Source of the DNA: a virus
IMG/VR virus record: IMGVR_UViG_3300024243_000005
Coordinates: 62,001 to 126,000 of that record
Length of the DNA stretch: 64,000 nt
Direction: 5' to 3' (one strand)
In this document: one piece after another, positions 1 through 64,000 of the stretch
Position numbering within the stretch: position 1 is the stretch's first letter
Layout: each line of letters opens with the position of its first letter
Made by a program: the position numbers and the translations under genes
The notes under the pieces: generated by a model
What the model was told of the DNA's origin: nothing
Database searches by the model: none
The model's input: only the letters and a program-made list of their open reading frames with translations

Positions 1-369
1 GAACCCGTGGTTAATGACCTCGCGCCCCCCGATAGCTTAGCTGACAAGGGGAAGAAGGGCATCCAAGGACTCCCGGAGTACAACCTCACCGCGCACATGG
101 AACGCTTCGTCATGGGCACCGTGTGGGAAAAGCAAGAGCAGAGTGAAGAGGCAGGTGGGGGCTACAAAAACGTCCCCGTAGAGCGCGACGATTCAGCGGA
201 GTACGAACGCATCATCAACATGATGCTCACCGGAGAGGCTGTACGCTCCTGGGAAGAACGCAATGTCCTGAAAGACGGGACCGTCATCGTCGCACTGTGC
301 TACCTCATCAAAAAAGACAAACCCAGGAAAGACGCCAGCATCGCACCGACACACACGCCTCCGTCCTGA
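1..369 (+). CDS. unidentified protein, 5'-truncated by window edge
   Basis: The reading frame is open from base 1, so the gene probably starts upstream; the first possible start inside the window is a GTG at 7. The visible 120 residues are mostly polar, with a more hydrophobic C-terminal stretch near TVIVALCYL and a proline-rich tail. I recognise no domain. It converges on a leftward unit, and a GC-rich hairpin follows its stop codon. Confidence 0.55.
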   Translation, partial: EPVVNDLAPPDSLADKGKKGIQGLPEYNLTAHMERFVMGTVWEKQEQSEEAGGGYKNVPVERDDSAEYERIINMMLTGEAVRSWEERNVLKDGTVIVALCYLIKKDKPRKDASIAPTHTPPS

Positions 370-374
370 GAGGT

Positions 375-400
375 AAAAAGCAGCCCGGGGAAATCCCCGG
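375..400 (-). terminator. probable terminator of the leftward unit
   Basis: The arms GCCCGGGG and CCCCGGGC enclose a 4-nt loop. Read on the minus strand, the stem is followed shortly by TTTTT. It ends the leftward unit carrying the 533-1762 gene and the micro-ORF, and may also stop rightward transcripts, although no T-run follows on the plus strand. Confidence 0.6.
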
Positions 401-446
401 GCCACTCCATCAACCTGTTAACTGGCATGTACGCGACACCGTCGCC

Positions 447-488
447 TTACAGCACGATGATGAGCAGCAACAACGGCGCAATGCTCAT
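447..488 (-). CDS. 13-residue hydrophobic micro-ORF
   Basis: The minus strand encodes MSIAPLLLLIIVL followed by TAA. A strong Shine-Dalgarno (AAGGAGG) lies 5-6 nt before the ATG. It sits between the 533-1762 gene and the terminator, so it would be the last gene of that leftward unit. The peptide is one hydrophobic segment, short for a membrane-spanning helix. It is too short for family assignment. The evidence is the unusually good ribosome site and the position before a terminator. Confidence 0.45.
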   Translation of the reverse strand: MSIAPLLLLIIVL

Positions 489-532
489 GCCTGCCTCCTT
501 CTTGTAGATTGTTGAGATGGTGCGTGAGGGGC

Positions 533-1762
533 CTACTGCTGCACCTCGTCGGCGGTCTCGACGTCATCCTCCACCTGCACGTCGGCCTCGGGCGCAACCA
601 CCACCTCGGGGGCCGGGGCGTCGTCCTGCACCTTGACCTCCTCGGCCTCAGCCTCGGGCTCAGCGCCCTCCCCCACCTTGGTCGCGTCCTCATCCACCAC
701 AGCGTTGTTGCTGGGACGAAGAGCATCGGCCTGGGCATCGGCCTTGGCCTGAGCCTCCGCGCGAGCCTCGGCCAGGGGGTCCTTGGCCGGGGTCGGGGTG
801 ACCGGGGCCTTGCGCCGCTTGCCCTCGGGGGCGGGACGCTGCTGGGGCGAACCCACATCCTCGGGGGACGCGGTGGCCACGTGGTTCGCCAGGGCCTTGT
901 CGATGAGGGCGGGGATGCCCGCCTTCGTCTTGGCCGCGCCCTCCTTGAAGCCCGCCGCCTTGGCCTGGGTGAGGTTCTGCTGGTACTGCTTCTCGGTGAA
1001 AGTGACGGGCTTGCCGGGGGTGGGGCGCCCCTTGGCGCGCATGGACTCAGCCATGGTGGCGCCGAACGTTCCGACGCCGTGCTTCTTCTCGATGTCCAGG
1101 CAAGGCCGACAGAGACGATCGCCGGGACGATTCCGCTCGGAACCGTGCTTCTTGACCAGACCCTCGATGCGGTACATCTTGGTCTCGACGAGGATCTTGC
1201 AGCGGGCACAGGGCTGGACGGACACGGTGGTCTCGCGCAAAGCCTTCCACACGGCCTTGACCTTCTTGGGCGTGTCGCACGTCTCGAACCGCTTGACCCA
1301 GTGCTCGGCGGCGTCGTCCATCACCTCACCCAACATCTCGGCGAGGTCGTTCATGTCGGGCTTGGTGCGCTCCATGGCGAGCAGCGCCACGAGGTTTTCA
1401 CGCTGCACCTGGCCATTCAGGGGGATGTGCACACGAATCACGTGCTTCCGCTCAACTTCGGTGAGCGGGGTGTGGAAGTACGCGCGGCCAGCCCCGTACT
1501 CGGGCGCGGGGGCCGTGACGTACTTGGTGCCCGGCACGCCGGGGATGGACCCGATCTCGACCCAGTATTTCCAGTATTTGGCACAGACCTCTTCGAACGC
1601 AGCCAGCACGTCCTCATCGAAGCTGTAGCCCTGGGCGGCGAGAATCGCGAAGCCGTCATCACGCTGACCAGCGCGGTCGTTGGCGATGACAGTGAAGACG
1701 TCCTCGGGGAGGATGACCACCCCATTGGCGTCAAGCAGCAGCGACAGGTTCTTACATGTCAT
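533..1762 (-). CDS. acidic zinc-finger protein, unknown function
   Basis: 409 residues with a good ribosome site (GAGGAGAAGG) before the ATG. The N-terminal half is globular. Around residues 185-220 there are two cysteine pairs (CARC and CRPC), a likely zinc site. The last 120 or so residues are low complexity, alanine-, glutamate- and aspartate-rich and strongly acidic. It is transcribed leftward from a TGGTATAAG promoter at 1894-1902, divergent from the RNA polymerase gene. An acidic tail next to an RNAP gene could suggest nucleic-acid mimicry or transcription control, but no family is recognised. Confidence 0.75.
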   Translation of the reverse strand: MTCKNLSLLLDANGVVILPEDVFTVIANDRAGQRDDGFAILAAQGYSFDEDVLAAFEEVCAKYWKYWVEIGSIPGVPGTKYVTAPAPEYGAGRAYFHTPLTEVERKHVIRVHIPLNGQVQRENLVALLAMERTKPDMNDLAEMLGEVMDDAAEHWVKRFETCDTPKKVKAVWKALRETTVSVQPCARCKILVETKMYRIEGLVKKHGSERNRPGDRLCRPCLDIEKKHGVGTFGATMAESMRAKGRPTPGKPVTFTEKQYQQNLTQAKAAGFKEGAAKTKAGIPALIDKALANHVATASPEDVGSPQQRPAPEGKRRKAPVTPTPAKDPLAEARAEAQAKADAQADALRPSNNAVVDEDATKVGEGAEPEAEAEEVKVQDDAPAPEVVVAPEADVQVEDDVETADEVQQ

Positions 1763-1893
1763 TGGTACCTTCTCCTCAAACTTCCGTGGTTAGTTCTCCC
1801 GACGAAAAAGAAATCGTATGTGTGTACAGGTTGATTATCATGCCCGCAGAATCCTCCCAGTCGGGAGAAGCATGGGTGACCCTGGGGCACATT

Positions 1894-1902
1894 CTTATAC
1901 CA
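1894..1902 (-). promoter_or_regulatory. leftward TGGTATAAG promoter
   Basis: The minus strand reads TTGGTATAAGAA, an extended -10 (TGG plus TATAAG) with no convincing -35. The same string occurs at three other places, always pointing leftward into genes, tRNAs or a putative ncRNA. Here it would drive the 533-1762 gene. Confidence 0.5.
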
Positions 1903-1930
1903 AGACTCGCGCTTTATTTAGACTTTCGTC

Positions 1931-1943
1931 TATACTACCCAGC
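1931..1943 (+). promoter_or_regulatory. candidate leaderless promoter of the RNA polymerase gene
   Basis: TATACT is followed by 7 nt and then the ATG at 1944. No ribosome site precedes that ATG, so transcription from this -10 box would start at or next to the initiation codon. No clear -35 is seen. Confidence 0.4.
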
Positions 1944-4900
1944 ATGGCACTGACACCCGTACTCATTGATGCAAACACCAAGCGCGCCCAGATCCATAAG
2001 CGCGCGATTGAAGGTGTGCAAAATGTCTTCCCGTTCGTAGCAGGGGACGAGCACACCTTCGACGTCGAGAACCTCAATGTGGACGAGCGGACCTACTCCT
2101 CTCGTCAACAGAAGGACGCGATGATGCGTGGCCGCACACTGCAAGAACCTCTGCGCGGTGACATCGTAATTCGCAACAAAAAAGGCAAGGTCGTCGATCG
2201 ACAAAAGAACGCGGTCCTCGCTCAGCTCCCATTCTTCACCCCCCGGCATACCTTCATCGTGGATGGCAACGAGTACAGCGTACCCCACCAGAAGCGCATC
2301 CGCCCCGGCGTTTATACCCGTGTACGTGGCAACGATGAACTGGAGGCCGCATTCAACCTGGGCAAAGGAGAGAACTTCCGCGTACACATGAACCCTGAAA
2401 AGGGGCACCTCTTCATGCAGTACGGCTCAACGAACATCCCCCTGTATCCGGTGTTGAAGCGCCTCGGCGTACCCACCAGCCAGTTACAGCGCGCCTGGGG
2501 CAAAGGTGTCGTTGACGTAAACCGTGATGCCTTCGCCGCAAAAGATGTAGCGGCAGTTGACAAACTGTACGCTCGTCTCACCCCTGAGCACAGACTCGCT
2601 GACGCCCAAACCACAGAGGAGCGTATTGCCTCCATCCGTGAAAGCTACGAACACACCTCCCTGGAGCCAGAAGTTACGCAGCGCACCCTGGGAAAAGCGT
2701 ATGACCGTGTGACCCCCAACGTTCTCGTGGACGCATCCAAGAAACTCCTTGACGTCCACCGCAAAGGCATCGACGTCGATGACCGCGACAACCTGGCGGT
2801 CCAAACACTACACGGGGTGGACGACTTTATCCGGGAGCGCATCGAACTGGAAGGGAGAAACCTCACTCGCAAGGTGCGCATGAAGGCCCGAGGATCAGCG
2901 GCACCCAGAGTGGCGGAAGTCGTGCCCCCCTCCCCCTTTACGCGGTCTGTCCGAAACTTCGTAACCACGTCGTCCCTGGCCTCCATCGGCGCCCAGATTA
3001 ACCCCATCGAAATGATTGACAGCGCCATGCGTGTCACCTCCCTCGGGGAAGGGGGTATCGGATCAGAGCGCGCAGTGCCCGATGAAGCCCGGCGCCTGCA
3101 CCACACGCACTTCGGTGTACTCGACCCAGCACGCACCCCTGAATCCTTCCGAGCGGGCATTGACCTCCGTGCTGCGCTTTGGACAAGCAAAGACGAGAAG
3201 GGGCGCATCCATACCAAGATGCACGACGTACGTAAGGGTAAGCTCCGCGACGTCCCTGTTGACACCCTCGAAGGATCAACCATCGCATTTCATGGGGAAG
3301 GGAAGAAAAGGTACGGCGTCTCCGCCATGCGCAAAGGGGAACTAGTCTCTGTCCCTCGCAGCCAGGTGGACTACGCAGTCCCGCACGCCAACTTCCTCTA
3401 CAGCCCGGCGACGACGTTGGTACCTTTCATCGAATCCTCACAAGGCAACCGCGTCCTCATGGGTGGCAAAATGGCGACCCAGGCACTGCCCCTGCTTGAG
3501 CGGGAGGAGCCTTACATCCAGGCAGAATCGTACAATCAAGGCCGCACCATGGAGCAGGAGATGGCCCAGCTCGTGGTGCCCACATCCCCCGTCAACGGGG
3601 AGGTGGCCAAGGTAGACCAAGACTACATCTACATCCGCCCTAACGGCACGAAGACGGGCAGTTCCGAACTGGAACTCGCACCCATCGAGCACGCCTGGAC
3701 TGCGAAGGAAGGATCCGAGTGTTGTGATGTTTGCTCCAGCTCCGCCACGACTCGGGTATTGTGGGCAGAGGGCCACGGATACATCCCCGCGTGTGAGAAA
3801 CACAAGGAAGAGATTGCTGAGTCGAAGGGGGACGACTTCTCTGGCTTCAAACCCTTTCCCCACGACAAGCAAGCGTCTGGTGCGACGCTCGTCCGCGTAC
3901 CTTACGACACCGACTACCCACTGTCTTCCAAGACGCGGCTACACAACACCGTGACCGTCAAGAAGGGGGATAAGGTGCGGACCAACCAACACCTGGCGGA
4001 GTCCAACTTCACGCGCAATGGGCGCATGGCACTGGGCCGCAACATGAACGTAGGCTACCTCGCGTACTACGGACTGAACACCAACGACGCCGTGGTGGTC
4101 TCTGAAACCGCCGCACAGAAGCTCACCAGCGAACACATGTACAAAGAAGCGCTGGCCCTCGACACCGACATCACGCTGAACAAGAAAAAGCACCGGATGA
4201 TCTACGGGACACGCTGGACCGCAGCGCAGTACGATAACCTGGACAACCAAGGCATCGCAAAACCAGGTGCCACCGTACACCCGGGTGACCCCATCATCCT
4301 GGCCCTTCGCAAGGCCGCGCCCTCTCCCGAGCAACAGATGTTGGGGCGTCTCCACAAGACACTGGCCACCCCCTTCCGCGAGCAAGCGGTAACCTGGGAC
4401 CACAAGTCTCCAGGCACCATCGCCGAGGTGGTTGCAACCGGGACTCGCATCCTGGTCACGGTCAAGACCAACGAGCCCGCATCCATCGGTGATAAGCTCG
4501 CGGGGCGCTACGGTAATAAGGGTGTCATCTCCCACATCCTCCCCGATGACGTAATGGTGCAGACCCCAGACGGGAAGCCTCTGGACATCCTGATGCCCCC
4601 AACAGGGGTCAACAGCCGCGTCAACCCTGCCCAAGTGTTGGAGACGGCGCTCGCCAAGGTGGCGCGCAAAACAGGGGAACCCATCGCTGTAGGTCCGTCC
4701 TCACAAAACAACGTCACGATGGTGCGCGCCGCACTCAAGAAGCACGGACTCACTGACAAAGAGGTGCTGTTCAACCCCCGCACTGGGAAACATATCAAGG
4801 GGCCAGATGGCCGAGGTGTCATGGTTGGGCCGCAGTACACCTACAAGCTGGCCAAGTCTACCGACACCAACTACTCCGCTCGTGGCATAGATAGTTACGA

Positions 4901-6527
4901 CGTAAATCAGCAGCCATCCAAGGGTGGATCCGACGGTGCCAAGGCTCTGGGGCGCATGGAGATGAACGCCCTGTTGAGCCACAACGCTCGCAACGTGGTC
5001 AAGGAATCCGCCACTGTCAAGAGCAGCCACAACGACGAGTTCTGGCGCGCGTACCAGCTCGGACAACCCCTCCCTGCTCTCCAGGAGCCGTTCGTCGCAA
5101 AGAAGTTCACTGCTATGCTGCAGGGGGCAGGCATCCGTGTGGACAAGGGAGATGAACAAGTAACTCTCGGGCCGCTGACCGACCCTGACATCACACGCCT
5201 CTCGTCGGGCCGCGTCGAAAAGCCCACCATGCTGCGCGAGCGTGACCTCGCACCCGAGAAGGGGGGCTTGTTTGACCCCGTCGTAACTGGGGGTTCTCAA
5301 GGGGAACGCTGGTCTCACATCAACCTATCCGAACCCATCGTCAACCCCTCCTTCGCTGACCCTGTACGTCGGATGTTGGGAATGACGGTCAAGCAGTATC
5401 GCGCCACGATTGGTACGGAGGGCGGGCGTGGCATCCAGTCCCGTCTCGCAGGTCTCAACATGCGCCAGCGAGAACAGGACCTCATCGCTACCACGCGCAC
5501 TGCGACAGGAGCCAACCTCGACAACGCAGTGAAGCAGCTCAAGGCTGTGCGTGCCCTACGCAAAGAAGGGCTCACCCCCGACAAAGCCTACGTCTTGTCC
5601 AAGGTTCCCGTGGTGCCCCCGACCGTGCGCCCCATCCTCCCCTCACGCGGTGGGCGTGACATGCTCATCGCTGACGCCAACTACCTGTACCGCGACACCA
5701 TGTTGGCGAACGACGCTCTCCGCGACGCCAAGAAGGTACTTCCTGATGAAGCCATCGGTGACGCCCGCCGCCACCTACACGATGCGGTGGGTGCGACCTT
5801 CGGCCTCAACGACCCCGTGAGCCCATCCATCAAGGCCAGGGGCGCGAAGGGCTTCATTACCACCATCGCCGGACAGGGGAGCCCGAAGCGAGGCTTCTTC
5901 CACTCTCGTGTCATGTACCGCCCCCAGGACTTGTCGGGACGCGGGACCGTTGCTCCAGACCTCACCCTCAACATGGATGAGATCGGTGTGCCAGAAGAGA
6001 TGCTGTGGACCACCTACGGCCCCCACATCGTCAGACGCCTGGTACAGAATGGGTACCCCGCGATGCAGGCCAAGGAGATGATCGAACAACGACACCCTTC
6101 TGCCAAGAACGCACTCGATGCAGAAATCAAGGAGCGCCCTGTCTTCGTGAACCGCGCACCCACGCTACACCGCCACGGCATGATCGGCGCGTACCCCATC
6201 CCCGTTCCAGGCAAAACCATCCGTGTGAACCCCTTCATGGAAAAGGGCATGAACATGGACTACGACGGCGACACCCTCCAGCTCCATGTCCCGGTGCTGC
6301 ATGAAGCAGTACAAGAAGTGAAGGGCATGACGCTGTCCAATCTCCTGTTCGGAGACCGCACCAAGTCCGACCTGTTGATCTTCCCCCAGCACGAGGCTGT
6401 GCTCGGAATCCACATGGGCACGCAGCCGGGGAAGGGTCGCGCCAAGAAGTTCAAGAGCCCCGGCGAAGCCATCAAGGCGTTCAATAAGGGGGACCTGGAC
6501 TTGATGGACTCGGTACTGATCGACTAG
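1944..6527 (+). CDS. RNA polymerase beta subunit fused to N-terminal half of beta'
   Basis: 1527 residues. The beta part has the conserved N-terminal lobe, the motif LGRNMNVGYLAYYGLN (from about 697), GDKLAGRYGNKGVIS (849-863, the active-site lysine region) and a GRMEMNALLSHNARN C-terminal block (about 1000-1016). Beta' begins near 1110 (FDPVV...GERWSHINL) without the usual N-terminal zinc finger. It continues with the RPILPSRGGRDM lid/rudder region (about 1230), LSGRGTV (about 1329), NRAPTLHRHG (about 1403) and the catalytic NMDYDGD (1437-1443), which keeps the three Mg-binding aspartates. It stops shortly after the catalytic domain; the bridge helix and trigger loop are in the gene at 10204. 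A CCDVC...CEKH zinc-site-like insert lies in beta near 593-617. I chose ATG 1944 over upstream in-frame ATGs because conserved beta sequence starts soon after and a TATACT box precedes it. Confidence 0.9.
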   Translation: MALTPVLIDANTKRAQIHKRAIEGVQNVFPFVAGDEHTFDVENLNVDERTYSSRQQKDAMMRGRTLQEPLRGDIVIRNKKGKVVDRQKNAVLAQLPFFTPRHTFIVDGNEYSVPHQKRIRPGVYTRVRGNDELEAAFNLGKGENFRVHMNPEKGHLFMQYGSTNIPLYPVLKRLGVPTSQLQRAWGKGVVDVNRDAFAAKDVAAVDKLYARLTPEHRLADAQTTEERIASIRESYEHTSLEPEVTQRTLGKAYDRVTPNVLVDASKKLLDVHRKGIDVDDRDNLAVQTLHGVDDFIRERIELEGRNLTRKVRMKARGSAAPRVAEVVPPSPFTRSVRNFVTTSSLASIGAQINPIEMIDSAMRVTSLGEGGIGSERAVPDEARRLHHTHFGVLDPARTPESFRAGIDLRAALWTSKDEKGRIHTKMHDVRKGKLRDVPVDTLEGSTIAFHGEGKKRYGVSAMRKGELVSVPRSQVDYAVPHANFLYSPATTLVPFIESSQGNRVLMGGKMATQALPLLEREEPYIQAESYNQGRTMEQEMAQLVVPTSPVNGEVAKVDQDYIYIRPNGTKTGSSELELAPIEHAWTAKEGSECCDVCSSSATTRVLWAEGHGYIPACEKHKEEIAESKGDDFSGFKPFPHDKQASGATLVRVPYDTDYPLSSKTRLHNTVTVKKGDKVRTNQHLAESNFTRNGRMALGRNMNVGYLAYYGLNTNDAVVVSETAAQKLTSEHMYKEALALDTDITLNKKKHRMIYGTRWTAAQYDNLDNQGIAKPGATVHPGDPIILALRKAAPSPEQQMLGRLHKTLATPFREQAVTWDHKSPGTIAEVVATGTRILVTVKTNEPASIGDKLAGRYGNKGVISHILPDDVMVQTPDGKPLDILMPPTGVNSRVNPAQVLETALAKVARKTGEPIAVGPSSQNNVTMVRAALKKHGLTDKEVLFNPRTGKHIKGPDGRGVMVGPQYTYKLAKSTDTNYSARGIDSYDVNQQPSKGGSDGAKALGRMEMNALLSHNARNVVKESATVKSSHNDEFWRAYQLGQPLPALQEPFVAKKFTAMLQGAGIRVDKGDEQVTLGPLTDPDITRLSSGRVEKPTMLRERDLAPEKGGLFDPVVTGGSQGERWSHINLSEPIVNPSFADPVRRMLGMTVKQYRATIGTEGGRGIQSRLAGLNMRQREQDLIATTRTATGANLDNAVKQLKAVRALRKEGLTPDKAYVLSKVPVVPPTVRPILPSRGGRDMLIADANYLYRDTMLANDALRDAKKVLPDEAIGDARRHLHDAVGATFGLNDPVSPSIKARGAKGFITTIAGQGSPKRGFFHSRVMYRPQDLSGRGTVAPDLTLNMDEIGVPEEMLWTTYGPHIVRRLVQNGYPAMQAKEMIEQRHPSAKNALDAEIKERPVFVNRAPTLHRHGMIGAYPIPVPGKTIRVNPFMEKGMNMDYDGDTLQLHVPVLHEAVQEVKGMTLSNLLFGDRTKSDLLIFPQHEAVLGIHMGTQPGKGRAKKFKSPGEAIKAFNKGDLDLMDSVLID
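4894..4906. repeat. near-match to dispersed palindrome
   Basis: GTTAC-GAC-GTAAA: one arm mismatch; inside the RNA polymerase gene (SYDVN). Confidence 0.4.
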
Positions 6528-6556
6528 GATGTAACCACACTGCTGGAGACACCCCC

Positions 6557-7057
6557 GTGAAAACTGCACAAGCCCTTGGCGTACGCGCTGCACTAATGAA
6601 GCTCGGCGCAGACCTACCCACCAATCAACGCGAGAACGCGTACCAACACTCCGACAACTTTCTGGGCATGTCCGGCGAGTTCCTGCCCAAGGTGACCGGG
6701 ACCATCGGGGGCGCGAGCGCGGGCGCTGCGGTAGGGGCTGGCCTGGGTGGTGGTGCTGGGATACTCGCCAGCCTCCTCAGTCGTGGGCGAATTCCAGGTG
6801 CTGCCGCTGGCGCTGGTGCCTTGCTCGGCGGCGCAGCGGGAACGGGCCTGGGTGCCATGTCCGGGTACCAAACGGGCAAGAATGAGGGGCGTGCCAACCG
6901 TTACATGGCCGAACGCGGCCTACACCGAGAGCGTGGGTTGGAGCGGCACGACAGGCTCCACGAGCTGCGAAATAAACACCCCGCGTTCAACACGAAGTTT
7001 CGCCAGATTATGTTGGGTGGGTCCACCCCAGCACCCGCCTCCCCTCCTACACCGTAG
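6557..7057 (+). CDS. tagged glycine-zipper protein
   Basis: 166 residues from a GTG preceded by GGAG. The first 18 residues match the recurrent tag (AQALG-VRA-ALMKLGA). Residues about 45-100 are two glycine/alanine-rich hydrophobic segments of the glycine-zipper type, likely membrane-active. The C-terminus is charged and helical. It lies just after the beta-beta' fusion. I infer an internal or ejected virion protein from the tag and from similar proteins in the late region. Confidence 0.7.
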   Translation: MKTAQALGVRAALMKLGADLPTNQRENAYQHSDNFLGMSGEFLPKVTGTIGGASAGAAVGAGLGGGAGILASLLSRGRIPGAAAGAGALLGGAAGTGLGAMSGYQTGKNEGRANRYMAERGLHRERGLERHDRLHELRNKHPAFNTKFRQIMLGGSTPAPASPPTP

Positions 7058-7064
7058 AGCACGG

Positions 7065-7093
7065 TTGAATAAAAGAATTCGCAGACCTATACT
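7065..7093 (+). promoter_or_regulatory. rightward sigma-70-like promoter
   Basis: TTGAAT, 17 nt, TATACT, with CC just before the -10 hexamer. It sits in the gap before the 7122 gene, which also has a ribosome site (CGGAGAAA). Confidence 0.65.
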
Positions 7094-7121
7094 TGCTTCG
7101 TAAAGTTTCCCGGAGAAATGT

Positions 7122-7556
7122 ATGTCCCATATCGACACTGCGTATCATCTCGGCGCTCTTGCTGCCCAGGAAAAAATTGCGGAGGAAGAGAAGAAGGGCT
7201 TCACGCTAATTGAAGCGCTGATCCTCGCGGGGGGTATCGGAGTTCCCGCCGCATACATGGGGAATCGGGCAGCAACCGCAGACCGCGAACCCGTTTCAAT
7301 GGGGCGGCGCGCTCTGAGAGGAGCGGCCACGGGCACCGCTGGTGTACTCGGCGGAGCGTTCGGCGGGGGCATGGGTGCCTGGGCCGGGTCCCATCTCCCT
7401 GGACGCCTCCAAGCGCCCGGAGCCATGCTCGGTGGTCTCGCAGGTGCCATCGGCGGGGGCTACATAGGGGGACACACCGCTGGAGACCAGCTAACTCCTG
7501 GTGCTGCACCCAAACCACCAGCACCACCACAACCAACACCACCACAAGGAACCTAA
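7122..7556 (+). CDS. tagged glycine-zipper protein (paralogue of next gene)
   Basis: 144 residues. The N-terminus (MSHIDTAYHLGALAAQEKIA) is nearly identical to that of the next gene, so the two are duplicates at least at their starts. Residues about 30-130 hold hydrophobic and glycine-zipper segments, with a proline/alanine tail. A structural or ejected membrane-active role is inferred from family resemblance within this window only. Confidence 0.7.
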   Translation: MSHIDTAYHLGALAAQEKIAEEEKKGFTLIEALILAGGIGVPAAYMGNRAATADREPVSMGRRALRGAATGTAGVLGGAFGGGMGAWAGSHLPGRLQAPGAMLGGLAGAIGGGYIGGHTAGDQLTPGAAPKPPAPPQPTPPQGT

Positions 7557-7559
7557 GCC

Positions 7560-8012
7560 ATGTCCCATCTTGATACCGCATACCGTCTCGGTGCCCTTGT
7601 GGCCCAAGAGAAGTTCGCAGCAGAAGAGCAAGCTGCACTCGAACAAGCACAAGGTACCCCGCCCCAGGAAGATCCGAGCATGCTCGCCCAGATCTCTCAG
7701 CTCGCCCAGACCCCCGAAGGTATGGGCGGCGCGGCGGGCGGCGTGGGCGGCGCAGCAGCAGCGGGTAGCGCGGCGGGTCTCGGCCTGCGCGGCAGCAGCA
7801 TGAGCCCCAAGGCGAAGGCTGCGCTGATCGTCGCCAGCGTTCTGGGTGGTGGAGCAGCAGGCGGTGTGGGAGGCGCAGCAGCAGGTAACGCCCTCGCCCC
7901 TCCGCCCCCAGCACCGCCCGCACCCCCGACACCCGCGCCTGAGCCAAGCGCCATCGAGAAGCTCAAGGGCATGTTCGGCGGCGGCACACCGGCAGCAGCA
8001 CCACCCCAGTAG
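7560..8012 (+). CDS. tagged glycine-zipper protein
   Basis: 150 residues, starting 3 nt after the preceding stop. The N-terminus (MSHLDTAYRLGALVAQEKFA) matches its neighbour. A short acidic/glutamine-rich linker precedes two glycine/alanine-rich segments (about 55-80 and 90-115) and a proline-rich tail with a short helix. Both the tag and the zipper recur elsewhere in the window. Confidence 0.7.
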   Translation: MSHLDTAYRLGALVAQEKFAAEEQAALEQAQGTPPQEDPSMLAQISQLAQTPEGMGGAAGGVGGAAAAGSAAGLGLRGSSMSPKAKAALIVASVLGGGAAGGVGGAAAGNALAPPPPAPPAPPTPAPEPSAIEKLKGMFGGGTPAAAPPQ

Positions 8013-8029
8013 TCCCCGCACCTGATGCG

Positions 8030-9148
8030 ATGGCCAGATATGACGAGCACGTACAAGAGAAACTGCGTGAGGTCCTAGCGGCCTACGCCCCCGGTATCCC
8101 TGCTCGTCGCACCTCCGCACTCCCCACCATCACCCAGAACACCACCAACCGTTGGGTCATGGCCATCCAGAACCACAAGGCGCAACGCGCCGGTAAGCAC
8201 CACGACCTGCGCCTCGTTGACCCCGACGCAGGCAAGGCGCACTCCTGGGCCATCCCCAAGTCACGCATGCCAGCCCCGGGAGAGCGCCTCCTCGCTGTAC
8301 AAACCCACACGCACACACCGCAATATGCGTTGCACGGCAAAGGGGAAGGCGTAACCCTTGCTCGCAAGGAGCCAGTGAGTGTACTGGAGTCGTCTCCCGA
8401 TAAACTGCGCTTTCAGCTTGAGGATGACGCTGTGAGTGAGTTCCTTTTACGGCGTAAATCCAAGGACAAGTGGCTCCTCATGAACACGACGAAGACGAGC
8501 GCCGTGCTCGGCCAGACCCACGCACTTCGCAGCCTGGGGCTCCTAGAAAAGGACGCCGCCTGGGGCGCAGCAGCAATGAAGGGGCTGGGCGCTGCGTGGA
8601 ACTGGGGCAGTAAGATGTTGGGACGCGTTGGAGGTGGAGGAGCATCCAAGAGCACCGCACTCGTCCCCCGCACTCCCGGTATGCCCCCTATGCCAGGACC
8701 AGCAGGTCCAGGACTAGGACAGAGATTTATGTCCTGGGCAGGGGCCAGTCCCGTGAATGCCTACGCCGCACAGGGTGGTATGGGCGCAGGCATCGGTGGC
8801 GTTGCTGGTGCTGCGTCCGCAGACCCCGGTAACCGCATGGGTGGGTTCATGCGCGGAGCAGTAGGAGGTGCTGCGCTGGGCCTGGGAGGCGCGCACTTCG
8901 GAGGCAAGGCAGGACTAAACTACGCGGCGGGCAAGGGATTCAACCTGAACCAAACGCAGGGTGCCGTCGGTGCCATGGGGCTCGGTGGGCTCAGCGCAGG
9001 TGGACTCGCCGGGGGCATCGCCGGGGGTGCAGGTTTCGGAGGTGCGCCGCCACCACCCGCTCCACCCATGAACCCAACGAACCGTAGCCCGTGGGGTGGG
9101 CAACAAAACGCCGGTGGTATGAGTGGCACGTTTCCTGGCAAGCCCTGA
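8030..9148 (+). CDS. LigD-type 3'-phosphoesterase domain fused to tag and glycine-zipper tail
   Basis: 372 residues. Residues about 42-150 resemble the phosphoesterase (PE) domain of bacterial DNA ligase D, which trims 3'-phosphate and 3'-ribonucleotide ends. H49, H57, D59 and R61 line up with the metal/phosphate-binding H-H-D-R set (with a 2-residue insertion), H95 with the later histidine (H-x3-Y), and HSWAIPK with the conserved SWAVPKG. At about 157-175 the tag recurs internally (VLGQTHALRSLGLLEK), followed by a glycine-zipper region to the C-terminus. I infer a virion-packaged DNA-end-processing enzyme; enzymatic activity is untested. Confidence 0.75.
   Translation: MARYDEHVQEKLREVLAAYAPGIPARRTSALPTITQNTTNRWVMAIQNHKAQRAGKHHDLRLVDPDAGKAHSWAIPKSRMPAPGERLLAVQTHTHTPQYALHGKGEGVTLARKEPVSVLESSPDKLRFQLEDDAVSEFLLRRKSKDKWLLMNTTKTSAVLGQTHALRSLGLLEKDAAWGAAAMKGLGAAWNWGSKMLGRVGGGGASKSTALVPRTPGMPPMPGPAGPGLGQRFMSWAGASPVNAYAAQGGMGAGIGGVAGAASADPGNRMGGFMRGAVGGAALGLGGAHFGGKAGLNYAAGKGFNLNQTQGAVGAMGLGGLSAGGLAGGIAGGAGFGGAPPPPAPPMNPTNRSPWGGQQNAGGMSGTFPGKP
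8446..8458. repeat. dispersed palindrome TTTAC-GGC-GTAAA
   Basis: Exact match inside the LigD-PE-like gene, encoding LRRK through TTA-CGG-CGT-AAA. Confidence 0.8.
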
Positions 9149-9237
9149 TGACACTTGCACAAACAAAAACAGCCTTCTATCATGCGGGTAGACAGTCTGC
9201 TCTGCATGCAATAGGGATTACAGGAGAACGACAATGA
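9148..9237 (+). CDS. 29-residue ORF consisting mainly of the tag motif
   Basis: The ATG overlaps the preceding stop (TGATG) and the stop overlaps the next start. The product contains AFYHAGRQSALHAIGI, an almost complete copy of the tag seen at the N-termini of larger proteins here, followed by only six residues. The end-to-end overlap with both neighbours suggests real translation by coupling. The function could be that of a free tag peptide or a degenerated tagged gene. Confidence 0.5.
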   Translation: MTLAQTKTAFYHAGRQSALHAIGITGERQ

Positions 9238-9905
9238 GATATTACGCACTCCGCGCCGCAGCTTTCTGCATCTGGGTTGCTGTTACCGGACTCACCATCG
9301 GCGCACCCCTGGTTTCCATCGCGGCTGACGCTCAACCCACTGCTGCGGTAGGCGACGCCGCAGTTCCCGCCGCCCCGGCTGTGCCTGTTGATGCTATGGT
9401 TACCGCCGCGCCCGTGGCTCCTGTGGCTCCCGTCCCCACCGTTGAGGCGCCCGCCGCCCCGAAAGAGCAAGCCTGGTGGCAAGCCGCTCTCCTCCCGATC
9501 CTCAGCGCTCTGGGCCTGGGCATCGCTGCGTTCATTGGTGCGGGTCTACGCAAGCTCACCCAGCTCATGGAAGCCAAGTGGAAGATCGACATCCCCGATC
9601 GGATGGTGGATATGCTTATCAAAGAGGCAAAACACCTTGCGGCCTGGGCTGAGGAGGTCGCTGAGGATCGCCTCCTGAATGGGGACGGCGTGAAGACCCC
9701 GGGCGCTGAGAAGTTCTCCGGTGTCGTGGATGGTCTGGAGACCTTCGCCAAGGCCCGGGGCTGGGACAAGGAATGGCGTCGTGCACAGCTTGAGAAGCTG
9801 GCCACGAGCGTCGTGCACCTGGAGCGCAGCGGTGATACCGGCGTGGGCACCACGAACGGCGACCGGAAGAAGGCCCTGGACGCGGCCAAGAGCGCTGCCG
9901 CATAG
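9234..9905 (+). CDS. membrane protein, possible holin of the LL-H type
   Basis: 223 residues with a ribosome site (CAGGAGAACGAC). Residues 1-30 look like a signal sequence or first membrane helix. A proline/alanine-rich linker precedes a second hydrophobic helix (about 84-105) and a charged helical C-terminal domain. The layout (helix then amphipathic, lysine-rich domain) resembles LL-H-type holins, but the resemblance is loose. It could equally be a membrane-anchored virion protein given its place among tagged proteins. Confidence 0.6.
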   Translation: MRYYALRAAAFCIWVAVTGLTIGAPLVSIAADAQPTAAVGDAAVPAAPAVPVDAMVTAAPVAPVAPVPTVEAPAAPKEQAWWQAALLPILSALGLGIAAFIGAGLRKLTQLMEAKWKIDIPDRMVDMLIKEAKHLAAWAEEVAEDRLLNGDGVKTPGAEKFSGVVDGLETFAKARGWDKEWRRAQLEKLATSVVHLERSGDTGVGTTNGDRKKALDAAKSAAA

Positions 9906-9907
9906 AT

Positions 9908-10201
9908 ATGGCGAGCACCGCATACAAACTGGGGTCTGACCAGGCGCTCCACTCTCTGGGGATCATCAAGGTGAGTGGGGACACCCTCGACCGTGTTCCC
10001 TTCCCCAACAGAGACTCCAACATCACAGCGGAGCGCCTGGCAAAAGTGCTGCAACAAGATGAAACCCCACGCGTGGAGATCAGCCCCGACAACCAGAAGT
10101 TCGATCGCTGGTCACGGCCCGTTGTGTGGAGCGCGTCCAACCGAATAAGCGATGAGCTGCCCAACCCCGGGCTGTACACACCACACAGCACACGAGCCTA
10201 A
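9908..10201 (+). CDS. short tagged protein
   Basis: 97 residues starting 3 nt after the previous stop. The N-terminus (TAYKLGSDQALHSLGIIK) is one of the clearest copies of the shared tag. The remainder is polar, has no glycine zipper and matches no family I know. It immediately precedes the second RNA polymerase fragment, whose TTG start has no good ribosome site, so translation of the two may be coupled. Confidence 0.7.
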   Translation: MASTAYKLGSDQALHSLGIIKVSGDTLDRVPFPNRDSNITAERLAKVLQQDETPRVEISPDNQKFDRWSRPVVWSASNRISDELPNPGLYTPHSTRA

Positions 10202-10203
10202 CT

Positions 10204-11997
10204 TTGGCGCAGCAACGCACATCTGTCGGGCGTCTCCTGCTCAACGATGTCCTCCCTGAGCCTTATCAGCTACCCGAGGACGTTACGAAGAAGGTCCTCA
10301 ATGCCACCATGGCTGACTTCGCGAGGACAGACCCCCAACGCTACGTCCAGGCCATCGGGGACCTCAAAAGAATAGGGGACCAGGTTGCTACCGACATGGG
10401 GCTCACCGTAGGGCTGGATGATATCGAACCAGACTACGCCCGCCGTGACCGTGTTCTTGAGCCCGCTCTGCGCAGAGTCAAGGCACTGAGCGACCCTACT
10501 GCCAAGCGGCGCCTCATCATCAGTACCCAGGATAAGATGTTTGAAATGGCCCCCCAGCACCCTGGTCAGATGGCCATCGTTGCCACGAGTGGTGCACGGG
10601 GCAACGCGGGACAGCTCATGCGCACCGTCACATCCCCAACGGGAGTGACTGACGCACAGGGTGCAGTGATCCCGTGGATGATTAGTAAGAGCTTCTCGGA
10701 GGGGTTGAAGCCTGCTGACACATGGATCGCCATGGCGGAAGCCAGGCGTAACGTGGTCGAATCCAACATCGCTGTCTCTGGCCCCGGTGAGATGAGCAAG
10801 ATCCTGGTCAGTAATATGAGTGACCAGCTCGTCACGGTGCCTGACTGCGGAACAACGAATGGGGTTTCATTCGCACATACCGACCCTCACATCGTTGGAC
10901 GCTACGCTGCCAGCGGAGGGTTTCTGAGCGCCCACCACGTGTCTGGTTTACGGCGTAAAGAGCCCAAGGGGAGCATCATCGTACGATCCCCTATGACCTG
11001 TGAAGCGCCGAACGGCGTCTGCCAAAAGTGCTACGGACAAACGCCAACAGGTAAAGACCCCCAGATTGGGTACAACGTAGGAATGATCGCAGCCCAGGCT
11101 ATGGGGGAGCCACTAACCCAGATGGCGCTGAGCGCAAAGCACGCAACGCGTACTGCCAAATCGCAACGTGCAGTCCTCCAGGGGTTGAGTGGCCTGAAGC
11201 AGCTCACCGAGATGCCACAGAGCTTTTTCAACCGCGCCACCTTGGCTCAAGAGCCGGGACGCGTAACCGCTGTCCGCGAAGCACCTCAAGGTGGACACTA
11301 CGTCAACGTCAACGAACAAGAGCACTACGTACCCCCAAACCTGGACGTAACCGTCAAGCCTGGTCAGCGCATCGAACAAGGAGACGCGCTATCCGACGGC
11401 ATCCCCAAACCCGATGAAGTGGTGCAGCACAAAGGTCTCGGAGCAGGGCGGCGCTACATGGTGGACCAGCTCCACCAGATCTACACGCGTAATGGTCTCG
11501 ACCTGGATAAGAGGCACCTGGAGCTGCTCGCCAAGACCGACCTGAACTACGTCAAGGTGTTGGACGCTGACAGCCCAGAACTGGGTGTAGCTCGCGGAGA
11601 AGTTGTGGATTACAACCGCTTCCGCGCAGCCGTCGCAAAGAAAGCGAAGAGGCGCCCCACCGCCCAAGCCCAGGGACAGTTCCTTGGAGACAACGTCCTG
11701 CATTACACCGCAGGCACCGAAGTTACCCCCAGTGTAATGGCAGACTTGGAGCGCAGTGGGGTGAAAAACGTACCCACACTCCCCCACGTACCCCAGCACG
11801 AACTCATCCTCAAGCCTATCAGCCGTACTCCCCTGTTACACTCGGACTGGTTGGCGCGGTTAGGCCACCGCAATTTGAAAGCATCCATCTTGGATGGCGC
11901 AACCTTTGGTGAATCATCTAATATACACGGCACGCATCCAGTCCCAGCGTTTGTCTTTGGCGAAACACTGGGGCGCGGGCCGCAAGGACGATACTAA
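10204..11997 (+). CDS. RNA polymerase beta' subunit, C-terminal part
   Basis: 597 residues from a TTG start. It opens with TSVGRLLL, the point in beta' just after the active-site domain. It contains the bridge-helix region (TSGARGNAGQLMRT, about 127-140), the second beta' zinc site (the cysteine of VPDCGT plus CEAPNGVCQKC, about 266-277) and the trigger loop (GEPLTQ then MALSAKH, about 299-312). Alignment to the E. coli trigger loop by eye keeps the catalytic histidine but has serine where Arg933 is expected. The C-terminus is shortened. Together with the 1944 gene it supplies one complete beta/beta' core; no alpha, omega or sigma gene is evident in the window. Confidence 0.88.
   Translation: MAQQRTSVGRLLLNDVLPEPYQLPEDVTKKVLNATMADFARTDPQRYVQAIGDLKRIGDQVATDMGLTVGLDDIEPDYARRDRVLEPALRRVKALSDPTAKRRLIISTQDKMFEMAPQHPGQMAIVATSGARGNAGQLMRTVTSPTGVTDAQGAVIPWMISKSFSEGLKPADTWIAMAEARRNVVESNIAVSGPGEMSKILVSNMSDQLVTVPDCGTTNGVSFAHTDPHIVGRYAASGGFLSAHHVSGLRRKEPKGSIIVRSPMTCEAPNGVCQKCYGQTPTGKDPQIGYNVGMIAAQAMGEPLTQMALSAKHATRTAKSQRAVLQGLSGLKQLTEMPQSFFNRATLAQEPGRVTAVREAPQGGHYVNVNEQEHYVPPNLDVTVKPGQRIEQGDALSDGIPKPDEVVQHKGLGAGRRYMVDQLHQIYTRNGLDLDKRHLELLAKTDLNYVKVLDADSPELGVARGEVVDYNRFRAAVAKKAKRRPTAQAQGQFLGDNVLHYTAGTEVTPSVMADLERSGVKNVPTLPHVPQHELILKPISRTPLLHSDWLARLGHRNLKASILDGATFGESSNIHGTHPVPAFVFGETLGRGPQGRY
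10947..10959. repeat. dispersed palindrome TTTAC-GGC-GTAAA
   Basis: Exact match inside the beta' C-terminal gene, encoding LRRK. Confidence 0.8.
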
Positions 11998-12013
11998 CCC
12001 CCAAATCGAACAC

Positions 12014-12042
12014 TTGGAAAAGACAAGTGCTTGACCTATACT
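12014..12042 (+). promoter_or_regulatory. rightward sigma-70-like promoter
   Basis: TTGGAA, 17 nt, TATACT, with CC before the -10. It lies in the gap after the beta' gene and should drive the 12102 gene, which has a ribosome site (CGGAGGA). Confidence 0.65.
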
Positions 12043-12101
12043 TGTGGTGATTTTACGCAGACTCACGCCGAAGAGAGTCACCCGGACGGAGGACAGAACC
12101 A

Positions 12102-13508
12102 ATGCAAGCATCGCTCTTCAAACGTTCCAGTGTACGAGGCATCAACGATGCCCTCATCAACGCCGGGCTACAGTACCCATCCAAGACCGCAGCCGACGAG
12201 GTAGCGGACGCGGTGGCTGATGAGATGATGGTGACCGAGCCCGCGATGGAAGGGGCCGAGGGAGAAATCCCCGCTGAGGAAGCCGCTGAAATCGCCACCA
12301 AGCTGGTGGAAGTGGCCAACGAGCTGATGGCCAGCACGCAGCCCGCACCCGACGCACCCGAGGAAGAGCGCATCGCCGCCTACCACGGCGTCATGGGGAG
12401 CAAGACCGCCGCAGCCCGGGACGTCAACACCCGCGCCGGGGAGCAATCCTACGCCTGCATGCAGAAGGCAGCGGAGGAAGCCGACACCAACGTGTCCGGC
12501 GCAGGCGGCACCGGGTCCACCATCGGTGTGGGCGCGGCAGCGCCCGAGAACACCCTGCCCAACGCCACCTTCGCAGAGACGCAGATGGAAGCGTCCCAGC
12601 GTCCCCCAGGCACCCACGAGGTTGGGGTGGGCAACACCGAGCAAGCACACGCTGGTGTCGTGGGTTCGGAGGATGTCGGCGCAGACACCCCGGCACCGCA
12701 CACCACCGCTGGTGGCGCAGGAACCAACTCGGTGATTGAGCACTCGGAGAAGAACAGCACCCTCCGTCAGATCATCCAGAAGGTGGCCGCAGGGTCGAAC
12801 ATCGAGGGCGGCGACAAGCCCGAGAACACCCTGCCCAACGCCCCCGCCGCCGAGACCCAGATGGAGAACTCCCAGCGCCCGCCAGGGTACGCTGCACTCC
12901 CGCAGCTCGGTGGTACCGTCACCGACATCGGCACCTCCCCCGCCGCAACCGTGGGCACCGAGCAGCCCGTCGACGCCGGTCCCCAGAACACCCCAGCAGG
13001 CGCGGTCCCCGGAAGTGCGGGCAACTCCGTGGTCGAGCACTCGGAGACCTCGATGCCAGGCAAGACTGCAGGCGTCGACCCCGCGTACCTCCATCTCTTC
13101 CAGAAGACCGCCAACCACGTGGTCGACTTCCTGCCCAGCCAGTACACCGAGAACGACAAGGTGGCGCAGGTCCGCTACATGATGGGCCTGAATGACGGCG
13201 AACGCTCCGCGCACATCTCCTCCCTGCACAAGCACGCCGGGACCATGGACGCACAGAGCATCGTCGACATGTACAGCATCTACGCCGACAAGGTGGCCGA
13301 GGAAGAGGCCGCTGCTGCCGGTGCACCACCCCCGGCCCCGAAAGCGGAGAAGGGCGACTGGATGGACCGCATGTCCAAGACCACGGACGGCGCGTACGAC
13401 TGGGCCAACGCCAAGGCCCACGACGTCAAGACGTGGGTGCAAAAGAAACTCAAGAAGGACCCGAAGCCCGCAAAGCCCGCAGCACCGGCGGCAGCACCGG
13501 CGAAGTAG
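12102..13508 (+). CDS. large low-complexity virion-type protein with internal repeats
   Basis: 468 residues. The N-terminus carries a degenerate tag (GINDALINAGL). The middle contains duplicated blocks (PENTLPNA...AETQM...SQRPPG and NSVIEHSE/NSVVEHSE, each twice). The C-terminal third is helical. Short K-T-A/K-V-A strings occur repeatedly (SKTAA twice, QKVAA, GKTAG, QKTAN). It may be an internal head or scaffold-like protein processed by the prohead protease; this is inference from composition and position. Confidence 0.7.
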   Translation: MQASLFKRSSVRGINDALINAGLQYPSKTAADEVADAVADEMMVTEPAMEGAEGEIPAEEAAEIATKLVEVANELMASTQPAPDAPEEERIAAYHGVMGSKTAAARDVNTRAGEQSYACMQKAAEEADTNVSGAGGTGSTIGVGAAAPENTLPNATFAETQMEASQRPPGTHEVGVGNTEQAHAGVVGSEDVGADTPAPHTTAGGAGTNSVIEHSEKNSTLRQIIQKVAAGSNIEGGDKPENTLPNAPAAETQMENSQRPPGYAALPQLGGTVTDIGTSPAATVGTEQPVDAGPQNTPAGAVPGSAGNSVVEHSETSMPGKTAGVDPAYLHLFQKTANHVVDFLPSQYTENDKVAQVRYMMGLNDGERSAHISSLHKHAGTMDAQSIVDMYSIYADKVAEEEAAAAGAPPPAPKAEKGDWMDRMSKTTDGAYDWANAKAHDVKTWVQKKLKKDPKPAKPAAPAAAPAK

Positions 13509-13577
13509 CTTCGGTTTCGCCCGGTAGAGACAGCCCGTGGCGCACTCACACTGGGCTCATCAGTATGGGGTAGCGCT

Positions 13578-13823
13578 ATGGCTTTCGATTTCACAGACGA
13601 CATCTTCAAACTCGCCGAAGTCCTGATTGAGGACCAGCTCGCCTCTCGCGCTGAGCAACCCCAAGCACAAGGGCAAGAACCAGCCGACCTGGGTGTCCCC
13701 ACTCAGGGCCGATCCGTCCTCAATTTACTGGGTAAAACGACCGCCACCACGACCGAACCCGCCCCGAAGATTCTGCACGTGGACTCGGGCAAGCGACAAG
13801 TGTCCACGCCGACGAACGAATGA
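13578..13823 (+). CDS. small hypothetical protein
   Basis: 81 residues, polar, glutamine- and alanine-rich, with no recognised domain. It overlaps the next start by 4 nt (ATGA), so it belongs to the same operon. The N-terminus (FTDDIFKLAEVLIED) looks like a short amphipathic helix. Confidence 0.6.
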   Translation: MAFDFTDDIFKLAEVLIEDQLASRAEQPQAQGQEPADLGVPTQGRSVLNLLGKTTATTTEPAPKILHVDSGKRQVSTPTNE

Positions 13824-14419
13824 TCCTCCGCGACCTCACACAGGCCAAGGGGCTGAGCGAGCTACTCGCCGCCACGGGAGGAACGGACAGCTTCTTCAAT
13901 TACCCAGAGCGTATTGATGGTGTACGCAACGTCGCCCAACAAGCGATAGCCAGCTCTCCTGCCATGGCAAATACGCAGGTGCGCATCATGCCAAACATCG
14001 CCAATGCGTACTACGACTACGAGAACAACGAAATCCTGCTCGGCCTCGTTAACCCCGACGCACTCGCGCACGAACTGGGGCACGCGGAGAACCTAAAGCA
14101 GAAGGGGTTGTACACCAAGATATTGCGTGTGGCGCAAGGTGTCGCTAAAATCAACAATATTGCAGCGGTACCTGTGATGTTGGGACTGAGAACCATGGTC
14201 AAAGACGAAGATACCCGAAACGACATACTCAGCGCACTGTCAGCCGTGTCATCCGCTGTCGCCGCTCCCCTGTTGTTGGAGGAGGCGTCAGCCAGCTACC
14301 AAGCACTACACAACGCACCTGATAAACTCCAAGCCCTGAAGACATTAGCACCTGCCTTCCTGGCGCACGCAGGTATGAGCCTGGCTCCAGTTGGTATCTA
14401 CCAAGCGGGGAAAATCTGA
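13820..14419 (+). CDS. membrane-associated zinc metalloprotease-like protein (HELGH)
   Basis: 199 residues. The zincin motif H-E-L-G-H is at 84-88 in the context DALAHELGHAEN. A possible third ligand is E154/E155 in LLLEEASAS, after two hydrophobic segments (about 114-124 and 137-153). This order (HExxH, membrane segments, then E-x2-A-x-A) recalls HtpX/M48 peptidases in miniature. It sits in the head-gene block and could process virion proteins or act on entry. Family membership is inferred from motif and topology only. Confidence 0.65.
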   Translation: MILRDLTQAKGLSELLAATGGTDSFFNYPERIDGVRNVAQQAIASSPAMANTQVRIMPNIANAYYDYENNEILLGLVNPDALAHELGHAENLKQKGLYTKILRVAQGVAKINNIAAVPVMLGLRTMVKDEDTRNDILSALSAVSSAVAAPLLLEEASASYQALHNAPDKLQALKTLAPAFLAHAGMSLAPVGIYQAGKI

Positions 14420-17025
14420 TGGAACGAACTGCACAAATGTCCCCACGGACCCAAGCCTTCATCGACGGACTTCCTTCAGGTGACGAAGCGGAGAAGCTCT
14501 TCGAAGAGGGGTTCAACCAGCTCGCCTACAACGTGATGATCAGCAAGTTCCCTGACCTCACACAAAGCATCGTCACCTTCAAGGTTCTGGAGACAGACCT
14601 CGATGCAGGCGCCGCCGTTGGGTCCTTCGTCGTGCAGTACGGCCAGGAGAATCTGTACATCCCCGTCGTGATGGCCGACAACCAGATCAAGCCACTGGAC
14701 ATGTTCTACCACAAGAAGCTGAACGTGTTCCTCCCGCTCACCAACGACTGGTTGGACGAGGTACGACAACTCACCATCGACGAGATGGGTGAGGGGGTAC
14801 AGCGCCCACCGACCCTGCAGCACAACGTGGACACGCGCAACACCGTCATCCCTCCCTCGCAGCATGGGAGGCACGTCTACGCAAGCGCGCAGATCACTGA
14901 TGCTGATATCGACGTAGACCTACGCCGCATGATCGTGAAGTGCGCCGACGCCCCTCACAACATCCCAGCCATGCTCCCCGCAGTGCTCGCGCACGCACCC
15001 AAGGTGTACAGTGACGCCTTCGTGGGTGTCATCCAGTCCCGCACCAAGATCGCTGCACACCTCGGCGTGTTCTATGACCTGGACACGCTATACGCCAGTC
15101 TGGAGGCAGAGAAGACCGCTGCCGCTGACACGCACAGCGGAGGTGCACTGAACGTAGTGTCGCGTACCGACGGCGCCGACCGCTTCAAGGACGTGTTTGG
15201 CAAGAACGCTCCCGCTGCATTTCAAGGAGCGCTCGCCAAGGGCTACGCCGCCAAGGACACACGCACCAACCTGAACAGCGCGGTGCAGATCCAAGAACCT
15301 CAACACCTGGTCACCCCCGAGGAGTCCGGCTTCTACCGTGTGTTCACCACGGATGGCACCGCGATCCCCGCCTTCGTGCTGCACAACCCCCGGAGTGTCA
15401 CGAAGAGCTGGTCCCGGAGCCCCACCTCCCGCCCCAGCAAAATCCACCCCAGCAAAAACTACATCGTGGTTCTCAACGGGGGTCGCTGGCTGGACACCGA
15501 CACCCTGGTGGGTGAGCGTCTGGTGAACGCGGAAGACCTGCGTGGCCTCGACGTCTTCCACAAGCTGACCACTGAGAAGGGTGGCGACACGCCTGGTGTA
15601 GACAAGCGTGGTTTCTTCGTTCTCAAAACCGGAACGGGGTTCATTGGCACCGGCGTGTTTGGTGTGCGGCGCTCCACCACCTCGAAACAGATCAAGCGGC
15701 TGGTCTGTGATGACCACCAAAGCACCACCCTCATCATCGACCCCAAGGTGACCAAGGGTACGCTGCACCGCCCTGACAGCGCAGCCCTGATGTACATCCC
15801 AGCCATGGCACGCTTCATCAAGCTGCAGGACAAAGCAGCCGACTCCTGGGAGCACCGTGAGAAGGGTGACCGACTCTCCCTGCTCTCCACCAAGGAAGAT
15901 GTGATGCGGTGGTTCCAGGGCAACATGAGTACCCTGGGTGCCAGCTCCATTTCCGTGAAGGACGCATCTGCCGGACAGTTCTCTTTCAACGGTTCCATGG
16001 GTGTGGGTCCCGCGCCCTCCGCGATGAAGCACGCAGCGCTCACGTACCACATCCCGTTCCCCGTGGCTGAAGCTCTCGTGAAGACTGCTGCAGAAGTGGG
16101 CCGCGCTGTCTGCTGGGTCATGCCGCGTGCCGCACTGCAGAAGTTGGCACAGGGTCCCATGATGGACCCAGCGATGGCGGGTGGTGCAGGTGGAGCACCC
16201 CCGATGGACCCGGCGATGGCAGGCGGCGGCGCAGGTGGAGCACCCCCGATGGACCCGGCCATGATGGGCGGCATGATGCCTCCCCCAGGACCACCAGCTC
16301 CTCCCGTGACTCCCTCCCCGCTGGACATCGCGGTGGGTGAATCGCAGGCGCAGATCAACCAGCAGAACGCTGACCTGCAACAGCAGCAAATGGCCCTGAT
16401 GGATAAGGCCCAGACCATCCAGATGATCCAGATGCGCGCCCAGGAAATCGCTGGCGGTGGTGCTGAAGCCGTACAGGCCGGTGCGCCCCCGATGCCTCCA
16501 CCCGGACAGCCCCTTCCTCCTGGCCCCGAAGCAGGTGGCCCCGCAGGTATGGCTCCCCCGATGGGCGGCGCTCCCCCGATGGGCGGCGCTCCCCCGATGG
16601 GCGGCGGCATGGACCCCAGCATGGGCGGCGCTCCCCCACAGGGCGGGGGCAGTGGTGGTGCTTTCATGCGCACCGAAGCACCAACTTCCATGGAGGTGCA
16701 GCAGCAGGTCAACCCCCAGTTCCTGGAACAGGCAGCAGCACTTCAAGACTCTGGGACGTTCGATGCTGCCACCCTGGCGAGTATGGCGCGTAACCCCAGC
16801 TTCCGTGAGCTGGTCATCGACTACGTTCCGACGCTGGAGCGCGCGCTGGACAACCTGGGGCGATCTCTGCTCACCATGTGGATGCAGGAGAGTGAGCTGA
16901 AGCAGCAGCTCGGTGACGAAGACTACAGCGAACTGGAAGACAACGTCCGCTCTGTGTTCGAAGGGCTGGGCAAACTGATCCTCCAAATGAACCGCAACGC
17001 AACGGTGGTGGACCCACAAGTGTAA
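14419..17025 (+). CDS. large virion protein, portal or vertex candidate
   Basis: 868 residues, translationally coupled to the previous gene (TGATG). The N-terminal 450 residues look globular. Residues about 580-640 and 685-740 are methionine/proline/glycine-rich repeats (PPMDPAMAGG, PPMGGA). A glutamine-rich helix lies between them and a helical C-terminal domain follows. The size and position upstream of protease and capsid genes fit a portal or head-vertex protein, but I cannot see a diagnostic portal motif, so this is low-confidence. Confidence 0.7.
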   Translation: MERTAQMSPRTQAFIDGLPSGDEAEKLFEEGFNQLAYNVMISKFPDLTQSIVTFKVLETDLDAGAAVGSFVVQYGQENLYIPVVMADNQIKPLDMFYHKKLNVFLPLTNDWLDEVRQLTIDEMGEGVQRPPTLQHNVDTRNTVIPPSQHGRHVYASAQITDADIDVDLRRMIVKCADAPHNIPAMLPAVLAHAPKVYSDAFVGVIQSRTKIAAHLGVFYDLDTLYASLEAEKTAAADTHSGGALNVVSRTDGADRFKDVFGKNAPAAFQGALAKGYAAKDTRTNLNSAVQIQEPQHLVTPEESGFYRVFTTDGTAIPAFVLHNPRSVTKSWSRSPTSRPSKIHPSKNYIVVLNGGRWLDTDTLVGERLVNAEDLRGLDVFHKLTTEKGGDTPGVDKRGFFVLKTGTGFIGTGVFGVRRSTTSKQIKRLVCDDHQSTTLIIDPKVTKGTLHRPDSAALMYIPAMARFIKLQDKAADSWEHREKGDRLSLLSTKEDVMRWFQGNMSTLGASSISVKDASAGQFSFNGSMGVGPAPSAMKHAALTYHIPFPVAEALVKTAAEVGRAVCWVMPRAALQKLAQGPMMDPAMAGGAGGAPPMDPAMAGGGAGGAPPMDPAMMGGMMPPPGPPAPPVTPSPLDIAVGESQAQINQQNADLQQQQMALMDKAQTIQMIQMRAQEIAGGGAEAVQAGAPPMPPPGQPLPPGPEAGGPAGMAPPMGGAPPMGGAPPMGGGMDPSMGGAPPQGGGSGGAFMRTEAPTSMEVQQQVNPQFLEQAAALQDSGTFDAATLASMARNPSFRELVIDYVPTLERALDNLGRSLLTMWMQESELKQQLGDEDYSELEDNVRSVFEGLGKLILQMNRNATVVDPQV
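16552..16614 (+). repeat. short in-frame tandem repeat (PPMGGA)
   Basis: Three successive copies of an 18-bp unit (CCCCCGATGGGCGGCGCT and variants) inside the 14419-17025 gene encode PPMGGA. A related PPMDPAMAGG repeat lies at about 16160-16265. Confidence 0.75.
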
Positions 17026-17750
17026 TGGACGTATTCGACCCCCGAAACCTGGACCCGCACCACCGCATCAACGACGCGGTGCGGTACGCAGAGTCTCCCG
17101 ACGAGGACATCCCCAATGACCTCGACAACCAGACGCTTGCGCTCATCTACGGTTTACGCGGTAAACCACCCACGGTTGATCTGTACCACGCACTGCGTAA
17201 ATACCAGAACCCCTTCTCCAGAAACGTCCTGACAGGATTCCTACTCGCGGAAGCGAAGGAAGAACTGATCACCAAAACCACGGGCATGGCTGCAGGGGTG
17301 CTCACTGCCTACGTCACCTACATCTTTGATAACTCCATTTTCTCCGACAAGATGGACCGCTTCAGCTATGCACACGCGGTACGCAACTTCGTATCTGCGG
17401 AACACGCTGCATTCCTGGAGGCGGCTGTAACCCACGGCCCAGAGTACCTCGTATGGATGCTCAATGGAGACCCCAGCCACACCCCCAAGGACATCATGGC
17501 CTCCGTCATGGTAGACGCGCTGTATCGTGGTCGCGCACACCGTAACGCGGCCATCACGTCACCCGCTGCAAAGGAAGCTCGCGCCTGGTTGTCCCTGGCG
17601 GGGTCTACCGCGACCAACGCGCATAGGCTAGACCCGAGTGGTGACGCAGACGACGCCCTGCGCGACCTTAAATTAGCGCTGTCCTACGAGGACGAAACCA
17701 CCAACGAAGAAACCCCCGGGGCACCTGCGCCCGGTGATATACTGCATTAG
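17025..17750 (+). CDS. hypothetical head-region protein
   Basis: 241 residues, start adjacent to the preceding stop. Predominantly helical with a hydrophobic stretch at about 90-105 and an acidic C-terminal tail. It contains GLRGKP, encoded by a copy of the 13-bp palindrome; the same peptide and DNA recur in the protease gene. No recognised domain. Position suggests a head assembly or vertex role. Confidence 0.7.
   Translation: MDVFDPRNLDPHHRINDAVRYAESPDEDIPNDLDNQTLALIYGLRGKPPTVDLYHALRKYQNPFSRNVLTGFLLAEAKEELITKTTGMAAGVLTAYVTYIFDNSIFSDKMDRFSYAHAVRNFVSAEHAAFLEAAVTHGPEYLVWMLNGDPSHTPKDIMASVMVDALYRGRAHRNAAITSPAAKEARAWLSLAGSTATNAHRLDPSGDADDALRDLKLALSYEDETTNEETPGAPAPGDILH
17153..17165. repeat. dispersed palindrome GGTTTACGCGGTAAACC
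   Basis: Exact match with symmetric flanks (17 bp) inside the 17025 gene, encoding GLRGKP. Confidence 0.85.
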
Positions 17751-17759
17751 GAGCGCACC

Positions 17760-18581
17760 ATGCTGATGGACGAAGTAAGACTGGAGAAATACGCCGCTGA
17801 AGTAATCCAGGGCTACAAGTCCGCGAACGTGCCGTTGACGGACGGCGTCGTCAAGGTAGCGGAGGCGCGCTCGCTGAACGAGGAACAGGTACGTCGCCTG
17901 GTCGAGCGCGTGAACAACGATGTCTTTCAGCACCACTTCAAACAAGCAGAGGAAGCGAAAAGCGAAGACCGGAACGTGACCTTCGAACCCGCGAACCCCG
18001 ACAGCGTACTCACCCGGCTCATCAACTCCGCCAAGGACGCCATCAACCCCACTCCCGAAGACTCGGCGGCGTCTGACCCTATGGACCTCATTGGAGACCT
18101 CCCCAATGGTTCTGACGCAGCGGGCCTGGGTGAACCAGAAAAGACTGCCTCCGCGCCAGAAGAGGAGCCCCTCCCATCCAAAGCAATCGTCATCACGCGA
18201 CTGCGGAAAGCAGCCGGGGAGATGCGCATCGCTGAGACACAGGCCCGGTCCACCCTCACCGACGCCATGCAGAAGCTCGCGCGCCACTTCACCTTCCTGG
18301 ACAACAAAGAGAAGTTTGCTGGCTTCGAGCGTGATGCGGTTTACCACCGTGGCAACGACGCCGCGCCGTACCTCGCCCTCACTCGCCGTGCTCTGCGTAT
18401 GCCCCGCATGACCTACGACGCCACCGCACTCCACAAGGTGGCACGTGTGGTCGACACCAACACCACTGAGATGCGGCTGTTGGATGCCTTCATCGCGGCT
18501 GACCAAGAAGTGGCGCGGCTGCACGCAGGCGTGGAGAAGATGGCAGCATACGAGAAGCAAGCAGGGACGCTGACCAGGTGA
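17760..18581 (+). CDS. hypothetical helical virion-type protein
   Basis: 273 residues with a ribosome site (TTAGGAG). Largely helical, charged N-terminus, acidic linker including PEKTASAPEEE, helical C-terminus. The PEKTAS string resembles the K-T/V-A-A/S strings seen in other head-region proteins and may be a protease-processing site. It overlaps the next gene by 4 nt. Confidence 0.7.
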   Translation: MLMDEVRLEKYAAEVIQGYKSANVPLTDGVVKVAEARSLNEEQVRRLVERVNNDVFQHHFKQAEEAKSEDRNVTFEPANPDSVLTRLINSAKDAINPTPEDSAASDPMDLIGDLPNGSDAAGLGEPEKTASAPEEEPLPSKAIVITRLRKAAGEMRIAETQARSTLTDAMQKLARHFTFLDNKEKFAGFERDAVYHRGNDAAPYLALTRRALRMPRMTYDATALHKVARVVDTNTTEMRLLDAFIAADQEVARLHAGVEKMAAYEKQAGTLTR

Positions 18582-19939
18582 GTTCACCAGGCGAAAGGCC
18601 ACTCTGGGGGGCTATCCCAGGAATCGGTGATGCGCTCCAGAACTGGGTGCAGACAGGGAACATCCGTAAATCTGAGGGGTTCCTCAGCCCTATCACCGAC
18701 CCCAGTCATGTACCCATACCAACCCTGGACGCCCAACAAAAAGGATGGCGTGATACCATCCTTCAAGACCTGCTCCGCGCACAGACCACACCCCCGGGAG
18801 AACGCGTCATGACCTCCTCATTCGTAAAGAAGCGAGCCTCCCTCCAGGATGACACGGAGAAGCGTGCCGCATCCACCGCCCGGCTCGTACGGCAATTGAT
18901 GAAGACAGTACCCGATGCCCCACGCATGCCGGGTATGTTGTCCCGTGTCTTCAGTGGGCGAGCCCGTGCCGAAGCACGGCAAGTTAGCACCCTGCATGAT
19001 GACGTCATTCGCCGCATCGAAGCAGCAAGAATTCATGGCCCCAGCAACCCAGCCATCGGGCAGACTGCCCCCACTGCACCTCACGAGGTAGAGCAGCTCC
19101 GCAACATGATCCAGGGTGAACTGACCAACATGCAGGTGCGTCGAGGCTTCAACGCAGGTGACGCAGCAAAGAGGATGTACCTGGATGGTGTCGAAGCAGA
19201 AGCACGCGCAGGGATTCTCCGCTCCAACCCGGGCGTTGACCCCGCAACCCTGGACCGACTCGCGGCAAACGCCCGCTCCGCTGCGAACCAGTCCGGCAGC
19301 AAACACAAAGACCTCATCGAGCAAACCGTTGCCACCGCCCGCGATTCCGCACTAAAAAGCCCCCTCCCGGGGACTGTGCACACGCCGATCACGGATAACC
19401 CAGGGATGAAGGGTCTGCTCGGATTGGGCCTTGGTTCCACCGCCCTCATCGGTGGTACGGCTCTGACCCTGAACAACTTCGCGGACCCCACCACGCAGCG
19501 CGCCGGGTTCGGGGTTCGTTCTGGCGTCTACCCCAACATCATGGAGCGTCTGCGCTTGGATGAAGTAGCCGCTGACTCCTTCGCCAACGCCATAGGCAAG
19601 GAGATGGGGAAGAGCACCGTGGGATTGCTGGGTGACCTCGCGTCCAAAGCTGTTGCCTCTCCGGGTGACCTGGTCAAAAGCATGCAACGCAAGAACGTTT
19701 TCGACCAACTGCAAGAAGAGGATGACGTCATCGCCCGTGCAGACCCAGCACAACTGGACGAGGCTTACCACACGATGGTACGCTTCGCACCGACGCTTGC
19801 CACAGACAAGAACGCCGTCAAGACGTTCCTTCGCGAAAGCGTCCTGTACGGCACGGGACCGAACTTCGTTGCTATCAAACAACTGGCTGACGCCGAACGC
19901 GCCGTAAGCGCGCCCCCCAGCGTCGTAGTGAAAAAATAA
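18578..19939 (+). CDS. hypothetical virion-type protein
   Basis: 453 residues from a GTG overlapping the preceding stop. The N-terminal part is basic and helical. A glycine/alanine-rich hydrophobic segment at about 270-290 (GLLGLGLGSTALIGG) could insert in a membrane. The C-terminal 100 residues are helical and acidic. The operon context (between a putative vertex protein and the protease) suggests an internal or vertex protein. No family recognised. Confidence 0.7.
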   Translation: MSSPGERPLWGAIPGIGDALQNWVQTGNIRKSEGFLSPITDPSHVPIPTLDAQQKGWRDTILQDLLRAQTTPPGERVMTSSFVKKRASLQDDTEKRAASTARLVRQLMKTVPDAPRMPGMLSRVFSGRARAEARQVSTLHDDVIRRIEAARIHGPSNPAIGQTAPTAPHEVEQLRNMIQGELTNMQVRRGFNAGDAAKRMYLDGVEAEARAGILRSNPGVDPATLDRLAANARSAANQSGSKHKDLIEQTVATARDSALKSPLPGTVHTPITDNPGMKGLLGLGLGSTALIGGTALTLNNFADPTTQRAGFGVRSGVYPNIMERLRLDEVAADSFANAIGKEMGKSTVGLLGDLASKAVASPGDLVKSMQRKNVFDQLQEEDDVIARADPAQLDEAYHTMVRFAPTLATDKNAVKTFLRESVLYGTGPNFVAIKQLADAERAVSAPPSVVVKK

Positions 19940-19950
19940 AGGACCGCGCC

Positions 19951-20175
19951 ATGACAAATCTATTCAAAGCCCTGCAACCCCGCGTTCGAAGCAACCTTCG
20001 CGGGAATATGCACAAGGTCGCCGCAGTGATGGCGCGCGGCGAGGGTATCCCCCTCACGCGAGACGAAGTCACCATCAAGGAAGCGGCACTCATCCTCGGC
20101 ATCAAGTTCCACCGGCAATACCTCGAAAAAGCGGCCATGCTCGACGGCCTGATGTGCCTCAAACGCCTGGGATAA
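19951..20175 (+). CDS. small basic helical protein
   Basis: 74 residues, ribosome site AAAGGACCGC before the ATG. Basic N-terminal half, helical C-terminal half. It is 3 nt from the next gene and clearly part of the same operon. No family recognised. Confidence 0.65.
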   Translation: MTNLFKALQPRVRSNLRGNMHKVAAVMARGEGIPLTRDEVTIKEAALILGIKFHRQYLEKAAMLDGLMCLKRLG

Positions 20176-20178
20176 GTC

Positions 20179-20829
20179 ATGACCCCCGAAGAAGCGTACC
20201 ACCAGTTAATGGCAAAACTCTCCGCGTGCTCTGCACAGGAGAAGACTGCCTCCGTGACCCCCACGGATGCCGCCCTGCTCCAGAAAACTGCAGCGGATGT
20301 GGACGCGTTCGAGACTTTCATGAAAATCGCCTTGTCCTGGCGCGGTGTGAAGGATGTTGCCCGTATCGCAGTACCAACTGCGATAGGTGCAGGTGGGGTC
20401 GCAACGGGTGGTGTTTACCTGGCGGGCCAGAACCTCATCAACAACGCAGACGCCAAAGCAAAGGCGCGCATTGAGGAGATGCGTGCGAAAGCATCCAAGG
20501 TTGCACTTGGTGCAACTGTAGCGGGGGCCACGCTGCTCGGCCTGCACCACTACCTCTCCAAGGACCGAGAACGGGCGCTGCTCCCTGGACGCCGCCCTGC
20601 ACCACGCCGCCGCCCTGCACCACGCCGCCTCGCACCGATGATGCCCACTTACAGGGGCTACGCATCGAAGTTCGGCTCCGCATTCAACCCAGCAGAAGCC
20701 GAGACCCTCGAAAAGATAGGGACGGTTGTGTACCTGGAAGTGATGCTGCAAAAAACAGCACACAGTGATACACTGCGTCTACTCAACGCAGAACACGGAT
20801 CATCACTACTCCAAGAGCTACTGCCGTGA
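20179..20829 (+). CDS. glycine/alanine-rich membrane-active protein
   Basis: 216 residues. The N-terminus contains two likely processing strings (QEKTAS, LQKTAA) at about 21-40. Two hydrophobic segments follow (about 62-80 and 108-125). A short arginine/proline repeat (RRPAPR) is encoded by duplicated DNA at about 20580-20630. The C-terminus again has LQKTAH. It overlaps the protease gene by 4 nt. Probably an internal head protein. Confidence 0.7.
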   Translation: MTPEEAYHQLMAKLSACSAQEKTASVTPTDAALLQKTAADVDAFETFMKIALSWRGVKDVARIAVPTAIGAGGVATGGVYLAGQNLINNADAKAKARIEEMRAKASKVALGATVAGATLLGLHHYLSKDRERALLPGRRPAPRRRPAPRRLAPMMPTYRGYASKFGSAFNPAEAETLEKIGTVVYLEVMLQKTAHSDTLRLLNAEHGSSLLQELLP

Positions 20830-22790
20830 CCCACGACCCCACTGACCGCCTCAAGATAATCAACCTGGGTGAACGTTTTGAACACACAGGTGAGCCCACT
20901 GTACAGCCAGTGGTGCTCTGGGGTTTACGCGGTAAACCATGCTTCGAAAAAGTGTCCGCAGAGCTTCAGGGGAGCCCCGCCCTGGAGTACGCACGCAGCA
21001 TCGAACCCGTACCCGGGAAAACGATATCCCTGATCATCGGGCTGGGTAGTTTTGAATTTTACGGCCTGAACCGCAACGGTGATGGGTTCAACGAACAACC
21101 CTACCGCGTCGGGCAGCAGCCAACCTGCGGGTGCTGTACTGATAAGACGCGCACCGCGTGGATTGAGGAAGCTGAGTGCACCACCCACCACTACCAGAGC
21201 TACGAAAACGGTGCGGTGTTTCGCCACCACGTCAATAAGGACCGGAAGAAGGCTGTTGGGCACATCCTCAAAGCGTTCTGGAATCCCATCATGCACCGTG
21301 TCGAGGTCATCGAAGACCTGAACAACGCCAAGGCTCCCGACCTCGCAACACGGATAGGGGACGGGGAATTCCCTGCCAAGAGCATGGGGTGCCGCATCAA
21401 GTTCGATGTCTGCACCAAGTGTGGCCATCGCGCCCCAACCAGGAAACAATACTGCGACCACCTCAAGTGGGAAATGGGACACCTGGACCAAGCGACAGGT
21501 ATTCGCTACGGCGCCCTCAACCCTGCCCCCAACTTCTTCGACAGTTCCTGGGTTTTCCGCCCCGCTGACCGCACAGGTTGGATGCTCAAAAAAGTCGCAG
21601 AACACGCGTACGAACTACAGGGCTCCAGTATCCTGGGCGAGCGTGTCGAAGACCTGAATCACAAAGCTGCGGCTGCGCAGAAGCTGGCCGTCATCGACAA
21701 AATCGTACAGGGGTACCCCGCCGCTGCATTCCCCGATGACGCCGACGCACCCCTCATCGAGCGCTTCTGCCAGACAACGCTACCCACCATGGTAGAGAAC
21801 ACCGAAGAACTAACCACGGAAGATATGTCGCAGTTGAACCCAACTGACGACATCGCTGACGTACTCGCGTCTTTGGCTGAAGAAGGCATCACCCTCACTA
21901 CCCCTGAATTCATTCGTCTGTTCGTATCACGCATGGCACCAGGTGTTGAAGTTCCTCCCGCCATCATGCCATACGCAGTTATCCTACAGTCGGAGTTGTT
22001 CGACCTTCTACGGCAACACCCCTCTCTGGTTGAAGAGGTGGTTACTCCTCTGACCAAGGAAAAACCACAACGCATCAAAATCCCAGAACCCATTCTGGAG
22101 AAGCGCTCATTCATCGGTGAATATCTACAACGCCGCCTGGCACCCACCATGCTGCAAGGCAACGCCGCTCCTACCACCGACCTCCTGCACGTACTCCCTT
22201 CACAGGGTCAAGACGGCTTCAAAACCACGCGAGGCGCTGCACAAGGAACACAGGATGCCATCGCAGAAGCGAAGCTCAAGCAGGGTGTAGTCGCGGGCCT
22301 CCTGAGCAGCGTTGGCCTGGGCGTAGCTGGTCTCGTAGCCAAGAAAGCCCCTGGTGCACAAAAGTGGCTCGCTCTGGCCCCACTCGCAGGTGGGCTGGGC
22401 CTCGGGGGATACTACGGGGCAGAGGCCCTGCGCCCTGTGAAAATGAGGCGCACTACAGAAGGTGGTCTGATCCCCGCACGAACCCCCATGAAAGAGTATC
22501 CACGCGCCGATGTTGAAGAGAGCGCACTCATGGAAGCAACGAAACGAAGTGGTTTGAGCCACCGCGTAAAGTCTGGGTCTGTCATTGCGCACTTGCGCAA
22601 GTACAGCGCAGCACAGCACCCCATGGCGCTGTTTGTTACAAAGCACGCCAGTCACGGCGCCCAGTGCTCACACCTGTCTCTCGCAGCCATCGCACACGCA
22701 CTCGAAAAGCGCGCATCTGCGGGCATATTTGAAGAGCCAATTGACCTAGACAAAGTAGCCGATTTGGTCGGATGCCTCATATGGGCGTAA
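20826..22790 (+). CDS. prohead protease-like protein with C-terminal extension
   Basis: 654 residues from a GTG. The N-terminal 220 residues match phage prohead proteases of the NRNGD type: N-R-N-G-D (82-86), FRHHVNKDRKKAVG (H134 or H135 as catalytic histidine), HRVEVIEDL, and AKSMGCRI with S186 as likely nucleophile. A zinc-knuckle-like insert follows (C196, C199, C210, H212). The long C-terminal part has a glycine-zipper hydrophobic segment (about 495-540) and helices, and may be a scaffold or ejected domain. Position just upstream of scaffold and capsid genes fits head maturation. Family assignment rests on remembered motifs. Confidence 0.7.
   Translation: MTHDPTDRLKIINLGERFEHTGEPTVQPVVLWGLRGKPCFEKVSAELQGSPALEYARSIEPVPGKTISLIIGLGSFEFYGLNRNGDGFNEQPYRVGQQPTCGCCTDKTRTAWIEEAECTTHHYQSYENGAVFRHHVNKDRKKAVGHILKAFWNPIMHRVEVIEDLNNAKAPDLATRIGDGEFPAKSMGCRIKFDVCTKCGHRAPTRKQYCDHLKWEMGHLDQATGIRYGALNPAPNFFDSSWVFRPADRTGWMLKKVAEHAYELQGSSILGERVEDLNHKAAAAQKLAVIDKIVQGYPAAAFPDDADAPLIERFCQTTLPTMVENTEELTTEDMSQLNPTDDIADVLASLAEEGITLTTPEFIRLFVSRMAPGVEVPPAIMPYAVILQSELFDLLRQHPSLVEEVVTPLTKEKPQRIKIPEPILEKRSFIGEYLQRRLAPTMLQGNAAPTTDLLHVLPSQGQDGFKTTRGAAQGTQDAIAEAKLKQGVVAGLLSSVGLGVAGLVAKKAPGAQKWLALAPLAGGLGLGGYYGAEALRPVKMRRTTEGGLIPARTPMKEYPRADVEESALMEATKRSGLSHRVKSGSVIAHLRKYSAAQHPMALFVTKHASHGAQCSHLSLAAIAHALEKRASAGIFEEPIDLDKVADLVGCLIWA
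20934..20946. repeat. dispersed palindrome GGTTTACGCGGTAAACC
   Basis: Exact match with the same 17-bp context as at 17153, near the protease start, encoding GLRGKP again. Confidence 0.85.
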
Positions 22791-22796
22791 TCTGAC

Positions 22797-22825
22797 TTGT
22801 TTTTAGAAAACCTTCGACCTATGAT
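22797..22825 (+). promoter_or_regulatory. rightward sigma-70-like promoter before the capsid block
   Basis: TTGTTT, 17 nt, TATGAT, with CC before the -10. It follows the protease stop codon and should drive the scaffold/capsid genes. Confidence 0.6.
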
Positions 22826-22863
22826 TGAGAAGAAATTCGCCGACACCCAGTGAGGCCAACGAC

Positions 22864-23484
22864 ATGGAACTCAAAGACATCCTGAACCGCCTGGACAAGA
22901 CCACGCAAGCCAACGAAGGTGGCGTGAAAACTGCCGGTGCCCAGCCCACCACCCCCATCGCTCCCGACGCATTGCGCGATGCGGTGCGCAACGCCTCCGG
23001 TGACGGTGAGACCAAAGTGGCCTCTGCACCAGAAGAGGACACCAGCGCACAGCTCCTCAAGATGGCGTCCGACCTGGCCAGCGCAGAAGACCAAGCGCTC
23101 ACCAAGCGGGCCTCCGTGCTCGGCGCCGCCATGTGTGATGGCTTCATGACCCGCTTCGCCTCCTACGAGGAGGCCGCAGGCGCCGTCGCCCCGCAGGCGG
23201 AAAAGGTCGCCGCCGCGCAGGAGTACCACGGCGACATCACCGTGGACATGATCAAGCAGGCCGCAGCGAGCCCGGACTTCACCAAGTTCGCGGAGGACAA
23301 CCCGCAGCTCGTGAAGGAAGCCTTTGACCTGGGCTACCAGCAGACCCTGGGTGCGATGGAGAAGCAAGCCGCCGCCGAGTACGAGCAGGGCTACAACGAG
23401 ACCATGGCCACCGTGCACAAGATCGCCGCCGAGTGCTACATCCAGGGTGAGACCAAGATCGCCCAGATTCTGGCCGCAGGTTAG
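22864..23484 (+). CDS. scaffold-like helical protein
   Basis: 206 residues from the ATG at 22864 (an in-frame upstream start at 22825 overlaps the promoter, so I prefer the inner one). Acidic, alanine-rich and almost wholly helical, with processing-like strings (VKTAG, TKVAS). Location between protease and capsid genes and this composition fit a prohead scaffold. No sequence family recognised. Confidence 0.7.
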   Translation: MELKDILNRLDKTTQANEGGVKTAGAQPTTPIAPDALRDAVRNASGDGETKVASAPEEDTSAQLLKMASDLASAEDQALTKRASVLGAAMCDGFMTRFASYEEAAGAVAPQAEKVAAAQEYHGDITVDMIKQAAASPDFTKFAEDNPQLVKEAFDLGYQQTLGAMEKQAAAEYEQGYNETMATVHKIAAECYIQGETKIAQILAAG

Positions 23485-23495
23485 CCCCGACGGGC

Positions 23496-24113
23496 ATGCG
23501 CTACGACGCCGCCACATTCGCGCTGTACGACGAGGTCTTCGCTGAAACGCTGGGCTTCGTGAAACGTGCTGGTCTGTTCGGCACCCTGGGAACGAAGTTC
23601 AAGGACTTCGTAACCGGGAGTCGGCGTGCTGAACAAGCGACTGCCACCCTGAATGCCACCGAAGCAGCGCGCGCCAGAGCGGTCCAAGAAGCAGCGGCGT
23701 TACGCGCCCGCATGCCCTCGGGCAACTTCAGCACTTTCGAAGACGCGGCACACAGTGCCCAGCAAGCGGAGATGCGTGCAGGTGCGGCAGAGGCTGCGGC
23801 TATCGAACGGCAACGTCTCGCTGAGGAAGCTGCTACTGTTGCACAACAAGGTGCACGCCGTAACAAGCGCCTCGCCATCGGCGGGGGAGTAGTAGGCGCG
23901 ACCGGGCTAACCGCTGCTGGAGCTGGCATCCCCATGGCATACGACAAGGGAGTTGACCAGGGGCAAGAGCACCAGACGCGCACGCGAAACCTTGCCTTCG
24001 GGTCGGGCATCGTAGCCGGGACCACCGCACCAAACATCATCCGTGGCCTGGGTGGCATCGCCAGGTCTGCTGGACGCACGGGATTGTTCCCCGAGTTCCA
24101 AGGGCTCCGCTGA
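23496..24113 (+). CDS. helical protein with glycine-zipper segment
   Basis: 205 residues. Amphipathic helix, long alanine/arginine/glutamate coiled-coil-like region (about 45-125), then a glycine/alanine hydrophobic segment (about 128-150) and a basic C-terminus. Probably a minor internal head or membrane-active protein. Confidence 0.65.
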   Translation: MRYDAATFALYDEVFAETLGFVKRAGLFGTLGTKFKDFVTGSRRAEQATATLNATEAARARAVQEAAALRARMPSGNFSTFEDAAHSAQQAEMRAGAAEAAAIERQRLAEEAATVAQQGARRNKRLAIGGGVVGATGLTAAGAGIPMAYDKGVDQGQEHQTRTRNLAFGSGIVAGTTAPNIIRGLGGIARSAGRTGLFPEFQGLR

Positions 24114-24114
24114 A

Positions 24115-24348
24115 ATGAAACAAGTACCCAGCATAGCGCAGATCGCTGCTGACATTCTGCGAGAGGTGGACGCCGAGCGGCAGACCAAGGTCGCTGCGGC
24201 CCAGCTTGCTGGTCCCACGGCCTCTCCTGTCCCGCACTCAGAGGTTGCGCGGGGCCTGAACAAGATCGCACACCGTCTCCGCGAGCTGCCAACAGAGCCC
24301 GTCGTCACCATGACTGACATCCACAACTTCATGGGGAGGGTGGGATGA
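24115..24348 (+). CDS. small helical protein
   Basis: 77 residues from the ATG at 24115, which lies just after the preceding stop (an earlier in-frame ATG would overlap the previous gene by 70 nt). Contains TKVAAA, one of the processing-like strings. Helical; no family recognised. The stop overlaps the next start (ATGA). Confidence 0.6.
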   Translation: MKQVPSIAQIAADILREVDAERQTKVAAAQLAGPTASPVPHSEVARGLNKIAHRLRELPTEPVVTMTDIHNFMGRVG

Positions 24349-24500
24349 TCGACAAGACCGCCGAGGGGCTGCGCAAACTCGCAGCAAAACTGCGCGAAGA
24401 GGCTGACCTCCGTGACGCCGCGCACACCGTAAAGTGTGCGCAGGTAATCCGGGGAGCTACCTCGCTGTACCAACTCAAAAAGAAGCTGGGAGTGTCCTGA
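24345..24500 (+). CDS. 51-residue helical protein
   Basis: Starts within ATGA of the preceding stop and ends in TGATG with the next start, so it is coupled on both sides. The product is lysine/alanine/leucine-rich (MIDKTAEGLRKLAAKLREEA at its start), an amphipathic helix. No family recognised. Confidence 0.6.
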   Translation: MIDKTAEGLRKLAAKLREEADLRDAAHTVKCAQVIRGATSLYQLKKKLGVS

Positions 24501-24871
24501 TGACCAACTCACAACTACTCCGCGACACAGCCGACGTGCTGGAGAAGGTCGCCGAGCACATGGATCAACAAGCATCCGTGGTGGACTCCGAACGCGCCGC
24601 CGCACATGCCGCGCAGGTCTCCGAGCTGTCCACCAAGGTTGGGTCCAAGGTTGACGTCGACGACGCCACCCTGGGCCGCATCGCCGAAGACCCCGCCCTG
24701 GTGGAGATCGTCACCAAGCTGGCATCAGACAGCGACGCACCCCCCGACGACATGGGTGAGGGCCACGACCTGGATGAGGGCAACACCGCCACAAGGACCA
24801 AGACGGGTTCTGCACAGGGAGAAATGGCTCCCGAGGACGCCCGGCTCTTGGCCTGGGTCAACGGCGACTGA
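24500..24871 (+). CDS. small acidic helical protein
   Basis: 123 residues from the ATG overlapping the previous stop. Helical N-terminal half, aspartate-rich middle, and a short C-terminal segment with TKTGSAQGEMAPEDARLLAW. Immediately upstream of the candidate decoration protein. Confidence 0.65.
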   Translation: MTNSQLLRDTADVLEKVAEHMDQQASVVDSERAAAHAAQVSELSTKVGSKVDVDDATLGRIAEDPALVEIVTKLASDSDAPPDDMGEGHDLDEGNTATRTKTGSAQGEMAPEDARLLAWVNGD

Positions 24872-24931
24872 AAAAGATCGACGACGAGGAACACCACCTC
24901 TTAGCAAGCTACACGCAAAAGGAGCATTGAA

Positions 24932-25387
24932 ATGTCCGTACTCGCATCCAAGTTCGACATCACCAGAGGGTACCCCAACGGCGCCCTGGAAGAGGACTTC
25001 CCGATCAAGAAGACCGGCACCACCTACGAGACCATTCCCGCTGGTCACCTCGTGGTCCCGGAGGCCGACGCCGCTGGCGCAGCCGTCATCAGCGCGGGCA
25101 CCACGCCCGACACGTCCCAGACCGACAACGCCCCAGTGTGGCTGGTGGTCGAGGGCAACGACGACTTCTCCGGGGACTACGTCAAGAAGGCGCACTGCCT
25201 GCGCCTGGGCTCGGGCCTCATCTGGGAGACCGATCAGTTCGCCGCCGGAACCTACGCCGTGAGCACCCCCGTGTCGTTCAGCGCGGGCAAGATCAAGGTC
25301 AAGGGGTCCAACGAGCAGATCATCGGCTACGTGGTGGCGAACGAAGTCACCGCGCGTGGCGTCCTGCGCATCGCCGACACCGCGTAA
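24932..25387 (+). CDS. candidate head decoration protein
   Basis: 151 residues with a strong ribosome site (AAAGGAGC). All-beta-like sequence with a flexible N-terminus. A small beta-rich protein directly before the major capsid gene is the usual place for a decoration (cement) protein; no diagnostic motif is visible, so this is positional inference. Confidence 0.65.
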   Translation: MSVLASKFDITRGYPNGALEEDFPIKKTGTTYETIPAGHLVVPEADAAGAAVISAGTTPDTSQTDNAPVWLVVEGNDDFSGDYVKKAHCLRLGSGLIWETDQFAAGTYAVSTPVSFSAGKIKVKGSNEQIIGYVVANEVTARGVLRIADTA

Positions 25388-25464
25388 GGAGTGGTGATTC
25401 CTCGTCGGTTGTACTAAGCTAAACACGAAACGCACCACGTAAACGGTTCTGGAGGACCAAACAA

Positions 25465-26379
25465 ATGGAACAGTACGCCACGCAAGAAAGCGAAGTTGAA
25501 GCGCGGCTCGTCAACTCGAACTTCGTCAAGAAGATCGAGGAGGGGCGCACCAAAGAGGCCCAAGACGAGGGCTCCGCATTCATCCGCATGAAGGTCCGTC
25601 AGGAATCCTTCGCCCGCGAGATCATCCACCCCATCCTTCTGGAAGACGACCAGATCGACCGGGACGAGAACTCCGACCAGCCCAAGAAGATCGTGGAGAA
25701 GGAGCCAGACAGCGTGGCCACCTTCGTGACCTTCCAGGGCACCGGGCGGCGTACCTGGTTCCGTGGCCTCCGCTTTGCGGTGAAGTTCGGGAAGACCGAA
25801 TCCCAGCGCTTCACCAAGAACAAGTGGGAGCTGATGACGTACCAGAACGACATCCGCAAGATCCTCTCAGACAACTCGGTCAAGGACATGGCCGACCAGG
25901 AGGACACCCACTTCATCGGCACCATCGATGACCTGATCGCGCTGAACCTCGCGACGCAGATGACCACGGCCACCGGCTTCAACTCCGCCAGCTTCAAGAA
26001 GGCGTTCCAGGCCATGGTGCGTCGTCGCCAGCCCATCGGCAAGATGCTGATGACCAAGGAGCTGTACTACGAGGCCCTGGACCTGCCCGCCACCTCCGTC
26101 GGCAACACGGTCGCCTCGCGGCACTACGACGAGGGCATCGAGGACGAGGACGTCCTGTGGGGTCTGCCGGTGGTGTCCACCATGAAGAGCGACGTCCTGA
26201 ACCCCAAGAAGGCGTACGTCTTCGCCCCCGAGGAGTTCCTGGGCTGCTTCTTCCTGCTGCAGGACGCGACCCTGTACATCAAGCACGAGGCCGACATCAT
26301 CGAGTTCTGGAGCTACGCGGCTCCGGGCATCGGCATCGGGAACACGCTGGCTTTCCAGGCCATCACCTTCCCGGCGTAA
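25465..26379 (+). CDS. major capsid protein (probable)
   Basis: 304 residues with a strong ribosome site (CTGGAGGACC). Charged helical N-terminal arm, mixed alpha/beta core, hydrophobic C-terminal end (YAAPGIGIGNTLAFQAITF). Size, codon bias toward GC-ending codons, its own strong translation signals and the decoration-protease-scaffold context all point to the major capsid protein. An HK97-type fold is likely but not demonstrated. Confidence 0.75.
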   Translation: MEQYATQESEVEARLVNSNFVKKIEEGRTKEAQDEGSAFIRMKVRQESFAREIIHPILLEDDQIDRDENSDQPKKIVEKEPDSVATFVTFQGTGRRTWFRGLRFAVKFGKTESQRFTKNKWELMTYQNDIRKILSDNSVKDMADQEDTHFIGTIDDLIALNLATQMTTATGFNSASFKKAFQAMVRRRQPIGKMLMTKELYYEALDLPATSVGNTVASRHYDEGIEDEDVLWGLPVVSTMKSDVLNPKKAYVFAPEEFLGCFFLLQDATLYIKHEADIIEFWSYAAPGIGIGNTLAFQAITFPA

Positions 26380-26395
26380 GAACGGCTGCATCACT

Positions 26396-26433
26396 CCCAG
26401 GCCCCCGACTAATGAAACGGGGAGGGGCCTGGG
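26396..26433 (+). terminator. GC-rich hairpin after the capsid gene
   Basis: Arms CCCAGGCCCC and GGGGCCTGGG enclose an 18-nt loop. No T-run follows, so this may be a partial terminator or mRNA-stabilising hairpin that sets capsid expression above the downstream genes. Confidence 0.5.
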
Positions 26434-26460
26434 CTGCTTGACTGCTACAAGGAGTACGAC

Positions 26461-26862
26461 ATGACGAAAGTCCGTCTGACATGGTGTGGGCAGGGCGCTC
26501 TGGATCTTTCCCATCTCACCACCGACGAGGGGCTTCCCCTCATGTTCGCCGCCCCAGGGTGTACGGCAGTTGTGAGTACGGACACCACCAAGCACCCGCT
26601 TCTCTCCTCGTTCCTCAAGCCACTGGGGGATCTTCACAGCGTGGACGCCGAGTCCCCAGAAGAACCCCTCGTAGCCGCTCCATCCCCGGAACCACCTCCT
26701 CCAGAACCAGTACCGGAGAAGGAGTCAACACCCGCACCCGCCGTCGTATCTGAGCCGGAACCCGAGCCCGAGCCCGAGCCCGCCCCGGAACCCGACAAGC
26801 CTAAGCCGGGCCGAGGTCGGGGACGTGAGAGGGCAGGCGGTGAGAAAAAGAACGACAAGTAG
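26461..26862 (+). CDS. small protein with proline/glutamate-rich tail
   Basis: 133 residues with ribosome site AAGGAG. The first 60 residues are a small globular domain; the rest is a proline/glutamate repeat region (PEPEPEPE) ending in a basic RGRGRERAGG tail. It sits after the capsid gene and could be a head-completion or adaptor protein. Confidence 0.6.
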   Translation: MTKVRLTWCGQGALDLSHLTTDEGLPLMFAAPGCTAVVSTDTTKHPLLSSFLKPLGDLHSVDAESPEEPLVAAPSPEPPPPEPVPEKESTPAPAVVSEPEPEPEPEPAPEPDKPKPGRGRGRERAGGEKKNDK

Positions 26863-26907
26863 AGGGGCATCACGCACCTCAACCTCAACACCCGATTCAC
26901 CCAAAGG

Positions 26908-26939
26908 CGCGTGCTGCTCTGCGGTGCGCGCTTTTTTTA
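26908..26939 (+). terminator. rho-independent terminator
   Basis: A GC-rich hairpin (GGCGCG...CGCGC) is followed by TTTTTTT. It ends the capsid transcription unit, with a palindrome copy immediately downstream. Confidence 0.7.
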
Positions 26940-26946
26940 CATGACA

Positions 26947-26959
26947 TTTACGCGGTAAA
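26947..26959. repeat. dispersed palindrome ATTTACGCGGTAAAT
   Basis: Intergenic, between the capsid-unit terminator and the 26964 start codon. Confidence 0.85.
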
Positions 26960-26963
26960 TCAC

Positions 26964-27218
26964 ATGACAGAAAAAACAGATGAGACAGTAGATGTAACGG
27001 AAACCCACGACCTCAATATCGCAGCCTACATCAAGGAAGTGAAGGAGGTACCTACAATGGGGCACGTAGTTCGGGACCGGAAAGTCTATATCCAGTTCGG
27101 ACTATCTGCTGAGGTGTTTGCGGCACACCAGAACGACTACTGGAACTCGGTGCACGCGAGGTGTGACAGCACACGGAAGAACTTCCTGCAGCTAACGAAG
27201 CGCGCCAAACATAGGTAA
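26964..27218 (+). CDS. small hypothetical protein
   Basis: 84 residues. The palindrome at 26947-26959 ends 4 nt before the ATG, occupying the place of a ribosome site. Acidic N-terminus, basic C-terminus. No family recognised. Confidence 0.6.
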   Translation: MTEKTDETVDVTETHDLNIAAYIKEVKEVPTMGHVVRDRKVYIQFGLSAEVFAAHQNDYWNSVHARCDSTRKNFLQLTKRAKHR

Positions 27219-27223
27219 AACCA

Positions 27224-27616
27224 ATGCTGTTATCAGCGGTACCCGCCCAACCCAACGAATTCCTAGCGGTGTCGTGCCTGAGTGCTGACGCAGTAGGGGA
27301 CGTCGTCTACTTCACAGGGGTGGACGCAGTGGCGCGAGTGGTCATGACCGACCGCACAAAGGGACCCGGCGTAGGGATCATCATCAAAAAACGCGGCGCT
27401 ACTTCTGCCGTAGTCCAGACACGCGGAATAGTACGCAACGTCTACGCGGGTCTGCCCACACGTAGTACCCTCTTCGTCTCCGACGATGGTGGACTCACCG
27501 CACTGGTGCCCTCGTTTCCTTCTACCGGAATACGCTACATTCACCGCTTCGCAAAAACAATAAATCCGACTACATTACTGTTGTTGCACGAAACGCCTAT
27601 TGTTTTAAACGCGTAA
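27224..27616 (+). CDS. small beta-rich virion-type protein
   Basis: 130 residues, predicted mostly beta strand from the alternating hydrophobic pattern, starting 5 nt after the previous stop. Head-completion proteins of this size are common at this map position; no motif supports a specific role. Confidence 0.6.
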   Translation: MLLSAVPAQPNEFLAVSCLSADAVGDVVYFTGVDAVARVVMTDRTKGPGVGIIIKKRGATSAVVQTRGIVRNVYAGLPTRSTLFVSDDGGLTALVPSFPSTGIRYIHRFAKTINPTTLLLLHETPIVLNA

Positions 27617-27622
27617 TACCTT

Positions 27623-27689
27623 TTCGACTACTCGGAAGATAGTGCTCACGCGGTGGTGAGCGGTGCACAACGGGTAGTCGAATTTTTTT
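27623..27689 (+). terminator. branched rho-independent terminator
   Basis: An outer stem (TTCGACTAC with GTAGTCGAA) encloses a second hairpin (GCTCAC/GTGAGC), followed by TTTTTTT. Confidence 0.75.
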
Positions 27690-27716
27690 CTACACCACAC
27701 CACAAGGAGCAGTGCC

Positions 27717-28265
27717 ATGCCCAACACCAACGCCCCCACCACACGAGCCCTCGAAGAAGACGTCGACGTCACCCCCGAGGTTGAGGAGGAGACTCCCAAG
27801 GAAGAAGAGCCCGTGGTTGAGGAGGAGACTCCCAAGGAAGAAGAGCCCGAGGTTGAGGGAGAGCCCGAGGTTGAGGGAGAGCCCGAGGTTGAGGGAGAGA
27901 CCCATGCCGAAAAGGTAGCGCGCATGGTCAGCGGCGACACCATCGAGCTGCCCGACGGTACCCCCGCCGTGAAGCTGTCCGACCTGGAATTGTGGGCCTT
28001 CCGTGCCAAGACCGCCGAGCGGGAGTCTGCGTTTCACACGCACACGATCGCAGTCCAGAAGCGGGACATTACGGACCTGCGTCACCGTCTCACCATGTCC
28101 GAGCAGGACAACCTCATCCTGCAAGCCAAGCACGCCGCCGAACAAAGCATCGCTGAAGAGGCTTCGTACACCCGGACACTGTGCGAGCGGTACAACCTCG
28201 AACCCACCAAGTTGGGTATTGACATCACATCCGGGTTGTTGCACGATCTTCGTACTCAGAGTTAA
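27717..28265 (+). CDS. protein with tandem acidic repeats
   Basis: 182 residues with a ribosome site (AAGGAGCAG). The N-terminal third is a repeat of glutamate-rich units (VEEETPKEEEP twice, VEGEPE three times). The rest is helical. The highly acidic repeat region should be disordered. It precedes the fibre-like gene. Confidence 0.65.
   Translation: MPNTNAPTTRALEEDVDVTPEVEEETPKEEEPVVEEETPKEEEPEVEGEPEVEGEPEVEGETHAEKVARMVSGDTIELPDGTPAVKLSDLELWAFRAKTAERESAFHTHTIAVQKRDITDLRHRLTMSEQDNLILQAKHAAEQSIAEEASYTRTLCERYNLEPTKLGIDITSGLLHDLRTQS
27780..27902 (+). repeat. tandem repeats of 36 bp and 18 bp
   Basis: Two near-identical 36-bp units are followed by three 18-bp units, in frame in the 27717 gene. 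A likely site of copy-number variation by slippage. Confidence 0.8.
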
Positions 28266-28331
28266 AGGGTACGCAGTACCCCCACCACCGCTAACTCTAC
28301 ACGGAAACCATCAGCAAGGAGAGTTAGCCTC

Positions 28332-29978
28332 ATGACCGCACGCCCACAATTTTTCAACACCTCCACCGGAGTCGTGGAGTCCCTCCCAGCAGGGACCGCA
28401 CTCGACCTCGGTACCGGGGGCCTCAACGTCGGCGGTAACATCGCCTTGTCCAACAGCGCCAAGATCACCGGCATGGGTGCAGGTACCCAGGCAGGCGACG
28501 CGGCACGCTACGAACAGGTCCTCCTGCGCAGTGGCGTCAACGCCATGTCCGCTGACCTGGCCATGGGTGACAACCAGATCACTGGTCTGGGGAGCCCGAG
28601 CGCCGCAACCGACGCAGCCTCCAAGCAGTACGTGGACGGTGTGGCCCAGGGTCTCAGCGTCAAGCGCAGCGTCAAGGCCGCGACCCAGGCCAATCTGGTG
28701 GGCACCCGTACGCTCAGCGTGATCACCGCCGGTGCCAATGGCGCCTTCCCCACCGTGGACGGCATCACGATCACCACGGACGGCTCCGCCGGGGCCAACG
28801 ATGGTACCGAGGCCGCTTCCGACCGCGTGCTGGTCAAGAACCAGACCGCCGACGTGGACAACGGCGTCTACTTCCTGTCCGATCCCGGCGACGGCAGCAA
28901 CCCATGGAAGCTGACCCGCTGCTCCGACGCCGACGAGCAAAGCGACGACATGAGCGGCGCCTTCATGTTCGTGGAGCAGGGCACCGTTGACGCCGACACC
29001 GGGTGGGTCTGCACCGGCGACGGTGACATCCTCCCCAACACCCACGACATGGTCTTCACCCAGTTCTCCGGCGCAGGCAGCTACACCGGCGGCGACGGCG
29101 TCGCCATCACGGGCACCTCCGTGGCCGTGGACCTGGGCACCGCCCCCGGCCTCCTGTTCAACGCTGGGAAGCTGCTGGTCAAGACCAAGACCAACGGCGG
29201 CGTCACCCTGGACGCGGACGGCCTCAGCGCCACCATCGGCAGCGGCGACGTCGGGGTCAACGGCTCCGGGCAGCTCTACGTGCCCGACGGCGCGCTCGAC
29301 AACGACCACATCAACGCCTCCGCAGGCATCGTGGACACCAAGCTGGCCACCCTCGCCACCGCGAACAAGGTGTCCGGTTCCGCCGTGCAGCTCGGCACCA
29401 ACCCCGGCATCGAGGACAGCACCGGCCTGAAGATCAAGATCGGCGACAGCAACACCCTGTCCCTGGATGGTGACGGCCTCGCCGTCGATGGTGTGCCCAC
29501 CACGTTCAACATCGGCGCCACCGCCGTCGGAGCTGCCGTCACGGCCCCGAACCTGGACACCCTGACCGACGTCAGCCAGGCTGACAGCCTGCACACCCAC
29601 GGCCAGGTGCAGAACAAGGAGAACTTCACCGCCGACACCGCTGGCGTGACCGCCGACACCGCCGTGCGCTGCAGCACCGCAAGCAAAGTCGTCACCGCAG
29701 CCTGCGACACCGCCGCCAACGCCCGCATCATCGGCGTAGCCCCCGCCGCCGCAACCAGCGGAAACCCTGCCCTGTTCGTGGCAGCGGGTTACACGGAGGG
29801 CGTGACCGTGGCTGGCACCCCCTCGATCAACGACCCGGTCTTCCTGCAGTCCAACGGCACCCTGAGCAGCGTTCAGCCCAGCACCGCTGGCCACCAGATC
29901 GTCCGCGTGGGCTTCTACTGTGGTACCAACGCGATCTTCGTGCAGATCGCCTACCTCGGCACCGTGCCCGCAGCGTAA
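28332..29978 (+). CDS. phage fibre-like protein
   Basis: 548 residues with a ribosome site (AAGGAGAG). It contains elements common in phage fibres and head fibres: GLGSPSAATDAASKQYVDG (about 76-94), LVKNQTADVDNGVYFL (about 161-176), and long glycine/serine/threonine-rich beta repeats. A C-terminal domain of about 110 residues follows DVSQADSLHTHG. It lies between capsid and neck genes, so it may be a head or neck fibre rather than a tail fibre. Confidence 0.75.
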   Translation: MTARPQFFNTSTGVVESLPAGTALDLGTGGLNVGGNIALSNSAKITGMGAGTQAGDAARYEQVLLRSGVNAMSADLAMGDNQITGLGSPSAATDAASKQYVDGVAQGLSVKRSVKAATQANLVGTRTLSVITAGANGAFPTVDGITITTDGSAGANDGTEAASDRVLVKNQTADVDNGVYFLSDPGDGSNPWKLTRCSDADEQSDDMSGAFMFVEQGTVDADTGWVCTGDGDILPNTHDMVFTQFSGAGSYTGGDGVAITGTSVAVDLGTAPGLLFNAGKLLVKTKTNGGVTLDADGLSATIGSGDVGVNGSGQLYVPDGALDNDHINASAGIVDTKLATLATANKVSGSAVQLGTNPGIEDSTGLKIKIGDSNTLSLDGDGLAVDGVPTTFNIGATAVGAAVTAPNLDTLTDVSQADSLHTHGQVQNKENFTADTAGVTADTAVRCSTASKVVTAACDTAANARIIGVAPAAATSGNPALFVAAGYTEGVTVAGTPSINDPVFLQSNGTLSSVQPSTAGHQIVRVGFYCGTNAIFVQIAYLGTVPAA

Positions 29979-30084
29979 TCCTGAACACCCCCTCCTGTAA
30001 CACCTCCTAGCTGAATCCTGCTCCATCCAAGACTGGTCAAACCCAACCGGGACCGCTACAATACTGCGTAGCGCAAGGAATCCA

Positions 30085-30798
30085 ATGAGTTCTATAATCC
30101 AGACAGGTGAAACCGAGCCCGTTGAAATCTACGTTACAGATATCGTAGGTGACGCGCTTCTCGGAAAAACGGACATCAAACTGCGTATCCGCCGCCACGC
30201 AGATGGGTACTATCTGGACTGGAGTGACGATACCTTCAAAATTGCAGGCTCAGTTGTCACGATGTTGGAAGCGTTGTCTGAAGTTGACGCCACCAACAGT
30301 CCCGGAATGTACGCTTTAGACACCGCTACACACAAGCACGGCTTGGATACTAACGCGATAACGAACCCCGGCACTAATGACATCTACGCCATCACCGTCC
30401 TACAGGACGGAGGTGCGGACGCCACCGGACTACCCACCAACAGCGAACTCAAAGTAGGCTTCTGGGCTGACCAAATAGGCGGTGTACCCGTCAGCGTAGC
30501 CAACGCCGTGTGGAACGCCATGCAAGCTGACCACGTCGTACAGGGGTCCTTCGGCGAACTACTGCTCCGTGTAGAGGCACTGAAACACGGCAACCACGTC
30601 CTGGACAACCTCGTCTACAACAGCCAGAACCTAATCATCTCCGGACGCATGCGTCTATTCACCACAAAAACCGCTGTTGCCGCAGCCACGGATGGGGGCA
30701 CCGGAGAAGGGGAGTTTGCTTCCTACTCCTTCACCACTACCGTTGATAGCCAGAACGACTACCGCGCAGATGTGATCCGCGCCAGCAAGGATAGTTGA
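30085..30798 (+). CDS. virion-type protein
   Basis: 237 residues. An N-terminal beta domain is followed by VSVANAVWNAMQADHVVQGSF, a pattern often seen in phage structural proteins. The C-terminus is beta-rich. Ribosome site CAAGGAA. Map position between the fibre-like gene and the neck genes. Confidence 0.65.
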   Translation: MSSIIQTGETEPVEIYVTDIVGDALLGKTDIKLRIRRHADGYYLDWSDDTFKIAGSVVTMLEALSEVDATNSPGMYALDTATHKHGLDTNAITNPGTNDIYAITVLQDGGADATGLPTNSELKVGFWADQIGGVPVSVANAVWNAMQADHVVQGSFGELLLRVEALKHGNHVLDNLVYNSQNLIISGRMRLFTTKTAVAAATDGGTGEGEFASYSFTTTVDSQNDYRADVIRASKDS

Positions 30799-30800
30799 CG

Positions 30801-30953
30801 ATGTTTAGTCTACTAAACCTCGTAACACGCGGTTCCGTGACCATAGGACTTAAACCAGCACCGATCACCGCCCCCAAGAACACACAGGCAGTGATCGACG
30901 CTGCGCCTGCGGCGCCCCAGGGGGCTTCCGCCGTCAAAAAAGAGACCAGCTAA
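30801..30953 (+). CDS. 50-residue small protein
   Basis: Starts 2 nt after the preceding stop and overlaps the next start (TAATG). Short hydrophobic N-terminus then an alanine/proline-rich tail ending AVKKETS. Its tight packing between two genes is the main support. Confidence 0.5.
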   Translation: MFSLLNLVTRGSVTIGLKPAPITAPKNTQAVIDAAPAAPQGASAVKKETS

Positions 30954-31513
30954 TGAGTGTGCGCATCCAGTGGTCCCCGAACACTGAATCAGATATTAAG
31001 TCCTACGAACTGGTGCGCTGCGCCACGAAGACGGGAACCTACGCACTGGTGACCACCATCGTGCACGACCTGCTCGGAGCCAACTACGACGCCACCGCGT
31101 CCAAGTTCTTCTACGACGACACTGCAGGCACAACCGCGCACTGGTACAAACTACGCGCCGTGGATCAGTACAGTAATCCCAGCGGCTACACAAACCCTTT
31201 CCAACCGGGGGAAAGCACAACGCCCCCTGTATTTCCCAACACGGTGTCCCTAACTGAAGACTACCCCACGACCGATAACCTTCGGTACATCACTGCAGGG
31301 GCTGCGGGGGTGGGTGACGCTCAAGTCCGCGTCTACAAAAAAACGGACTACGACCAGGGAAAACTAACCCTCATCCAGGGTCAAACCACCACCGACGCCA
31401 ATGGACGCTGGAAAGTCCCTATCCTGGTGGAGGCCGGAACAACGTACACTATCTACTTCCAGAAACCCCACGCCTTCGGCCCTGATACCACAGAAGTGGT
31501 AGTGCCCTCATAA
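30953..31513 (+). CDS. fibronectin-type III-like virion protein
   Basis: 186 residues. The first 85 look like a fibronectin type III domain (IQWSPNTESDIKSYELVR and HWYKLRAVDQYSNPSGYT); the second half is another beta domain. Such domains decorate phage virions and may bind carbohydrates. Start overlaps the previous stop by one base. Confidence 0.65.
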   Translation: MSVRIQWSPNTESDIKSYELVRCATKTGTYALVTTIVHDLLGANYDATASKFFYDDTAGTTAHWYKLRAVDQYSNPSGYTNPFQPGESTTPPVFPNTVSLTEDYPTTDNLRYITAGAAGVGDAQVRVYKKTDYDQGKLTLIQGQTTTDANGRWKVPILVEAGTTYTIYFQKPHAFGPDTTEVVVPS

Positions 31514-31523
31514 GGAACTAGCC

Positions 31524-32000
31524 ATGCTCATCGAACAGAAGAACGTCGAACCTGACCACCTCATCACAACGGTAGAGCAGGCCATCAAGATAGGCGCGCA
31601 GTTCACCGGCGAAATACCCTCCATCGACGATGGGGGTGAGGACATCCTGTTCGTCCCCTACATGAACGACGCCGATGGCATCTATCGCATGATGAGGTCC
31701 GCTACCACCCCAACCGTGGTTGAGGGCGACAAAGGGGGCCTGTTTCTCTTCGCAAACAAGGTGCCCGTGCGTATCGAGTACATCCTGGCCGACCTCGGTA
31801 CGTCCCAGGCGTGGAACCTCCACCACGCCCTGGCACACGGGAACTTTCCCATCGCCAACGCCACCAGCCAATACATCCGGCGCACCTTCGATGACGACGG
31901 GCTGATCCTGGCCCCCACGGAAGGGGTAAAGCTGATTACTACCGCTGCCACGAAAGCGATGTGGATGCGGGTAGGCGTCAGCGTTTGTCGCGCACTCTAG
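31524..32000 (+). CDS. hypothetical virion protein
   Basis: 158 residues with a ribosome site (AAGGAAC). Mixed alpha/beta. No family recognised. Between the FN3-like gene and the probable neck protein. Confidence 0.65.
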   Translation: MLIEQKNVEPDHLITTVEQAIKIGAQFTGEIPSIDDGGEDILFVPYMNDADGIYRMMRSATTPTVVEGDKGGLFLFANKVPVRIEYILADLGTSQAWNLHHALAHGNFPIANATSQYIRRTFDDDGLILAPTEGVKLITTAATKAMWMRVGVSVCRAL

Positions 32001-32003
32001 GAA

Positions 32004-32016
32004 TTTACGGGGTAAA
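32004..32016. repeat. dispersed palindrome ATTTACGGGGTAAAT
   Basis: Intergenic, 5 nt before the ATG at 32022. Confidence 0.85.
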
Positions 32017-32021
32017 TCGCC

Positions 32022-32507
32022 ATGGCCGTCACAGCCACACCAGCAACTCCCAGCGTCGTCAGTGCAGACGAAATCCGCATGTTTTTGCGCGACTTCGCCC
32101 TGGGGCACCTCACCAGCGGGCAGGGGAACCTGATCCTGGATGACGTGCAGTTCTCCCCCAAAGAACTTGCCCTGGCCATCAAGATGGCAGTGTCGGCGTA
32201 CAACCTGGTGACCCCTGTATCCAACGTCACCGCCGCCAACTTCCCCAATGAGTACCTCCTGCTGATTGGTGTCACGCGCTTCCTGCTCCTCTCTGAGGGC
32301 TTCCATCAACTCCGCAACCAAGTGAACGCACAGGATGGGGATATTGCCCCCGCAGGCATCTACGAGAAGGCTGCAGCCTACATCGCGCTCTCCAATACCT
32401 TGAACGCGGAGTGGACCACCTCTGTCAGATCGCTCAAAAACCAACTGAACATGGAAGGTGCGTACAGCAGCCTCGGGTCGGGCATGGGTGGGGGTAAAAC
32501 AATCTGA
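32022..32507 (+). CDS. probable neck/head-tail adaptor protein
   Basis: 161 residues, mainly helical, with a pattern (DEIRMFLRDFA, NLILDDVQFSPKELALAIKMAVSAYN) that I associate with head-tail adaptor proteins. It overlaps the following gene by one base. The palindrome at 32004-32016 ends 5 nt before its ATG. The assignment is by pattern memory and map position. Confidence 0.6.
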   Translation: MAVTATPATPSVVSADEIRMFLRDFALGHLTSGQGNLILDDVQFSPKELALAIKMAVSAYNLVTPVSNVTAANFPNEYLLLIGVTRFLLLSEGFHQLRNQVNAQDGDIAPAGIYEKAAAYIALSNTLNAEWTTSVRSLKNQLNMEGAYSSLGSGMGGGKTI

Positions 32508-33331
32508 TGTCCTTCTCAGTAGAGATCGTGAAGGTGACACCGCTGTACCCAAAAAAGGTACTGCTGCAGTGGGACATCCAGGATCCACCCGCTGCTGGGT
32601 CCTACACCTTCACCATCGAACGTAGTGGCTCCACTTCTGGACCGTGGACCCTCGTCGTAGCTGGACTACAAAACACGTACAACTACTTCGATGACTTCAG
32701 CACACTAACCAAAGAACACGACATCAACCTCCTCTCCCTGCAGCGAAACGTCTACTATCGCATCACTGCTGCACCTCCCACGGGAAGCGCTGTAACTAGC
32801 GAGCCGCACGGCTTTGAACCCAGTGAACTCAGTCCTATGGCACGGGGACTCCGCCGCCGCCTCCGCCACGACCAACTCATCACTTACAAAAAAATCAACG
32901 GCGTAAAGCTCGCTATCTCCAAGCGCCGCCGCTGGGGTCCACGCTGCACCGTGTGCTTCGACCCCGTATCCAAGGCAGCACTGCATTCACACTGTGAGGC
33001 GTGCTATGGCACCGGCTTCGCAGACGGGTACTGGACAAGCGTCATAATGTGGGGGCGCATTAGCCCTGACAAAGTTGCTGTACAAGGTGCGCCCGCTGGG
33101 GTGGTGGAAAGCTCAGGGCATGTCATCACACTGCTTGATGTTCCCAGACTGCAAGACGATGACCTGATCACCGAGCTGGATACAAACCGCCGCTACGTCG
33201 TACGCCGTCAGCTCCAAACAGAGCTGCGCCGCTACCCTGTGCATCAGCAAGTACAAGTATCCCAGCTATCTCGAAACGCCGTCGAGTACCTCATAGCGGT
33301 AGACAGCTCCTTATCTCCTCCGCTACTCTAA
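32507..33331 (+). CDS. neck-type protein with FN3-like and zinc-knuckle segments
   Basis: 274 residues. N-terminal 90 residues resemble an FN3 domain. Residues about 145-165 contain C-x2-C and C-x2-C (CTVC, CEAC) followed by YGTGF, a zinc-binding knuckle. The C-terminal part is beta-rich. Located between the adaptor and sheath genes, so probably part of the neck or tail terminator. Confidence 0.6.
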   Translation: MSFSVEIVKVTPLYPKKVLLQWDIQDPPAAGSYTFTIERSGSTSGPWTLVVAGLQNTYNYFDDFSTLTKEHDINLLSLQRNVYYRITAAPPTGSAVTSEPHGFEPSELSPMARGLRRRLRHDQLITYKKINGVKLAISKRRRWGPRCTVCFDPVSKAALHSHCEACYGTGFADGYWTSVIMWGRISPDKVAVQGAPAGVVESSGHVITLLDVPRLQDDDLITELDTNRRYVVRRQLQTELRRYPVHQQVQVSQLSRNAVEYLIAVDSSLSPPLL

Positions 33332-33335
33332 GCGT

Positions 33336-34022
33336 ATGGATCCGCCCACTCGCTCAGACCCGCCAGCACCCCGTGTCGCCACCCAGAATGCCCTCATCGT
33401 TGAGGCGTCACCCTTAGCAATCATTGGTATATTTGTAGTGTTCCTACAGGAGCGATTTAGGGAGGGGAACGGTCCTACCGCGTACACCCACCACCCAAAC
33501 CACACGCAATCAAAAATAATCATTGAATCAGCGTTTGAGGACACCCGCGCAGAGCGAGGGTCCCACCCGGCTATTTACGTGGACAAAGACTCCTCCACCT
33601 TTCGAAAAATATCAATCGGGGACCGTTCACAATTCTCCCCCAAATCAGGCAAAAACTGGGGGACGTGCCACTCCCACATGCCCATTCGCATTGAATGTGT
33701 TTCCGCGAACAAGGGGGAGAGCGCCACCATTGGCGACCTGGTACACACCAGCACGATGATGGCCTCCGATGTGATCCAAGCCGCGTTCAACCTTCACGAC
33801 ATAACACCACCTGTTCTAAGCCGTACCATCCCTTACGAAGAAGACACCAAGGTATGGAATTCCGTCGTCACCTTCAGTGTGGTATGCACCATGAACTGGT
33901 CTACTCTCCCGATTTCTCCTGTGCTCCAGGAGTGTGTACTCCGCATACAAGGTGGCGCAGGAGACGCATCACCCACACAACACCTCATCGACATCGCCAC
34001 TCGCAGCAGGGGACTTCCGTAG
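33336..34022 (+). CDS. neck or tail-completion protein candidate
   Basis: 228 residues, mixed alpha/beta, adjacent to the previous stop. Position directly before the tail sheath promoter fits a tail-terminator or neck protein. No family motif seen. Confidence 0.6.
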   Translation: MDPPTRSDPPAPRVATQNALIVEASPLAIIGIFVVFLQERFREGNGPTAYTHHPNHTQSKIIIESAFEDTRAERGSHPAIYVDKDSSTFRKISIGDRSQFSPKSGKNWGTCHSHMPIRIECVSANKGESATIGDLVHTSTMMASDVIQAAFNLHDITPPVLSRTIPYEEDTKVWNSVVTFSVVCTMNWSTLPISPVLQECVLRIQGGAGDASPTQHLIDIATRSRGLP

Positions 34023-34028
34023 CCGTTC

Positions 34029-34057
34029 TTGTGTAATCAATAGGCGCAGCCTATAAT
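34029..34057 (+). promoter_or_regulatory. rightward sigma-70-like promoter for the tail genes
   Basis: TTGTGT, 17 nt, TATAAT, with CC before the -10, upstream of the sheath gene (ribosome site TAGGAG). Confidence 0.65.
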
Positions 34058-34100
34058 TTGGGCGAAATATCACGCGTTTTTTCCTCGTAGGAGATGCACG

Positions 34101-36731
34101 ATGCGACCAATCGTCCTGCTTTACCAAGAATATACCGCCACGGCAGCTACTCCAGCCACACCGGATATGAATGCCCTCATGGTGGCCCCGGCGTACTGGA
34201 TTAAAGACTACCTGGATGATAAGGCGTCCATCAAAGTCTCCCTGACCTACGGTACCAAGGATGAAGACAACCCGTACACGCCTCCCGTCCTGAACACAGA
34301 CGCGGTCATCGTGGCCGAACCCCCAGGGAACAAGACAGGTGCACTGCTCGACGCCTCCAGCGTCAAGGTCTACCTGGACGAGTGCCGCGTCCTCATCGGC
34401 CAGGACACCACCACCGGAGTGCCCAGCGTAGCGAACAGCAACTACCTGGACTGCACCGGCGCTGCCGCCGCGTTCAAGACTGCGCTCGCCGATGTACTGC
34501 CGGGTGACTACCTCATCATCGAAAACCCAGCAGGGGGTGGCGCTTCCGACCTCGTGAAGAGGGTTCAGGCCGTCGTAAGCACGGCAGGCAGCGAGGCGAT
34601 CTACACCATGACCAACTTCGCCGCCGCCACTGCGGGGTTGTCGCTGCGCATTGAGCGCCAGGTCACGGACGTCCTGGTCGGATCCTCGTTCATCACCGTG
34701 AACAAAAACGCCGTCACCATCGGCGGTGGGGTCACCACGCTCCTCACGGGTGAAACCGTTGCCCGCGCCGTGCAGTACGGCCAACCGTACATCGAGTACC
34801 GTTCCCTGCGCCAAGACCTGTGTGTCGTGGACACCGTCAGCTCTTCCACAGACGTCACCACCAAGATCGGAAAGGTGGACTCCCGCAACCCCCTGGCTGG
34901 CATGTGCACCGCCGCACTCGCCAACACCCTGACCCCCATCCAGTTCTTCGGCCTGAAAACGGACGACGCCGCTGGCCACAACTACTGCATGGACGTCATC
35001 GAAGGGCGCACGGATATCTACGCCATCGTGCCCGCCACGACCAGCGTGAGCATCCTCACCACTTACAAGACGGCAGTCGAGGGCCTGGCAAGCGTCACCC
35101 TCGCCAGCACCACTGGGATCCCCCAGAAGTTCCGTGTTGTCATCGGCTCCCAGGCGCTCCCCACCTCCAAGGTCATATCAGGGACCACCACGGGGTACAC
35201 CGCAGGTGCACACAACACCGTGGACGCTGCTGTCCCCAACACCGCCATCACCGTGGCTGACGCCATTGGCGTCTTCGCAGATGGGGACGCCGACTTCGTC
35301 ACGGACGGCGTGCGCGCCGGGGACATCCTGGTCGTCACCAACTCAACCGGCGCAGTGAACCTCGGGTCCTACGCTGTCGCCGAGGTGTACGACAAAAACC
35401 GACTGCGCACCACCACCGCGTTCACTGCGCAGAACACCGCCCTGGCAGGGGTACACTACTACATCATCCGCAGCACGGGCACCCTCGTCGCCAGCACCGC
35501 CTTCACGGGGGGCCTGGCCTCTGCTGGCTCCAGCGCAGACGCTCTCGACGGCAGAGTCACCATGACCGGCGCTGCGGGGCTCACCACATACGCAGGCAAG
35601 GTCCTGCGTCTGTCTGCCGAAGCGGGGAACGCAGCCGACTGGCTCATCGTCTCCTGCACCGCTGCAACGCCGGGTGTGGCTACCGTGGACCACGGTACCA
35701 AGACCCTCGCCGCCGATGCAGTAGGCAACACCGTTGGTGCGATCTATGACACCGTCTCGTACGGTATCAACCGCACCGTGGCAATGCGCCGCCCCTTCCG
35801 CATCATCACGGACAACAACGCCACCTTCATCACTGACCTGGTGAAGGCAGGTGATTACCTCCAGGTGCCAAACCCCATCACGGGGTCCTCGTACACCGCG
35901 AGCTTCGCCCACAAGATCGCCTACATCAGCAGCGAAAACACCGTGGTCCTGGATACCAACGTGGACTGCGTTGCCACTGACCCGGAAGCGGGGGACACCA
36001 CTCTGAAGTTCCGCGTCAGCCGCACACTGTCCAAGGACGACCAGGTCAAAGAACTGGGGGCCATCGCACAATCCTTCAACAGCAAACGCGTCATCCTCGT
36101 GTGGCCCGACTCCATCAAGGTTACGGGACTGAAGGACGGGTCCAAGACCCGCGCCGTGAGCACCAAGGCAGAGAACGCTGACGCGCAGCCTGGGTACTAC
36201 ATGTCCGCTGTCGTGGGTGGCATGACCGCTGGCCTGCCCTCTCACCAGGGCTTCACCAACCTGGGCATCGCAGGCATCGACGAAATCACCAACTCCACTC
36301 GGTACTTCAGCGACACGCAGATCACCAAGCTGTCGGACAGCGGGTGGTTCGTCTTCGTGCAAGCCAGCCCCAACACACTGCCCTACTGCGTGCACCAGCT
36401 CACCACTGATGCTGACGCCCTGGAGACAGGTGAGTACAGCCTGGTCAAGAACTTCGACTTCATCTCCCTGTTCTACCGGGACATCGTCGACGACTACCTG
36501 GGTGACTGGAACATCAACACGGACACCATCGACTTCATCAAAGCCGACATCAACGCGGGTACTGACCTGCTGAAGCTGCGCAAGGTCGCCAAGATCGGTG
36601 CCCCCATCATCAGCGCCACACTGTCCAGCATCGCCCAGCACAAAACGGCCAAGGACCGCGTCGAGGCGTACCTGAACGTCACCATGCCCAAGCCCCTGAA
36701 CGTCATCGGGCTACACATCCTCAGCAGCTAA
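34101..36731 (+). CDS. contractile tail sheath protein
   Basis: 876 residues, long for a sheath. The C-terminal 270 residues carry the sheath-type core: a VKELGAIAQSFNSKRVILVW strand-helix, GYYMSAVVGGMTAGLPSHQG, a FTNLGI block, and the helical end with IDFIKADINAGTDLL and VEAYLNVTMPKPLNVIGLHI. The large middle region is beta-rich insertion, probably surface-exposed. The tube gene follows two genes later, matching usual sheath-tube order. Confidence 0.8.
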   Translation: MRPIVLLYQEYTATAATPATPDMNALMVAPAYWIKDYLDDKASIKVSLTYGTKDEDNPYTPPVLNTDAVIVAEPPGNKTGALLDASSVKVYLDECRVLIGQDTTTGVPSVANSNYLDCTGAAAAFKTALADVLPGDYLIIENPAGGGASDLVKRVQAVVSTAGSEAIYTMTNFAAATAGLSLRIERQVTDVLVGSSFITVNKNAVTIGGGVTTLLTGETVARAVQYGQPYIEYRSLRQDLCVVDTVSSSTDVTTKIGKVDSRNPLAGMCTAALANTLTPIQFFGLKTDDAAGHNYCMDVIEGRTDIYAIVPATTSVSILTTYKTAVEGLASVTLASTTGIPQKFRVVIGSQALPTSKVISGTTTGYTAGAHNTVDAAVPNTAITVADAIGVFADGDADFVTDGVRAGDILVVTNSTGAVNLGSYAVAEVYDKNRLRTTTAFTAQNTALAGVHYYIIRSTGTLVASTAFTGGLASAGSSADALDGRVTMTGAAGLTTYAGKVLRLSAEAGNAADWLIVSCTAATPGVATVDHGTKTLAADAVGNTVGAIYDTVSYGINRTVAMRRPFRIITDNNATFITDLVKAGDYLQVPNPITGSSYTASFAHKIAYISSENTVVLDTNVDCVATDPEAGDTTLKFRVSRTLSKDDQVKELGAIAQSFNSKRVILVWPDSIKVTGLKDGSKTRAVSTKAENADAQPGYYMSAVVGGMTAGLPSHQGFTNLGIAGIDEITNSTRYFSDTQITKLSDSGWFVFVQASPNTLPYCVHQLTTDADALETGEYSLVKNFDFISLFYRDIVDDYLGDWNINTDTIDFIKADINAGTDLLKLRKVAKIGAPIISATLSSIAQHKTAKDRVEAYLNVTMPKPLNVIGLHILSS

Positions 36732-36736
36732 CATAC

Positions 36737-37771
36737 GTGGCGCCCGCGTCCCATAACGCTCGCGAAGCGGGGCGCGTCACTGCGCTGCAAGAGCTTGGCC
36801 TGGCCGAAGCGGGGGAGGAGAAAGTTGCCTTCCCCGCTGGTGCTGCGTTCAATGCTCTTGCAGGTGCAGGTAAGTGGGGCTTCAAACAACTGGGGCGCGC
36901 AGCGGGCTTTGCTATGGGCGGGGGTCCCCTCAACCCCGTGATACGCGGGGCCACCAACTACGCAGGCAGGGGCATAAACGCCGCAATGAAACACCTGCGC
37001 GTCCCCGAGAAGGTACGAAAAACGCTCGGGTACATGGGCAAGACTGCGCCGCTGCACGCGGGAGCCTGGGGGGGATTCGGGGGCCTGATGGGTGGGGCCA
37101 TGGGCTACGCTGATCCTAACAAACGAAGCTGGGATTGGGCGGGAGCAGGGCGCGGGGCACTCATGGGTGCCGCATCCGGTATCGGCATGGGGCTCATAGA
37201 GGGCGGCGCTCGCGCAGGTCTACGCGGGGTGCTAGGGCAGCAGCGCTGGAGGGGCCTCCAAAACACCGCACGCCGAGGGCGCGTCGGCACAGCTACGCCA
37301 GGCGGCGTACGCAGCCAATCCATGCTACCGGGCATTGGAGCCGCCGCTGGTGCCGCCGGTGGCTACATGACACGTGACCCCAACCAGGAGGGTATCCCCT
37401 GGCAGCGCATGGCGGCAGGTGCAGCCATAGGCGCAGGCGCAGGTCTCGGGGGCACCGCCCTCATGCACGGCGGAAAAGCTGCCAGGGGCTGGCTCGCAGG
37501 GGGCGTCACCGGCACTACCGGGCGTCTAGGTAATACCGCCAACTACAACAAAATGCGTATGCTGAGTATCCCCGGTATCGCGGGCATGGGCCTCGGAATG
37601 GGTGTCATCGACCCCCTGATACACGGAGATGGGGGCGAACAGTCACAGCACCAACAACAGTACGGTCCCCAAGGCCCCATGGGCTACGCACCACACAGAC
37701 TAGCAGGCCACGGTATTTCACAATTGCCCCGCCCGTACAATCCGTACTACAATCGGTACTATAATCGGTAA
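36737..37771 (+). CDS. tagged glycine-zipper protein, possible tail-associated
   Basis: 344 residues from a GTG 5 nt after the sheath stop. The N-terminus is a tag copy (AGRVTALQELGLAEAG). Many glycine/alanine-rich hydrophobic segments follow and a glutamine/tyrosine-rich C-terminus. Unusually placed between sheath and tube genes. Confidence 0.7.
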   Translation: MAPASHNAREAGRVTALQELGLAEAGEEKVAFPAGAAFNALAGAGKWGFKQLGRAAGFAMGGGPLNPVIRGATNYAGRGINAAMKHLRVPEKVRKTLGYMGKTAPLHAGAWGGFGGLMGGAMGYADPNKRSWDWAGAGRGALMGAASGIGMGLIEGGARAGLRGVLGQQRWRGLQNTARRGRVGTATPGGVRSQSMLPGIGAAAGAAGGYMTRDPNQEGIPWQRMAAGAAIGAGAGLGGTALMHGGKAARGWLAGGVTGTTGRLGNTANYNKMRMLSIPGIAGMGLGMGVIDPLIHGDGGEQSQHQQQYGPQGPMGYAPHRLAGHGISQLPRPYNPYYNRYYNR

Positions 37772-37794
37772 CGCCATGAAGGAGGCGTAAACAG

Positions 37795-38592
37795 ATGCCC
37801 AGTCCAGGAATCACAACCAACACCAATACGTGGTACGCGCAGGACAACTACGTTGAGCGGGTGATGGACAACTCCGCGTACACCGCCGCGCACCCGGATG
37901 ACACCTTGGTGCTCGCTGGGCCTCCCAGGATCCCCGCTGACATGAAGGCCGGGACAAAGGGCAACGGGACAACGGCAACGGGCGCGAGCTTCAAAGCCAC
38001 CGATATGCTGGCCATCGGGCACCTGCAGAGCCTCAACTTCACGCAGCAGAAGGCGACGCAACCCGTGATGGCCATCGGGTCCGGGCGCTCCTTCTACGTC
38101 TCAGGCAAAGCACAAGGCCAGGCGTCCCTGGGACGGCTGTTCGTCAACGGGCGCAATCTGATGCGCGTCCTGATGCACAACATGCGGCGCTCTGACGGTC
38201 CCGACATCACCAAGTTCGATGAGAAGCCCGCGCACACCAAGGACGCCACGTTCCTCATCAACCTGGACTCCGAGATGTACCTCATCCCCATCGGGCTCGG
38301 CGTGCTGTTCCGCGACAAGGTGCACCACACCCTGGGCAGCTTCTACGCTGAGCTGACCATGATCACCAGCTACGCCATCAGCGCCACGGCGGGGCAGAAC
38401 ATGATCATGGAATCCACCTCCCTGCTGTTCGACCGCCTGTGCCCCTTCATCCCCGAAGTAGGGGGCCAGGGTGACTACGCAGGCATGACCGACACCGCCA
38501 TGGCAGCGGTCATCGGCTTCATCGACAACACCATCACCAACGCCCAGAAGACCGGCAGCGGCAGCGCCCAAGCGCAACCCAAGGCAGGATAG
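37795..38592 (+). CDS. probable tail tube protein
   Basis: 265 residues with a ribosome site (GAAGGAGGCG). Composition and beta-hairpin pattern (MLAIGHLQSLNFTQQKATQP) fit a gp19-like tube fold. It follows the sheath gene after one tagged gene. Short glutamine/alanine-rich C-terminus. Confidence 0.7.
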   Translation: MPSPGITTNTNTWYAQDNYVERVMDNSAYTAAHPDDTLVLAGPPRIPADMKAGTKGNGTTATGASFKATDMLAIGHLQSLNFTQQKATQPVMAIGSGRSFYVSGKAQGQASLGRLFVNGRNLMRVLMHNMRRSDGPDITKFDEKPAHTKDATFLINLDSEMYLIPIGLGVLFRDKVHHTLGSFYAELTMITSYAISATAGQNMIMESTSLLFDRLCPFIPEVGGQGDYAGMTDTAMAAVIGFIDNTITNAQKTGSGSAQAQPKAG

Positions 38593-38599
38593 CCCATCG

Positions 38600-38634
38600 T
38601 TGCTCTTTGAGCCCTGAGCACGTATTCTCACTGC
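38600..38634 (+). promoter_or_regulatory. rightward promoter with leaderless start
   Basis: TTGCTC, 17 nt, TATTCT, then 6 nt to the ATG of the spike gene. No ribosome site is present. Confidence 0.5.
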
Positions 38635-40233
38635 ATGGGTTCCAAGCTCCCACCTGACGCAGACGCAAACGCACAAGCACTTCGCCAACAGCAACGCGTT
38701 GCGCGCCCTCTCCCTGAGAAATGTCATGGGATGATCAGCGCCGTAAACCCAGCTCGCCACTCCTATGAAGTATCCATCAAAGGACGCCGTCCCGCACAGA
38801 ACGTTCCGCGCATGCAAAGCTCCCCCGCAGCGCAAGACCTTCTCGAAGTAGGTACCATGGTGGCGGTGGACTCCACGTACACCGGACAGCCCCTAATCGT
38901 AGGCGTGATACCCCAGGCCCAGCTCACTCCCAATACAGGTGTGAGCGTCACCGGCGTAGATGCTGATGTTGCCGAGGACATTGGTGGTGTTGGATACTAC
39001 CACGACCCAAACACACCCAGCGACGTCAGGGACGGTGACTACGCCCGTGTCTGCCCCGATGGGACCGCAGCCATGGTACTCCTCAACGGAGGTATCGCTG
39101 CGCTCCAAGGTGGGAGCGCGCGCATCGCCGCACAGCTCATCGATGCTGCGATCGACATGAAGTGCCGAAATCTACGTCTCGAAACAGATATGGGCACGCT
39201 CGAAATGACCAACAAAGCAGGGAGGACTGGGCTCACTTTCCAAGGTGGGAGCGACCACCACAGTGAGTCCAGCCAGGGACAATGGAGCATCGACTACGCT
39301 CTCGGTGCTGGGGGCAACGTATCCCGTTTCTCCGTACGGAAAGCAGGGGGCAAGTGCGTCTACGAATCCCACATCGACCCCGAGGGGAATTGGGCTGTAA
39401 CGCAACAGGGGGATGTCAACTTCATGGCTGTGGGGCACCTCCTTCAACAAACCCTGAGCAATCGTGAGCTGCACGTCTCTGGGACAGACCTGCGCAAAAT
39501 AGAGGGTGCGCAAACCATGCGTGTTTCGTCTGACCGCACACTTCGTGTTGGTAGCAACACCTCCGACTTTACAGGCAACGACCGCACCGAAGCCACCATG
39601 CGCAACAAAGTAGTAAGCGTGGGTGGGTCCATGGAAGACAGCTACGGCGCAGGCGACCCCATAAAAGCAACGGATAGTGACGTCGCACGCAAGACAACGA
39701 TGCACGCCTCTTGGGAAATAAACGTAGGGCGCACAGGGCCTACGGCACTAAAAAATAAAGCAGGATTCCATCTCAAAGTTAAAAAGGGAAATGTCTCTCA
39801 CGAAATAGCTACATCGGGAGACATCAAATACACCACAAAAATGGGCAAGGTGACCGTCCTCACCAAGAGCGGGACGACCAACATCGACGGCACCAAAGTT
39901 CACCTTGGTAATACCAACGTAGCACCAACCAACGCAGTGCTTCGAGGCAACGTCCACAATACAGGCGTCGATGCTTTCCTCACGACGCGCATGGCCGCGC
40001 GCCCCTCTTACCTGGGCCTCACTCAATCCCTGTCCACCACCATCTCCCCACCACTCCTAACCTTATTCATGATCCCTGTAGTGGGTCCAATGTTGTTCTT
40101 CATAATCGCTGGTCCCGTATGGATCGCGAAGCTCCAAGCAGAGTTCGCATCCGGCACCGCAAACCAAGCAGCGGATGTAGCCCTAAAAGCAGCCCTCCGA
40201 GGCATGCTCTCCACGAAGATATTTACGGAGTAA
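38635..40233 (+). CDS. gp5/VgrG-like baseplate spike protein
   Basis: 532 residues. An OB-like domain (about 30-130, HGMISAVNPARHSYEVSIKG) is followed by a repetitive beta-strand region (about 170-410) of the spike or beta-helix type, rich in valine, glycine and threonine. The last 70 residues include a strongly hydrophobic segment (about 460-488). This is unusual for a spike and could be membrane-active. Transcribed from a leaderless promoter. Confidence 0.65.
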   Translation: MGSKLPPDADANAQALRQQQRVARPLPEKCHGMISAVNPARHSYEVSIKGRRPAQNVPRMQSSPAAQDLLEVGTMVAVDSTYTGQPLIVGVIPQAQLTPNTGVSVTGVDADVAEDIGGVGYYHDPNTPSDVRDGDYARVCPDGTAAMVLLNGGIAALQGGSARIAAQLIDAAIDMKCRNLRLETDMGTLEMTNKAGRTGLTFQGGSDHHSESSQGQWSIDYALGAGGNVSRFSVRKAGGKCVYESHIDPEGNWAVTQQGDVNFMAVGHLLQQTLSNRELHVSGTDLRKIEGAQTMRVSSDRTLRVGSNTSDFTGNDRTEATMRNKVVSVGGSMEDSYGAGDPIKATDSDVARKTTMHASWEINVGRTGPTALKNKAGFHLKVKKGNVSHEIATSGDIKYTTKMGKVTVLTKSGTTNIDGTKVHLGNTNVAPTNAVLRGNVHNTGVDAFLTTRMAARPSYLGLTQSLSTTISPPLLTLFMIPVVGPMLFFIIAGPVWIAKLQAEFASGTANQAADVALKAALRGMLSTKIFTE

Positions 40234-40234
40234 A
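40222..40234. repeat. dispersed palindrome ATTTACGGAGTAAAT
   Basis: Overlaps the spike stop codon and the GGAG ribosome site of the 40237 gene. Confidence 0.85.
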
Positions 40235-40236
40235 TC

Positions 40237-40479
40237 GTGGCCGACGAACCCACCACCAAGCCCCCACCTCCTGACGTATCCGCGCTCCTTGGAAAATTGA
40301 AGGTCCAGTTCCCCACACAACTAGAGGGGTACGAGGACACCGTACGCCGAGGTCTACAGCATATGGCTGACAACCTGCCTGAAGGGATGGACTTCGACGC
40401 CTACGTGGCCCAAGTTGAGGGGATGCTTGCGAATATCCCTGCCCCCACAAAGACAAACGACCCGGCCACCCGGGGGTGA
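40237..40479 (+). CDS. small acidic protein
   Basis: 80 residues from a GTG 3 nt after the palindrome copy that overlaps the spike stop codon. Proline-rich N-terminus, amphipathic helices. No family recognised; position suggests a baseplate accessory. Confidence 0.6.
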   Translation: MADEPTTKPPPPDVSALLGKLKVQFPTQLEGYEDTVRRGLQHMADNLPEGMDFDAYVAQVEGMLANIPAPTKTNDPATRG

Positions 40480-40686
40480 CGAGGTCGTTTGCTGACCCAA
40501 ACTGCGGCCATGCCTCAAGGGCTTGACCCATCCTCACGCCTCCCGCCCGCGTGGCGAAGATGGTGTCGTCAGTCCGAAGACTGCGCAGGAGCTGGGTAGT
40601 CACTTCCCATCCGAAGACGTTCTGCGACCTTCGCGAGACCAGGCCCAGTAACTCTGGTTCCTTTATACTCCTACTCTCTCCCACCC
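40480..40686. other. noncoding stretch with short hairpins, unexplained
   Basis: I see no convincing gene. A hairpin with arms AAACGAC and GTCGTTT spans the stop codon of the preceding gene. The element TCCGAAGAC occurs twice (within CAGTCCGAAGACTG and CATCCGAAGACG), the first as a tight hairpin with a CGAA loop. It may be an untranslated RNA or a leader; nothing decisive. Confidence 0.35.
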
Positions 40687-40715
40687 TTGTCAATACGGAG
40701 GCACTCACCTATAAT
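40687..40715 (+). promoter_or_regulatory. rightward sigma-70-like promoter
   Basis: TTGTCA, 17 nt, TATAAT, with CC before the -10: the best consensus match of the series. It drives the 40768 gene, which has a GGAGGA ribosome site. Confidence 0.7.
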
Positions 40716-40767
40716 TCAGTGTGTTTTCAAAAGATAGATAGCCACGCCACAGCGCTGGAGGAGATTT

Positions 40768-41610
40768 ATGTTCACCCTACGCATCGTCAATGTCGGTGAA
40801 ACCGATATCACGCTCCAAGACCCCTCCGGGATCACGAGCTTCTCGTGCACCATCGCCAAGGGCGCGACCGTCGACAAGGACGTCTCCCAGGACCTGCTGG
40901 AGAGGCTCGCACCCCTGCTCAAGAAGTGGGAAGGTGAGACGCGTGACGCCACCACCAAGAAGGTCATCGCCGGTCTCCGCTGGTCCCTGCTGAAGGGTGA
41001 CGACATCGACATCCGCATGCTGAACGAGGGTGTCGTGGGCCAGCCCGTGCTGACCCTCTTTCCCGCCGCCAGCTACAGCACCGGCACCGGCGCCGCAACC
41101 GTCGCCTGCGTGGGCACCGGCCTGCTCGGCGGGCAGACGAAGGCCACCGCACAACTCCTCAGCGGCACCGCGCGCCTGGACCTGGAGGCCGTCATCCCAG
41201 GGAGCCCAAGCAACGCCTACTCCTGTGAGATCGTCATCAGCGGCTCTTCGGCCATCGACGTGGCAGTCGCCAACGGCAAGATCACCATCACCGTGAAGAC
41301 CGCCGGGGAAACCGTCGCCGACATCTTTGCCGCCGTCAACGCCGACACCGACGCCAAGCTGCTCGTGAAGGCCAGCGAAGGCGTGGCGGGCACCGTCACC
41401 GCCGCTGTGGCGGAGACAAACCTGGAAGACGGCGAAGGCCCCGGCGCCTCCCTGTCCCTGGGTGGCACCGCGTGCAGCATCCTGGCCGTCACCGCCACCG
41501 CCCTGACCTGCGCACTGCCAACCGGCGTCGGCGCCAACGGCAACATCGTTCCGCTGACCTACAAGTGCGGCCCCACCACCACCCAGCTCTCCATCCCCGT
41601 CGTCACGTAA
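40768..41610 (+). CDS. beta-rich virion protein
   Basis: 280 residues with a strong ribosome site and its own consensus promoter, suggesting high expression. N-terminal domain of 80 residues, then two or three immunoglobulin-like or beta-sandwich segments rich in alanine, threonine and glycine. Probably an abundant virion surface protein. Confidence 0.7.
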   Translation: MFTLRIVNVGETDITLQDPSGITSFSCTIAKGATVDKDVSQDLLERLAPLLKKWEGETRDATTKKVIAGLRWSLLKGDDIDIRMLNEGVVGQPVLTLFPAASYSTGTGAATVACVGTGLLGGQTKATAQLLSGTARLDLEAVIPGSPSNAYSCEIVISGSSAIDVAVANGKITITVKTAGETVADIFAAVNADTDAKLLVKASEGVAGTVTAAVAETNLEDGEGPGASLSLGGTACSILAVTATALTCALPTGVGANGNIVPLTYKCGPTTTQLSIPVVT

Positions 41611-41685
41611 ACGTCGGAGCTAAAAAGCTGGGGCACGTCCCCATACCTCAGCCTCCCCCAGGCCACCCAAGCGCATCTTGCGCCA

Positions 41686-42171
41686 TCACCCCCTGTAGCT
41701 CTGCATTATTAGCCATTTCTTGCCTTCGCATTCTGCGCAGCGATGTATGGGGTCCACTTCCTGAACTTGGGGAGGTGTAGTGGGGGCTTGATCAATGTTT
41801 TGAAAAGCTGTTTTGGTTTGGATGACGCCGCTTGTGACTGCCGTAGGTTTCAAACCGGAGCCGTTGCACACTGAACACACGACACGAACTAAAGAACCAT
41901 CGCGCAACTTCAGCGACACCTCCAGATTCTCCGTCTCGCGCTTCAAGAACGCGAGCGTATCCTGTGCGTGTCTCTTCGCCGTCGTACACTCCACGACGTA
42001 ACCCTCCCACTCCTCCACTGCCTGTTCCAACACGACGCGCCGCGCCTCTACGTCCTTGGGCAGCATGACATGCGCCAAACTGTGAACTGGAACATGGCGA
42101 ACCGGGATGTCTATCTCAGTAACTTTCATAACCACCATCATTGATAAAGAAGACGCAGCCGTCAAGGCCAT
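41686..42171 (-). CDS. protein with DnaJ-type CxxCxGxG zinc motif
   Basis: 161 residues, leftward. C-terminal cysteine motifs CSVCNGSG and CAECEGKKW resemble DnaJ central zinc repeats. Preceded by a helical region. The start is uncertain: an internal ATG at 42129 (MKVTEIDIP) has a similar poor context. Part of a leftward two-gene cassette inside the rightward late block. Confidence 0.65.
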   Translation of the reverse strand: MALTAASSLSMMVVMKVTEIDIPVRHVPVHSLAHVMLPKDVEARRVVLEQAVEEWEGYVVECTTAKRHAQDTLAFLKRETENLEVSLKLRDGSLVRVVCSVCNGSGLKPTAVTSGVIQTKTAFQNIDQAPTTPPQVQEVDPIHRCAECEGKKWLIMQSYRG

Positions 42172-42224
42172 GTGTGCGTGGTGAGCGCACGCGTCTTCAG
42201 TGGAGCTGGATTGTGTACTGTTTA

Positions 42225-42881
42225 CTACGCCGACTGCACTTTGATGATGTCCCCCAACGGAATCCGGTGGAGCACGGAATCAATGAGGTGCCCTCCCATC
42301 ATCTGATGTTCAATGAGGGACAACATCGCGCTCCCCACGGACTTCACGTCCCCTGTCAAGACGCCCGCCACGCGGTGCATCTCAGGATTATCGTGCCCAT
42401 CCAAGATGGGATCGCCGTTGCCGTCTAGCTGCTCCGTCTCGTGCCAACGCGTAACGTGCAGCGTAGTGCCGACGAACTTATGGAGGAACTCCATCGCGTC
42501 CTTCTCGCGCTCACGAAGGTCCCGATCATCCACACGCCAGGTCTCGGCCCGGTCGCGGTCTTCCGTACGTTGTGCAGCACGGAGGTCCAAGTCCTGCTTA
42601 CGCTGCTCTGCCGCGAGGGCCTTGTCCTCACCACGCTGCCGGGTACGCAATTTGAGGTCTTCAACGCGCTCACGCCTCTGGCGCAGCACATCTTCCGCTC
42701 GCTGTGCAGCACGCAAGCCCATATCCTCATTACGCTGGACATCCTTCTTCGCCGCTTCGAACGACGCGAAAAAGGAACCGCCTTCAACGTACTCCTTGGG
42801 GGGAGCATCGGCGTGGCCTTTCAACCACGCAACAGTAGCCAATCCAACCCCACCGAGCACCAAGGTTATCCCGAGTGACAC
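42225..42881 (-). CDS. membrane-anchored hendecad coiled-coil protein
   Basis: 218 residues, leftward, from a GTG at 42881 with a GGAGG site 6 nt upstream. I prefer this start because it begins at the membrane segment (about 2-20). Residues 50-126 are seven tandem 11-residue repeats (R-x-E/Q-D-x6-Q-like), an untwisted coiled coil. A C-terminal domain of about 90 residues follows. Transcribed from the TGGTATAAG promoter at 42960. Function unknown; a membrane-anchored rod. Confidence 0.7.
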   Translation of the reverse strand: MSLGITLVLGGVGLATVAWLKGHADAPPKEYVEGGSFFASFEAAKKDVQRNEDMGLRAAQRAEDVLRQRRERVEDLKLRTRQRGEDKALAAEQRKQDLDLRAAQRTEDRDRAETWRVDDRDLREREKDAMEFLHKFVGTTLHVTRWHETEQLDGNGDPILDGHDNPEMHRVAGVLTGDVKSVGSAMLSLIEHQMMGGHLIDSVLHRIPLGDIIKVQSA

Positions 42882-42959
42882 AGGGCACCTCCACGGTAAG
42901 GGTTTCCTCCTACGTATGCAGGAAGATTGGTGATATGAGTGCGTTTCCACACTCATTTT

Positions 42960-42984
42960 CTTATACCAGGCATACTGGTATACT
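42960..42984. promoter_or_regulatory. divergent promoter pair
   Basis: Leftward TGGTATAAG (plus strand CTTATACCA at 42960-42968) and rightward TGGTATACT (42976-42984) form an inverted repeat, TATACCAG-5 nt-CTGGTATA. The rightward -10 lies 8 nt before the ATG at 42993, so that transcript would be almost leaderless. Confidence 0.5.
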
Positions 42985-42992
42985 TTTGACCT

Positions 42993-43193
42993 ATGCCTAC
43001 CTGGACCAAAGTCAGCAGCGATAGCACCCCCGTCCGTCTCGCCAATTTGGTAGGGCGACTCCAACGCGTCCTACTCGCACAGAAGATATCGCGTGTCGAT
43101 CAAATACTCGAAATGCACCCGCTGGATGCTGACACCCACACTGCGGTCAAGGCGCACCTCGCGGACCTCAAACAGCGGCTTCAAGGTATATAA
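42993..43193 (+). CDS. small hypothetical protein
   Basis: 66 residues. Basic and helical; starts right after a TATACT box with no ribosome site, possibly leaderless. Ends next to the start of the following gene. No family recognised. Confidence 0.55.
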   Translation: MPTWTKVSSDSTPVRLANLVGRLQRVLLAQKISRVDQILEMHPLDADTHTAVKAHLADLKQRLQGI

Positions 43194-44993
43194 ATGGCCA
43201 CCCCTCCTGACGCGCTAACCACCACTGTAACGGACGAGGAAAACAACGACCTCCTCCAAGATTGGCAGTCTGTCAACATATCAGTCTCCGGTCTTGAGCC
43301 CGCCCTCACCGGCCTCCAGAAGATAATCGCTGCCAAGAAACAGATCCTGGTTCTCACAAAGACGATGCTCCAGATTGTGTCTGCCGTCACCTCGAACGCC
43401 ATAGACACTGCGTCGAATATCATGTTGCAAGCCATTACAGGCGTCGAAAAAACTCTCGATACTTTCACAGGGTCCGATATCAAGGTACACGTCCTTGCCG
43501 TACCTCCGCACCGACGTGAAGCCCCTGCAGCACCCCGCACATTCTCCGCCCCCACCGACGTGGGTTCCTGGAGCCTGGACTCCGAGATCTCTGAAGAAAC
43601 GAAAAAAGGGCTCCGTGATTTTATGGCCAAAGCACAAGCCTGGGATGGGGGCAACCCCGGCTACGTGCAAACCGTACTAGAGACCCTGTCCGATATTTAC
43701 GACGTAAATCGCCCCACGTACGACGCCAATTCCGCAATCGCGTCCTTGGTTCTCGTAGGGGGTGCCGACTCATTAGCAGGAATCCGCGACATCATGCGGT
43801 TTCTTAACGGACTATTCGGCGCCACCCTCCGTGGCAACATGTACGTCAACGGAGAAGTGGGGCCTCAAAGCCTGACCGCAACACCTATCGCTGCTCTTGA
43901 ATCTGCCTCGTCAAAACCCTCCCCCATCGGCATCCGACTGGATTGGCGCAACCCCACCATCGTCAGCACCAGCACAGGGCGCGTGCGTATAGACGAAATA
44001 GCCGTTATCCAATCCACAGACCCGGAAGTAATGCGTTCCGAAACATGGGGCGACCTATTCGGAACCAGTGACCCAACCGCACTCAAAAAAGGAGAAAACT
44101 CCCTTACCTCCAGTCTCCCAAAATCGGCTAACGCCAAAACAGAGGTAATCGAAGTTTTTCGCTACAACCCCGTAACTTCCTCATACGTGGTGCCCCGCAC
44201 ATACGAAAAAGGAAAAACGTACTACTTCATGTTGGCCTTCCGTACCGCCACTGGGACTGTGAATAGTGCCGGAAAGGTAATATGGACACAGCACTCCTTC
44301 TCTGACACCAACCTCCTGAGTGGCTTCACACGTGTACGTATCCCCGACACACGCATTCCGTCCGGCGCCGCCCCCGCACCTAATTGGTACACCCACCCGG
44401 GGGTACTGGAATTGGTTCCAAGCCTGTACCAACTCATCATCATCATCAAAAACTTTCTCGGCACACTCAAGAATCAAACCACAGGGAGCGCCGACCTCCT
44501 CAAGGACTACCTCGCGTACCTGGAAGACGAGGTCACCCGCTATGGTGACTACGGTACGCAGATGACTGATGCACTAAACAACCTGTCCAGCATTCTGAAA
44601 CCACCTTCTGCTGGCCTGTACGCTACGTTCATCATGTTGGAAGAAGGTGGCATGGACGCATTCATCGCCGAGCTAGTCGGACGCATGAGTAATGAAAGTG
44701 ACCCCCTAGCACCACCGTTCCACAAAGGGGGTTTTGTATGCGGTGCTGTGCTCCTGGCTGGTGCCCCAAACCCGGCGTCACTGGAGTCATTTCAGACCAT
44801 GGTGGAACTGATCACCGGCGTGGAAGCGCAGGCCACAACTGCCTACGAATCCGCCGTCAACTCCATCGATACGGAACTGGCTACTCTGGAAGCCACCACC
44901 TTCACTACAGACCCGGGAGAAGCCACCTTCAACGACGCAGGCGAACCCGTCGATCCTTCGAGTGCAGAGGCCAACGTACCCCACGACCCTTGA
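43194..44993 (+). CDS. large virion protein, baseplate or tail candidate
   Basis: 599 residues. Helical N-terminal 110 residues, a beta-rich middle (about 215-400) including an FN3-like stretch (IGIRLDWRNPTIVS), and helical C-terminal domains. It contains an in-frame palindrome copy (IYDVN). Map position after the spike suggests a baseplate or tail component. Confidence 0.65.
   Translation: MATPPDALTTTVTDEENNDLLQDWQSVNISVSGLEPALTGLQKIIAAKKQILVLTKTMLQIVSAVTSNAIDTASNIMLQAITGVEKTLDTFTGSDIKVHVLAVPPHRREAPAAPRTFSAPTDVGSWSLDSEISEETKKGLRDFMAKAQAWDGGNPGYVQTVLETLSDIYDVNRPTYDANSAIASLVLVGGADSLAGIRDIMRFLNGLFGATLRGNMYVNGEVGPQSLTATPIAALESASSKPSPIGIRLDWRNPTIVSTSTGRVRIDEIAVIQSTDPEVMRSETWGDLFGTSDPTALKKGENSLTSSLPKSANAKTEVIEVFRYNPVTSSYVVPRTYEKGKTYYFMLAFRTATGTVNSAGKVIWTQHSFSDTNLLSGFTRVRIPDTRIPSGAAPAPNWYTHPGVLELVPSLYQLIIIIKNFLGTLKNQTTGSADLLKDYLAYLEDEVTRYGDYGTQMTDALNNLSSILKPPSAGLYATFIMLEEGGMDAFIAELVGRMSNESDPLAPPFHKGGFVCGAVLLAGAPNPASLESFQTMVELITGVEAQATTAYESAVNSIDTELATLEATTFTTDPGEATFNDAGEPVDPSSAEANVPHDP
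43696..43708. repeat. dispersed palindrome ATTTACGACGTAAAT
   Basis: Exact match inside the 43194 gene, in another frame (IYDVN). Confidence 0.85.
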
Positions 44994-45022
44994 TTGTATC
45001 CCCAGTGCTAATCGCCTATAAT
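44994..45022 (+). promoter_or_regulatory. rightward sigma-70-like promoter
   Basis: TTGTAT, 17 nt, TATAAT, with CC before the -10, upstream of the 45042 gene. Confidence 0.65.
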
Positions 45023-45041
45023 TGCAGCAGGAAATTACCAC

Positions 45042-45350
45042 ATGGCATACGAAAATCCATACAGCCCTCACGTCCCGCGCCCCAGTGTGGACACCGACGT
45101 GTTATCCCAACTCCCGGAATCTGCGAAGTATTACCCCGGTGGGAAGGCATTCTCTTCTGGAGCATCCGACAACGCCCTCTACGGTACCGTCGCCCTGGGT
45201 ATGAGTCCTTTACTACTCCCTTTTCTGGTCATGGCGGGCAAGAAGGGTCTGCGCCGCTTCCGCAAAACGTCCTCCGCGCCCCCGACTCGCCGAGCCTCCA
45301 CCGTCGCCGCTGCCCTCGGCCTCATCTCACGATGCCCCTCTTCCAAGTAA
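45042..45350 (+). CDS. small membrane protein
   Basis: 102 residues. One hydrophobic segment (about 50-65, LGMSPLLLPFLVMAG) followed by a very basic stretch, i.e. membrane helix with positive inside end. Weak ribosome site (CAGGAAA). Overlaps the next gene by 19 nt. Confidence 0.6.
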   Translation: MAYENPYSPHVPRPSVDTDVLSQLPESAKYYPGGKAFSSGASDNALYGTVALGMSPLLLPFLVMAGKKGLRRFRKTSSAPPTRRASTVAAALGLISRCPSSK

Positions 45351-45940
45351 CAGATGCACGCCTACGCGTCGAACACGCGAAGTGGCACAATGTGTTCAAC
45401 CGCTACCGTGGCCCTATCCCATTGGGGTTGTGCTTCACGTGCATGATCGCAGACACCAACGGAAACGCAGCCACCCCCAGAGCACCACGCCTCGAAGGCA
45501 TCATGGGTATACACCTTCGAGAAGGTCTCAGCATCGGCCTCACGCGTGAAGACTTCGTGAAAGACACCAACAACATCTACGCCTGGTGCACGTACGTCAA
45601 CGCACTCGCCGATGCGGTGCACACCGCGTACCCAAAAAGGTGGTTACGCGCAGACTACGACTTCTGGAGCGCCGTACGTCTCTACCAACTGCTGGGCGCG
45701 CTACACTTCGCCAACTTCCCAAAAAAAGCAACCATCGAAGCCATCGAACAGATGCTGGCTACGAACCCCACCATCGCAGTGTCCCACGTCGTGATCAACA
45801 GACAACTCATGGCGCACACAAAACGAGTGCGCACAGCGTGTAAACTACTCGACGGCGCGGACAAAAAAGGATCCGTTTTCTCAACCCGGCCAAATACACT
45901 CCCTGGCAACGGATTGCAGCGCTTGGAGGCCACAGCATGA
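45332..45940 (+). CDS. possible divergent lytic-transglycosylase-like protein
   Basis: 202 residues from the ATG at 45332. The order PLGLCFTCMIADTNGN (about 30-45), then EGIMGIHL (about 54-61) and a helix ending ALADAV resembles the SLT lysozyme-like fold. The expected catalytic glutamate of ESxGN would be replaced by aspartate (ADTNGN), so it may be inactive or unrelated. Overlaps the next start (ATGA). Confidence 0.5.
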   Translation: MPLFQVTDARLRVEHAKWHNVFNRYRGPIPLGLCFTCMIADTNGNAATPRAPRLEGIMGIHLREGLSIGLTREDFVKDTNNIYAWCTYVNALADAVHTAYPKRWLRADYDFWSAVRLYQLLGALHFANFPKKATIEAIEQMLATNPTIAVSHVVINRQLMAHTKRVRTACKLLDGADKKGSVFSTRPNTLPGNGLQRLEATA

Positions 45941-46731
45941 ACACGGAGAAAACAGAAACGGAGGAACTGGCACAGGTAGTACAACGCCTGCTGCCTCCAA
46001 AATTCCGCCCTGCAGCAAAAGCAAGTCGTCTGCTCGAAAATATAACAGACCCGGAGCCCACCATGACGCCAACAATCCAAGGTAAGACCGCTGCACTGGT
46101 CCTCCTCAAAATCGCAGCCCCCGCCCCGGGACCCTACCAGGACCCCAGCGCCAGCACCGACGCAGGCGACATCACCTCCACGCTCCTTGGGGGCATTCCT
46201 GTACTTGGCCCCGCAGCCGCAGGTCTCGCCAGCGGGTACATGACTCCACGAAACAACACCAGCGTCGGGGCCATGACCACCGCAGGTAGTGCCTTCGGGC
46301 AGGCCGCTGGTGGCATGGGTGGCGCGGCCATCGGTGCGGGCCTGGGAGCTGGTGGTCTGGCCCTGGCCAAACGCCTGGGCTTCGACCCCGGCATCAGCAC
46401 GGGTGACGCAGCCGCGATCGGTGGCCTCCTGGGTGGTGGCCTCGGCATGATCGGCGGTGGAAGCTACGGTGCCAGCCGAGGGCGCGACGCTACCGAGAGC
46501 GCGGCCATGAAAAGCGAGATTCGTGGCATTGTCCAAGAACAGCTCGCCCAGGCGCGTGAACAGCGTCGTGCCGCGCAGCAACAACGGGCAATCATCGACT
46601 CTCGCCGCCAGGGTGCCCAGATTGGTGCCCAGCGTGGGATGCAGCTCTACGCCCGGAAGCTCCATGAAGCAATGCGTCAGCGTCAGCAACAGCGTCAGCA
46701 ACCACAGCAGCAGCCCCAATACTTCCAGTAG
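45937..46731 (+). CDS. glycine-zipper protein with glutamine/arginine-rich tail
   Basis: 264 residues. Processing-like string GKTAAL near 49, a long glycine/alanine-rich membrane-active region (about 80-180), then an arginine/glutamine-rich coiled-coil tail ending in a glutamine repeat. Probably an internal or ejected virion protein. Confidence 0.65.
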   Translation: MNTEKTETEELAQVVQRLLPPKFRPAAKASRLLENITDPEPTMTPTIQGKTAALVLLKIAAPAPGPYQDPSASTDAGDITSTLLGGIPVLGPAAAGLASGYMTPRNNTSVGAMTTAGSAFGQAAGGMGGAAIGAGLGAGGLALAKRLGFDPGISTGDAAAIGGLLGGGLGMIGGGSYGASRGRDATESAAMKSEIRGIVQEQLAQAREQRRAAQQQRAIIDSRRQGAQIGAQRGMQLYARKLHEAMRQRQQQRQQPQQQPQYFQ

Positions 46732-46740
46732 GAGAGGCAG

Positions 46741-47109
46741 ATGGCCCGTGAACTCAAAGTAACCGCCACCGTCGAATGGCCCATGGTCGCAGGTCAGCAG
46801 GCCATGAAGATCCCCCTCGCCGTCGCGTTGACGTACGAAGAGGCCGTCGCCATCGAGAACAAGTACGCCAGTCCAGTTACGGATGAGGCCGTCACGCTCC
46901 CCATGACCACTGCCAAGTTCCTTCTCGTACAGTGCACAGGGGAAAACGCCTCCATCAAGATCAACGGCGGTGGTGCCATCCCCATCACGAAAACCGTGGG
47001 CACCACTGGGGGCTTCGCAATGGTCTGGAGCAACGACGGCGCAATCACAGCCTTGTCTGTCACGCTCGCCGCTGCACCCGCCACCGTCACCATTCTCGCG
47101 TTCGCGTAG
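46741..47109 (+). CDS. small beta-rich virion protein
   Basis: 122 residues with a GGAGAGGC ribosome site. Alternating hydrophobic pattern typical of a small beta-sandwich; no family recognised. Possibly a decoration-like virion protein. Confidence 0.6.
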   Translation: MARELKVTATVEWPMVAGQQAMKIPLAVALTYEEAVAIENKYASPVTDEAVTLPMTTAKFLLVQCTGENASIKINGGGAIPITKTVGTTGGFAMVWSNDGAITALSVTLAAAPATVTILAFA

Positions 47110-47120
47110 GGAGAACCACC

Positions 47121-47924
47121 ATGGATAAAATCGCCATCCGTCAGTTCGCACAAAACCTACTGCGCCGCACGCAGGGGGCGAAGGGGCACATACCCGGTGC
47201 AAACCAGCTCAACCTCGCCGCGAGCCCCCAGAACGCCGCAGCCGGGGGTGGTCTCCTGGGTGGGGCCGCAGGCGCAGCCAGCGGGGACGACTACTCCCTG
47301 TCCCGCATCCTCGGAGGCGCAGCAGCGGGCGCGGGTCTGGGATACGGCGGTGCCAAGGGGTTGAAACACCTGACGGGCCAGCGACACGGGTCGCGCCTAC
47401 TGGGACCGGGGGTCGGAGTTCCACGACAACCACCCCCTTCCTCTGGTGCGCCCATCATCACACCTTCACCCGCAGGAGCGGCAGGGGGGACTGCGGCAAC
47501 CCCCGCGCGCCAAGCAGGCCAAGAAGCGGCGCGGAAGCAACTCGCGCTGCCTCAACACGCAGGACAGACCCAGCAGGGTGCTGTCGAGCTGGAAGCAGGT
47601 CTCCCGTCGCTGGCCGAACGCGCTGCGCCACGCGTCGCACCCCCATCCAGCGGACGCCCCATCGAGCTGGGCCAAACCGCAGGCAAGTCTGAGGGCATGG
47701 GCGCGGCTGCGAAAAGCTGGATGAACACCCCCGAGGGGAAGAACCAAATGTTCAACGACCTCCGCCGTAAGATACAAGCTGGTAAGCCGCTCAGTTCACA
47801 AGAGCAGGGTCTCGCCCGGCAACTCGGGGTTCCCCCCCAGAACCTCCCCGGCCCTGGACTCGGACGCATCCCCACTCCACAGCAAGCCCCCACTCCACCA
47901 ATCTACGGCCCATTCGGCATGTAA
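47121..47924 (+). CDS. glycine-rich virion-type protein
   Basis: 267 residues from the ATG at 47121 (GGGAGAACC upstream). Short basic N-terminal helix, a glycine/alanine-rich segment (about 38-75), long proline/alanine/glutamine linker, small helical C-terminus. Similar in build to the other zipper proteins nearby. Confidence 0.6.
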   Translation: MDKIAIRQFAQNLLRRTQGAKGHIPGANQLNLAASPQNAAAGGGLLGGAAGAASGDDYSLSRILGGAAAGAGLGYGGAKGLKHLTGQRHGSRLLGPGVGVPRQPPPSSGAPIITPSPAGAAGGTAATPARQAGQEAARKQLALPQHAGQTQQGAVELEAGLPSLAERAAPRVAPPSSGRPIELGQTAGKSEGMGAAAKSWMNTPEGKNQMFNDLRRKIQAGKPLSSQEQGLARQLGVPPQNLPGPGLGRIPTPQQAPTPPIYGPFGM

Positions 47925-47925
47925 G

Positions 47926-48171
47926 GTGCGAAAGCTCGGGCAAATACACGCACTTGCGTCGCTAGGTTACGGCGTAAAGCACGCAAGTGCGATGATACCC
48001 GTCCAGGGATCCAGGGACCCATACAGCGACGTGCAGCGTAAGTTGACCGACGCCTTCTCTGTTAAGATGCCGAAGTTCGACATCTCCGAATCCCTCTCTC
48101 GCATGTTGGGTAACCCATTCAAGCAACCCCAGGATCAAATTGCGGGGAAGATAACGCCAGTGAGGATGTGA
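47926..48171 (+). CDS. short tagged protein
   Basis: 81 residues from a GTG right after the previous stop. N-terminus RKLGQIHALASLGYGVKHAS is a clear tag copy. The codons for SLGYGVKH overlap a palindrome copy flanked by an 11-bp inverted repeat. The rest is a small helical domain. Confidence 0.6.
   Translation: MRKLGQIHALASLGYGVKHASAMIPVQGSRDPYSDVQRKLTDAFSVKMPKFDISESLSRMLGNPFKQPQDQIAGKITPVRM
47949..47991. repeat. near-match palindrome flanked by 11-bp inverted repeat
   Basis: GTTAC-GGC-GTAAA at 47966-47978, flanked by CGCACTTGCGT and ACGCAAGTGCG. Confidence 0.7.
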
Positions 48172-48956
48172 TGATGCCCTCTCCCTACTACAAATTCGCC
48201 ACCACCGCACTCGGCATCCTGGCTGAACAGGAGAAGCTCGCCAAACACAAGCTCTCCCGCCGCATGGACTTCCATGGCCTGAAGATCTCCATCGAGACGG
48301 ACAAGGGCGAGTTCCGCCACTGGTATGACCCTCACAACAAGGAGAAGGGTAAGACCAAGATGTCCCACCCCTACGGCTACATTCGCCGTACAGAGGGTGT
48401 GGACGGCGACCACGTGGACGTCTACATAGGCCCCCACCTCGATGCCCCCTTCGTCTACATCGTGCACCAGATGAAGGCCCCCGACTTCACCGCGTACGAC
48501 GAAGACAAGTGCATGTTGGGGTTCCAAAACGCTGCTGACGCGAAGGCCGCATACCTCACCAACTTCAATGACGACCGTTTCTTTGGTACCATGGACAAAT
48601 TACCGTTCGCCACTTTCAAGACGAAGGTCATGGCCACGTTCAACAACCCAAAGAAGGTCACCGGACAGCGCCTCAAGAGCGCCGAACTCGCCTACCAGGT
48701 CAAGGTGAGCAACGCATTCACAAACCTGTTCCGGCGCGCGCCCAAACCTGCTGCTCCTGCTGCCGTACCTGGGATGCCGTCCTCGGCGTGGGCACTCGCC
48801 GCTCCCGCTGTAGGTGTCCCACTCGGCCTTGGTGCTGCATCAGCGTACACGAATCACCAAGTACCACCCCCACCATCACCTGACCAGAGTGTGGTCACCA
48901 CAGCGGGTAACTACCTGAAGGACCTATTGGGCGTCGCGCCCACGACTGAGGATTAG
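48168..48956 (+). CDS. InPase-domain (polyvalent-protein type) with tag-like N-terminus
   Basis: 262 residues. Residues about 26-165 match the InPase domain found in large polyvalent proteins of phages and conjugative elements: FHGLKISIET, HPYGYIRRTEGVDGDHVDVY, VYIVHQMK, CMLGFQNAADAKAAYL, and the FATFKTKV end. That domain is thought to act on diphosphate-type substrates, and its carriers are delivered into the recipient cell. A tag-like N-terminus (YYKFATTALGILAEQEK) and a hydrophobic alanine-rich C-terminus are added here. Supports the idea that neighbouring tagged proteins are ejected with the DNA. Confidence 0.75.
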   Translation: MMMPSPYYKFATTALGILAEQEKLAKHKLSRRMDFHGLKISIETDKGEFRHWYDPHNKEKGKTKMSHPYGYIRRTEGVDGDHVDVYIGPHLDAPFVYIVHQMKAPDFTAYDEDKCMLGFQNAADAKAAYLTNFNDDRFFGTMDKLPFATFKTKVMATFNNPKKVTGQRLKSAELAYQVKVSNAFTNLFRRAPKPAAPAAVPGMPSSAWALAAPAVGVPLGLGAASAYTNHQVPPPPSPDQSVVTTAGNYLKDLLGVAPTTED

Positions 48957-48958
48957 CA

Positions 48959-49822
48959 ATGAACCCACGTGAGCACCAAGCACTACTCATCAAACTCGGA
49001 CTGGATACAAGCCAGGGTATCCCTGCTGGGTCCATGGAAGAGCAGCTCCTCGGGTACGGGAAGCCCCTGCTCGCCATCGGTGGTGGCGCTGCTGGTGGTG
49101 CCATCCTGGGTGGCTTGGGCGACAAGCTACTGGGGACCGCACTCAACCGTCAAGACCTCCCACCAATCCTCACCATGTTGGGTATGGCGGGTGGTGGCTA
49201 CGGCGGGTACCAAGCAGCACAGCCCACCGATGGACAATCCAGCTTCTGGGATAAAATCCGCAGGAAGACCAACGACGCCTCGCAGAGCGTCTTCGGTAGC
49301 AACTGGACCGAACCCCAAGGCACGGGCGGTGTGGGCGCAGGGGCATTCAGAGACACCACCTCGAAAGACGCAGCGTTCCTCGGCGACAACGTCCCCAGCA
49401 TCACCCCTCGGCCTCAACCCCCCATGCCCAACAAGGTGGCCGCTGCACAACCATCCTTGGGTGACCCCGACTACTGGGCGGGGGGCCAAGCTGAGATCAT
49501 CAAGCAGCAACTCGCCTCTCAAGGGGGCACTCCGATGCCCGAGGCCCCTATGCCCGAGGCTTCCGCACCCGGCGGTGCAGAGGGCGGCGGATCCACTGGC
49601 GTGGAGCAAGTAGCGGCGCAGCTCCCCCCGGGGTCCTTCCAGGGACTCAACATCCGTGTGACGCCCGAAGGAAAACGCTCCACGGGCCTGAAGGTCACCC
49701 CGGATGCCTTGGCTTCTCCCGAGGTGCTGCAGCAGGTATTCCAGACAGAACCCGAAGCCCGCATCGAAATCACCTCACCCGAGACCTCCGCATCCGTGAC
49801 GAGCTTCAGTGAGCGTGGCTGA
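48959..49822 (+). CDS. tagged glycine-zipper protein
   Basis: 287 residues, start adjacent to the previous stop. N-terminal tag REHQALLIKLGLD. Glycine/alanine-rich segments (about 37-85), then low-complexity proline/glutamate sequence and a small beta/alpha C-terminal domain. Coupled to the next gene by a short overlap (TGATG). Confidence 0.65.
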   Translation: MNPREHQALLIKLGLDTSQGIPAGSMEEQLLGYGKPLLAIGGGAAGGAILGGLGDKLLGTALNRQDLPPILTMLGMAGGGYGGYQAAQPTDGQSSFWDKIRRKTNDASQSVFGSNWTEPQGTGGVGAGAFRDTTSKDAAFLGDNVPSITPRPQPPMPNKVAAAQPSLGDPDYWAGGQAEIIKQQLASQGGTPMPEAPMPEASAPGGAEGGGSTGVEQVAAQLPPGSFQGLNIRVTPEGKRSTGLKVTPDALASPEVLQQVFQTEPEARIEITSPETSASVTSFSERG

Positions 49823-50139
49823 TGTCCCAGCACGCACACCATGGGGCCGCTGCCGCCCTTACGAAGCTGGGGTTCAACGTGGGCCTGTACCCCTACTTCC
49901 CACGCACTGAGGAAGCCACTCCTCCCACTGCGAAGAAACCCGAACGCGACCCCTGGACCAAGGTTCGCATGATGGGTCCCGCCGTCGGAGCAACCACTGG
50001 GGGTGTCCTGGGTTTGGTCTCAGCCCTACGCAACCCCCGCAGCATCGGGAAGACCCTCAAGCACACCCTCGGCGGTGCAGGCACGGGCTCTCTGCTCGGC
50101 TGGGCACCCGACTTCTACTCCACCGCATACGAAGCATAA
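49822..50139 (+). CDS. short tagged protein with hydrophobic segment
   Basis: 105 residues. N-terminal tag HGAAAALTKLGFNVG. Then a basic region, a hydrophobic glycine-rich segment (about 52-70) and a second near the C-terminus. Last gene of the tagged cluster before a new promoter. Confidence 0.65.
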   Translation: MSQHAHHGAAAALTKLGFNVGLYPYFPRTEEATPPTAKKPERDPWTKVRMMGPAVGATTGGVLGLVSALRNPRSIGKTLKHTLGGAGTGSLLGWAPDFYSTAYEA

Positions 50140-50166
50140 CCCCCTACATTCACGTACATAGCTCCC

Positions 50167-50203
50167 TTGACAGCTACACCATTTGTATGTTTATCTTACC
50201 AAC
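50167..50203 (+). promoter_or_regulatory. rightward promoter, possibly leaderless
   Basis: TTGACA is followed 19 nt later by TATCTT, and 6 nt later by the ATG at 50204. No ribosome site precedes the ATG. Confidence 0.45.
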
Positions 50204-50677
50204 ATGGAAAATGACCACCGACTCATTGTACGCCTACGCAGCATGGATGCGCCGCCTGCCACACGCAGCCTGATACACCTCCGTGTTTCCCAACTCGGAT
50301 TCAAGATGGCACGCACCACACGCTTCGAACTCCACGCCAACGCCGAACGCTTCACCACCATTTTCGAATACGCAGGTGCCCCCCGCCTCCTACCCCCTGA
50401 CATGGACCGCTGCACCGCCGCGATGTTCATCCTCGCCAATGACGCCAGCACCGACATCATGGTGACCTATGTCGACGCCCAACTGCATATGACCCCCATC
50501 GGCCACATCCAGAACCTCGATGTGGTCCTCACCCCTGATACCCGCGACGTGAAAATCCGCCTCGTACGTGCTAATGGTGTAGGGCTATCCGACGCCCTCA
50601 TGGAAGAGATCGCCACTCTCGGCGGCATCGAATTCATGGTCGACGAAATCGGGGAGACCCCAGAGGAACCTGCGTAA
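50204..50677 (+). CDS. hypothetical protein
   Basis: 157 residues from the ATG at 50204. Mixed alpha/beta. No family recognised. Overlaps the next start by one base (TAATG). Confidence 0.65.
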   Translation: MENDHRLIVRLRSMDAPPATRSLIHLRVSQLGFKMARTTRFELHANAERFTTIFEYAGAPRLLPPDMDRCTAAMFILANDASTDIMVTYVDAQLHMTPIGHIQNLDVVLTPDTRDVKIRLVRANGVGLSDALMEEIATLGGIEFMVDEIGETPEEPA

Positions 50678-50994
50678 TGCCCACCATCATGCAAAACTTC
50701 GGCTGTTTGAAATGTGGCCACGTACAGGAAGAGTTGCTTCACGGCAACTACACCGCTGGTGCGCCCTACACCGCCGACGATGTAAAGTGTGAAGAATGTG
50801 GGGGTAAGATGAGCCCTGAAGTACCTGCCACCCACACCTTCAGTACCATCGTACCCACGACCAACACCAGCAAGCGTCACAAGGCAGGTTATGTTCACCA
50901 ATACGTGGACCGCCCCGCCGAGAAGACCTCAGTGGGTCCCATGGGGGGTGTCACCAAGGGAGTGCACAAGGGAACGGGTTGCCTGAATGAATAA
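50677..50994 (+). CDS. small zinc-ribbon protein
   Basis: 105 residues. CLKCGH and CEECGG pairs, about 28 residues apart, form a zinc ribbon of the FmdB-like type. The C-terminal half is basic and polar. Could bind nucleic acid or protein; not enough to assign a role. Confidence 0.65.
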   Translation: MPTIMQNFGCLKCGHVQEELLHGNYTAGAPYTADDVKCEECGGKMSPEVPATHTFSTIVPTTNTSKRHKAGYVHQYVDRPAEKTSVGPMGGVTKGVHKGTGCLNE

Positions 50995-51661
50995 GAAGAA
51001 ACCTATATCCCGCCCCCTCTTCTGGGTTGAAGGCATCATCGGCTGCGGTAAAACCACCTTCTGCCGCGAAGTAGGGAAGCGCCTCAAGCTGCGTGTCATT
51101 GAGGAGCCCGTCGCCGAAAACCCGTACCTCGCACCCTTCTACGACAACCCCGCAGATCACGCCTTCGCCATGCAGATCTTCCTCCTCGGAAAACGACACG
51201 CCATGCAGCAGCTCGCCGCGTGGGAGTCCACTGGGGTAGGCGGATACGGCGGAGCCATGCTTGACCGCTCACTGGCCGGGGACCGTGTCTTCGCCAAGCT
51301 GCACCGCGACGCGGGGAACATCACTGCCCTCGACTGGGAAACCTACGAGATGTGGTACGACATCGCGTGCCGCAACCTCCTGCCGCCCACACGCATCATC
51401 TACCTTGACGCGTCCCCTGAGACTGCGCTGGAGCGCATCCGCAAGCGCACCGAGGAAGACCCAAAGACACGGGGGTGTGAGTCCAAAATCCTGCTCCCCT
51501 ATTTGCAACAACTCGAAGCGGGCTACCACGCACTGCTCGCCGAAGCCCGCGTGGGGTTGCTGCCTTGGGCACACGCCATAACCGTGAAAGAGATGGTGTG
51601 GGACCCAATCAACGACCACCCGGACTGGGACCGCATCGCAAACAATGTGGCCCAGGACTAA
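50987..51661 (+). CDS. deoxynucleoside kinase
   Basis: 224 residues. P-loop GIIGCGKTT (about 16-24), EEPVAENPYLAPFYDNP, DRSLAGDRVFA (the DRS motif of the dCK/dGK/TK2 family) and the lid arginines YLDASPETALERIRKRTEED. It phosphorylates deoxynucleosides for phage DNA synthesis. Overlaps the previous gene by 8 nt. The only clear nucleotide-metabolism gene in the window. Confidence 0.85.
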   Translation: MNKKKPISRPLFWVEGIIGCGKTTFCREVGKRLKLRVIEEPVAENPYLAPFYDNPADHAFAMQIFLLGKRHAMQQLAAWESTGVGGYGGAMLDRSLAGDRVFAKLHRDAGNITALDWETYEMWYDIACRNLLPPTRIIYLDASPETALERIRKRTEEDPKTRGCESKILLPYLQQLEAGYHALLAEARVGLLPWAHAITVKEMVWDPINDHPDWDRIANNVAQD

Positions 51662-51662
51662 C

Positions 51663-51878
51663 ATGCGCGGCATCGAATACACGTACCCCCTTGCGCTAGG
51701 TGACTTCCTACAAGACCATGGAGACGGGACCTACTCCACTTTACGTGGTAAATACCAAGGTGCCCTGACCAACGCTCCTACTGGATACATCCGAAACTTC
51801 GTACTAAAAAAATGGGACCTCACTGACCAAGAACGCCGCGTGCTAACGCGGTACAGCGTAAAGGATAAAGAAAAATGA
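51663..51878 (+). CDS. small hypothetical protein
   Basis: 71 residues from the ATG at 51663. Contains an in-frame palindrome copy (TLRGK). Basic C-terminus. Overlaps the next start (ATGA). Confidence 0.55.
   Translation: MRGIEYTYPLALGDFLQDHGDGTYSTLRGKYQGALTNAPTGYIRNFVLKKWDLTDQERRVLTRYSVKDKEK
51740..51752. repeat. dispersed palindrome TTTAC-GTG-GTAAA
   Basis: Exact match inside the 51663 gene (TLRGK). Confidence 0.8.
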
Positions 51879-52468
51879 GTGGAAACCAAGATGGCGACAA
51901 CCCCTCAGTCAAGATGTCCGCTGGCCCCGGAGATATGTTCTCCAGCATGCTCGCTGCAGGAGCAGAACGGGATGTGGCCAAAGAGGCGCTTGATGCTGCA
52001 CTTCGTCGGCTCCCCACACACTACACTGAAGAAGTTGATGTGGGTTGCACGGAATTCGGCCAACTGGACCGCAACAACAAAAACACGTTGGGGATGTGCA
52101 TCTCAAACGACGTGGCCTGCGTACGCCCCCTTGGGGGTGATGGCCCTGATACTCCACCCAAAACCCTCGTGTGGGTGCCCGTCACAAAGATCGAACTGGA
52201 AAGGCGCGAGTGGCCTATTGGTACCCATGGTCCCACGGACACAGCAGAGAACCTCGCCGACTCCGTCATTGCAGCCATCACCCACGATGTACTCCAGGTG
52301 CTGAACCCCACCTTGAGTAACCTGGAGTTCCGCGTCCTGCGCATCAGCGTCATCAACGAAACGACGACCCTGTGCTTCTCCAGAGAGGCCGATATCCTCG
52401 TCCTCGATGGGGCCATCACCGCCCTCATCTTCACCGTATCTGAACCAGAGGTTGACAGCGCGGGGTAA
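51875..52468 (+). CDS. hypothetical protein
   Basis: 197 residues. Disordered acidic N-terminus (GNQDGDNPSVK), then a globular mixed alpha/beta domain. No family recognised. Confidence 0.6.
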   Translation: MSGNQDGDNPSVKMSAGPGDMFSSMLAAGAERDVAKEALDAALRRLPTHYTEEVDVGCTEFGQLDRNNKNTLGMCISNDVACVRPLGGDGPDTPPKTLVWVPVTKIELERREWPIGTHGPTDTAENLADSVIAAITHDVLQVLNPTLSNLEFRVLRISVINETTTLCFSREADILVLDGAITALIFTVSEPEVDSAG

Positions 52469-52519
52469 GTACCCCTACACTTTACGTCAGCCGTGGTAAT
52501 AACTCTCCTGTTGGTCAGT

Positions 52520-52560
52520 AAAAGGTAAAGGGCCTGGAAACGGGCCTTTTGCTTTTTGGG
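52520..52560 (+). terminator. probable terminator
   Basis: AAAGGGCC and GGGCCTTT arms with a short loop are followed by GCTTTTTGG, between the 51875 and 52568 genes. Confidence 0.55.
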
Positions 52561-52567
52561 GTGCACA

Positions 52568-53131
52568 ATGCGTAGCTCCATTGCTCCCATACGCCGCTTC
52601 AATAAACAAAACACCTCCCCAATGGACGCACTTCTAGCGTACTTCGAAGAGCTGCGTGTGCATTGCCGCAACAACGTACAGGGACACATGCTCAACGCGC
52701 CTGCAAGTGCGTCTACGGCCACCAGTTGGAAGGTATCGGTGACTTCCAGCATCATCACTGTGAACGGCGTAACCAAATCCCTCCACAACAGCGGCTCCGA
52801 CTACATCGTCTACTCAAGTGGCACCCCCATCATAGGGGCTAACCAATCTTGCGTCGCAGCGTTCATCGCGTATATCAACAGCGGCAGCATCACCCACACC
52901 GCCATGCTTGGCACCGCTGCGACTACCGGGGTTGCCCCCACCGCTGCACAGATCACTTCCGCCCTAACCGAACGCCCCTGGATCCGCCTTGGAGAAACAA
53001 CACTCCATGATACTGGTGGTGTCATCACGCAGAGCTACGACAGCGCTCGCCGCCCCATCCTCGGTGTCACTGTAGCGCCAACGATTGGGGACTGCTCCTT
53101 CATTGACCGCCTCAAAGACGCTGGCTTATAA
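52568..53131 (+). CDS. beta-rich hypothetical protein
   Basis: 187 residues from the ATG at 52568. Serine/threonine-rich, beta-strand pattern, possible virion or surface protein. Ends where the next promoter begins. Confidence 0.6.
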   Translation: MRSSIAPIRRFNKQNTSPMDALLAYFEELRVHCRNNVQGHMLNAPASASTATSWKVSVTSSIITVNGVTKSLHNSGSDYIVYSSGTPIIGANQSCVAAFIAYINSGSITHTAMLGTAATTGVAPTAAQITSALTERPWIRLGETTLHDTGGVITQSYDSARRPILGVTVAPTIGDCSFIDRLKDAGL

Positions 53132-53138
53132 TCCACAC
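53103..53138 (+). promoter_or_regulatory. rightward promoter with leaderless start
   Basis: TTGACC, 18 nt, TATAAT, then 6 nt to the ATG at 53139, within the end of the preceding gene. Confidence 0.55.
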
Positions 53139-53705
53139 ATGGCTGAGACCGACACCCCAACCCCTCCAAAGAAATCACCCATCACCATCTGGGCAACAGC
53201 AATTGCTACGATACTCACCGCTGCCACCGGACTCGTTCTAGGGCTTGTGGCTGTCTACAGTGGGGAAGATGGAGCTAAAAAAGCGTACACCATCACCAAG
53301 GATGTCATCGAACGACAACAGAAGGATATCGAGGACGCTTGGAAGGATATTGACAAAGCAAACGACCGCATCGACGTGCTCTACGCCATGCTGATCGGTA
53401 AGGTCCCTACATCGTCACCTCATCACCGTGTCAAAACAGAAGTGGAAGAAGAGCGTAGGTCTCCCGCCCATGTGCGTATGCGCATGACCACACGCCGCGT
53501 ACGCGTCCCCACAGCACACCGCCGCCCCACCCCCGTTGCTCGCATTGAGACTGCATCTGCAGCGGTCCCCGACACCCGAGACACCCTCAGCCCCGACGCA
53601 GGTGTTGGTCCTGACATCACCATGCCCAAGGCCCTCAAGCGCGTACACCGCGCTCCTCGTCGCCCCAAGAAGGCAATGCCCGCGTGGGGCCAAGTACAAC
53701 AGTAG
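53139..53705 (+). CDS. spanin-like membrane coiled-coil protein
   Basis: 188 residues. N-terminal membrane helix (about 14-40), then a periplasm-facing coiled coil (about 48-85) and a basic proline-rich tail. This is the general build of an inner-membrane spanin, and the gene sits near the end of the late region. A lipoprotein at 63218 could be a partner, but they are 10 kb apart, so this is only a suggestion. Confidence 0.5.
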   Translation: MAETDTPTPPKKSPITIWATAIATILTAATGLVLGLVAVYSGEDGAKKAYTITKDVIERQQKDIEDAWKDIDKANDRIDVLYAMLIGKVPTSSPHHRVKTEVEEERRSPAHVRMRMTTRRVRVPTAHRRPTPVARIETASAAVPDTRDTLSPDAGVGPDITMPKALKRVHRAPRRPKKAMPAWGQVQQ

Positions 53706-53710
53706 GATCT

Positions 53711-54029
53711 AAAAACTCCATGTCGTCCTGACCATGGAGGTAGCACCCACTTGAATCCTTGCAGAGGTATGAGTCCAGTCGTCGAAAGGCGCCTTTCGTA
53801 CCGTGAGGAATACTTCAATTTGCGTACAAAGCGAATGACTTCTTCACCTTTTACAGCGAGTAGTAAATTGAAGTAATCGGAGCGGTACGAAAGGATGCCG
53901 ATCGTTACTGGAACTCATGTTGGCCTTTGTCGGGAACTGGTGACTGTAAAAAAGGCCGTCGACGATGTATGGTGAAAATCTCGACGTTACGCCGAGGGGT
54001 GATCGTCACATCACACTACTGGGTACTAC
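53711..54029 (-). ncRNA. putative leftward structured noncoding RNA, about 320 nt
   Basis: A TGGTATAAG promoter (54035-54043) points left, and a terminator (CTCCATG/CATGGAG followed by TTTTT, 53711-53739) ends the unit. Between them are long-range helices: GAGTCCAGT with ACTGGAACTC, CCTTTCGTACCG with CGGTACGAAAGG (12 bp), and TACTTCAATTT with AAATTGAAGTA (11 bp), nested around a 43-nt loop. An alternative palindrome CGAAAGGCGCCTTTCG competes with the middle helix. No ORF is convincing. Function unknown. Confidence 0.6.
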
Positions 54030-54034
54030 ATTTT

Positions 54035-54043
54035 CTTATACCA
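54035..54043 (-). promoter_or_regulatory. leftward TGGTATAAG promoter of the ncRNA
   Basis: Minus strand reads TTGGTATAAGAA; -35 is not recognisable. It is divergent from a rightward TTGACA-like/TATAAA region (54049-54081) that leads into the PTH2-like gene. Confidence 0.5.
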
Positions 54044-54158
54044 ACCCCTTGACACTAATTCGCACGTGCTTACCCTATAAACACAGAGGAGAAAACGATG
54101 CGACCTTGCCCTTGCTAAACACCCCGAGCCCCACAACCCCCTGACTCACTACATCATC

Positions 54159-54446
54159 GTGCGCCGAGATATCCCCCGAGGCGTGCAAGCTGCCCAGATT
54201 ACCCACGCAGCAGGTGAGTCCAGCCCTGGCGACCTTGCCAGCGGCACCTACGCAGTCGTGCTAACCGTCCCTGACGAAGCCGAGCTGCGTGCCCTCAGCG
54301 CCCGTCTACACACCAAAGAGATTCGCCACAGGACCATCTGTGAGAACGCACCTGCGTACGCTGGCCAGGCCATGGCCATCGGCGCCGAGCCTGCGCCCCG
54401 CAGCGTACTGAGGAGGCACTTCAGCAGCTTACCGCTGCTTCGATAA
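54159..54446 (+). CDS. peptidyl-tRNA hydrolase (PTH2)-like, start in another frame
   Basis: 95 residues from the GTG at 54159. RRDIPRGVQAAQITHAAGES, then VVLTVPDEAELRALSARL and EPAPRSVLRRHFSSLPLLR are typical of phage PTH2-type peptidyl-tRNA hydrolase proteins. In-frame sequence extends upstream (ALAKHPEPHNPLTHYIIV) without an ATG. A strong ribosome site and ATG lie at 54085-54100 but in a frame that stops after six codons; a +1 shift joins the two frames. Either a +1 frameshift, an indel, or an unrecognised start. Next to two tRNA genes. Confidence 0.6.
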   Translation: MRRDIPRGVQAAQITHAAGESSPGDLASGTYAVVLTVPDEAELRALSARLHTKEIRHRTICENAPAYAGQAMAIGAEPAPRSVLRRHFSSLPLLR

Positions 54447-54456
54447 GTAGTACCCC

Positions 54457-54542
54457 GCGCGGGTAGCTCAGTGGTCAGAGCGCTCCGTCCTGTCCTCGGA
54501 CAGCAGACGGCGAGGTCGGAGGTTCAACTCCTCCCCCGCGCA
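54457..54542 (+). tRNA. tRNA-Asp-like gene with extended anticodon arm
   Basis: Acceptor GCGCGGG/CCCGCGC, D-arm GCTC/GAGC and T-arm GGAGG/CCTCC (loop TTCAACT) are standard. The variable loop AGGTC matches many tRNA-Asp. The anticodon arm is 30 nt instead of 17: CTCCGTC pairs with GACGGCG, and CTGTC pairs with GACAG around a CTCG loop, so the GTC anticodon would be inside a helix. Possibly an inactive tRNA, a decoy or a tRNA-like molecule. Confidence 0.6.
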
Positions 54543-54605
54543 CTCATTCCCCTCACGGGTGTAAGGCCCGATTACCTAGTTTGACTCTGGGGAGGGGAGC
54601 CACAT

Positions 54606-54682
54606 ACGCCTGTAGCTCCAAGCTGGCAGAGCGCCCGGACTAAGGTCCCGGGAGGTCGCAGGTTCGAACCCTGTCAGGCGTA
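54606..54682 (+). tRNA. tRNA with 9-nt anticodon loop (AAGG)
   Basis: Acceptor ACGCCTG/CAGGCGT, D-stem GCTC/GAGC, T-arm GCAGG/CCTGT, variable loop AGGTC. The anticodon stem CCCGG/CCGGG is perfect but closes a 9-nt loop ACUAAGGUC instead of 7 nt. U is followed by AAGG, which could pair with CCUU. If the first and last loop bases form an A-C mismatch pair, the loop is 7 nt and reads AAG (Leu codon CUU), but the short variable loop does not fit Leu. The amino acid is not assigned. Confidence 0.65.
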
Positions 54683-55120
54683 TCAGGAACCCAGGCTCTT
54701 GATGTAGAAGTAGGCCGCTGCAATCGCGGCGGGGATCATCCCTCCCAGCAAACCGTAGAGCCCCGACTTCGCCTGCAGCCGTGCCACATCCACCTTCACC
54801 GCGTGGACGCTATCCTTCAATGCAGAGAGGGCGACTGTGAGCGCATCTGCACTCTCTTTGGCCGCTGTGGCTACCCCGGCGTCCCCTTTGGCAAACGCAG
54901 CCTTCAGCTTCTCTACTGCCTTCCGTAGTTCTTCGGCAGCGGCCCGAATCTCAGCCACGTCCTCCTTATGCATGTCGAAGATTTCTTCCTGGACCTGCGC
55001 AAACCACTCCAGGTAGTGCTGCACGTGCCGTGCCCACTCCTCCCACACGGGGAGATCCTTCTCACTCTTGATGGGCGGCGGTGGTGGTAGAAGGAATTTA
55101 CCGCTGTTCCTACGCGCCAC
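54683..55120 (-). CDS. helical protein with C-terminal membrane segment
   Basis: About 145 residues, leftward. The start is uncertain; a GTG at 55120 overlaps the end of the cupin gene by 11 nt, an ATG at 55165 would overlap it more. A proline-rich N-terminus, a long amphipathic coiled coil (about 45-115) and a C-terminal hydrophobic helix (LLGGMIPAAIAAAYFYI). A tail-anchored or holin/antiholin-like protein. Confidence 0.6.
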   Translation of the reverse strand: MARRNSGKFLLPPPPPIKSEKDLPVWEEWARHVQHYLEWFAQVQEEIFDMHKEDVAEIRAAAEELRKAVEKLKAAFAKGDAGVATAAKESADALTVALSALKDSVHAVKVDVARLQAKSGLYGLLGGMIPAAIAAAYFYIKSLGS

Positions 55121-55529
55121 CTGGTGCACCTGGGTAACCGTCGATTGAGGGCACAACGACACCAAGAATCCAGGTATCCTCTAGCGCCAACGCCCCGTGT
55201 CCCGTCTCTTTGTCCAAGTACAAGAAATCCCCCCGCTCCAGCACTTCGGTCTTCTTCTCCCCCGCTTCCGCGTACACCACCTCAAGACGCCCGCTCAGAA
55301 CGATGAGCCACTCCTGGGCTCTCTCGTGCTGATGACACGGCAGCTTGGTACCTTTGCTGAACAAGCACTTCTGAACCGCACCATGGTGGTCATGCATCAG
55401 CCCATGACCAACCGCCGTGCCCCCCTCCACCTCATATTCAACAACGCTAGACATCGGCGTGGTCCCCTTGAGTTTCTTGGTCATAGCCGCCAATTCAGGC
55501 AACTTTGTCCCTGGCTTCGGAATGGGCAT
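55110..55529 (-). CDS. small cupin-domain protein
   Basis: 139 residues from the ATG at 55529. A single cupin fold: GLMHDHHGAVQKCLFSKGTK, then HQHERAQEWLIVLSGRLEVVY (metal-binding H-x-H-x3-QE) and GDFLYLDKETGHGALALED. Likely metal-binding; substrate unknown. Confidence 0.7.
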   Translation of the reverse strand: MPIPKPGTKLPELAAMTKKLKGTTPMSSVVEYEVEGGTAVGHGLMHDHHGAVQKCLFSKGTKLPCHQHERAQEWLIVLSGRLEVVYAEAGEKKTEVLERGDFLYLDKETGHGALALEDTWILGVVVPSIDGYPGAPGGA

Positions 55530-55649
55530 ATTCGGTGTTCCTACGTAGTCAGGTTCGTGTGCACGAAGGCTCCTGTTGTACCCATGAATAATAGTATCTT
55601 CCGCCGAAGAATTCAAACACACAAGAAAATTACACGATATACGAGAACT

Positions 55650-55688
55650 AAAAAGAAAACCCCCAACGCAAGCCGATGCGCGGGGGTT
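55650..55688 (-). terminator. leftward rho-independent terminator
   Basis: Minus strand AACCCCC...GGGGGTT hairpin followed by a T-rich run, ending transcription from the 55745 gene. Confidence 0.75.
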
Positions 55689-55744
55689 CTCATCTACCAG
55701 GAAGCAGAACTTGAATGTCAGAGTGATAGACTTCGCACGGTGTG

Positions 55745-56119
55745 TCAAGGCTTGTTGACCAGGGATTCTTCATCCGTGGTGCGGTCTACAGAGAATACGA
55801 CCCACTCATGTGGTGCGGTACAAACAAACATCTCCTCCGTCGTCTCAATGAAGGTCGCCGCTTCCGCAACGTAAGCCTCCTCCAACCACAGCAGCAACCC
55901 ATCACTCGGCTTTTCATTCACACCCCAAACCAATGTACCAATCCCCGCAGTTGTAACGAGTACACGCTCGTGTAAACGCACTTGGCCACTAGCGAAAGCT
56001 CTCTTCACAGCGGCAACATCATCAAACACCCACTTGACGGAGTGCTGTATGTTCATATCTTGCACCTCATCTATGTAGGTGACCGTGACCTGGGTACCCC
56101 TAACCCCCGGCGCAGCCAT
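55745..56119 (-). CDS. hypothetical protein
   Basis: 124 residues, leftward, overlapping the upstream gene by 20 nt. Mixed alpha/beta (VTVTYIDEVQD, WVFDDVAAVKRAF). No family recognised. Confidence 0.6.
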   Translation of the reverse strand: MAAPGVRGTQVTVTYIDEVQDMNIQHSVKWVFDDVAAVKRAFASGQVRLHERVLVTTAGIGTLVWGVNEKPSDGLLLWLEEAYVAEAATFIETTEEMFVCTAPHEWVVFSVDRTTDEESLVNKP

Positions 56120-56534
56120 CGTCAGTACCTGGGAAGCTATCGCCGTTTAGATTGAGCTTGACGTGGTCGAGGGGGCGCGGTATCGCGACCTCAACTATCA
56201 CTGAGTCATGCACGTGTGCCACCACGTGCGCGTCCATCGCACCCTCCGCCGCTGGGTCAATGCCCACAATGACCTTGGTGTTCGCAGGAAGTATCTGCAC
56301 CAATCCATCCTGGGGTGAGTTCCCAGGGGCAAGTACCACCTCGTACAGGCGATCACCCACATTGCCCCGTGTACCAAGGGGAAGCGCATCTTCGTACGCC
56401 ACGGCCCTGAACTCTTCCACCGACGCGTACCTCGCAGCTAAGCCCAGGGCCTCCATCTCCGCCATGAAGTTCTTCGCGAACAACGCACCATACGCCAGCG
56501 CTTGTGCTTGTGCAGCGTCGTCCGAGGTCCCCAT
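56100..56534 (-). CDS. hypothetical protein
   Basis: 144 residues from the ATG at 56534 that overlaps the methyltransferase stop (TGATG). Alanine-rich helical N-terminus, beta-strand C-terminus with VIVGIDPAAEGAMDAHVV. No family recognised. Confidence 0.6.
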   Translation of the reverse strand: MGTSDDAAQAQALAYGALFAKNFMAEMEALGLAARYASVEEFRAVAYEDALPLGTRGNVGDRLYEVVLAPGNSPQDGLVQILPANTKVIVGIDPAAEGAMDAHVVAHVHDSVIVEVAIPRPLDHVKLNLNGDSFPGTDDGCAGG

Positions 56535-57136
56535 CACCAATCCACCCATCCAATCTGAGGGGGTCCGTCGCTCCCTGGCTCGCGCCCATCCATCGTGAAA
56601 AAAGCGTACTCCGCGCTGTCGTTGCCCTTCTCATCAAAGCTGGGCCTGGGGCGGATGACATCCACGTTGAGTAAATTGATCTCATTCCACAGGTCAACGC
56701 GGCAGTTCGCGCCGAGAACGCTGAGGCGCATCAAGTAGAACATCAGAGACGTGGGCTTCGCCAGGAGCGTATGGCTCTTGCGGATAAACCTCTCCGCGTA
56801 CGTGAAGGGAGGGTTGCCTGGTACGAAGTCGAAACGCGTGCGCGTATTCCACAGGAGGAAGTCGGCGTAGACGCGCCGCACCCCTTGTGCGCCCCCAGTC
56901 ATGGAGTGTCGGAATCGCTCCACCCCGATAGGGCTCTCCTCCATGTTGCGACAGTAAATCTGGGATATGCGCGCAAAGGGCGCCGGGCCACAACCGGGTT
57001 CCAGCACACGCTTTACGCGGTAAAGCTGCTCCCCACGGCGCTCTGCCAGCATTGTGTAACCTGCGTGCACCAACGCAGGAGGGGTCAGGTACACATCCCC
57101 AAGCTCGGATTGTTTCTTCCTGTTTTTGCTACTCAT
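56534..57136 (-). CDS. DNA adenine methyltransferase-like protein
   Basis: 200 residues. VYLTPPALV, VLEPGCGPAPFA (SAM-binding motif I, 48-50 GCG) and the catalytic NPPF (108-111, in VPGNPPFTYAERF) are typical of N6-adenine DNA methyltransferases. Short for a solitary methyltransferase. A palindrome copy lies near its N-terminus. Target sequence unknown; it might be the palindrome, which is testable. Confidence 0.75.
   Translation of the reverse strand: MSSKNRKKQSELGDVYLTPPALVHAGYTMLAERRGEQLYRVKRVLEPGCGPAPFARISQIYCRNMEESPIGVERFRHSMTGGAQGVRRVYADFLLWNTRTRFDFVPGNPPFTYAERFIRKSHTLLAKPTSLMFYLMRLSVLGANCRVDLWNEINLLNVDVIRPRPSFDEKGNDSAEYAFFTMDGREPGSDGPPQIGWVDW
57012..57024. repeat. dispersed palindrome CTTTACGCGGTAAAG
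   Basis: Exact match inside the leftward methyltransferase gene (LYRVK). Confidence 0.85.
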
Positions 57137-58419
57137 TTTGCCACTTTATCATGGTTCTCCGACCGGCGCGTAGACGGGATGTATGGTGCATCGTCTGGAC
57201 CTCGTGTATGATCCGCCACCCTCGTCACCAGCACCGCCATCCACTCGTCGGGCCGCTTACGCCGCACACCCCGCTTCCACAACGCAGACGCCAACGACCC
57301 TGTCGGCTCCATGGTCTCGAAGATGTGGTACTTCTTCTTTGATGCTACCCGGGGCTTCTCCAGCCACGCACGCGTGTCCTCACCCAAAGGAAGGGGTCCA
57401 CGTCGAACGCGGATGCGATCATGCGCCCGCACATCGTACTGATACGCCTGCAGAATGCGGAAGTCAGCCTCCTTTTTCACCTTGCGGGTCACCTCTTGAA
57501 TCACCTGGTCTCGCATCACGACGGTGTAGTACGGTGGTGGCATCACCCGACCACGTATTGTGTTCTTCTTCCTAAACGATTGTACGATACGCCGATGCGC
57601 CTGCTTGCCGTGTTTGGTCTCCAAAACCGTCTTGTGATCATTCAACCACTGCACGATGTGGGGCACGATAGTGTTCGTCCCCGTGAGGGGATACTGCCGG
57701 GAGGGCTTCAACTCGTGGCCTTTATAACGCTCAACAACCGGAGCCATGCGATGTGCATACTGCTGACGACTACCTTCAACAACACCCGCAGGGACAGACA
57801 TCTCGTTGTCTAAATCTTCAAACGAAACCAGGGACACAATGTCTCCCTCCGACGTGATCAGGTGCCCATACAGCTCCCCATCCCCAAAACGTGCAGTACC
57901 AAACGACGTGGGGCCAGGGGGCTGAGTCCAACACTCTACACCGTTGAGGTCCATACTGAAGCCCGCAGACGTAAACTCGTCGTACCCCAAGTAAAGCGTG
58001 GAGAATGGCATCTCCTTACTCAGTTCATTCCACACGAAAATATCGTCATACGTTCTCTTGGCCGCTTCCTTCACAACAGCGGCGGGCAGCGTTGGCATCA
58101 CACCACCGCGCGCACGGTCTTCCACGCTCTTAGGGTGTAGCTGAACCACCAGGTCATCCCGAGCAAGAAGAAGCGCAGCATATGCTGACTCGTACAGGCG
58201 CGCGGGTACCTCGATGATGTGTGCACGCCGTAGTAGCTCTCCAACGAACTTCACGGTGTCTCTTGCCTCTGTAGCGGCATGCGTATGGAACTTCTCGTCC
58301 TTGACGGCACCCCACTGTACGTACATCCCCCTTGTGGAGAGGAAGCGCTGCACAATCCCAGAGTGACCGACGTCCCTGGAAAAACTCTTCATCCCTTCCG
58401 GAAGTAACGCTTTGCCCAT
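57133..58419 (-). CDS. hypothetical protein
   Basis: 428 residues with a GGAGGAGG ribosome site. Mixed alpha/beta with a basic C-terminal part and no recognised domain. It overlaps the methyltransferase gene by 4 nt (ATGA), so the two are co-translated. Confidence 0.6.
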   Translation of the reverse strand: MGKALLPEGMKSFSRDVGHSGIVQRFLSTRGMYVQWGAVKDEKFHTHAATEARDTVKFVGELLRRAHIIEVPARLYESAYAALLLARDDLVVQLHPKSVEDRARGGVMPTLPAAVVKEAAKRTYDDIFVWNELSKEMPFSTLYLGYDEFTSAGFSMDLNGVECWTQPPGPTSFGTARFGDGELYGHLITSEGDIVSLVSFEDLDNEMSVPAGVVEGSRQQYAHRMAPVVERYKGHELKPSRQYPLTGTNTIVPHIVQWLNDHKTVLETKHGKQAHRRIVQSFRKKNTIRGRVMPPPYYTVVMRDQVIQEVTRKVKKEADFRILQAYQYDVRAHDRIRVRRGPLPLGEDTRAWLEKPRVASKKKYHIFETMEPTGSLASALWKRGVRRKRPDEWMAVLVTRVADHTRGPDDAPYIPSTRRSENHDKVAK

Positions 58420-58450
58420 CTCACCTCCTCCATGCTACTTTAAATTCATC

Positions 58451-58840
58451 ATGTACATCTGGTACCCAGGACGACCTCCCGAATGCACCCCCGAACTGCT
58501 CCAACACCTCACCACTGTGCTGGAGTTATTCGACGACCTCGTAGCGCATCGAGACAGTGTGCACCTGGACGCCATTAACAGGCAGTTCGGCCTCATGTGT
58601 GCCCTCGTAGGTGCTGAACAAGACGCCTGCCTTGACAGCGACCTGAGCCTGCGGGACTTCCGCATGTTCTGCGAACAGGTCCCACAAGCCACCGCGCTCA
58701 TGTACACCCACGAGGACTGGAAAGCACTGTTCGAAATATCCGTGGGCGTCACCGACCTGCACCAATCCCTGGAGATTGACCATGCCCACACCTGCCCCAC
58801 CCCCGAAGTTGCCAGCACGGGAGCCACCGCCACCAACTGA
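58451..58840 (+). CDS. hypothetical protein
   Basis: 129 residues from the ATG at 58451, preceded by TACTTT 9 nt upstream, possibly leaderless. Helical. Rightward gene flanked by leftward genes. No family recognised. Confidence 0.55.
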   Translation: MYIWYPGRPPECTPELLQHLTTVLELFDDLVAHRDSVHLDAINRQFGLMCALVGAEQDACLDSDLSLRDFRMFCEQVPQATALMYTHEDWKALFEISVGVTDLHQSLEIDHAHTCPTPEVASTGATATN

Positions 58841-58958
58841 GCCAGGGCCTACCGTGACCCCTGCGTCCCAAGCCAAGAACAAGGGCTTGCGCGCCACGAC
58901 CCCCAGAGAGGAGGATCGTGCACGCTACACCCGCACCACCGGAAGAGACCTGGGCTAA
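58782..58958 (+). CDS. small proline-rich protein
   Basis: 58 residues from an ATG with GGAG upstream, overlapping the end of the 58451 gene in a different frame. Proline-rich then basic. Weak; could be a chance ORF. Confidence 0.35.
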   Translation: MPTPAPPPKLPAREPPPPTEPGPTVTPASQAKNKGLRATTPREEDRARYTRTTGRDLG

Positions 58959-59308
58959 GCGTCCTTCCCCTTCAGCTCCCCGTCCTCTTCCTTCAACCAC
59001 TCGAACACCGCTGACCGCGCCTTAAAGGTCTGCCGAACCCACAACGCCGTCTTCAGGTACGCCGATGTGAGGTCCTCACGCGTGCGTGCATTCACGGGAG
59101 CAATCAGCAGCGAATACTGCCCATTCAACAGAAACACTGCACGGAAGCGGTCCTCCGCTGCGTTACTGAACAGCGCCCCTTGACCGTCTTCCAGCGTAAT
59201 GTTGTTCTCCGCGAGCACCGTCTGCAGCCGCGTCTGCGACACATACCGCAGGTCTGTATTCGGCATCCAATCAATCATGTTCACCGGAATTCTGCCGCCC
59301 ATTTTCAC
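58955..59308 (-). CDS. hypothetical protein
   Basis: 117 residues, overlapping the upstream zinc-ribbon gene by 4 nt. Mixed alpha/beta with an acidic end. No family recognised. Confidence 0.6.
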   Translation of the reverse strand: MKMGGRIPVNMIDWMPNTDLRYVSQTRLQTVLAENNITLEDGQGALFSNAAEDRFRAVFLLNGQYSLLIAPVNARTREDLTSAYLKTALWVRQTFKARSAVFEWLKEEDGELKGKDA

Positions 59309-59721
59309 ACCTCTTCAAGTTTGATGAGGGCGTATACCTCCACCCACTTCTTCCCACACCCAGGACAGCGTACACCTCCGCGAAGCTGCGCTTCAGGGAA
59401 TTGGACCAGCTCCTCGCTGACAAGGCCACCCTTACCGCAGTACGGACACTTTGTAGGTTCTTTGAGATACTTCTCGTAGGCCGCTGTACCCAAGACACGT
59501 AGCTTGAACCGTGTCACGAGAACTGCTTCTGTGCCCACCCAGTCAACGATGAGCTGTATTTTGCACGTGGGGCAACGAAGGATAAACCCCTCCGTAATGT
59601 GTACTGTACCGTCGTCCTGTCGCCAAAGTCGTCTGTTGGTCCTTGGGCCAGGAATATCAGCGCCACAATCTGGACACTTGGCGCGGTGTATACTTCCTTG
59701 CGTAGTCCTCGGTGCTGTCAT
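59305..59721 (-). CDS. double zinc-ribbon protein
   Basis: 138 residues from the ATG at 59721 with GGAGG upstream. Four C-x2-C pairs: CPDCG, CPTC, CPYCG and CPGCG, i.e. two zinc ribbons. Likely nucleic-acid binding, with a small alpha/beta domain between. Confidence 0.65.
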   Translation of the reverse strand: MTAPRTTQGSIHRAKCPDCGADIPGPRTNRRLWRQDDGTVHITEGFILRCPTCKIQLIVDWVGTEAVLVTRFKLRVLGTAAYEKYLKEPTKCPYCGKGGLVSEELVQFPEAQLRGGVRCPGCGKKWVEVYALIKLEEV

Positions 59722-60202
59722 CGCACCTCCAACACGTGCTTCATACTCCTCCTCTTTTTTTGATAAACACATCCCGTGTAGCCAGATTAGATCTGGGTCC
59801 GAGGTTCCTATCGGGCAACGAACCCCGGGAGGGGCATCATGGAGTTGTTTCTGGTGGGCGCTCCATGAACACAAGCCTGCGCATCTGACCCTAACGCGTA
59901 CAACATGGCAGCAGCAGCAGCCGCCCACCTACCTACGTGTGTGAATCATTCCTTAATTCGTGCCTCGGGGGCGCCAGTGGAATGGCGCCTACGTAGTGTC
60001 AGCGTTACGCTAACGACGCTTTCGCAACGAAAGATTCACGGCGAAGATTCTCGCCTTCTTCCACCTAATGTACAGCCTGGGTGTGGCCACGCCCTGCTAC
60101 GAGGCATTACCCTCGTGGTGCACGGTGAGTCACTATACGGCAGTGAACTCCGCGCTCATCCCCCGCCCTGCCACACCCCTTGTTGCGCTGTACACCAAGA
60201 CC
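59722..60202. other. about 480 nt without a convincing gene
   Basis: A hairpin GGCGCCA-6 nt-TGGCGCC lies at 59970-59989. I see no good ribosome site with a coherent ORF in either direction. It may hold untranslated leader sequence for the leftward genes. Confidence 0.4.
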
Positions 60203-60682
60203 TTAAATCAACAGCAGCTCTTCGTGGGGGAAGTACCCCACCTCCTCGGCGCCCATGATCAGGGACAGCTCCTCACCGTCCGTGACGAACTCAAAGTTCA
60301 TGTCGCTGTCACGACGCACCAAGGACCCCACTGCGCTGTAGAGCGCCTCGTTGCACGCACGCCTCAGCTCTGCGACGGGCGGATTGTAGTCCGACGCCTC
60401 CATGCCGTAGAACGTCGAGTAGCGCATGTCGTTGGGGTCAAACGGGACCGTCTTCGCAGCAGCGACGCTCGCCGACATGTACCCAGTGTCGTTACGCACC
60501 AATCGACAGACCACCGTGGGGCCATCCAAGGCGAACACGGGGGTGTAGAACTCGTCGATGAAGTGGTACAACCGCGCCCAATTCTGCCACGCCTTGACCT
60601 GCGCCTGCACAGCGTCCAGGGTGGTGTCTGCCAGCTTGCGCCACACCGACACTGGAACCGAGATAACCTTCTGTTTTGTCAT
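60203..60682 (-). CDS. hypothetical protein
   Basis: 159 residues, ribosome site GAGGAGAGC. Helical N-terminal half, mixed C-terminal half. No family recognised. Confidence 0.6.
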   Translation of the reverse strand: MTKQKVISVPVSVWRKLADTTLDAVQAQVKAWQNWARLYHFIDEFYTPVFALDGPTVVCRLVRNDTGYMSASVAAAKTVPFDPNDMRYSTFYGMEASDYNPPVAELRRACNEALYSAVGSLVRRDSDMNFEFVTDGEELSLIMGAEEVGYFPHEELLLI

Positions 60683-60709
60683 GTCGCTCTCCTCGTTTGT
60701 CTCAGCATA

Positions 60710-60964
60710 TCATTTACCAGAAGGTGTTGTACCCAAAGATGGGTACAGGACGCCCACTGTGGTGATGGGTGCTTTCAACAGCTCCTCGGACTCCATCATC
60801 CCGGGGACACTCGTGCAGTACACGGGGTCATGCTTTGCGCTACGCCCTGCGCAGTAGCTGCACATGTAATCACCCACCAAGGTACACCGTGTATTCCTGG
60901 GCAGGGTTCTGAATTGTCCTACATGGTTGAGTACCGGAATCCGTCCGTTGTCAGTCGTTGCCAT
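60710..60964 (-). CDS. small hypothetical protein
   Basis: 84 residues, overlapping the upstream gene by 14 nt. Contains a CSYC pair and a further cysteine; possible zinc site. Confidence 0.5.
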   Translation of the reverse strand: MATTDNGRIPVLNHVGQFRTLPRNTRCTLVGDYMCSYCAGRSAKHDPVYCTSVPGMMESEELLKAPITTVGVLYPSLGTTPSGK

Positions 60965-61133
60965 CTTCGTTCCCTGGAATCACCACTATCACAGTGGCGT
61001 CCTTGTCGCTCGGTGGTGGATAGATCACGGCAACGCCGCGCCCACCCTCTTCAGGTGCAGCTTCGTCCGGTACCGGGGGGTACGGGTACTGATCTTCAAT
61101 GTATACGTACGGCTGGTCCATGTTGTTACCCAT
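60951..61133 (-). CDS. small acidic protein
   Basis: 60 residues from the ATG immediately after the tRNA-Ala 3' end (MGNNMDQPYVY). Proline/tyrosine-rich and acidic. Placement next to the tRNA suggests processing of a common transcript. Confidence 0.5.
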   Translation of the reverse strand: MGNNMDQPYVYIEDQYPYPPVPDEAAPEEGGRGVAVIYPPPSDKDATVIVVIPGNEDGND

Positions 61134-61134
61134 G

Positions 61135-61207
61135 TGGAGGATAAGGGACTCGAACCCTCGACCCCGGGCTTGCAAAGCCCATGCTCTCCCAACTGAGCTA
61201 ACCCCCC
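61135..61207 (-). tRNA. tRNA-Ala (TGC)
   Basis: Acceptor GGGGGGT/ATCCTCC with two G-U pairs, D-arm GCTC/GAGC, anticodon stem TGGGC/GCCCG with loop TTTGCAA (anticodon TGC), T-arm GAGGG/CCCTT. CCA not encoded. Confidence 0.85.
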
Positions 61208-61278
61208 CGAAAAAACCCGTGCACGTTACACGGGGCGCATCTCTTGTACATGATTGACCAGAGGCGTCCCTCTCATGG

Positions 61279-61350
61279 CTGGGGCAGGAGGATTCGAACC
61301 TCCGAATGCGGGCACCAAAAACCCGTGACTTACCACTTGTCGACGCCCCA
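61279..61350 (-). tRNA. tRNA-Gln (TTG)
   Basis: Acceptor TGGGGCG/TGCCCCA, D-stem GAC/GTC, anticodon stem CGGGT/GCCCG with loop TTTTGGT (anticodon TTG), T-arm GGAGG/CCTCC. The 3' CCA appears encoded (61276-61278). Confidence 0.8.
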
Positions 61351-61525
61351 AAAAACGCAATGTATCACACTCCTTCCTGATTTTGGGCTCCTCACCGCCG
61401 GGCCTCCCTGCAGCTACCCTGTCGGCCTTCTCAGACGAGATCCGAAGGAACAAAAAATGAAAGACGTTGCGCCTCTCTGCTCACATGAGCTTAACGAAAG
61501 AATGTAACTACGAGCTACGTGATTT

Positions 61526-61534
61526 CTTATACCA
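61526..61534 (-). promoter_or_regulatory. leftward TGGTATAAG promoter of the tRNA unit
   Basis: Minus strand CTGGTATAAGAA. A palindrome copy fills the place of the promoter spacer (61536-61548), so a protein bound there would directly overlap this promoter. Confidence 0.55.
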
Positions 61535-61535
61535 G

Positions 61536-61548
61536 TTTACCGCGTAAA
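61536..61548. repeat. dispersed palindrome TTTAC-CGC-GTAAA
   Basis: Exact match overlapping the leftward tRNA promoter and the stop codon of the 61537 gene. Confidence 0.85.
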
Positions 61549-61806
61549 TTCGAGAACTGTTGAGGGTGTGGTGAACCCCGGGACGACGGCGCTTGTCACG
61601 CCCGTGATGTGCCGCCCCGGGAGAGGGTCGCACCCTCGATGTCCTGGCGTGGGAGGCCAGTATTGAGGGGTCACCTCTACTACGCCATCGTGACTCTCCC
61701 GGGGGACCCAGCTATTGGCCCATGCGGTTTTTCCGAGTTGAGTCGCCTGCAACGCAAGCACTATCCACCACGAAAATAGCAATGCGCTCACCAGAACAAG
61801 GATCAT
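61537..61806 (-). CDS. small membrane protein
   Basis: 89 residues with ribosome site GGGAGGTGAG. A hydrophobic N-terminal helix (about 2-20, MILVLVSALLFSWWIVLAL) acts as membrane anchor or signal. The stop codon lies inside the palindrome copy. Confidence 0.6.
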   Translation of the reverse strand: MILVLVSALLFSWWIVLALQATQLGKTAWANSWVPRESHDGVVEVTPQYWPPTPGHRGCDPLPGRHITGVTSAVVPGFTTPSTVLEFTR

Positions 61807-61931
61807 GGCTCACCTCCCTGGTGTGTTAAGGGTTGGACTACTCATTTGCAATTACCTGCATCATCTCCTCTGCGCGACAGCGAAACCTGGAAACTCTCGG
61901 CCCCGATTAGGTGCCTACCCAGGATGACCCG

Positions 61932-62330
61932 TTACTTAATCGTTGGAGCTGCGGCCTCGGTTACCTCTTCACCGGGGAAGCGCCAGCAAAAACCTCGTGC
62001 GGTACTGCTGGTCCAGTGCACGACCGAAGTGACTCCCTCCTTCACCGTCTGCCGTCCGTACTGATCCTCCGCACCCTGATTCTTGTCCACCACGACCAAA
62101 TTGATGCACGGCCAATGCTCTCCAGCCTCTTTGTAGTCGTTAAGGATGACGCCATCGTCGCCCGTATCGTACACGTAAGGATCCTCGCTCCCCTCGGGGG
62201 CGGGTTTCCTACGCGGACAGACCAGGCGTCCTTTGGGGTCACCGTGGATGCAAAGCAGCAATGCGTCACGCTCAACGCGGTCAGCATCGATGAACACCAG
62301 GTGCATTCCAACTACCAGTTCTCGTTTCAT
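61932..62330 (-). CDS. hypothetical protein
   Basis: 132 residues with ribosome site AAGGAGA. Beta-strand rich, aspartate/glutamate-rich middle. No family recognised. Confidence 0.6.
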   Translation of the reverse strand: MKRELVVGMHLVFIDADRVERDALLLCIHGDPKGRLVCPRRKPAPEGSEDPYVYDTGDDGVILNDYKEAGEHWPCINLVVVDKNQGAEDQYGRQTVKEGVTSVVHWTSSTARGFCWRFPGEEVTEAAAPTIK

Positions 62331-62394
62331 ATCACTGTCTCCTTGTTGCGGCTCCGTTGCCGCGCAGAGGAGATCTGCAATTTGTTATCATCTC

Positions 62395-62814
62395 TTACGG
62401 GTACCGCCGTGTCCAGAGTCCGCACGGATTATCGAAGTCGAGGCACCAGGTTGTGAACTCCGGTGTACGAAACGGGCGTTTCCACACACAACAATAGGAC
62501 CTCACCTTGTAGTGGCTCGCGGGACCGGTGAAGCACACACGGGGCTTGCGCTCTGGGGGCTGCGTTTTGTACCCATTGCTCACACACCAATCCCGCAACT
62601 GACGGTGATTCATCGCACAACCGCTGCCGAAGACGCCTGCCAACGCGAACGCCACAACGACCGCAAGCATCCAAAGACATCCAGAACCTGTTGTTGCCTT
62701 CGGGGCCTTCGCAGGGTTACCCCCACATCGATAGCACACGTTGCCTCCCAGCCTCCACGTAGACTGCTTGTTGCAGCTACGACACAGGCCCTGAATTTCA
62801 ACTTCCATGTACAC
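62395..62814 (-). CDS. zinc-ribbon membrane protein
   Basis: 139 residues (a shorter start at 62808 is equally possible). N-terminal zinc ribbon with CRSC and CYRC pairs, then a membrane helix (about 47-65), then a cysteine-rich outer domain. No family recognised. Confidence 0.6.
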   Translation of the reverse strand: MYMEVEIQGLCRSCNKQSTWRLGGNVCYRCGGNPAKAPKATTGSGCLWMLAVVVAFALAGVFGSGCAMNHRQLRDWCVSNGYKTQPPERKPRVCFTGPASHYKVRSYCCVWKRPFRTPEFTTWCLDFDNPCGLWTRRYP

Positions 62815-62840
62815 AACCTACGTTGGGCACGCCGACAGTG

Positions 62841-63143
62841 TCAACCGGCATTCTGCTCAAGGGCTTTTGCGCGGGCACGTGCGCGCGTCTCCAACTTCTG
62901 TAGGTAGTTCTTGAGCTTCCACTCAGCCATAGGCGCGTGGCATTTCACCTCGTGCCGCAGGTACGTAGCCTCCTCCATTGCACCTTTTCCCGCCCAATGC
63001 ACTAGCGCAGATTCTCGCATCTCCTGCAACAAGGCAATCTGCTTCACATAGTTCTCCTCCAGCGCACGCGTGCTCTTCAGCAGCGCTACTACCTTCTCCG
63101 CTGTCATCGGAGGTTTCGTATCAATATCATCGATTCCTGCCAT
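62841..63143 (-). CDS. small helical protein
   Basis: 100 residues, almost wholly helical with a coiled-coil-like stretch. First gene of the leftward stretch; the lipoprotein gene starts divergently 75 nt away. Confidence 0.6.
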   Translation of the reverse strand: MAGIDDIDTKPPMTAEKVVALLKSTRALEENYVKQIALLQEMRESALVHWAGKGAMEEATYLRHEVKCHAPMAEWKLKNYLQKLETRARARAKALEQNAG

Positions 63144-63217
63144 AACCCCTCTCAGGTTGATTAAATAAACTCAGTTGATGTAGAGTGCGAAGTACACAAC
63201 TCACACGGAGACGAAAC

Positions 63218-63778
63218 ATGACCCACATCGGAAAGATTCTGACCAAGGCACGCCCCACCATCCAACACTTCCGCGCACACATCCTCCTGGTGTGCCTCGC
63301 AGCCATGCTCGTCGCTTGCCCCGCTGGGATGTCCGTCTATGACCACATGCGCAACGTGCTCAGCTACCAGGATGTGGGCACCGCGTTCTCCGACGCCATC
63401 GTGAAGCGTTGGATGTCCAAGCAGACCGACGAGGCCAAGAAAGCCGAGGTCCAGGCCAAGTACGACAAGATCAAGCTGAGCACCCTCAAGGGCATCGCCG
63501 CCCTGGAGGCGACCATCGATACCGCTGAGAACGCCGGGACCGGAGGTGACCCCAAGAAGCTGCGCGAGGACGTCAAGAAGCTCGTGGCCAAGCTCCTGGA
63601 CTTCGGCCTGTCGCTGGAGAGCGCCATCACGCCCGTGGACCCACTGCCTGCGACCCCTGCGCCCGACACTGCCACACCTGCATCTGCGCCGAACAGCAAC
63701 TACCTGGACGTGGTGCGCGAACGTAACCGGATCCTGGCCAGGATCGACGCGGACTTCGAGCGCCGGTTCAACTTGTAG
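63218..63778 (+). CDS. lipoprotein
   Basis: 186 residues from the ATG at 63218 (ribosome site CGGAGA). Positively charged N-terminus, hydrophobic segment and lipobox LVAC with C34 as the lipidation site. Helical mature part, alanine/proline tail. Could be an outer spanin or an infection-exclusion protein. Confidence 0.65.
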   Translation: MTHIGKILTKARPTIQHFRAHILLVCLAAMLVACPAGMSVYDHMRNVLSYQDVGTAFSDAIVKRWMSKQTDEAKKAEVQAKYDKIKLSTLKGIAALEATIDTAENAGTGGDPKKLREDVKKLVAKLLDFGLSLESAITPVDPLPATPAPDTATPASAPNSNYLDVVRERNRILARIDADFERRFNL

Positions 63779-63807
63779 CGCCCGCACGCCCCGCCTATAA
63801 TGCTGGC
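63773..63807 (+). promoter_or_regulatory. rightward sigma-70-like promoter with leaderless start
   Basis: TTGTAG, 17 nt, TATAAT, with CC before the -10; then 6 nt to the ATG at 63808. Confidence 0.65.
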
Positions 63808-64000
63808 ATGTACACTGCTGGCCACCACCACGCCCTCACACAACTCGGTCTCGAAAAAAGCGCCGGGCTCGCCGACACCATCCAAGCAGGGAAGACCTTC
63901 CTTGCGGGATTCAAGGATAAGGCACGCGCCGCGTCAGATGCTTTGAGCACAGGCACAGCCACTACGCTCCCCGGCGTAAGGCGAGGTGCTGTACCCACCC
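63808..64000 (+). CDS. tagged protein, 3'-truncated by window edge
   Basis: At least 64 residues. N-terminus YTAGHHHALTQLGLEKSAG is a textbook copy of the tag; then a lysine/alanine region. The gene continues beyond the window. Confidence 0.65.
   Translation, partial: MYTAGHHHALTQLGLEKSAGLADTIQAGKTFLAGFKDKARAASDALSTGTATTLPGVRRGAVPT

Follow-up and report, generated by a model that had tools for sequence, protein, structure and literature searches.

Genes that carry a common peptide in the window

We analyzed a 64,000-nt window (positions 62,001 to 126,000) of the ∼180-kb IMG/VR phage record IMGVR_UViG_3300024243_000005. A short peptide, here called the tag, recurs on the following genes, with the full consensus [A/F]Y-x2-G-x3-A-L-x2-[L/F]-G-[L/F/V]-x-K-x-A. 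Residues are numbered from its conserved glycine, G0, which places the other conserved ones at A/F-4, Y-3, A4, L5, and L/F8.

6557 to 7057, + strand: glycine-zipper protein, 166 aa; tag at 6566 to 6610, AQALGVRAALMKLGA, 26.9 bits, glycine at residue 8
7122 to 7556, + strand: glycine-zipper protein, 144 aa; variant tag at 7140 to 7184, AYHLGALAAQEKIAE, with E-K-I-A at its end, 24.7 bits
7560 to 8012, + strand: glycine-zipper protein, 150 aa; variant tag at 7578 to 7622, AYRLGALVAQEKFAA, 27.7 bits
8030 to 9148, + strand: LigD-type 3'-phosphoesterase domain, then tag, then glycine-rich part; internal tag at 8498 to 8542, SAVLGQTHALRSLGL
9148 to 9237, + strand: 29-codon ORF, scarcely more than the tag, TKTAFYHAGRQSALHAIGI
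9908 to 10201, + strand: 97-aa protein; tag at 9920 to 9964, AYKLGSDQALHSLGI, kept by orthologues
12102 to 13508, + strand: conserved head-module protein with 11 K-x-A; tag at 12126 to 12170, SSVRGINDALINAGL
36737 to 37771, + strand: glycine-zipper protein, 344 aa; tag at 36758 to 36802, AREAGRVTALQELGL, followed by E-K-V-A, 23.0 bits
47926 to 48171, + strand: 81-aa protein; tag at 47926 to 47970, VRKLGQIHALASLGY, E 1.1e-5
48168 to 48956, + strand: InPase (PF18823) protein; looser tag at 48183 to 48242, PYYKFATTALGILAEQEKLA
48959 to 49822, + strand: 287-aa protein; degenerate tag at 48959 to 49003, MNPREHQALLIKLGL
49822 to 50139, + strand: 105-aa protein; tag at 49831 to 49875, HAHHGAAAALTKLGF, 22.3 bits
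63808 to 64000, + strand: 204-aa protein continuing beyond the window; tag at 63808 to 63852, MYTAGHHHALTQLGL, followed by E-K-S-A

The first-pass annotation had described the tag as G-x3-A-L-x2-L-G-hydrophobic. This core was right, but the real tag is longer, with [AF]Y at its start and, in many copies, K-x-A at its end. All the copies that it listed are present, in ORFs starting where it placed them, yet two are not quite what it took them for: the 48959 copy, counted as clear, lacks the glycine (EHQALLIKLGL), and the 9148 ORF does carry the tag but holds little else. In relatives, the tag at the latter position forms the end of a longer small protein. The related starts that it noted at 7122 and 7560 score as members of the same tag family, the InPase start is indeed a looser variant, and the internal tag of the 8030 protein follows the enzyme domain as described. 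This internal copy has K-T-S upstream and E-K-D-A downstream; K-T-A directly precedes the tag of the 6557 protein, and orthologues of the 12102 protein conserve K-x-A on either side of the tag. The 63808 protein carries a second, weaker copy at its C terminus, AKMGSYNALAALGF*, just past the window end.

A shared tag on otherwise unrelated capsid-strand proteins

We then counted the exact pattern G-x3-A-L-x2-hyd-G-hyd (hyd, hydrophobic) across all 223 proteins predicted for the record, using 300 shuffles as a control. It occurs 12 times, against a shuffle mean of 0.54 (maximum, 3), and lies within the first 60 residues of 8 proteins, against a mean of 0.09 (maximum, 1). Extending the search to relatives, as the first-pass annotation had proposed, a weight matrix gave 137 matches over 12 tagged genomes versus 3 in shuffles, some of the matches being false. 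One such case is a conserved internal stretch of a 572-aa protein family (GGxxRALLTLGEVKEA), a probable look-alike that we set aside. A matrix built from the relatives only recovered most of the window tags, and a matrix built from the window only found those of the relatives. The shuffle counts and the cross-trained matrices rule out a chance origin and confirm that the shared tag is real. Its copies are not DNA repeats or products of recent DNA duplication either, since codon choice at identical tag residues is random (the same codon at 52 of 208, with 66 expected).

The consensus tag had no tblastn match in 50,697 phage records, a search in which short queries are weak. Two strict DNA patterns yielded one match each in IMG/VR; the only locus of checkable length (L185) lacks the tag, as for a chance hit. 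The tag is absent from the cultivated relatives Arash and D69, and bacterial genomes searched with the capsid protein revealed no host.

After masking of the tag, 142 tagged proteins fall into 91 families, 67 of them singletons, which bears out the earlier view that these proteins are otherwise unrelated. There are up to 17 matches per genome, and the tag moves as a module. It follows the LigD-type domain here, precedes it in G001, G006, G014, and G021, and occurs twice in G010; conversely, it precedes the InPase domain here and follows it in G001, G010, and G020. In G020, InPase, the tag, and the C-terminal part of the 48959 protein make up one protein, while in the window InPase and 48959 are two separate proteins with one looser tag apiece. 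True C-terminal tags were also found among the relatives, as was a tagged 939-aa protein combining 3'-phosphoesterase, ATP-dependent DNA ligase, DUF4269, and C39 peptidase domains. Glycine zippers are present in 52% of tagged proteins, against a comparison value of 13%. The InPase domain at 48168 is of the phage type PF18823 (E 2.4e-35), and is related to minor head, virion, and DarB-like proteins.

The tag is nearly confined to one strand. Among 11 genomes, N-terminal tags were found on 89 of 972 capsid-strand genes and on 5 of 1,080 opposite-strand genes (Fisher p 8e-24, an optimistic value because orthologues are not independent), and in this genome on none of the 127 opposite-strand genes. 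The possibility, raised in the first-pass annotation, that the motif is equally common in non-virion proteins is thus not borne out.

K-x-A at tag ends, in head proteins, and in tagged proteins

The evidence from K-x-A is new in this analysis. This motif lies at G+10 to +16 in 52 of 106 N-terminal tags, compared with a background of ∼2%, and about half of these tags have none directly downstream. Several C-terminal tags instead have K-x-[A/S/G] upstream, a directional rule that is only partly clear (upstream in 11/32 versus 7/47, with A or S). We then looked into the head genes of the window.

17760 to 18581, + strand: core-like head protein with 12 K-x-A motifs against 2.2 expected; the Arash orthologue is labeled structural, a label taken from annotation
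20826 to 22790, + strand: prohead (head maturation) protease; PHROG head maturation protease, E 5.8e-8
22864 to 23484, + strand: core/scaffold-like protein with 11 K-x-A motifs against 2.6 expected, 4 of which are conserved; tag-like stretch EAFDLGYQQTLGAMEKQA at residue 157
25465 to 26379, + strand: major capsid protein; invariant K-x-A (K-E-A here) at 25552 to 25560, residue 30

The 20826 gene is a prohead protease by its fold and its conserved His and Ser: Foldseek matched it to prohead proteases with a probability of 1.00, and H135 and S186 are invariant in our alignment. It is weakly similar to T4 gp21 (E 0.29) and contains an invariant K-V-A at residues 256 to 258, directly past the predicted core. 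The K-x-A of the capsid protein is kept in all proteins compared, including those of Arash and D69 (36 to 39% identity). Of the conserved lysines, 13 of 46 in head proteins belong to a K-x-A, versus 1 of 92 elsewhere (p 2e-6, likewise optimistic owing to nonindependent orthologues).

K-x-A is about 3-fold enriched in core-like head proteins (316 versus 102 expected) and about half as frequent as expected in the bodies of tagged proteins (47 versus 98), where K-x-G is also scarce (32 versus 96). Among 1,591 residue pairs ranked by depletion in these bodies, K-x-G came first and K-x-A fifth; the avoidance of K-x-G is partly common to untagged glycine-zipper proteins (0.55). Little or no bias was seen for the reversed A-x-K in tagged bodies (112 versus 98) or for K-x-A in RNA polymerase (ratio, 1.00), tail proteins (0.90), and opposite-strand genes (0.98), and early proteins do not avoid K-x-A. 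As a control, the T4 protease motif [LI]-x-E is enriched in gp22 (16/5.7), gp21, gp68, and gp23, and T4 IpII and IpIII have a single [LI]-x-E, at residues 8 to 10, at the end of the targeting sequence (PMC9026906). The presence of K-x-A at the tag end, its invariance in the capsid protein and protease, and its avoidance in tagged proteins fit a T4-like cleavable targeting peptide.

A candidate prohead-targeting peptide

The first-pass annotation inferred a packaging or ejection signal; its packaging part has good, if indirect, support from the capsid-strand restriction and the K-x-A pattern. We propose, with good though not full confidence, that the tag is a module that targets proteins to the prohead and would be clipped off by the maturation protease; this clipping by the head's own protease probably follows loading. 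A short helix is predicted for the tag, with the small and hydrophobic residues A/F-4, Y-3, G0, A4, L5, and L/F8 on one face. An AlphaFold2 model of the 97-aa 9908 protein has a helix at residues 4 to 16, on the tag, at low confidence (57), and the hydrophobic moment of the tag (0.20) is not higher than that of shuffles (0.22). During head assembly, the conserved face may dock either to the core (scaffold) on the inside or to the inner shell and would thereby carry unrelated late proteins into the prohead. By cutting at K-x-A, the 20826 protease would trim the capsid N terminus, dismantle the core, and clip the tag from the cargo, which would remain in the head and presumably be delivered together with the DNA.

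The tag could also be a helix that stays uncleaved and docks proteins within the head (or positions them at the portal, the core, or the inner shell), K-x-A being part of the helix or its contact. The N-terminal tags without a directly following K-x-A favor this reading, as does the resemblance of the glycine-x3-alanine face to a docking surface, but the avoidance of K-x-A in tagged bodies and its invariance in the capsid protein and protease point to a protease site, and T4 shows a matching enrichment pattern. We regard this reading as rather unlikely. Still less probable is a role after delivery, in which the tag would dock proteins to the membrane or to each other so that they form a channel for ejection in the host's envelope. 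Glycine zippers, found in half of tagged proteins, are typical of membrane-inserting proteins; however, soluble enzymes (InPase, 3'-phosphoesterase/ligase) are tagged too, tags are also C-terminal or between domains, and the unremarkable hydrophobic moment argues against it.

It is very improbable that the tagged proteins are diverged paralogues with the tag as a remnant of one family: although several are glycine rich and adjacent (7122 and 7560), the number of families after masking, the unrelated folds of the enzyme domains, and the domain swaps that place the tag on either side of one enzyme domain speak against shared ancestry. We give equally little credence to an address for another site in the infected cell, such as a phage replication compartment. 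Dedicated import of selected proteins occurs in nucleus-forming phages (PMC11087766), but here the opposite-strand genes are nearly tag-free and tagged proteins avoid the probable head-protease motif.

The prohead-targeting reading has a precedent in T4, where IpI, IpII, IpIII, and Alt carry a capsid targeting sequence (PMC9026906). A short N-terminal peptide common to otherwise different proteins, the mark of a T4-type targeting sequence, was found here, T4's being internal head proteins; T4's peptide ends in a prohead-protease motif that its core and capsid proteins also carry, and about half of the N-terminal tags here end in K-x-A, a candidate site of this kind that is invariant in the capsid protein and enriched in core-like proteins. 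The analogy made in the first-pass annotation thus holds for the manner of working but not for sequence: T4 ipI, ipII, and ipIII gave best tag scores of -5.6 to -16.4, and the motif is K-x-A instead of [LI]-x-E. The cargo is also far more diverse here (91 families), with tags at C termini and between domains as well. In giant phages of the SPN3US/phiKZ type, the prohead protease trims head proteins at A-x-E and clips its own C terminus, and the first 15 residues are identical in gp53 and gp54 (PMC5694885, PMC10052503). The putative cleavage motif here likewise has x in its middle, but those propeptides mostly span 111 to 254 residues, no helix motif on many families has been described for them, and both the motif and the phage group differ. 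Polyvalent proteins are injected and combine several domains, InPase and other effectors among them (PMC5512222). InPase and the tagged 939-aa multidomain relative recall them, whereas effectors here are mostly small, separate, and each tagged. Encapsulin cargo-loading and microcompartment encapsulation peptides are short and modular, lie at a protein end, and load unrelated enzymes into a shell. By description, the tag resembles such loading peptides; they are not known to be clipped by a maturation protease.

If the targeting reading is true, sequence alone suffices to recognize, by the tag, what this uncultivated phage lineage injects: enzymes such as a DNA ligase/3'-phosphoesterase and a pyrophosphatase, and also proteins whose function is unknown. 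The targeting-sequence principle, known in T4 for a handful of proteins, would then widen into a code that marks dozens of families and can sit at either end of a protein. Avoidance of the protease site may generally mark proteins that share the prohead with the protease, and the tag makes the loading of reporters into heads a concrete, testable question.

More tentatively, the tag may be copied from a helix in the core (scaffold) protein of the phage itself. Cargo would then enter disguised as scaffold and be freed by cuts at the K-x-A sites where the scaffold itself is dismantled; such a general code for loading would let the lineage freely swap dozens of injected effectors. This possibility was suggested by EAFDLGYQQTLGAMEKQA of the core-like protein, which ranks fifth in tag likeness among 16,185 conserved-protein columns, next to the tag of the 12102 protein.

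A shared tag on capsid-strand genes

A query of IMG/VR with the capsid protein returned 80 related loci. We analyzed 10 relatives carrying the capsid gene (G001, G003, G004, G005, G006, G007, G010, G018, G020, and G021; 69 to 198 kb), a 20-kb sample of G014, a relative by its RNA polymerase, and the full IMG/VR virus record of 180,179 bases, of which the window covers bases 62001-126000. A simple custom gene finder predicted 221 genes in the record. A matrix trained on the relatives only recovered most of the tags in the window, and the reverse also worked. The iterated matrix (cut-off, 11 bits) gave 137 matches in 12 genomes versus 3 in shuffled proteins. Alignment position by position of the N-terminal tags, 95 in number, yields the consensus [A/F]-Y-x2-G-x3-A-L-x2-[L/F]-G-[L/F/V]-x-K-x-A; the G is present in 94 and the A in 91 of them. 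The carriers are otherwise different, as the first-pass annotation had stated, since the 142 matched proteins fell into 91 families after masking of the tag. Additional capsid-bearing contigs carry the tag according to a second profile, which did not detect it in Arash and D69, both cultivated relatives, or in most polymerase relatives at greater distance.

Among the 223 proteins of the record, the pattern occurs 12 times versus 0.54 expected by shuffling. In a six-frame scan, all plus-strand ORFs headed by the pattern lie at 68.5 to 126.4 kb of the record, and matches outside this range are no more than scattered. The tag coordinates first listed for the window were correct, except that the copy at 48959 lacks the glycine and that at 9148 belongs to an ORF of 29 codons. 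The DNA encoding the tag is unrelated between copies (identical codon in 52/208 cases versus 66 expected). The tag is not equally common on the two strands: across 11 genomes, N-terminal tags head 89/972 capsid-strand genes and 5/1080 other-strand genes (Fisher P = 8e-24). On the opposite strand of the record, CxxC is strongly enriched, and a cluster of small paralogous proteins at about 161.5 to 166.7 kb starts with MKCKxCPF and contains CxxC pairs.

A movable module and its carriers

The tag behaves as a module, as a given domain carries it on differing sides. The LigD-type 3'-phosphoesterase of the window has the tag after the domain, in agreement with the internal copy initially noticed, while the tag precedes the domain in G001, G006, G014, and G021 and flanks it on both sides in G010. 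Likewise, a looser tag indeed precedes the InPase domain in the window, and a tag follows the domain in G001, G010, and G020. In G020, a single protein consists of InPase, then the tag, then the C-terminal domain found in 48959; in the window, InPase and 48959 are two proteins, each with a loose tag. The 9148 ORF is nearly all tag, and relatives have there a longer small protein with the tag at its end. Next to it (9234-9905), a conserved protein of 190 to 230 aa, with a hydrophobic stretch at the N terminus and a second one, recurs between tagged genes; it matched no protein family.

Glycine zippers occur in 52% of tagged proteins versus 13%. PHROG relatives of the InPase cargo are a minor head protein, a virion structural protein, and a DarB-like antirestriction protein, and InPase is among the known domains of injected polyvalent proteins (PMC5512222). 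A tagged 939-aa protein of G014 contains 3'-phosphoesterase, ATP-dependent DNA ligase, DUF4269, and C39 peptidase domains. The late region also contains a deoxynucleoside kinase (PF01712; 50987-51661). In G004, an InPase domain lies within a fused RNA polymerase beta/beta' (168302-173074; L172:8302-13074), between Rpb2_3 and Rpb2_6. G003 and G005 have a similar insertion, whereas the InPase of the window is separate and tagged. A polymerase-embedded pyrophosphatase would clear a by-product of transcription.

K-x-A and the maturation protease

The product of 20826 matches a PHROG head maturation protease (E value, 5.8e-8), and its H135 and S186 are invariant. Its structure model matched prohead proteases in BFVD (probability, 1.00) and, weakly, T4 gp21 in the PDB. 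K-x-A is probably the site of this protease, judging from its distribution in sequences. It lies 10 to 16 residues past the tag glycine in 52/106 N-terminal tags, scored with a matrix ending before K-x-A, versus about 2% elsewhere. It is found near residue 30 in every capsid protein compared, including those of Arash and D69, and the protease itself has a K-V-A, invariant in 25 sequences, directly behind its predicted catalytic core. Conserved lysines fall within K-x-A in 13/46 cases in head proteins versus 1/92 elsewhere. Core-like proteins contain 316 K-x-A versus 102 expected, and in Arash both the 17760 orthologue (17760 being a core-like protein) and adjoining head-module proteins annotated as structural show enrichment of the motif.

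Outside the tag, tagged proteins are depleted in K-x-A (47 versus 98 expected) and K-x-G (32 versus 96), with the reversed A-x-K at a normal level. When 1591 residue pairs were ranked without bias by their depletion in these tagged bodies, K-x-G came first and K-x-A fifth. Tail, polymerase, and opposite-strand proteins are likewise normal. This pattern would be expected of proteins that share the prohead with a K-x-small protease. Unlike the tagged cargo, the multisubunit RNA polymerase genes (1872-6527 and 10204-11997) show no avoidance (K-x-[A/G/S] ratio, 1.00), which hints that the polymerase is outside the prohead while the protease is active.

Proposed prohead targeting and a possible partner

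We read the tag as a putative prohead-targeting peptide. The sequences demonstrate the tag itself, its mobility as a module, its confinement to one strand in nearly all cases, and the K-x-A distribution. We infer that it would dock as a helix onto a partner, allowing its carriers to be packaged and delivered, and the protease would remove it in perhaps half or more of cases. The tag would work like the T4 capsid targeting sequence, with its [LI]-x-E motif (PMC9026906), but it does not pass the sequence-homology test and is therefore not classed as a T4-type member. T4 served as a positive control for the motif-enrichment approach: the known [LI]-x-E was enriched in gp22, gp21, gp68, and gp23, and IpII and IpIII have one each, at residues 8 to 10, at the end of the targeting sequence. 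SPN3US has long head propeptides that resemble the tag without being identical in kind (PMC5694885, PMC10052503). A lead to the docking partner is a tag-like stretch within the core-like protein 22864. Immediately left of the window (record bases 60144-61862), nine of the genomes share a conserved 572-aa protein for which PHROG and Pfam searches gave no match. Its internal stretch GGxxRALLTLGEVKEAE is similar to the tag down to the K-x-A and may be either a look-alike or the origin of the tag.

Follow-up and report, generated by a model that had tools for sequence, protein, structure and literature searches.

A LigD-type 3'-phosphoesterase domain in a peptide-tagged phage protein, with phosphoesterase-ligase fusions among its relatives

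Between two genes for a multisubunit RNA polymerase, the record of a large uncultured phage (IMG/VR IMGVR_UViG_3300024243_000005; positions 62,001 to 126,000, a stretch of 64,000 nucleotides called the window below) encodes a 372-residue protein that raises two questions: is it a DNA repair enzyme of the LigD type, and what would a phage use it for? A sequence-only reading had described a LigD-type 3'-phosphoesterase (PE) domain followed by a tag and a membrane-active tail, with no ligase attached, and had proposed that this DNA-end-cleaning enzyme is packaged in the virion. Bacteria and archaea are known to use end joining of the LigD type. To our knowledge, phages have not been known to carry a LigD repair enzyme of their own and have previously been known to borrow one by bringing Ku. 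The features of the locus are listed in Table 1.

Table 1. Features at and around the PE gene, in window positions
Feature	Positions	Strand	Basis or remark
Fusion of multisubunit RNA polymerase beta and N-terminal beta'	1818..6527	+	Pfam; upstream border of the conserved slot
Three small proteins with tag and glycine-rich sequence (6557-7057, 7122-7556, 7560-8012)	6557..8012	+	Upstream of the PE gene
372-aa protein	8030..9148	+	From the N terminus: degenerate stretch, PE domain of LigD type, internal tag, tail rich in glycine
LigD 3'-phosphoesterase (PE) domain	8147..8485	+	Residues ~40-152; profiles, alignments, fold
Site where the family loop FGEKKPxxIGxGYGKGR is ~12 residues short	8333..8356	+	After the Tyr99 region; family alignment
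Internal tag copy TSAVLGQTHALRSLGLLEKDAA	8495..8560	+	Tag HMM, 7.5 bits; about residues 160-177
Glycine/alanine-rich tail of the PE protein	8561..9145	+	
Tag-only ORF MTLAQTKTAFYHAGRQSALHAIGITGERQ, 29 aa	9148..9237	+	Overlaps the stop of the PE gene (TGATG) and the start of the following gene (ATGA)
Conserved neighbors: 223-aa protein and 97-aa tagged protein	9234..10201	+	
RNA polymerase beta' C-terminal part	10204..11997	+	Pfam; downstream border of the conserved slot

Profile matches, fold, and invariant active-site residues support the conclusion that the domain is a true LigD PE domain, as first read. The Pfam model LigD_N (PF13298) matched residues 47 to 100 (E = 1.7e-6; 28.6 bits, below the cut-off of 31.1), and the NCBIfam model TIGR02777 (LigD_PE_dom) matched residues 33 to 100 (E = 2e-7, with bits below the equivalog cut-off). 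When the 180-kb viral record was searched in six frames, PF13298 scored 30.6 bits, or 31.2 bits with frame neighbors, which narrowly exceeds the cut-off, and the PE gene gave the only LigD_N match in that record. A profile built from 8 distinct phage sequences picked out five different PDB sequences of LigD PE, among them 3p4h (the best, 3e-11) and 3p43 (4e-9). The window domain was modeled with AlphaFold at medium confidence (pLDDT 69, pTM 0.66), and the model gave six significant Foldseek matches, all of them LigD PE (E from 2e-6 to 1e-4); VIA Z was 8.8 to 11.4 for six LigD PE entries, and the next, unrelated entry reached 3.8. By Foldseek and VIA, the modeled domain has the PE beta-barrel fold. 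Neither a mismatch of fold nor a failure of the catalytic residues to align, which the sequence-only reading had named as counterevidence, was found at the level of sequence and fold. We conclude that the 3'-phosphoesterase domain of the window protein is a genuine member of the LigD family.

The active site points to a particular activity. In the PE domain of LigD, H42, H48, and D50 are the metal ligands, R52, H84, and Y88 are the phosphate ligands, and Q40 and S61 are supporting residues (reviewed in PMC8656161). By alignment, which is not a superposition, Q47, H49, H57, D59, R61, S72, K77, H95, and Y99 of the window protein correspond to Q40, H42, H48, D50, R52, S61, K66, H84, and Y88 of Pseudomonas aeruginosa LigD, and counterparts of both the Mn site (His42/His48/Asp50) and the phosphate site (Arg52/His84/Tyr88) are present. 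The H-H-D-R and later H residues recognized beforehand (H49, H57, D59, R61, and H95) are therefore in place, and all nine aligned residues are invariant across the 8 distinct phage sequences. Glu82, Arg14, Asp15, and Glu21 of LigD are required in the 3'-phosphatase step and dispensable for removal of a 3' ribonucleoside (PMC8656161), and residues of this class are hence not decisive for membership in the PE family. In the alignments, Glu82 is replaced by His93 of the window protein and by Phe in its relatives, whereas solved PE structures (3p4h, 3p43, and 5dmp) keep Glu there; P. aeruginosa Arg76 aligns with Leu in the phage family. No counterpart of the Arg14/Asp15/Glu21 motif was found in the phage family, whose N-terminal region is not confidently alignable. 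Because Glu82 is replaced and this motif was not found, the phage PE is predicted to carry out 3'-end resection rather than phosphate removal, and it may leave 3'-phosphates in place. Of the proposed end-cleaning role, the LigD PE identity stands, and resection of 3' ends is likelier than cleaning of phosphates.

Nine related viral contigs (L001 to L009) were found, and wider viral scans added none to these nine. One of them, L001, is a separate contig whose ORF is identical to that at 8030-9148, with 1 mismatch in 12.9 kb, and it is the same phage as the window's or nearly so. In seven of the nine (L003 to L009), a single protein contains the PE domain followed by an ATP-dependent DNA ligase. 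The absence of an attached ligase thus holds for the window protein and fails for its family. PF01068 scored over its cut-off in all seven PE-ligase records in a six-frame search, and two of the proteins (L005 and L008) align colinearly over ~400 residues with the PE and LIG domains of the mycobacterial-type LigD PRK09632. The ligase motifs KxDG, GEL, FDV, and EGVV are visible; profile matches and these motifs are the basis of the ligase assignment, the structure model of a PE-ligase having a pLDDT of 33. PF01068 was not found in a six-frame search of the window's 180-kb record or of the L002 record. In the nine viral records, several of which are fragments, neither Ku (PF02735) nor an NAD ligase was found, and there was no convincing LigD POL domain, the one weak match to TIGR02778 (G006, E = 0.006) containing an internal stop. 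The window's phage itself encodes a DNA polymerase, a primase, a helicase, and a ribonucleotide reductase.

Two of the fusions carry further modules. The L005 protein (L005:7923-10742) is extended by DUF4269 and a C39 peptidase, and the L009 protein (L009:7911-9806) is extended by a GNAT domain. A SET domain protein with a C-terminal tag lies in the same gene slot at L003:9401-9823. Diverse cargo-like modules, some of them tagged, occupy one gene slot (SET, GNAT, C39 peptidase, and DUF4269). At L004:9422-10282, a GIY-YIG/NUMOD3 homing-type endonuclease gene adjoins the PE-ligase gene.

Like the window protein, the L002 protein has no ligase; both have the layout PE, tag, and a further part. 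The C-terminal part in L002 (L002:8445-9242) had no Pfam match; by eye, it has an HGTS...GL motif resembling ADP-ribosyltransferases. The ancestral form was probably a PE-ligase fusion from which the window lineage lost the ligase. Loss rather than gain is favored because the fusion is more widespread and is colinear with LigD, the direction being read from these two features rather than from a tree. The simplest inference is that the PE lost its ligase and then joined the following tagged gene, or that modules were shuffled. A 43-aa stretch of the window tail resembles the tag and glycine-zipper N terminus of the L004 PE-ligase (47% identity, E = 7e-4 in a blastp search of 7 sequences), a likeness that is suggestive only. 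The tail had been called membrane active; this found no support, since the best 19-residue hydropathy is 1.33, and a membrane-spanning tail was rejected on that ground. Through internal initiation, the PE unit might be read as two overlapping genes. In L002, a strong ribosome site (aggagaagga, L002:8466) precedes an in-frame ATG just ahead of the internal tag and suggests a second, shorter product from that ORF, whereas the internal in-frame ATG at 8480 of the window has only a weak and distant site.

The surroundings of the gene are conserved. In every case the PE gene follows the fusion of RNA polymerase beta and beta' and, where the locus reaches, precedes the gene for the C-terminal part of beta'. 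In loci reaching far enough, homologs of the gene at 9234 and mostly also of that at 9908 lie in the same order between the PE gene and the beta' C-terminal gene; in L008 and L009, the 97-aa homolog is too diverged for BLAST, and a tagged ORF stands at that place. The RNA polymerase fusion of L002 (L002:689-7072) has extra, intein-like segments relative to that of the window (2,127 versus 1,569 aa).

As noted in the first reading, a tag follows the PE domain, and it is common to many neighboring proteins. It is a peptide of the form KTA-Y-x-x-G-x-x-x-AL-x-x-LG that occurs at N termini, at C termini, or internally. Run over 2,586 ORFs, a tag profile gave 34 matches above 8 bits, every one on the coding strand, and 0 in shuffled proteins; the count is partly circular, the profile having been trained on some of the peptides recovered. 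Most copies are N-terminal; the tag is C-terminal in L003, L004, and L007 to L009 and internal in L002 and the window PE protein. The 29-aa ORF of the window, which is almost nothing but the tag, sits where L003, L004, and L007 to L009 encode a larger protein with the tag at its end. Many small glycine-rich proteins encoded in the same stretch as the structural genes carry it as well. At 49822-50139, a tagged small protein weakly matches Romo1-like, glycine-rich sequence (6e-4, short of the cut-off). From this distribution we infer that the tag would be a position-independent address peptide, possibly one that marks cargo for packaging.

In light of these observations, the reading we favor, at about even confidence, is that the window protein descends from a LigD-like heal-and-seal enzyme and serves the phage as tagged cargo. 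An ancestral-type tagged PE-ligase, with the domains, domain order, gene slot, and tag seen in the relatives, would heal and seal DNA ends. In the window lineage, the ligase would have been lost and the PE fused to a tag and a glycine-rich partner. The remaining PE would act as a phosphodiesterase that depends on a metal, probably Mn, and trims 3' ends. Since Glu82 is replaced and the Arg14/Asp15/Glu21 motif was not found, its 3'-phosphatase activity should be weak or absent. The tag would most likely send the PE protein and its tagged neighbors to one common place, for which the tag and the gene neighborhood make the capsid interior the best guess, and they would be delivered together with the genome. 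The PE would there process the ends of entering or damaged phage DNA, and the host would supply the ligase. With no Ku or POL found, these data do not establish an NHEJ-like pathway.

The same enzyme family could instead act inside the infected cell without being packaged, the tag serving as an address to the replication site or RNA polymerase complex or as a docking helix. We regard this as unlikely but as a serious contender: the slot lies between RNA polymerase genes, the tag occurs at both protein ends, unlike the cleaved N-terminal capsid-targeting sequence of T4, and packaging is itself a reading of tag and neighborhood. Against it, many small glycine-rich tagged proteins lie near the structural genes, as bulk cargo would. 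The favored reading, tagged cargo from a heal-and-seal enzyme, also has a bolder form, which we consider rather improbable, in which the phage lineage packages and injects a Ku-independent LigD-type PE-ligase by means of the position-independent tag, trimming and sealing genome ends on entry, and the window's phage has kept the PE half and relies on a host ligase.

The window PE might also be a relic that kept only a DNA-binding or structural role once the ligase was lost. The window protein may be decaying: ~12 residues are missing next to the active site, the ligase is lost, and its PE scores are the lowest of the family. This explanation is nevertheless doubtful, since all nine aligned active-site residues are kept at 60 to 67% identity, and L002 also keeps a PE without a ligase. 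Moreover, PE codon changes between the window and its relatives are concentrated at third positions (36/28/79 by codon position against L002), and the L008 and L009 PE domains differ by 42 synonymous and 3 nonsynonymous codon changes; this bias and this excess indicate purifying selection on the PE. A PE-ligase for RNA repair (e.g., of cleaved tRNAs) rather than for DNA ends is very unlikely: the L008 ligase weakly matches PF09414 RNA_ligase (5.5e-4) and LigD PE acts on 3' ribonucleotides (PMC8656161), but DNA ligase models score better (PF01068, 1.5e-7; PRK09632 over PE and LIG).

Compared with LigD of Mycobacterium and P. aeruginosa, a bacterial NHEJ protein with POL, PE, and LIG domains, the phage family is alike in PE fold and active site and, in the relatives, in the order of PE and LIG. 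It differs in that POL and Ku were not found, Glu82 is replaced, Arg14/Asp15/Glu21 were not found, and a tag is added; the window form also lacks the ligase. By sequence and fold, the closest solved structures are those of PEs that stand alone, most of them archaeal (3p4h, 3p43, and 5dmp). We take 5dmp to be a separate archaeal NHEJ phosphoesterase, so that a PE without an attached ligase was already known, and we know of no phage tag or glycine-rich tail on such proteins. The capsid-targeting sequences of T4, one precedent for the tag, are cleaved N-terminal peptides of 10 to 20 residues, whereas the phage tag here, a candidate address peptide, is also C-terminal or internal. A second precedent comes from SPN3US and phiKZ, whose ejection proteins accompany a virion RNA polymerase (PMC5694885); the likeness is a short shared peptide on cargo-like proteins near multisubunit RNA polymerase genes. 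As summarized in the part of PMC7719229 that cites Pitcher 2006, mycobacteriophages Omega and Corndog bring Ku and borrow the host LigD. By that account, this is likewise phage use of LigD-type end joining, with a phage Ku and a host LigD in place of the phage PE or PE-ligase seen here, where Ku was not found.

Searches of wider collections returned no close kin. The window protein and the L008 PE-ligase had no match in 50,697 phage genomes, a nucleotide search gave none, PHROGs holds no family for the PE protein, and the BFVD viral structures gave no match at E <= 0.001. Genome contigs scanned with the PE alignment yielded no confirmed relative, the pattern-based scan reaching fairly close relatives only. 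No NHEJ components were reported in ~3,000 actinobacteriophages (PMC7719229), and our literature search turned up no paper that connects LigD, phage, phosphoesterase, and virion. These negatives mark the limits of search scope and are not proof of absence. A phage family with its own PE-ligase, altered at a residue that separates the two PE activities, is a natural test of the function of that residue, and the tag common to these proteins could show by what means large phages select their cargo.

Follow-up and report, generated by a model that had tools for sequence, protein, structure and literature searches.

A likely gene for a stand-alone, tightly folded RNA beside the tRNA and peptidyl-tRNA hydrolase genes of a large phage

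Genomic setting of the locus

Our analysis concerns a window of 64,000 nucleotides (positions 62001-126000 of a 180-kb viral record), in which parts of RNA polymerase beta and beta-prime are encoded; among named phages, the capsid proteins nearest to its own, with 36-39% identity, are those of Salmonella phage Arash and three ~187-kb Vibrio phages. Structural genes run rightward as far as 53705, and between this operon and a rightward unit containing a PTH2-type peptidyl-tRNA hydrolase, tRNA-Thr and tRNA-Leu lies a stretch with a GC content of 47%, against 57-66% in most of the flanking coding sequence. The original prediction had placed a non-coding RNA (ncRNA) here, next to the tRNA/PTH2 locus; PTH2 and the two tRNAs do adjoin it, on the plus strand and divergent from the predicted ncRNA, for which we propose the following anatomy.

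53139-53705, plus strand: final gene of the rightward structural operon, convergent with the ncRNA
53711-53739, minus strand: predicted intrinsic terminator CTCCATGgtcaggacgaCATGGAG-TTTTT, a 7-bp stem followed by UUUUU, from folding and sequence
53711-54029, minus strand: predicted ncRNA of ~319 nt, G54029 to U53711
53740-53751, minus strand: 3' arm of the closing helix, AGUGGGUGCUAC, ending right before the terminator stem and pairing with 54018-54029
53769-53918, minus strand: rod P4, ~55 bp in four stacked helices (pair probabilities 0.93-1.00)
53783-53798, no strand assigned: 16-nt palindrome CGAAAGGCGCCTTTCG, a competing local hairpin
53922-53957, minus strand: side arm P3, GGCCUUU/AAAGGCC (pair probability 0.98)
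53967-54016, minus strand: side arm P2 with inner hairpin CUCGGCG-UAA-CGUCGAG (pair probability moderate, 0.57, in the outer part and 0.97 in the inner stem)
54018-54029, minus strand: 5' arm of the closing helix, GUAGUACCCAGU, starting at the predicted start site (mean pair probability 0.97)
54031-54043, minus strand: predicted phage promoter motif TGGTATAAGAAAA, extended -10-like, from recurrence in the window and syntenic sites in relatives
54117-54446, plus strand: PTH2-type peptidyl-tRNA hydrolase (Pfam PF01981, 1.1e-8), divergent from the ncRNA

The start of the PTH2 gene is itself anomalous. Within 54081-54159 no in-frame ATG, GTG or TTG precedes its homology region; a well-placed ATG at 54098, behind AGAGGAG, reads MRPCPC and then a stop, and the PTH2 frame is +1 relative to that ATG. 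This arrangement may reflect a +1 frameshift, the use of an unusual start codon or an assembly error of one base. As at window 54117-54684, PTH2-type genes lie directly 5' of tRNA genes in several other viral contigs (L002:5001-5561, L147:8729-9236).

A recurrent putative promoter motif and a predicted terminator flank the element

The promoter and terminator that had been claimed to flank the region can both be recognized on the minus strand, as TGGTATAAGAAAA (54043-54031), just upstream of the predicted start at G54029, and CTCCATGgtcaggacgaCATGGAG-TTTTT (53739-53711). A 17-base match in the relative G027 revealed the promoter motif, the plus-strand TTTTCTTATACCA being the reverse complement of TGGTATAAGAAAA. 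Its core 10-mer GGTATAAGAA has four copies in the window, all on the minus strand, compared with 0.03 expected from shuffles, and the same motif stands at matching sites in related phages: opposite the point where the RNA polymerase gene starts, and 5' of the homologue of p43194. An extended -10 box has the form TGnTATAAT, which the GGTATAAGAA motif resembles; its placement leads us to predict that it is a promoter. A generic sigma-70 promoter scan returned nothing suitable at the ncRNA locus, neither end signal included: it missed TGGTATAAGAAAA because its promoter rule demands a -35 box, and the built-in terminator scan missed CTCCATGgtcaggacgaCATGGAG-TTTTT because its rule permits a loop of at most 8.

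Several of the transcripts predicted from GGTATAAGAA start with a stem-loop such as ATGAGTG...CACTCAT (window 42967, L165:11527 and L267:5996, all on the minus strand), as if their 5' ends were protected by structure.

The RNA is predicted to fold tightly, with joined ends

The 319-nt minus-strand RNA has a predicted minimum free energy of -120.8 kcal/mol (z -7.8 against shuffles). Shuffled sequences fold far less well than either strand of 53711-54043 (z about -7), and in a sliding scan of 330-nt pieces of the plus strand the locus is the extreme of the window at z -6.4 (window mean -0.2, sd 1.15). The two ends of the RNA are joined through pairing of its first 12 nt with those at 53751-53740, immediately before the terminator; this closing helix contains 10 unbroken base pairs (GUAGUACCCA/UGGGUGCUAC), and the chance that exact 10-nt ends would pair is about 4e-5 in one register. 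The joined ends enclose two small arms and a single rod of 150 nt, which carries helices of 12 bp (CCUUUCGUACCG/CGGUACGAAAGG) and 11 bp (UACUUCAAUUU/AAAUUGAAGUA) and whose largest internal loop is 4 x 4. Mean pair probabilities are 0.93-1.00 in the closing helix, the main stem of P3 and the rod. The nested long-range helices of 9, 12 and 11 bp that had been described are present and nested, the 9-bp one being the closing helix, which we count as 10 bp. The 16-bp palindrome noted with them is also present, but not the pair of alternative folds that it was thought to allow: a penalty of 15.6 kcal/mol attaches to forcing the palindrome into its hairpin, and on these energetic grounds the two-state switch was rejected as unsupported.

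A strong fold alone is no proof of an RNA gene, because related phages hold other strongly folded non-coding stretches. Relatives G003 and G004 contain very strong runs of long hairpins in apparently non-coding DNA, with z down to -12 (L124:1300-1720, L150:12440-12720, L122:13520-13780 and L123:3400-4050); at one of these places AGCAGACGAG is repeated between hairpins. Such arrays lend some weight to a reading in which the element acts as DNA and yields no RNA, as a hairpin for recombination, replication or protein binding, or as an old inserted palindromic element. The rod is indeed an inverted repeat (53792-53821/53865-53894, with 30-nt arms at 83%) that folds about equally on both strands. 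However, the recurrent promoter motif and the terminator bracket the element exactly, the closing helix matches the predicted ends of the transcript and includes a U.G wobble specific to the minus strand, and inspection by eye showed no flanking target duplication; we regard this DNA-only reading as unlikely.

Assignment to the minus strand

No strand was named in the original prediction, and the features it described fit the minus strand only. In the closing helix the minus strand has a U.G pair and is unbroken, whereas the plus strand has a C.A mismatch, with energies of -16.2 and -11.4 kcal/mol, respectively. The rod does not pick a strand, because its fold on the plus strand is at least as stable: taken alone it reaches -67.9 kcal/mol on plus versus -64.7 on minus, and 53755-53938 reaches -84.4 on plus versus -69.7 on minus. 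Our assignment to the minus strand, which should be read as a prediction, draws on the promoter, the terminator and the fit of the ends, not on the rod. An initial plus-strand anatomy (model R1) was replaced by the minus-strand model R2 once the motif at 54031-54043 pointed left, and a search for antisense targets of the loop in the plus-strand reading gave no convincing site.

The same comparison bears on the possibility that the element is the plus-strand 3' untranslated end of the structural operon, serving in stability or processing. The preceding genes do run rightward, and the rod and its base hold more G.U pairs on the plus strand; against this, the scan found no plus-strand promoter or terminator nearby, the closing helix is weaker on plus, and the promoter motif has the opposite orientation. 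An operon end of this kind appears slightly less probable again than an element acting only as DNA.

Coding content and homologues

The region had been claimed to contain no open reading frame, and no stop-to-stop frame rises above noise in Pfam or PHROGs. A minus-strand frame of 163 codons is open across the rod and might be taken to encode a small protein, but it continues through the terminator and runs antisense to the neighbouring gene, it has no Pfam or PHROG match, and perfect repeats of 12 and 11 bp are unusual in coding sequence. A protein product is the least probable of the readings considered here.

Searches for relatives of the RNA itself gave no homologue. Rfam, up to E 10, returned no family match, with three chance plus-strand hits far below gathering scores; a DNA search of phages and plasmids gave no match; and exact-pattern scans of viral and genome collections, including pattern-matched loci, found no related RNA. 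BLAST and covariance models of either strand likewise found no homologue in ~40 related viral records, although these relatives were collected via the capsid protein and the absence is partly unseen because only some of them span the equivalent locus, G006 ending just short of it. One hit of model R2 in G042 (E 0.0015) was dismissed as false, since it lies inside a coding gene and has many broken pairs. In the collections searched, the predicted RNA is an orphan with no detectable relative.

Comparison with tmRNA

The equivalent region in relatives carries tRNA clusters and tmRNAs. Of 25 related or reference records, 6 contain a tmRNA; those of relatives score 95-158 bits in Rfam, and several group members have the gene (L161:14208-14561 in G006, L124:4134-4472 and L115:13104-13484). 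The relative with the closest gene order, G006, has a minus-strand tmRNA of 95.5 bits behind TGGTATAAGTGA; the motif, there GGTATAAG, lies upstream of the tmRNA on the same strand and within two genes of a shared syntenic marker, and the tmRNA adjoins the homologue of gene 52556. The slots differ, the ncRNA lying two genes further on in the present genome. Directly downstream of the G006 tmRNA, this viral contig also carries a gene for ribosomal protein S12 (L161:13609-14007, Pfam 4.7e-37).

These parallels of neighbourhood, strand and promoter class, together with similar lengths and the frequency of tmRNAs in the group, invite the idea that the ncRNA is a highly derived tmRNA. Yet the Rfam tmRNA model does not match either strand up to E 10, nor does ARAGORN, and Rfam does detect the relatives' tmRNAs, including that of G006, which ARAGORN missed. 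Inspection of the sequence showed that the bases beside the closing stem cannot form the T stem of a T arm, and that neither a 3' CCA nor a tag ending in AA is present. A 10/11-base similarity of the ncRNA to a tmRNA tag region was judged to be chance. By these tests the ncRNA is not a tmRNA, and we consider a highly derived one very improbable. Only a little less remote is a scenario in which the tmRNA that relatives carry in this neighbourhood has given way to an unrelated RNA filling the same role, either in dealing with stalled ribosomes or in taking over translation jointly with the adjacent PTH2 and tRNAs. What the G006 parallel does suggest is that the ncRNA may belong to the phage's translation-related units.

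A probable stand-alone RNA gene and its possible role

From the sequence evidence, we propose that the locus is probably a stand-alone minus-strand gene whose product would be a stable, tightly folded RNA ~319 nt long. This agrees with the structured, free-standing ncRNA of about 320 nt that had been claimed, which is backed by the promoter motif, the terminator and the fold; the RNA remains a predicted one, whose transcription we infer from these signals, and the existence of the gene is likely. The ncRNA would be transcribed together with the phage's other minus-strand, non-structural units, with transcription ending at its own terminator. The folded RNA could then act in trans, with a protein or ribosome partner or as a decoy, within an island that would be given over to tRNAs and translation. 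We interpret it as neither an mRNA leader nor a switch; we infer that action in trans is most likely, and in the same way that it may be linked to translation.

To our knowledge, phage RNAs without a protein product have been poorly surveyed, and most known ones were discovered via conservation. The present likely RNA gene is defined by its promoter, terminator and joined ends, though no relative was found, and a related phage bears a tmRNA nearby behind the same promoter class. If expressed, the ncRNA would extend the repertoire of RNAs that large phages employ around translation by an unfamiliar member.

Among known systems, GOLLD and ROOL are stand-alone structured phage or prophage RNAs of unknown function, often near tRNA islands (PMC12286853). 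The ncRNA is likewise predicted to be free-standing, structured, phage-encoded and near tRNAs; however, ROOL measures ~659 nt and GOLLD RNAs are in many cases longer than 800 nt, whereas the ncRNA is rod-like, has no relatives in the collections searched, is well below 600 nt at 319 nt, and does not match the Rfam models of GOLLD or ROOL. This kind of RNA, free-standing in phages near tRNAs, is known; the present one belongs to no known family. With tmRNA (RF00023) the ncRNA also shares the joining of its ends by a helix, but it has no tRNA-like domain and no tag reading frame. A long rod of stacked helices is reminiscent of 6S RNA, and this phage encodes its own RNA polymerase subunits; unlike 6S RNA, the rod lacks a large central open bubble, and there is no Rfam match. 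Adenovirus VA RNA is a rod-like viral decoy, a structured ncRNA with dsRNA character (PMC6599070). The likeness to that structured, dsRNA-like viral RNA is one of analogy only, as virus, polymerase and host are unrelated and no sequence or family link exists.

Other repeated structures in related phages

Covarying hairpin arrays in G018, G014 and G012 were considered and set aside as a different element, absent from this genome. Tandem non-coding units of ~185-200 nt occur at L144:1588-2210, L147:7474-7864, L133:14850-15243 and L282:8284-8651, and in every unit the arms of a hairpin GYCNNC-RCTAC-GNNGRC covary from unit to unit and from phage to phage. One such array lies between terminase-like and exonuclease-like genes, and another is ~0.9 kb upstream of PTH2.
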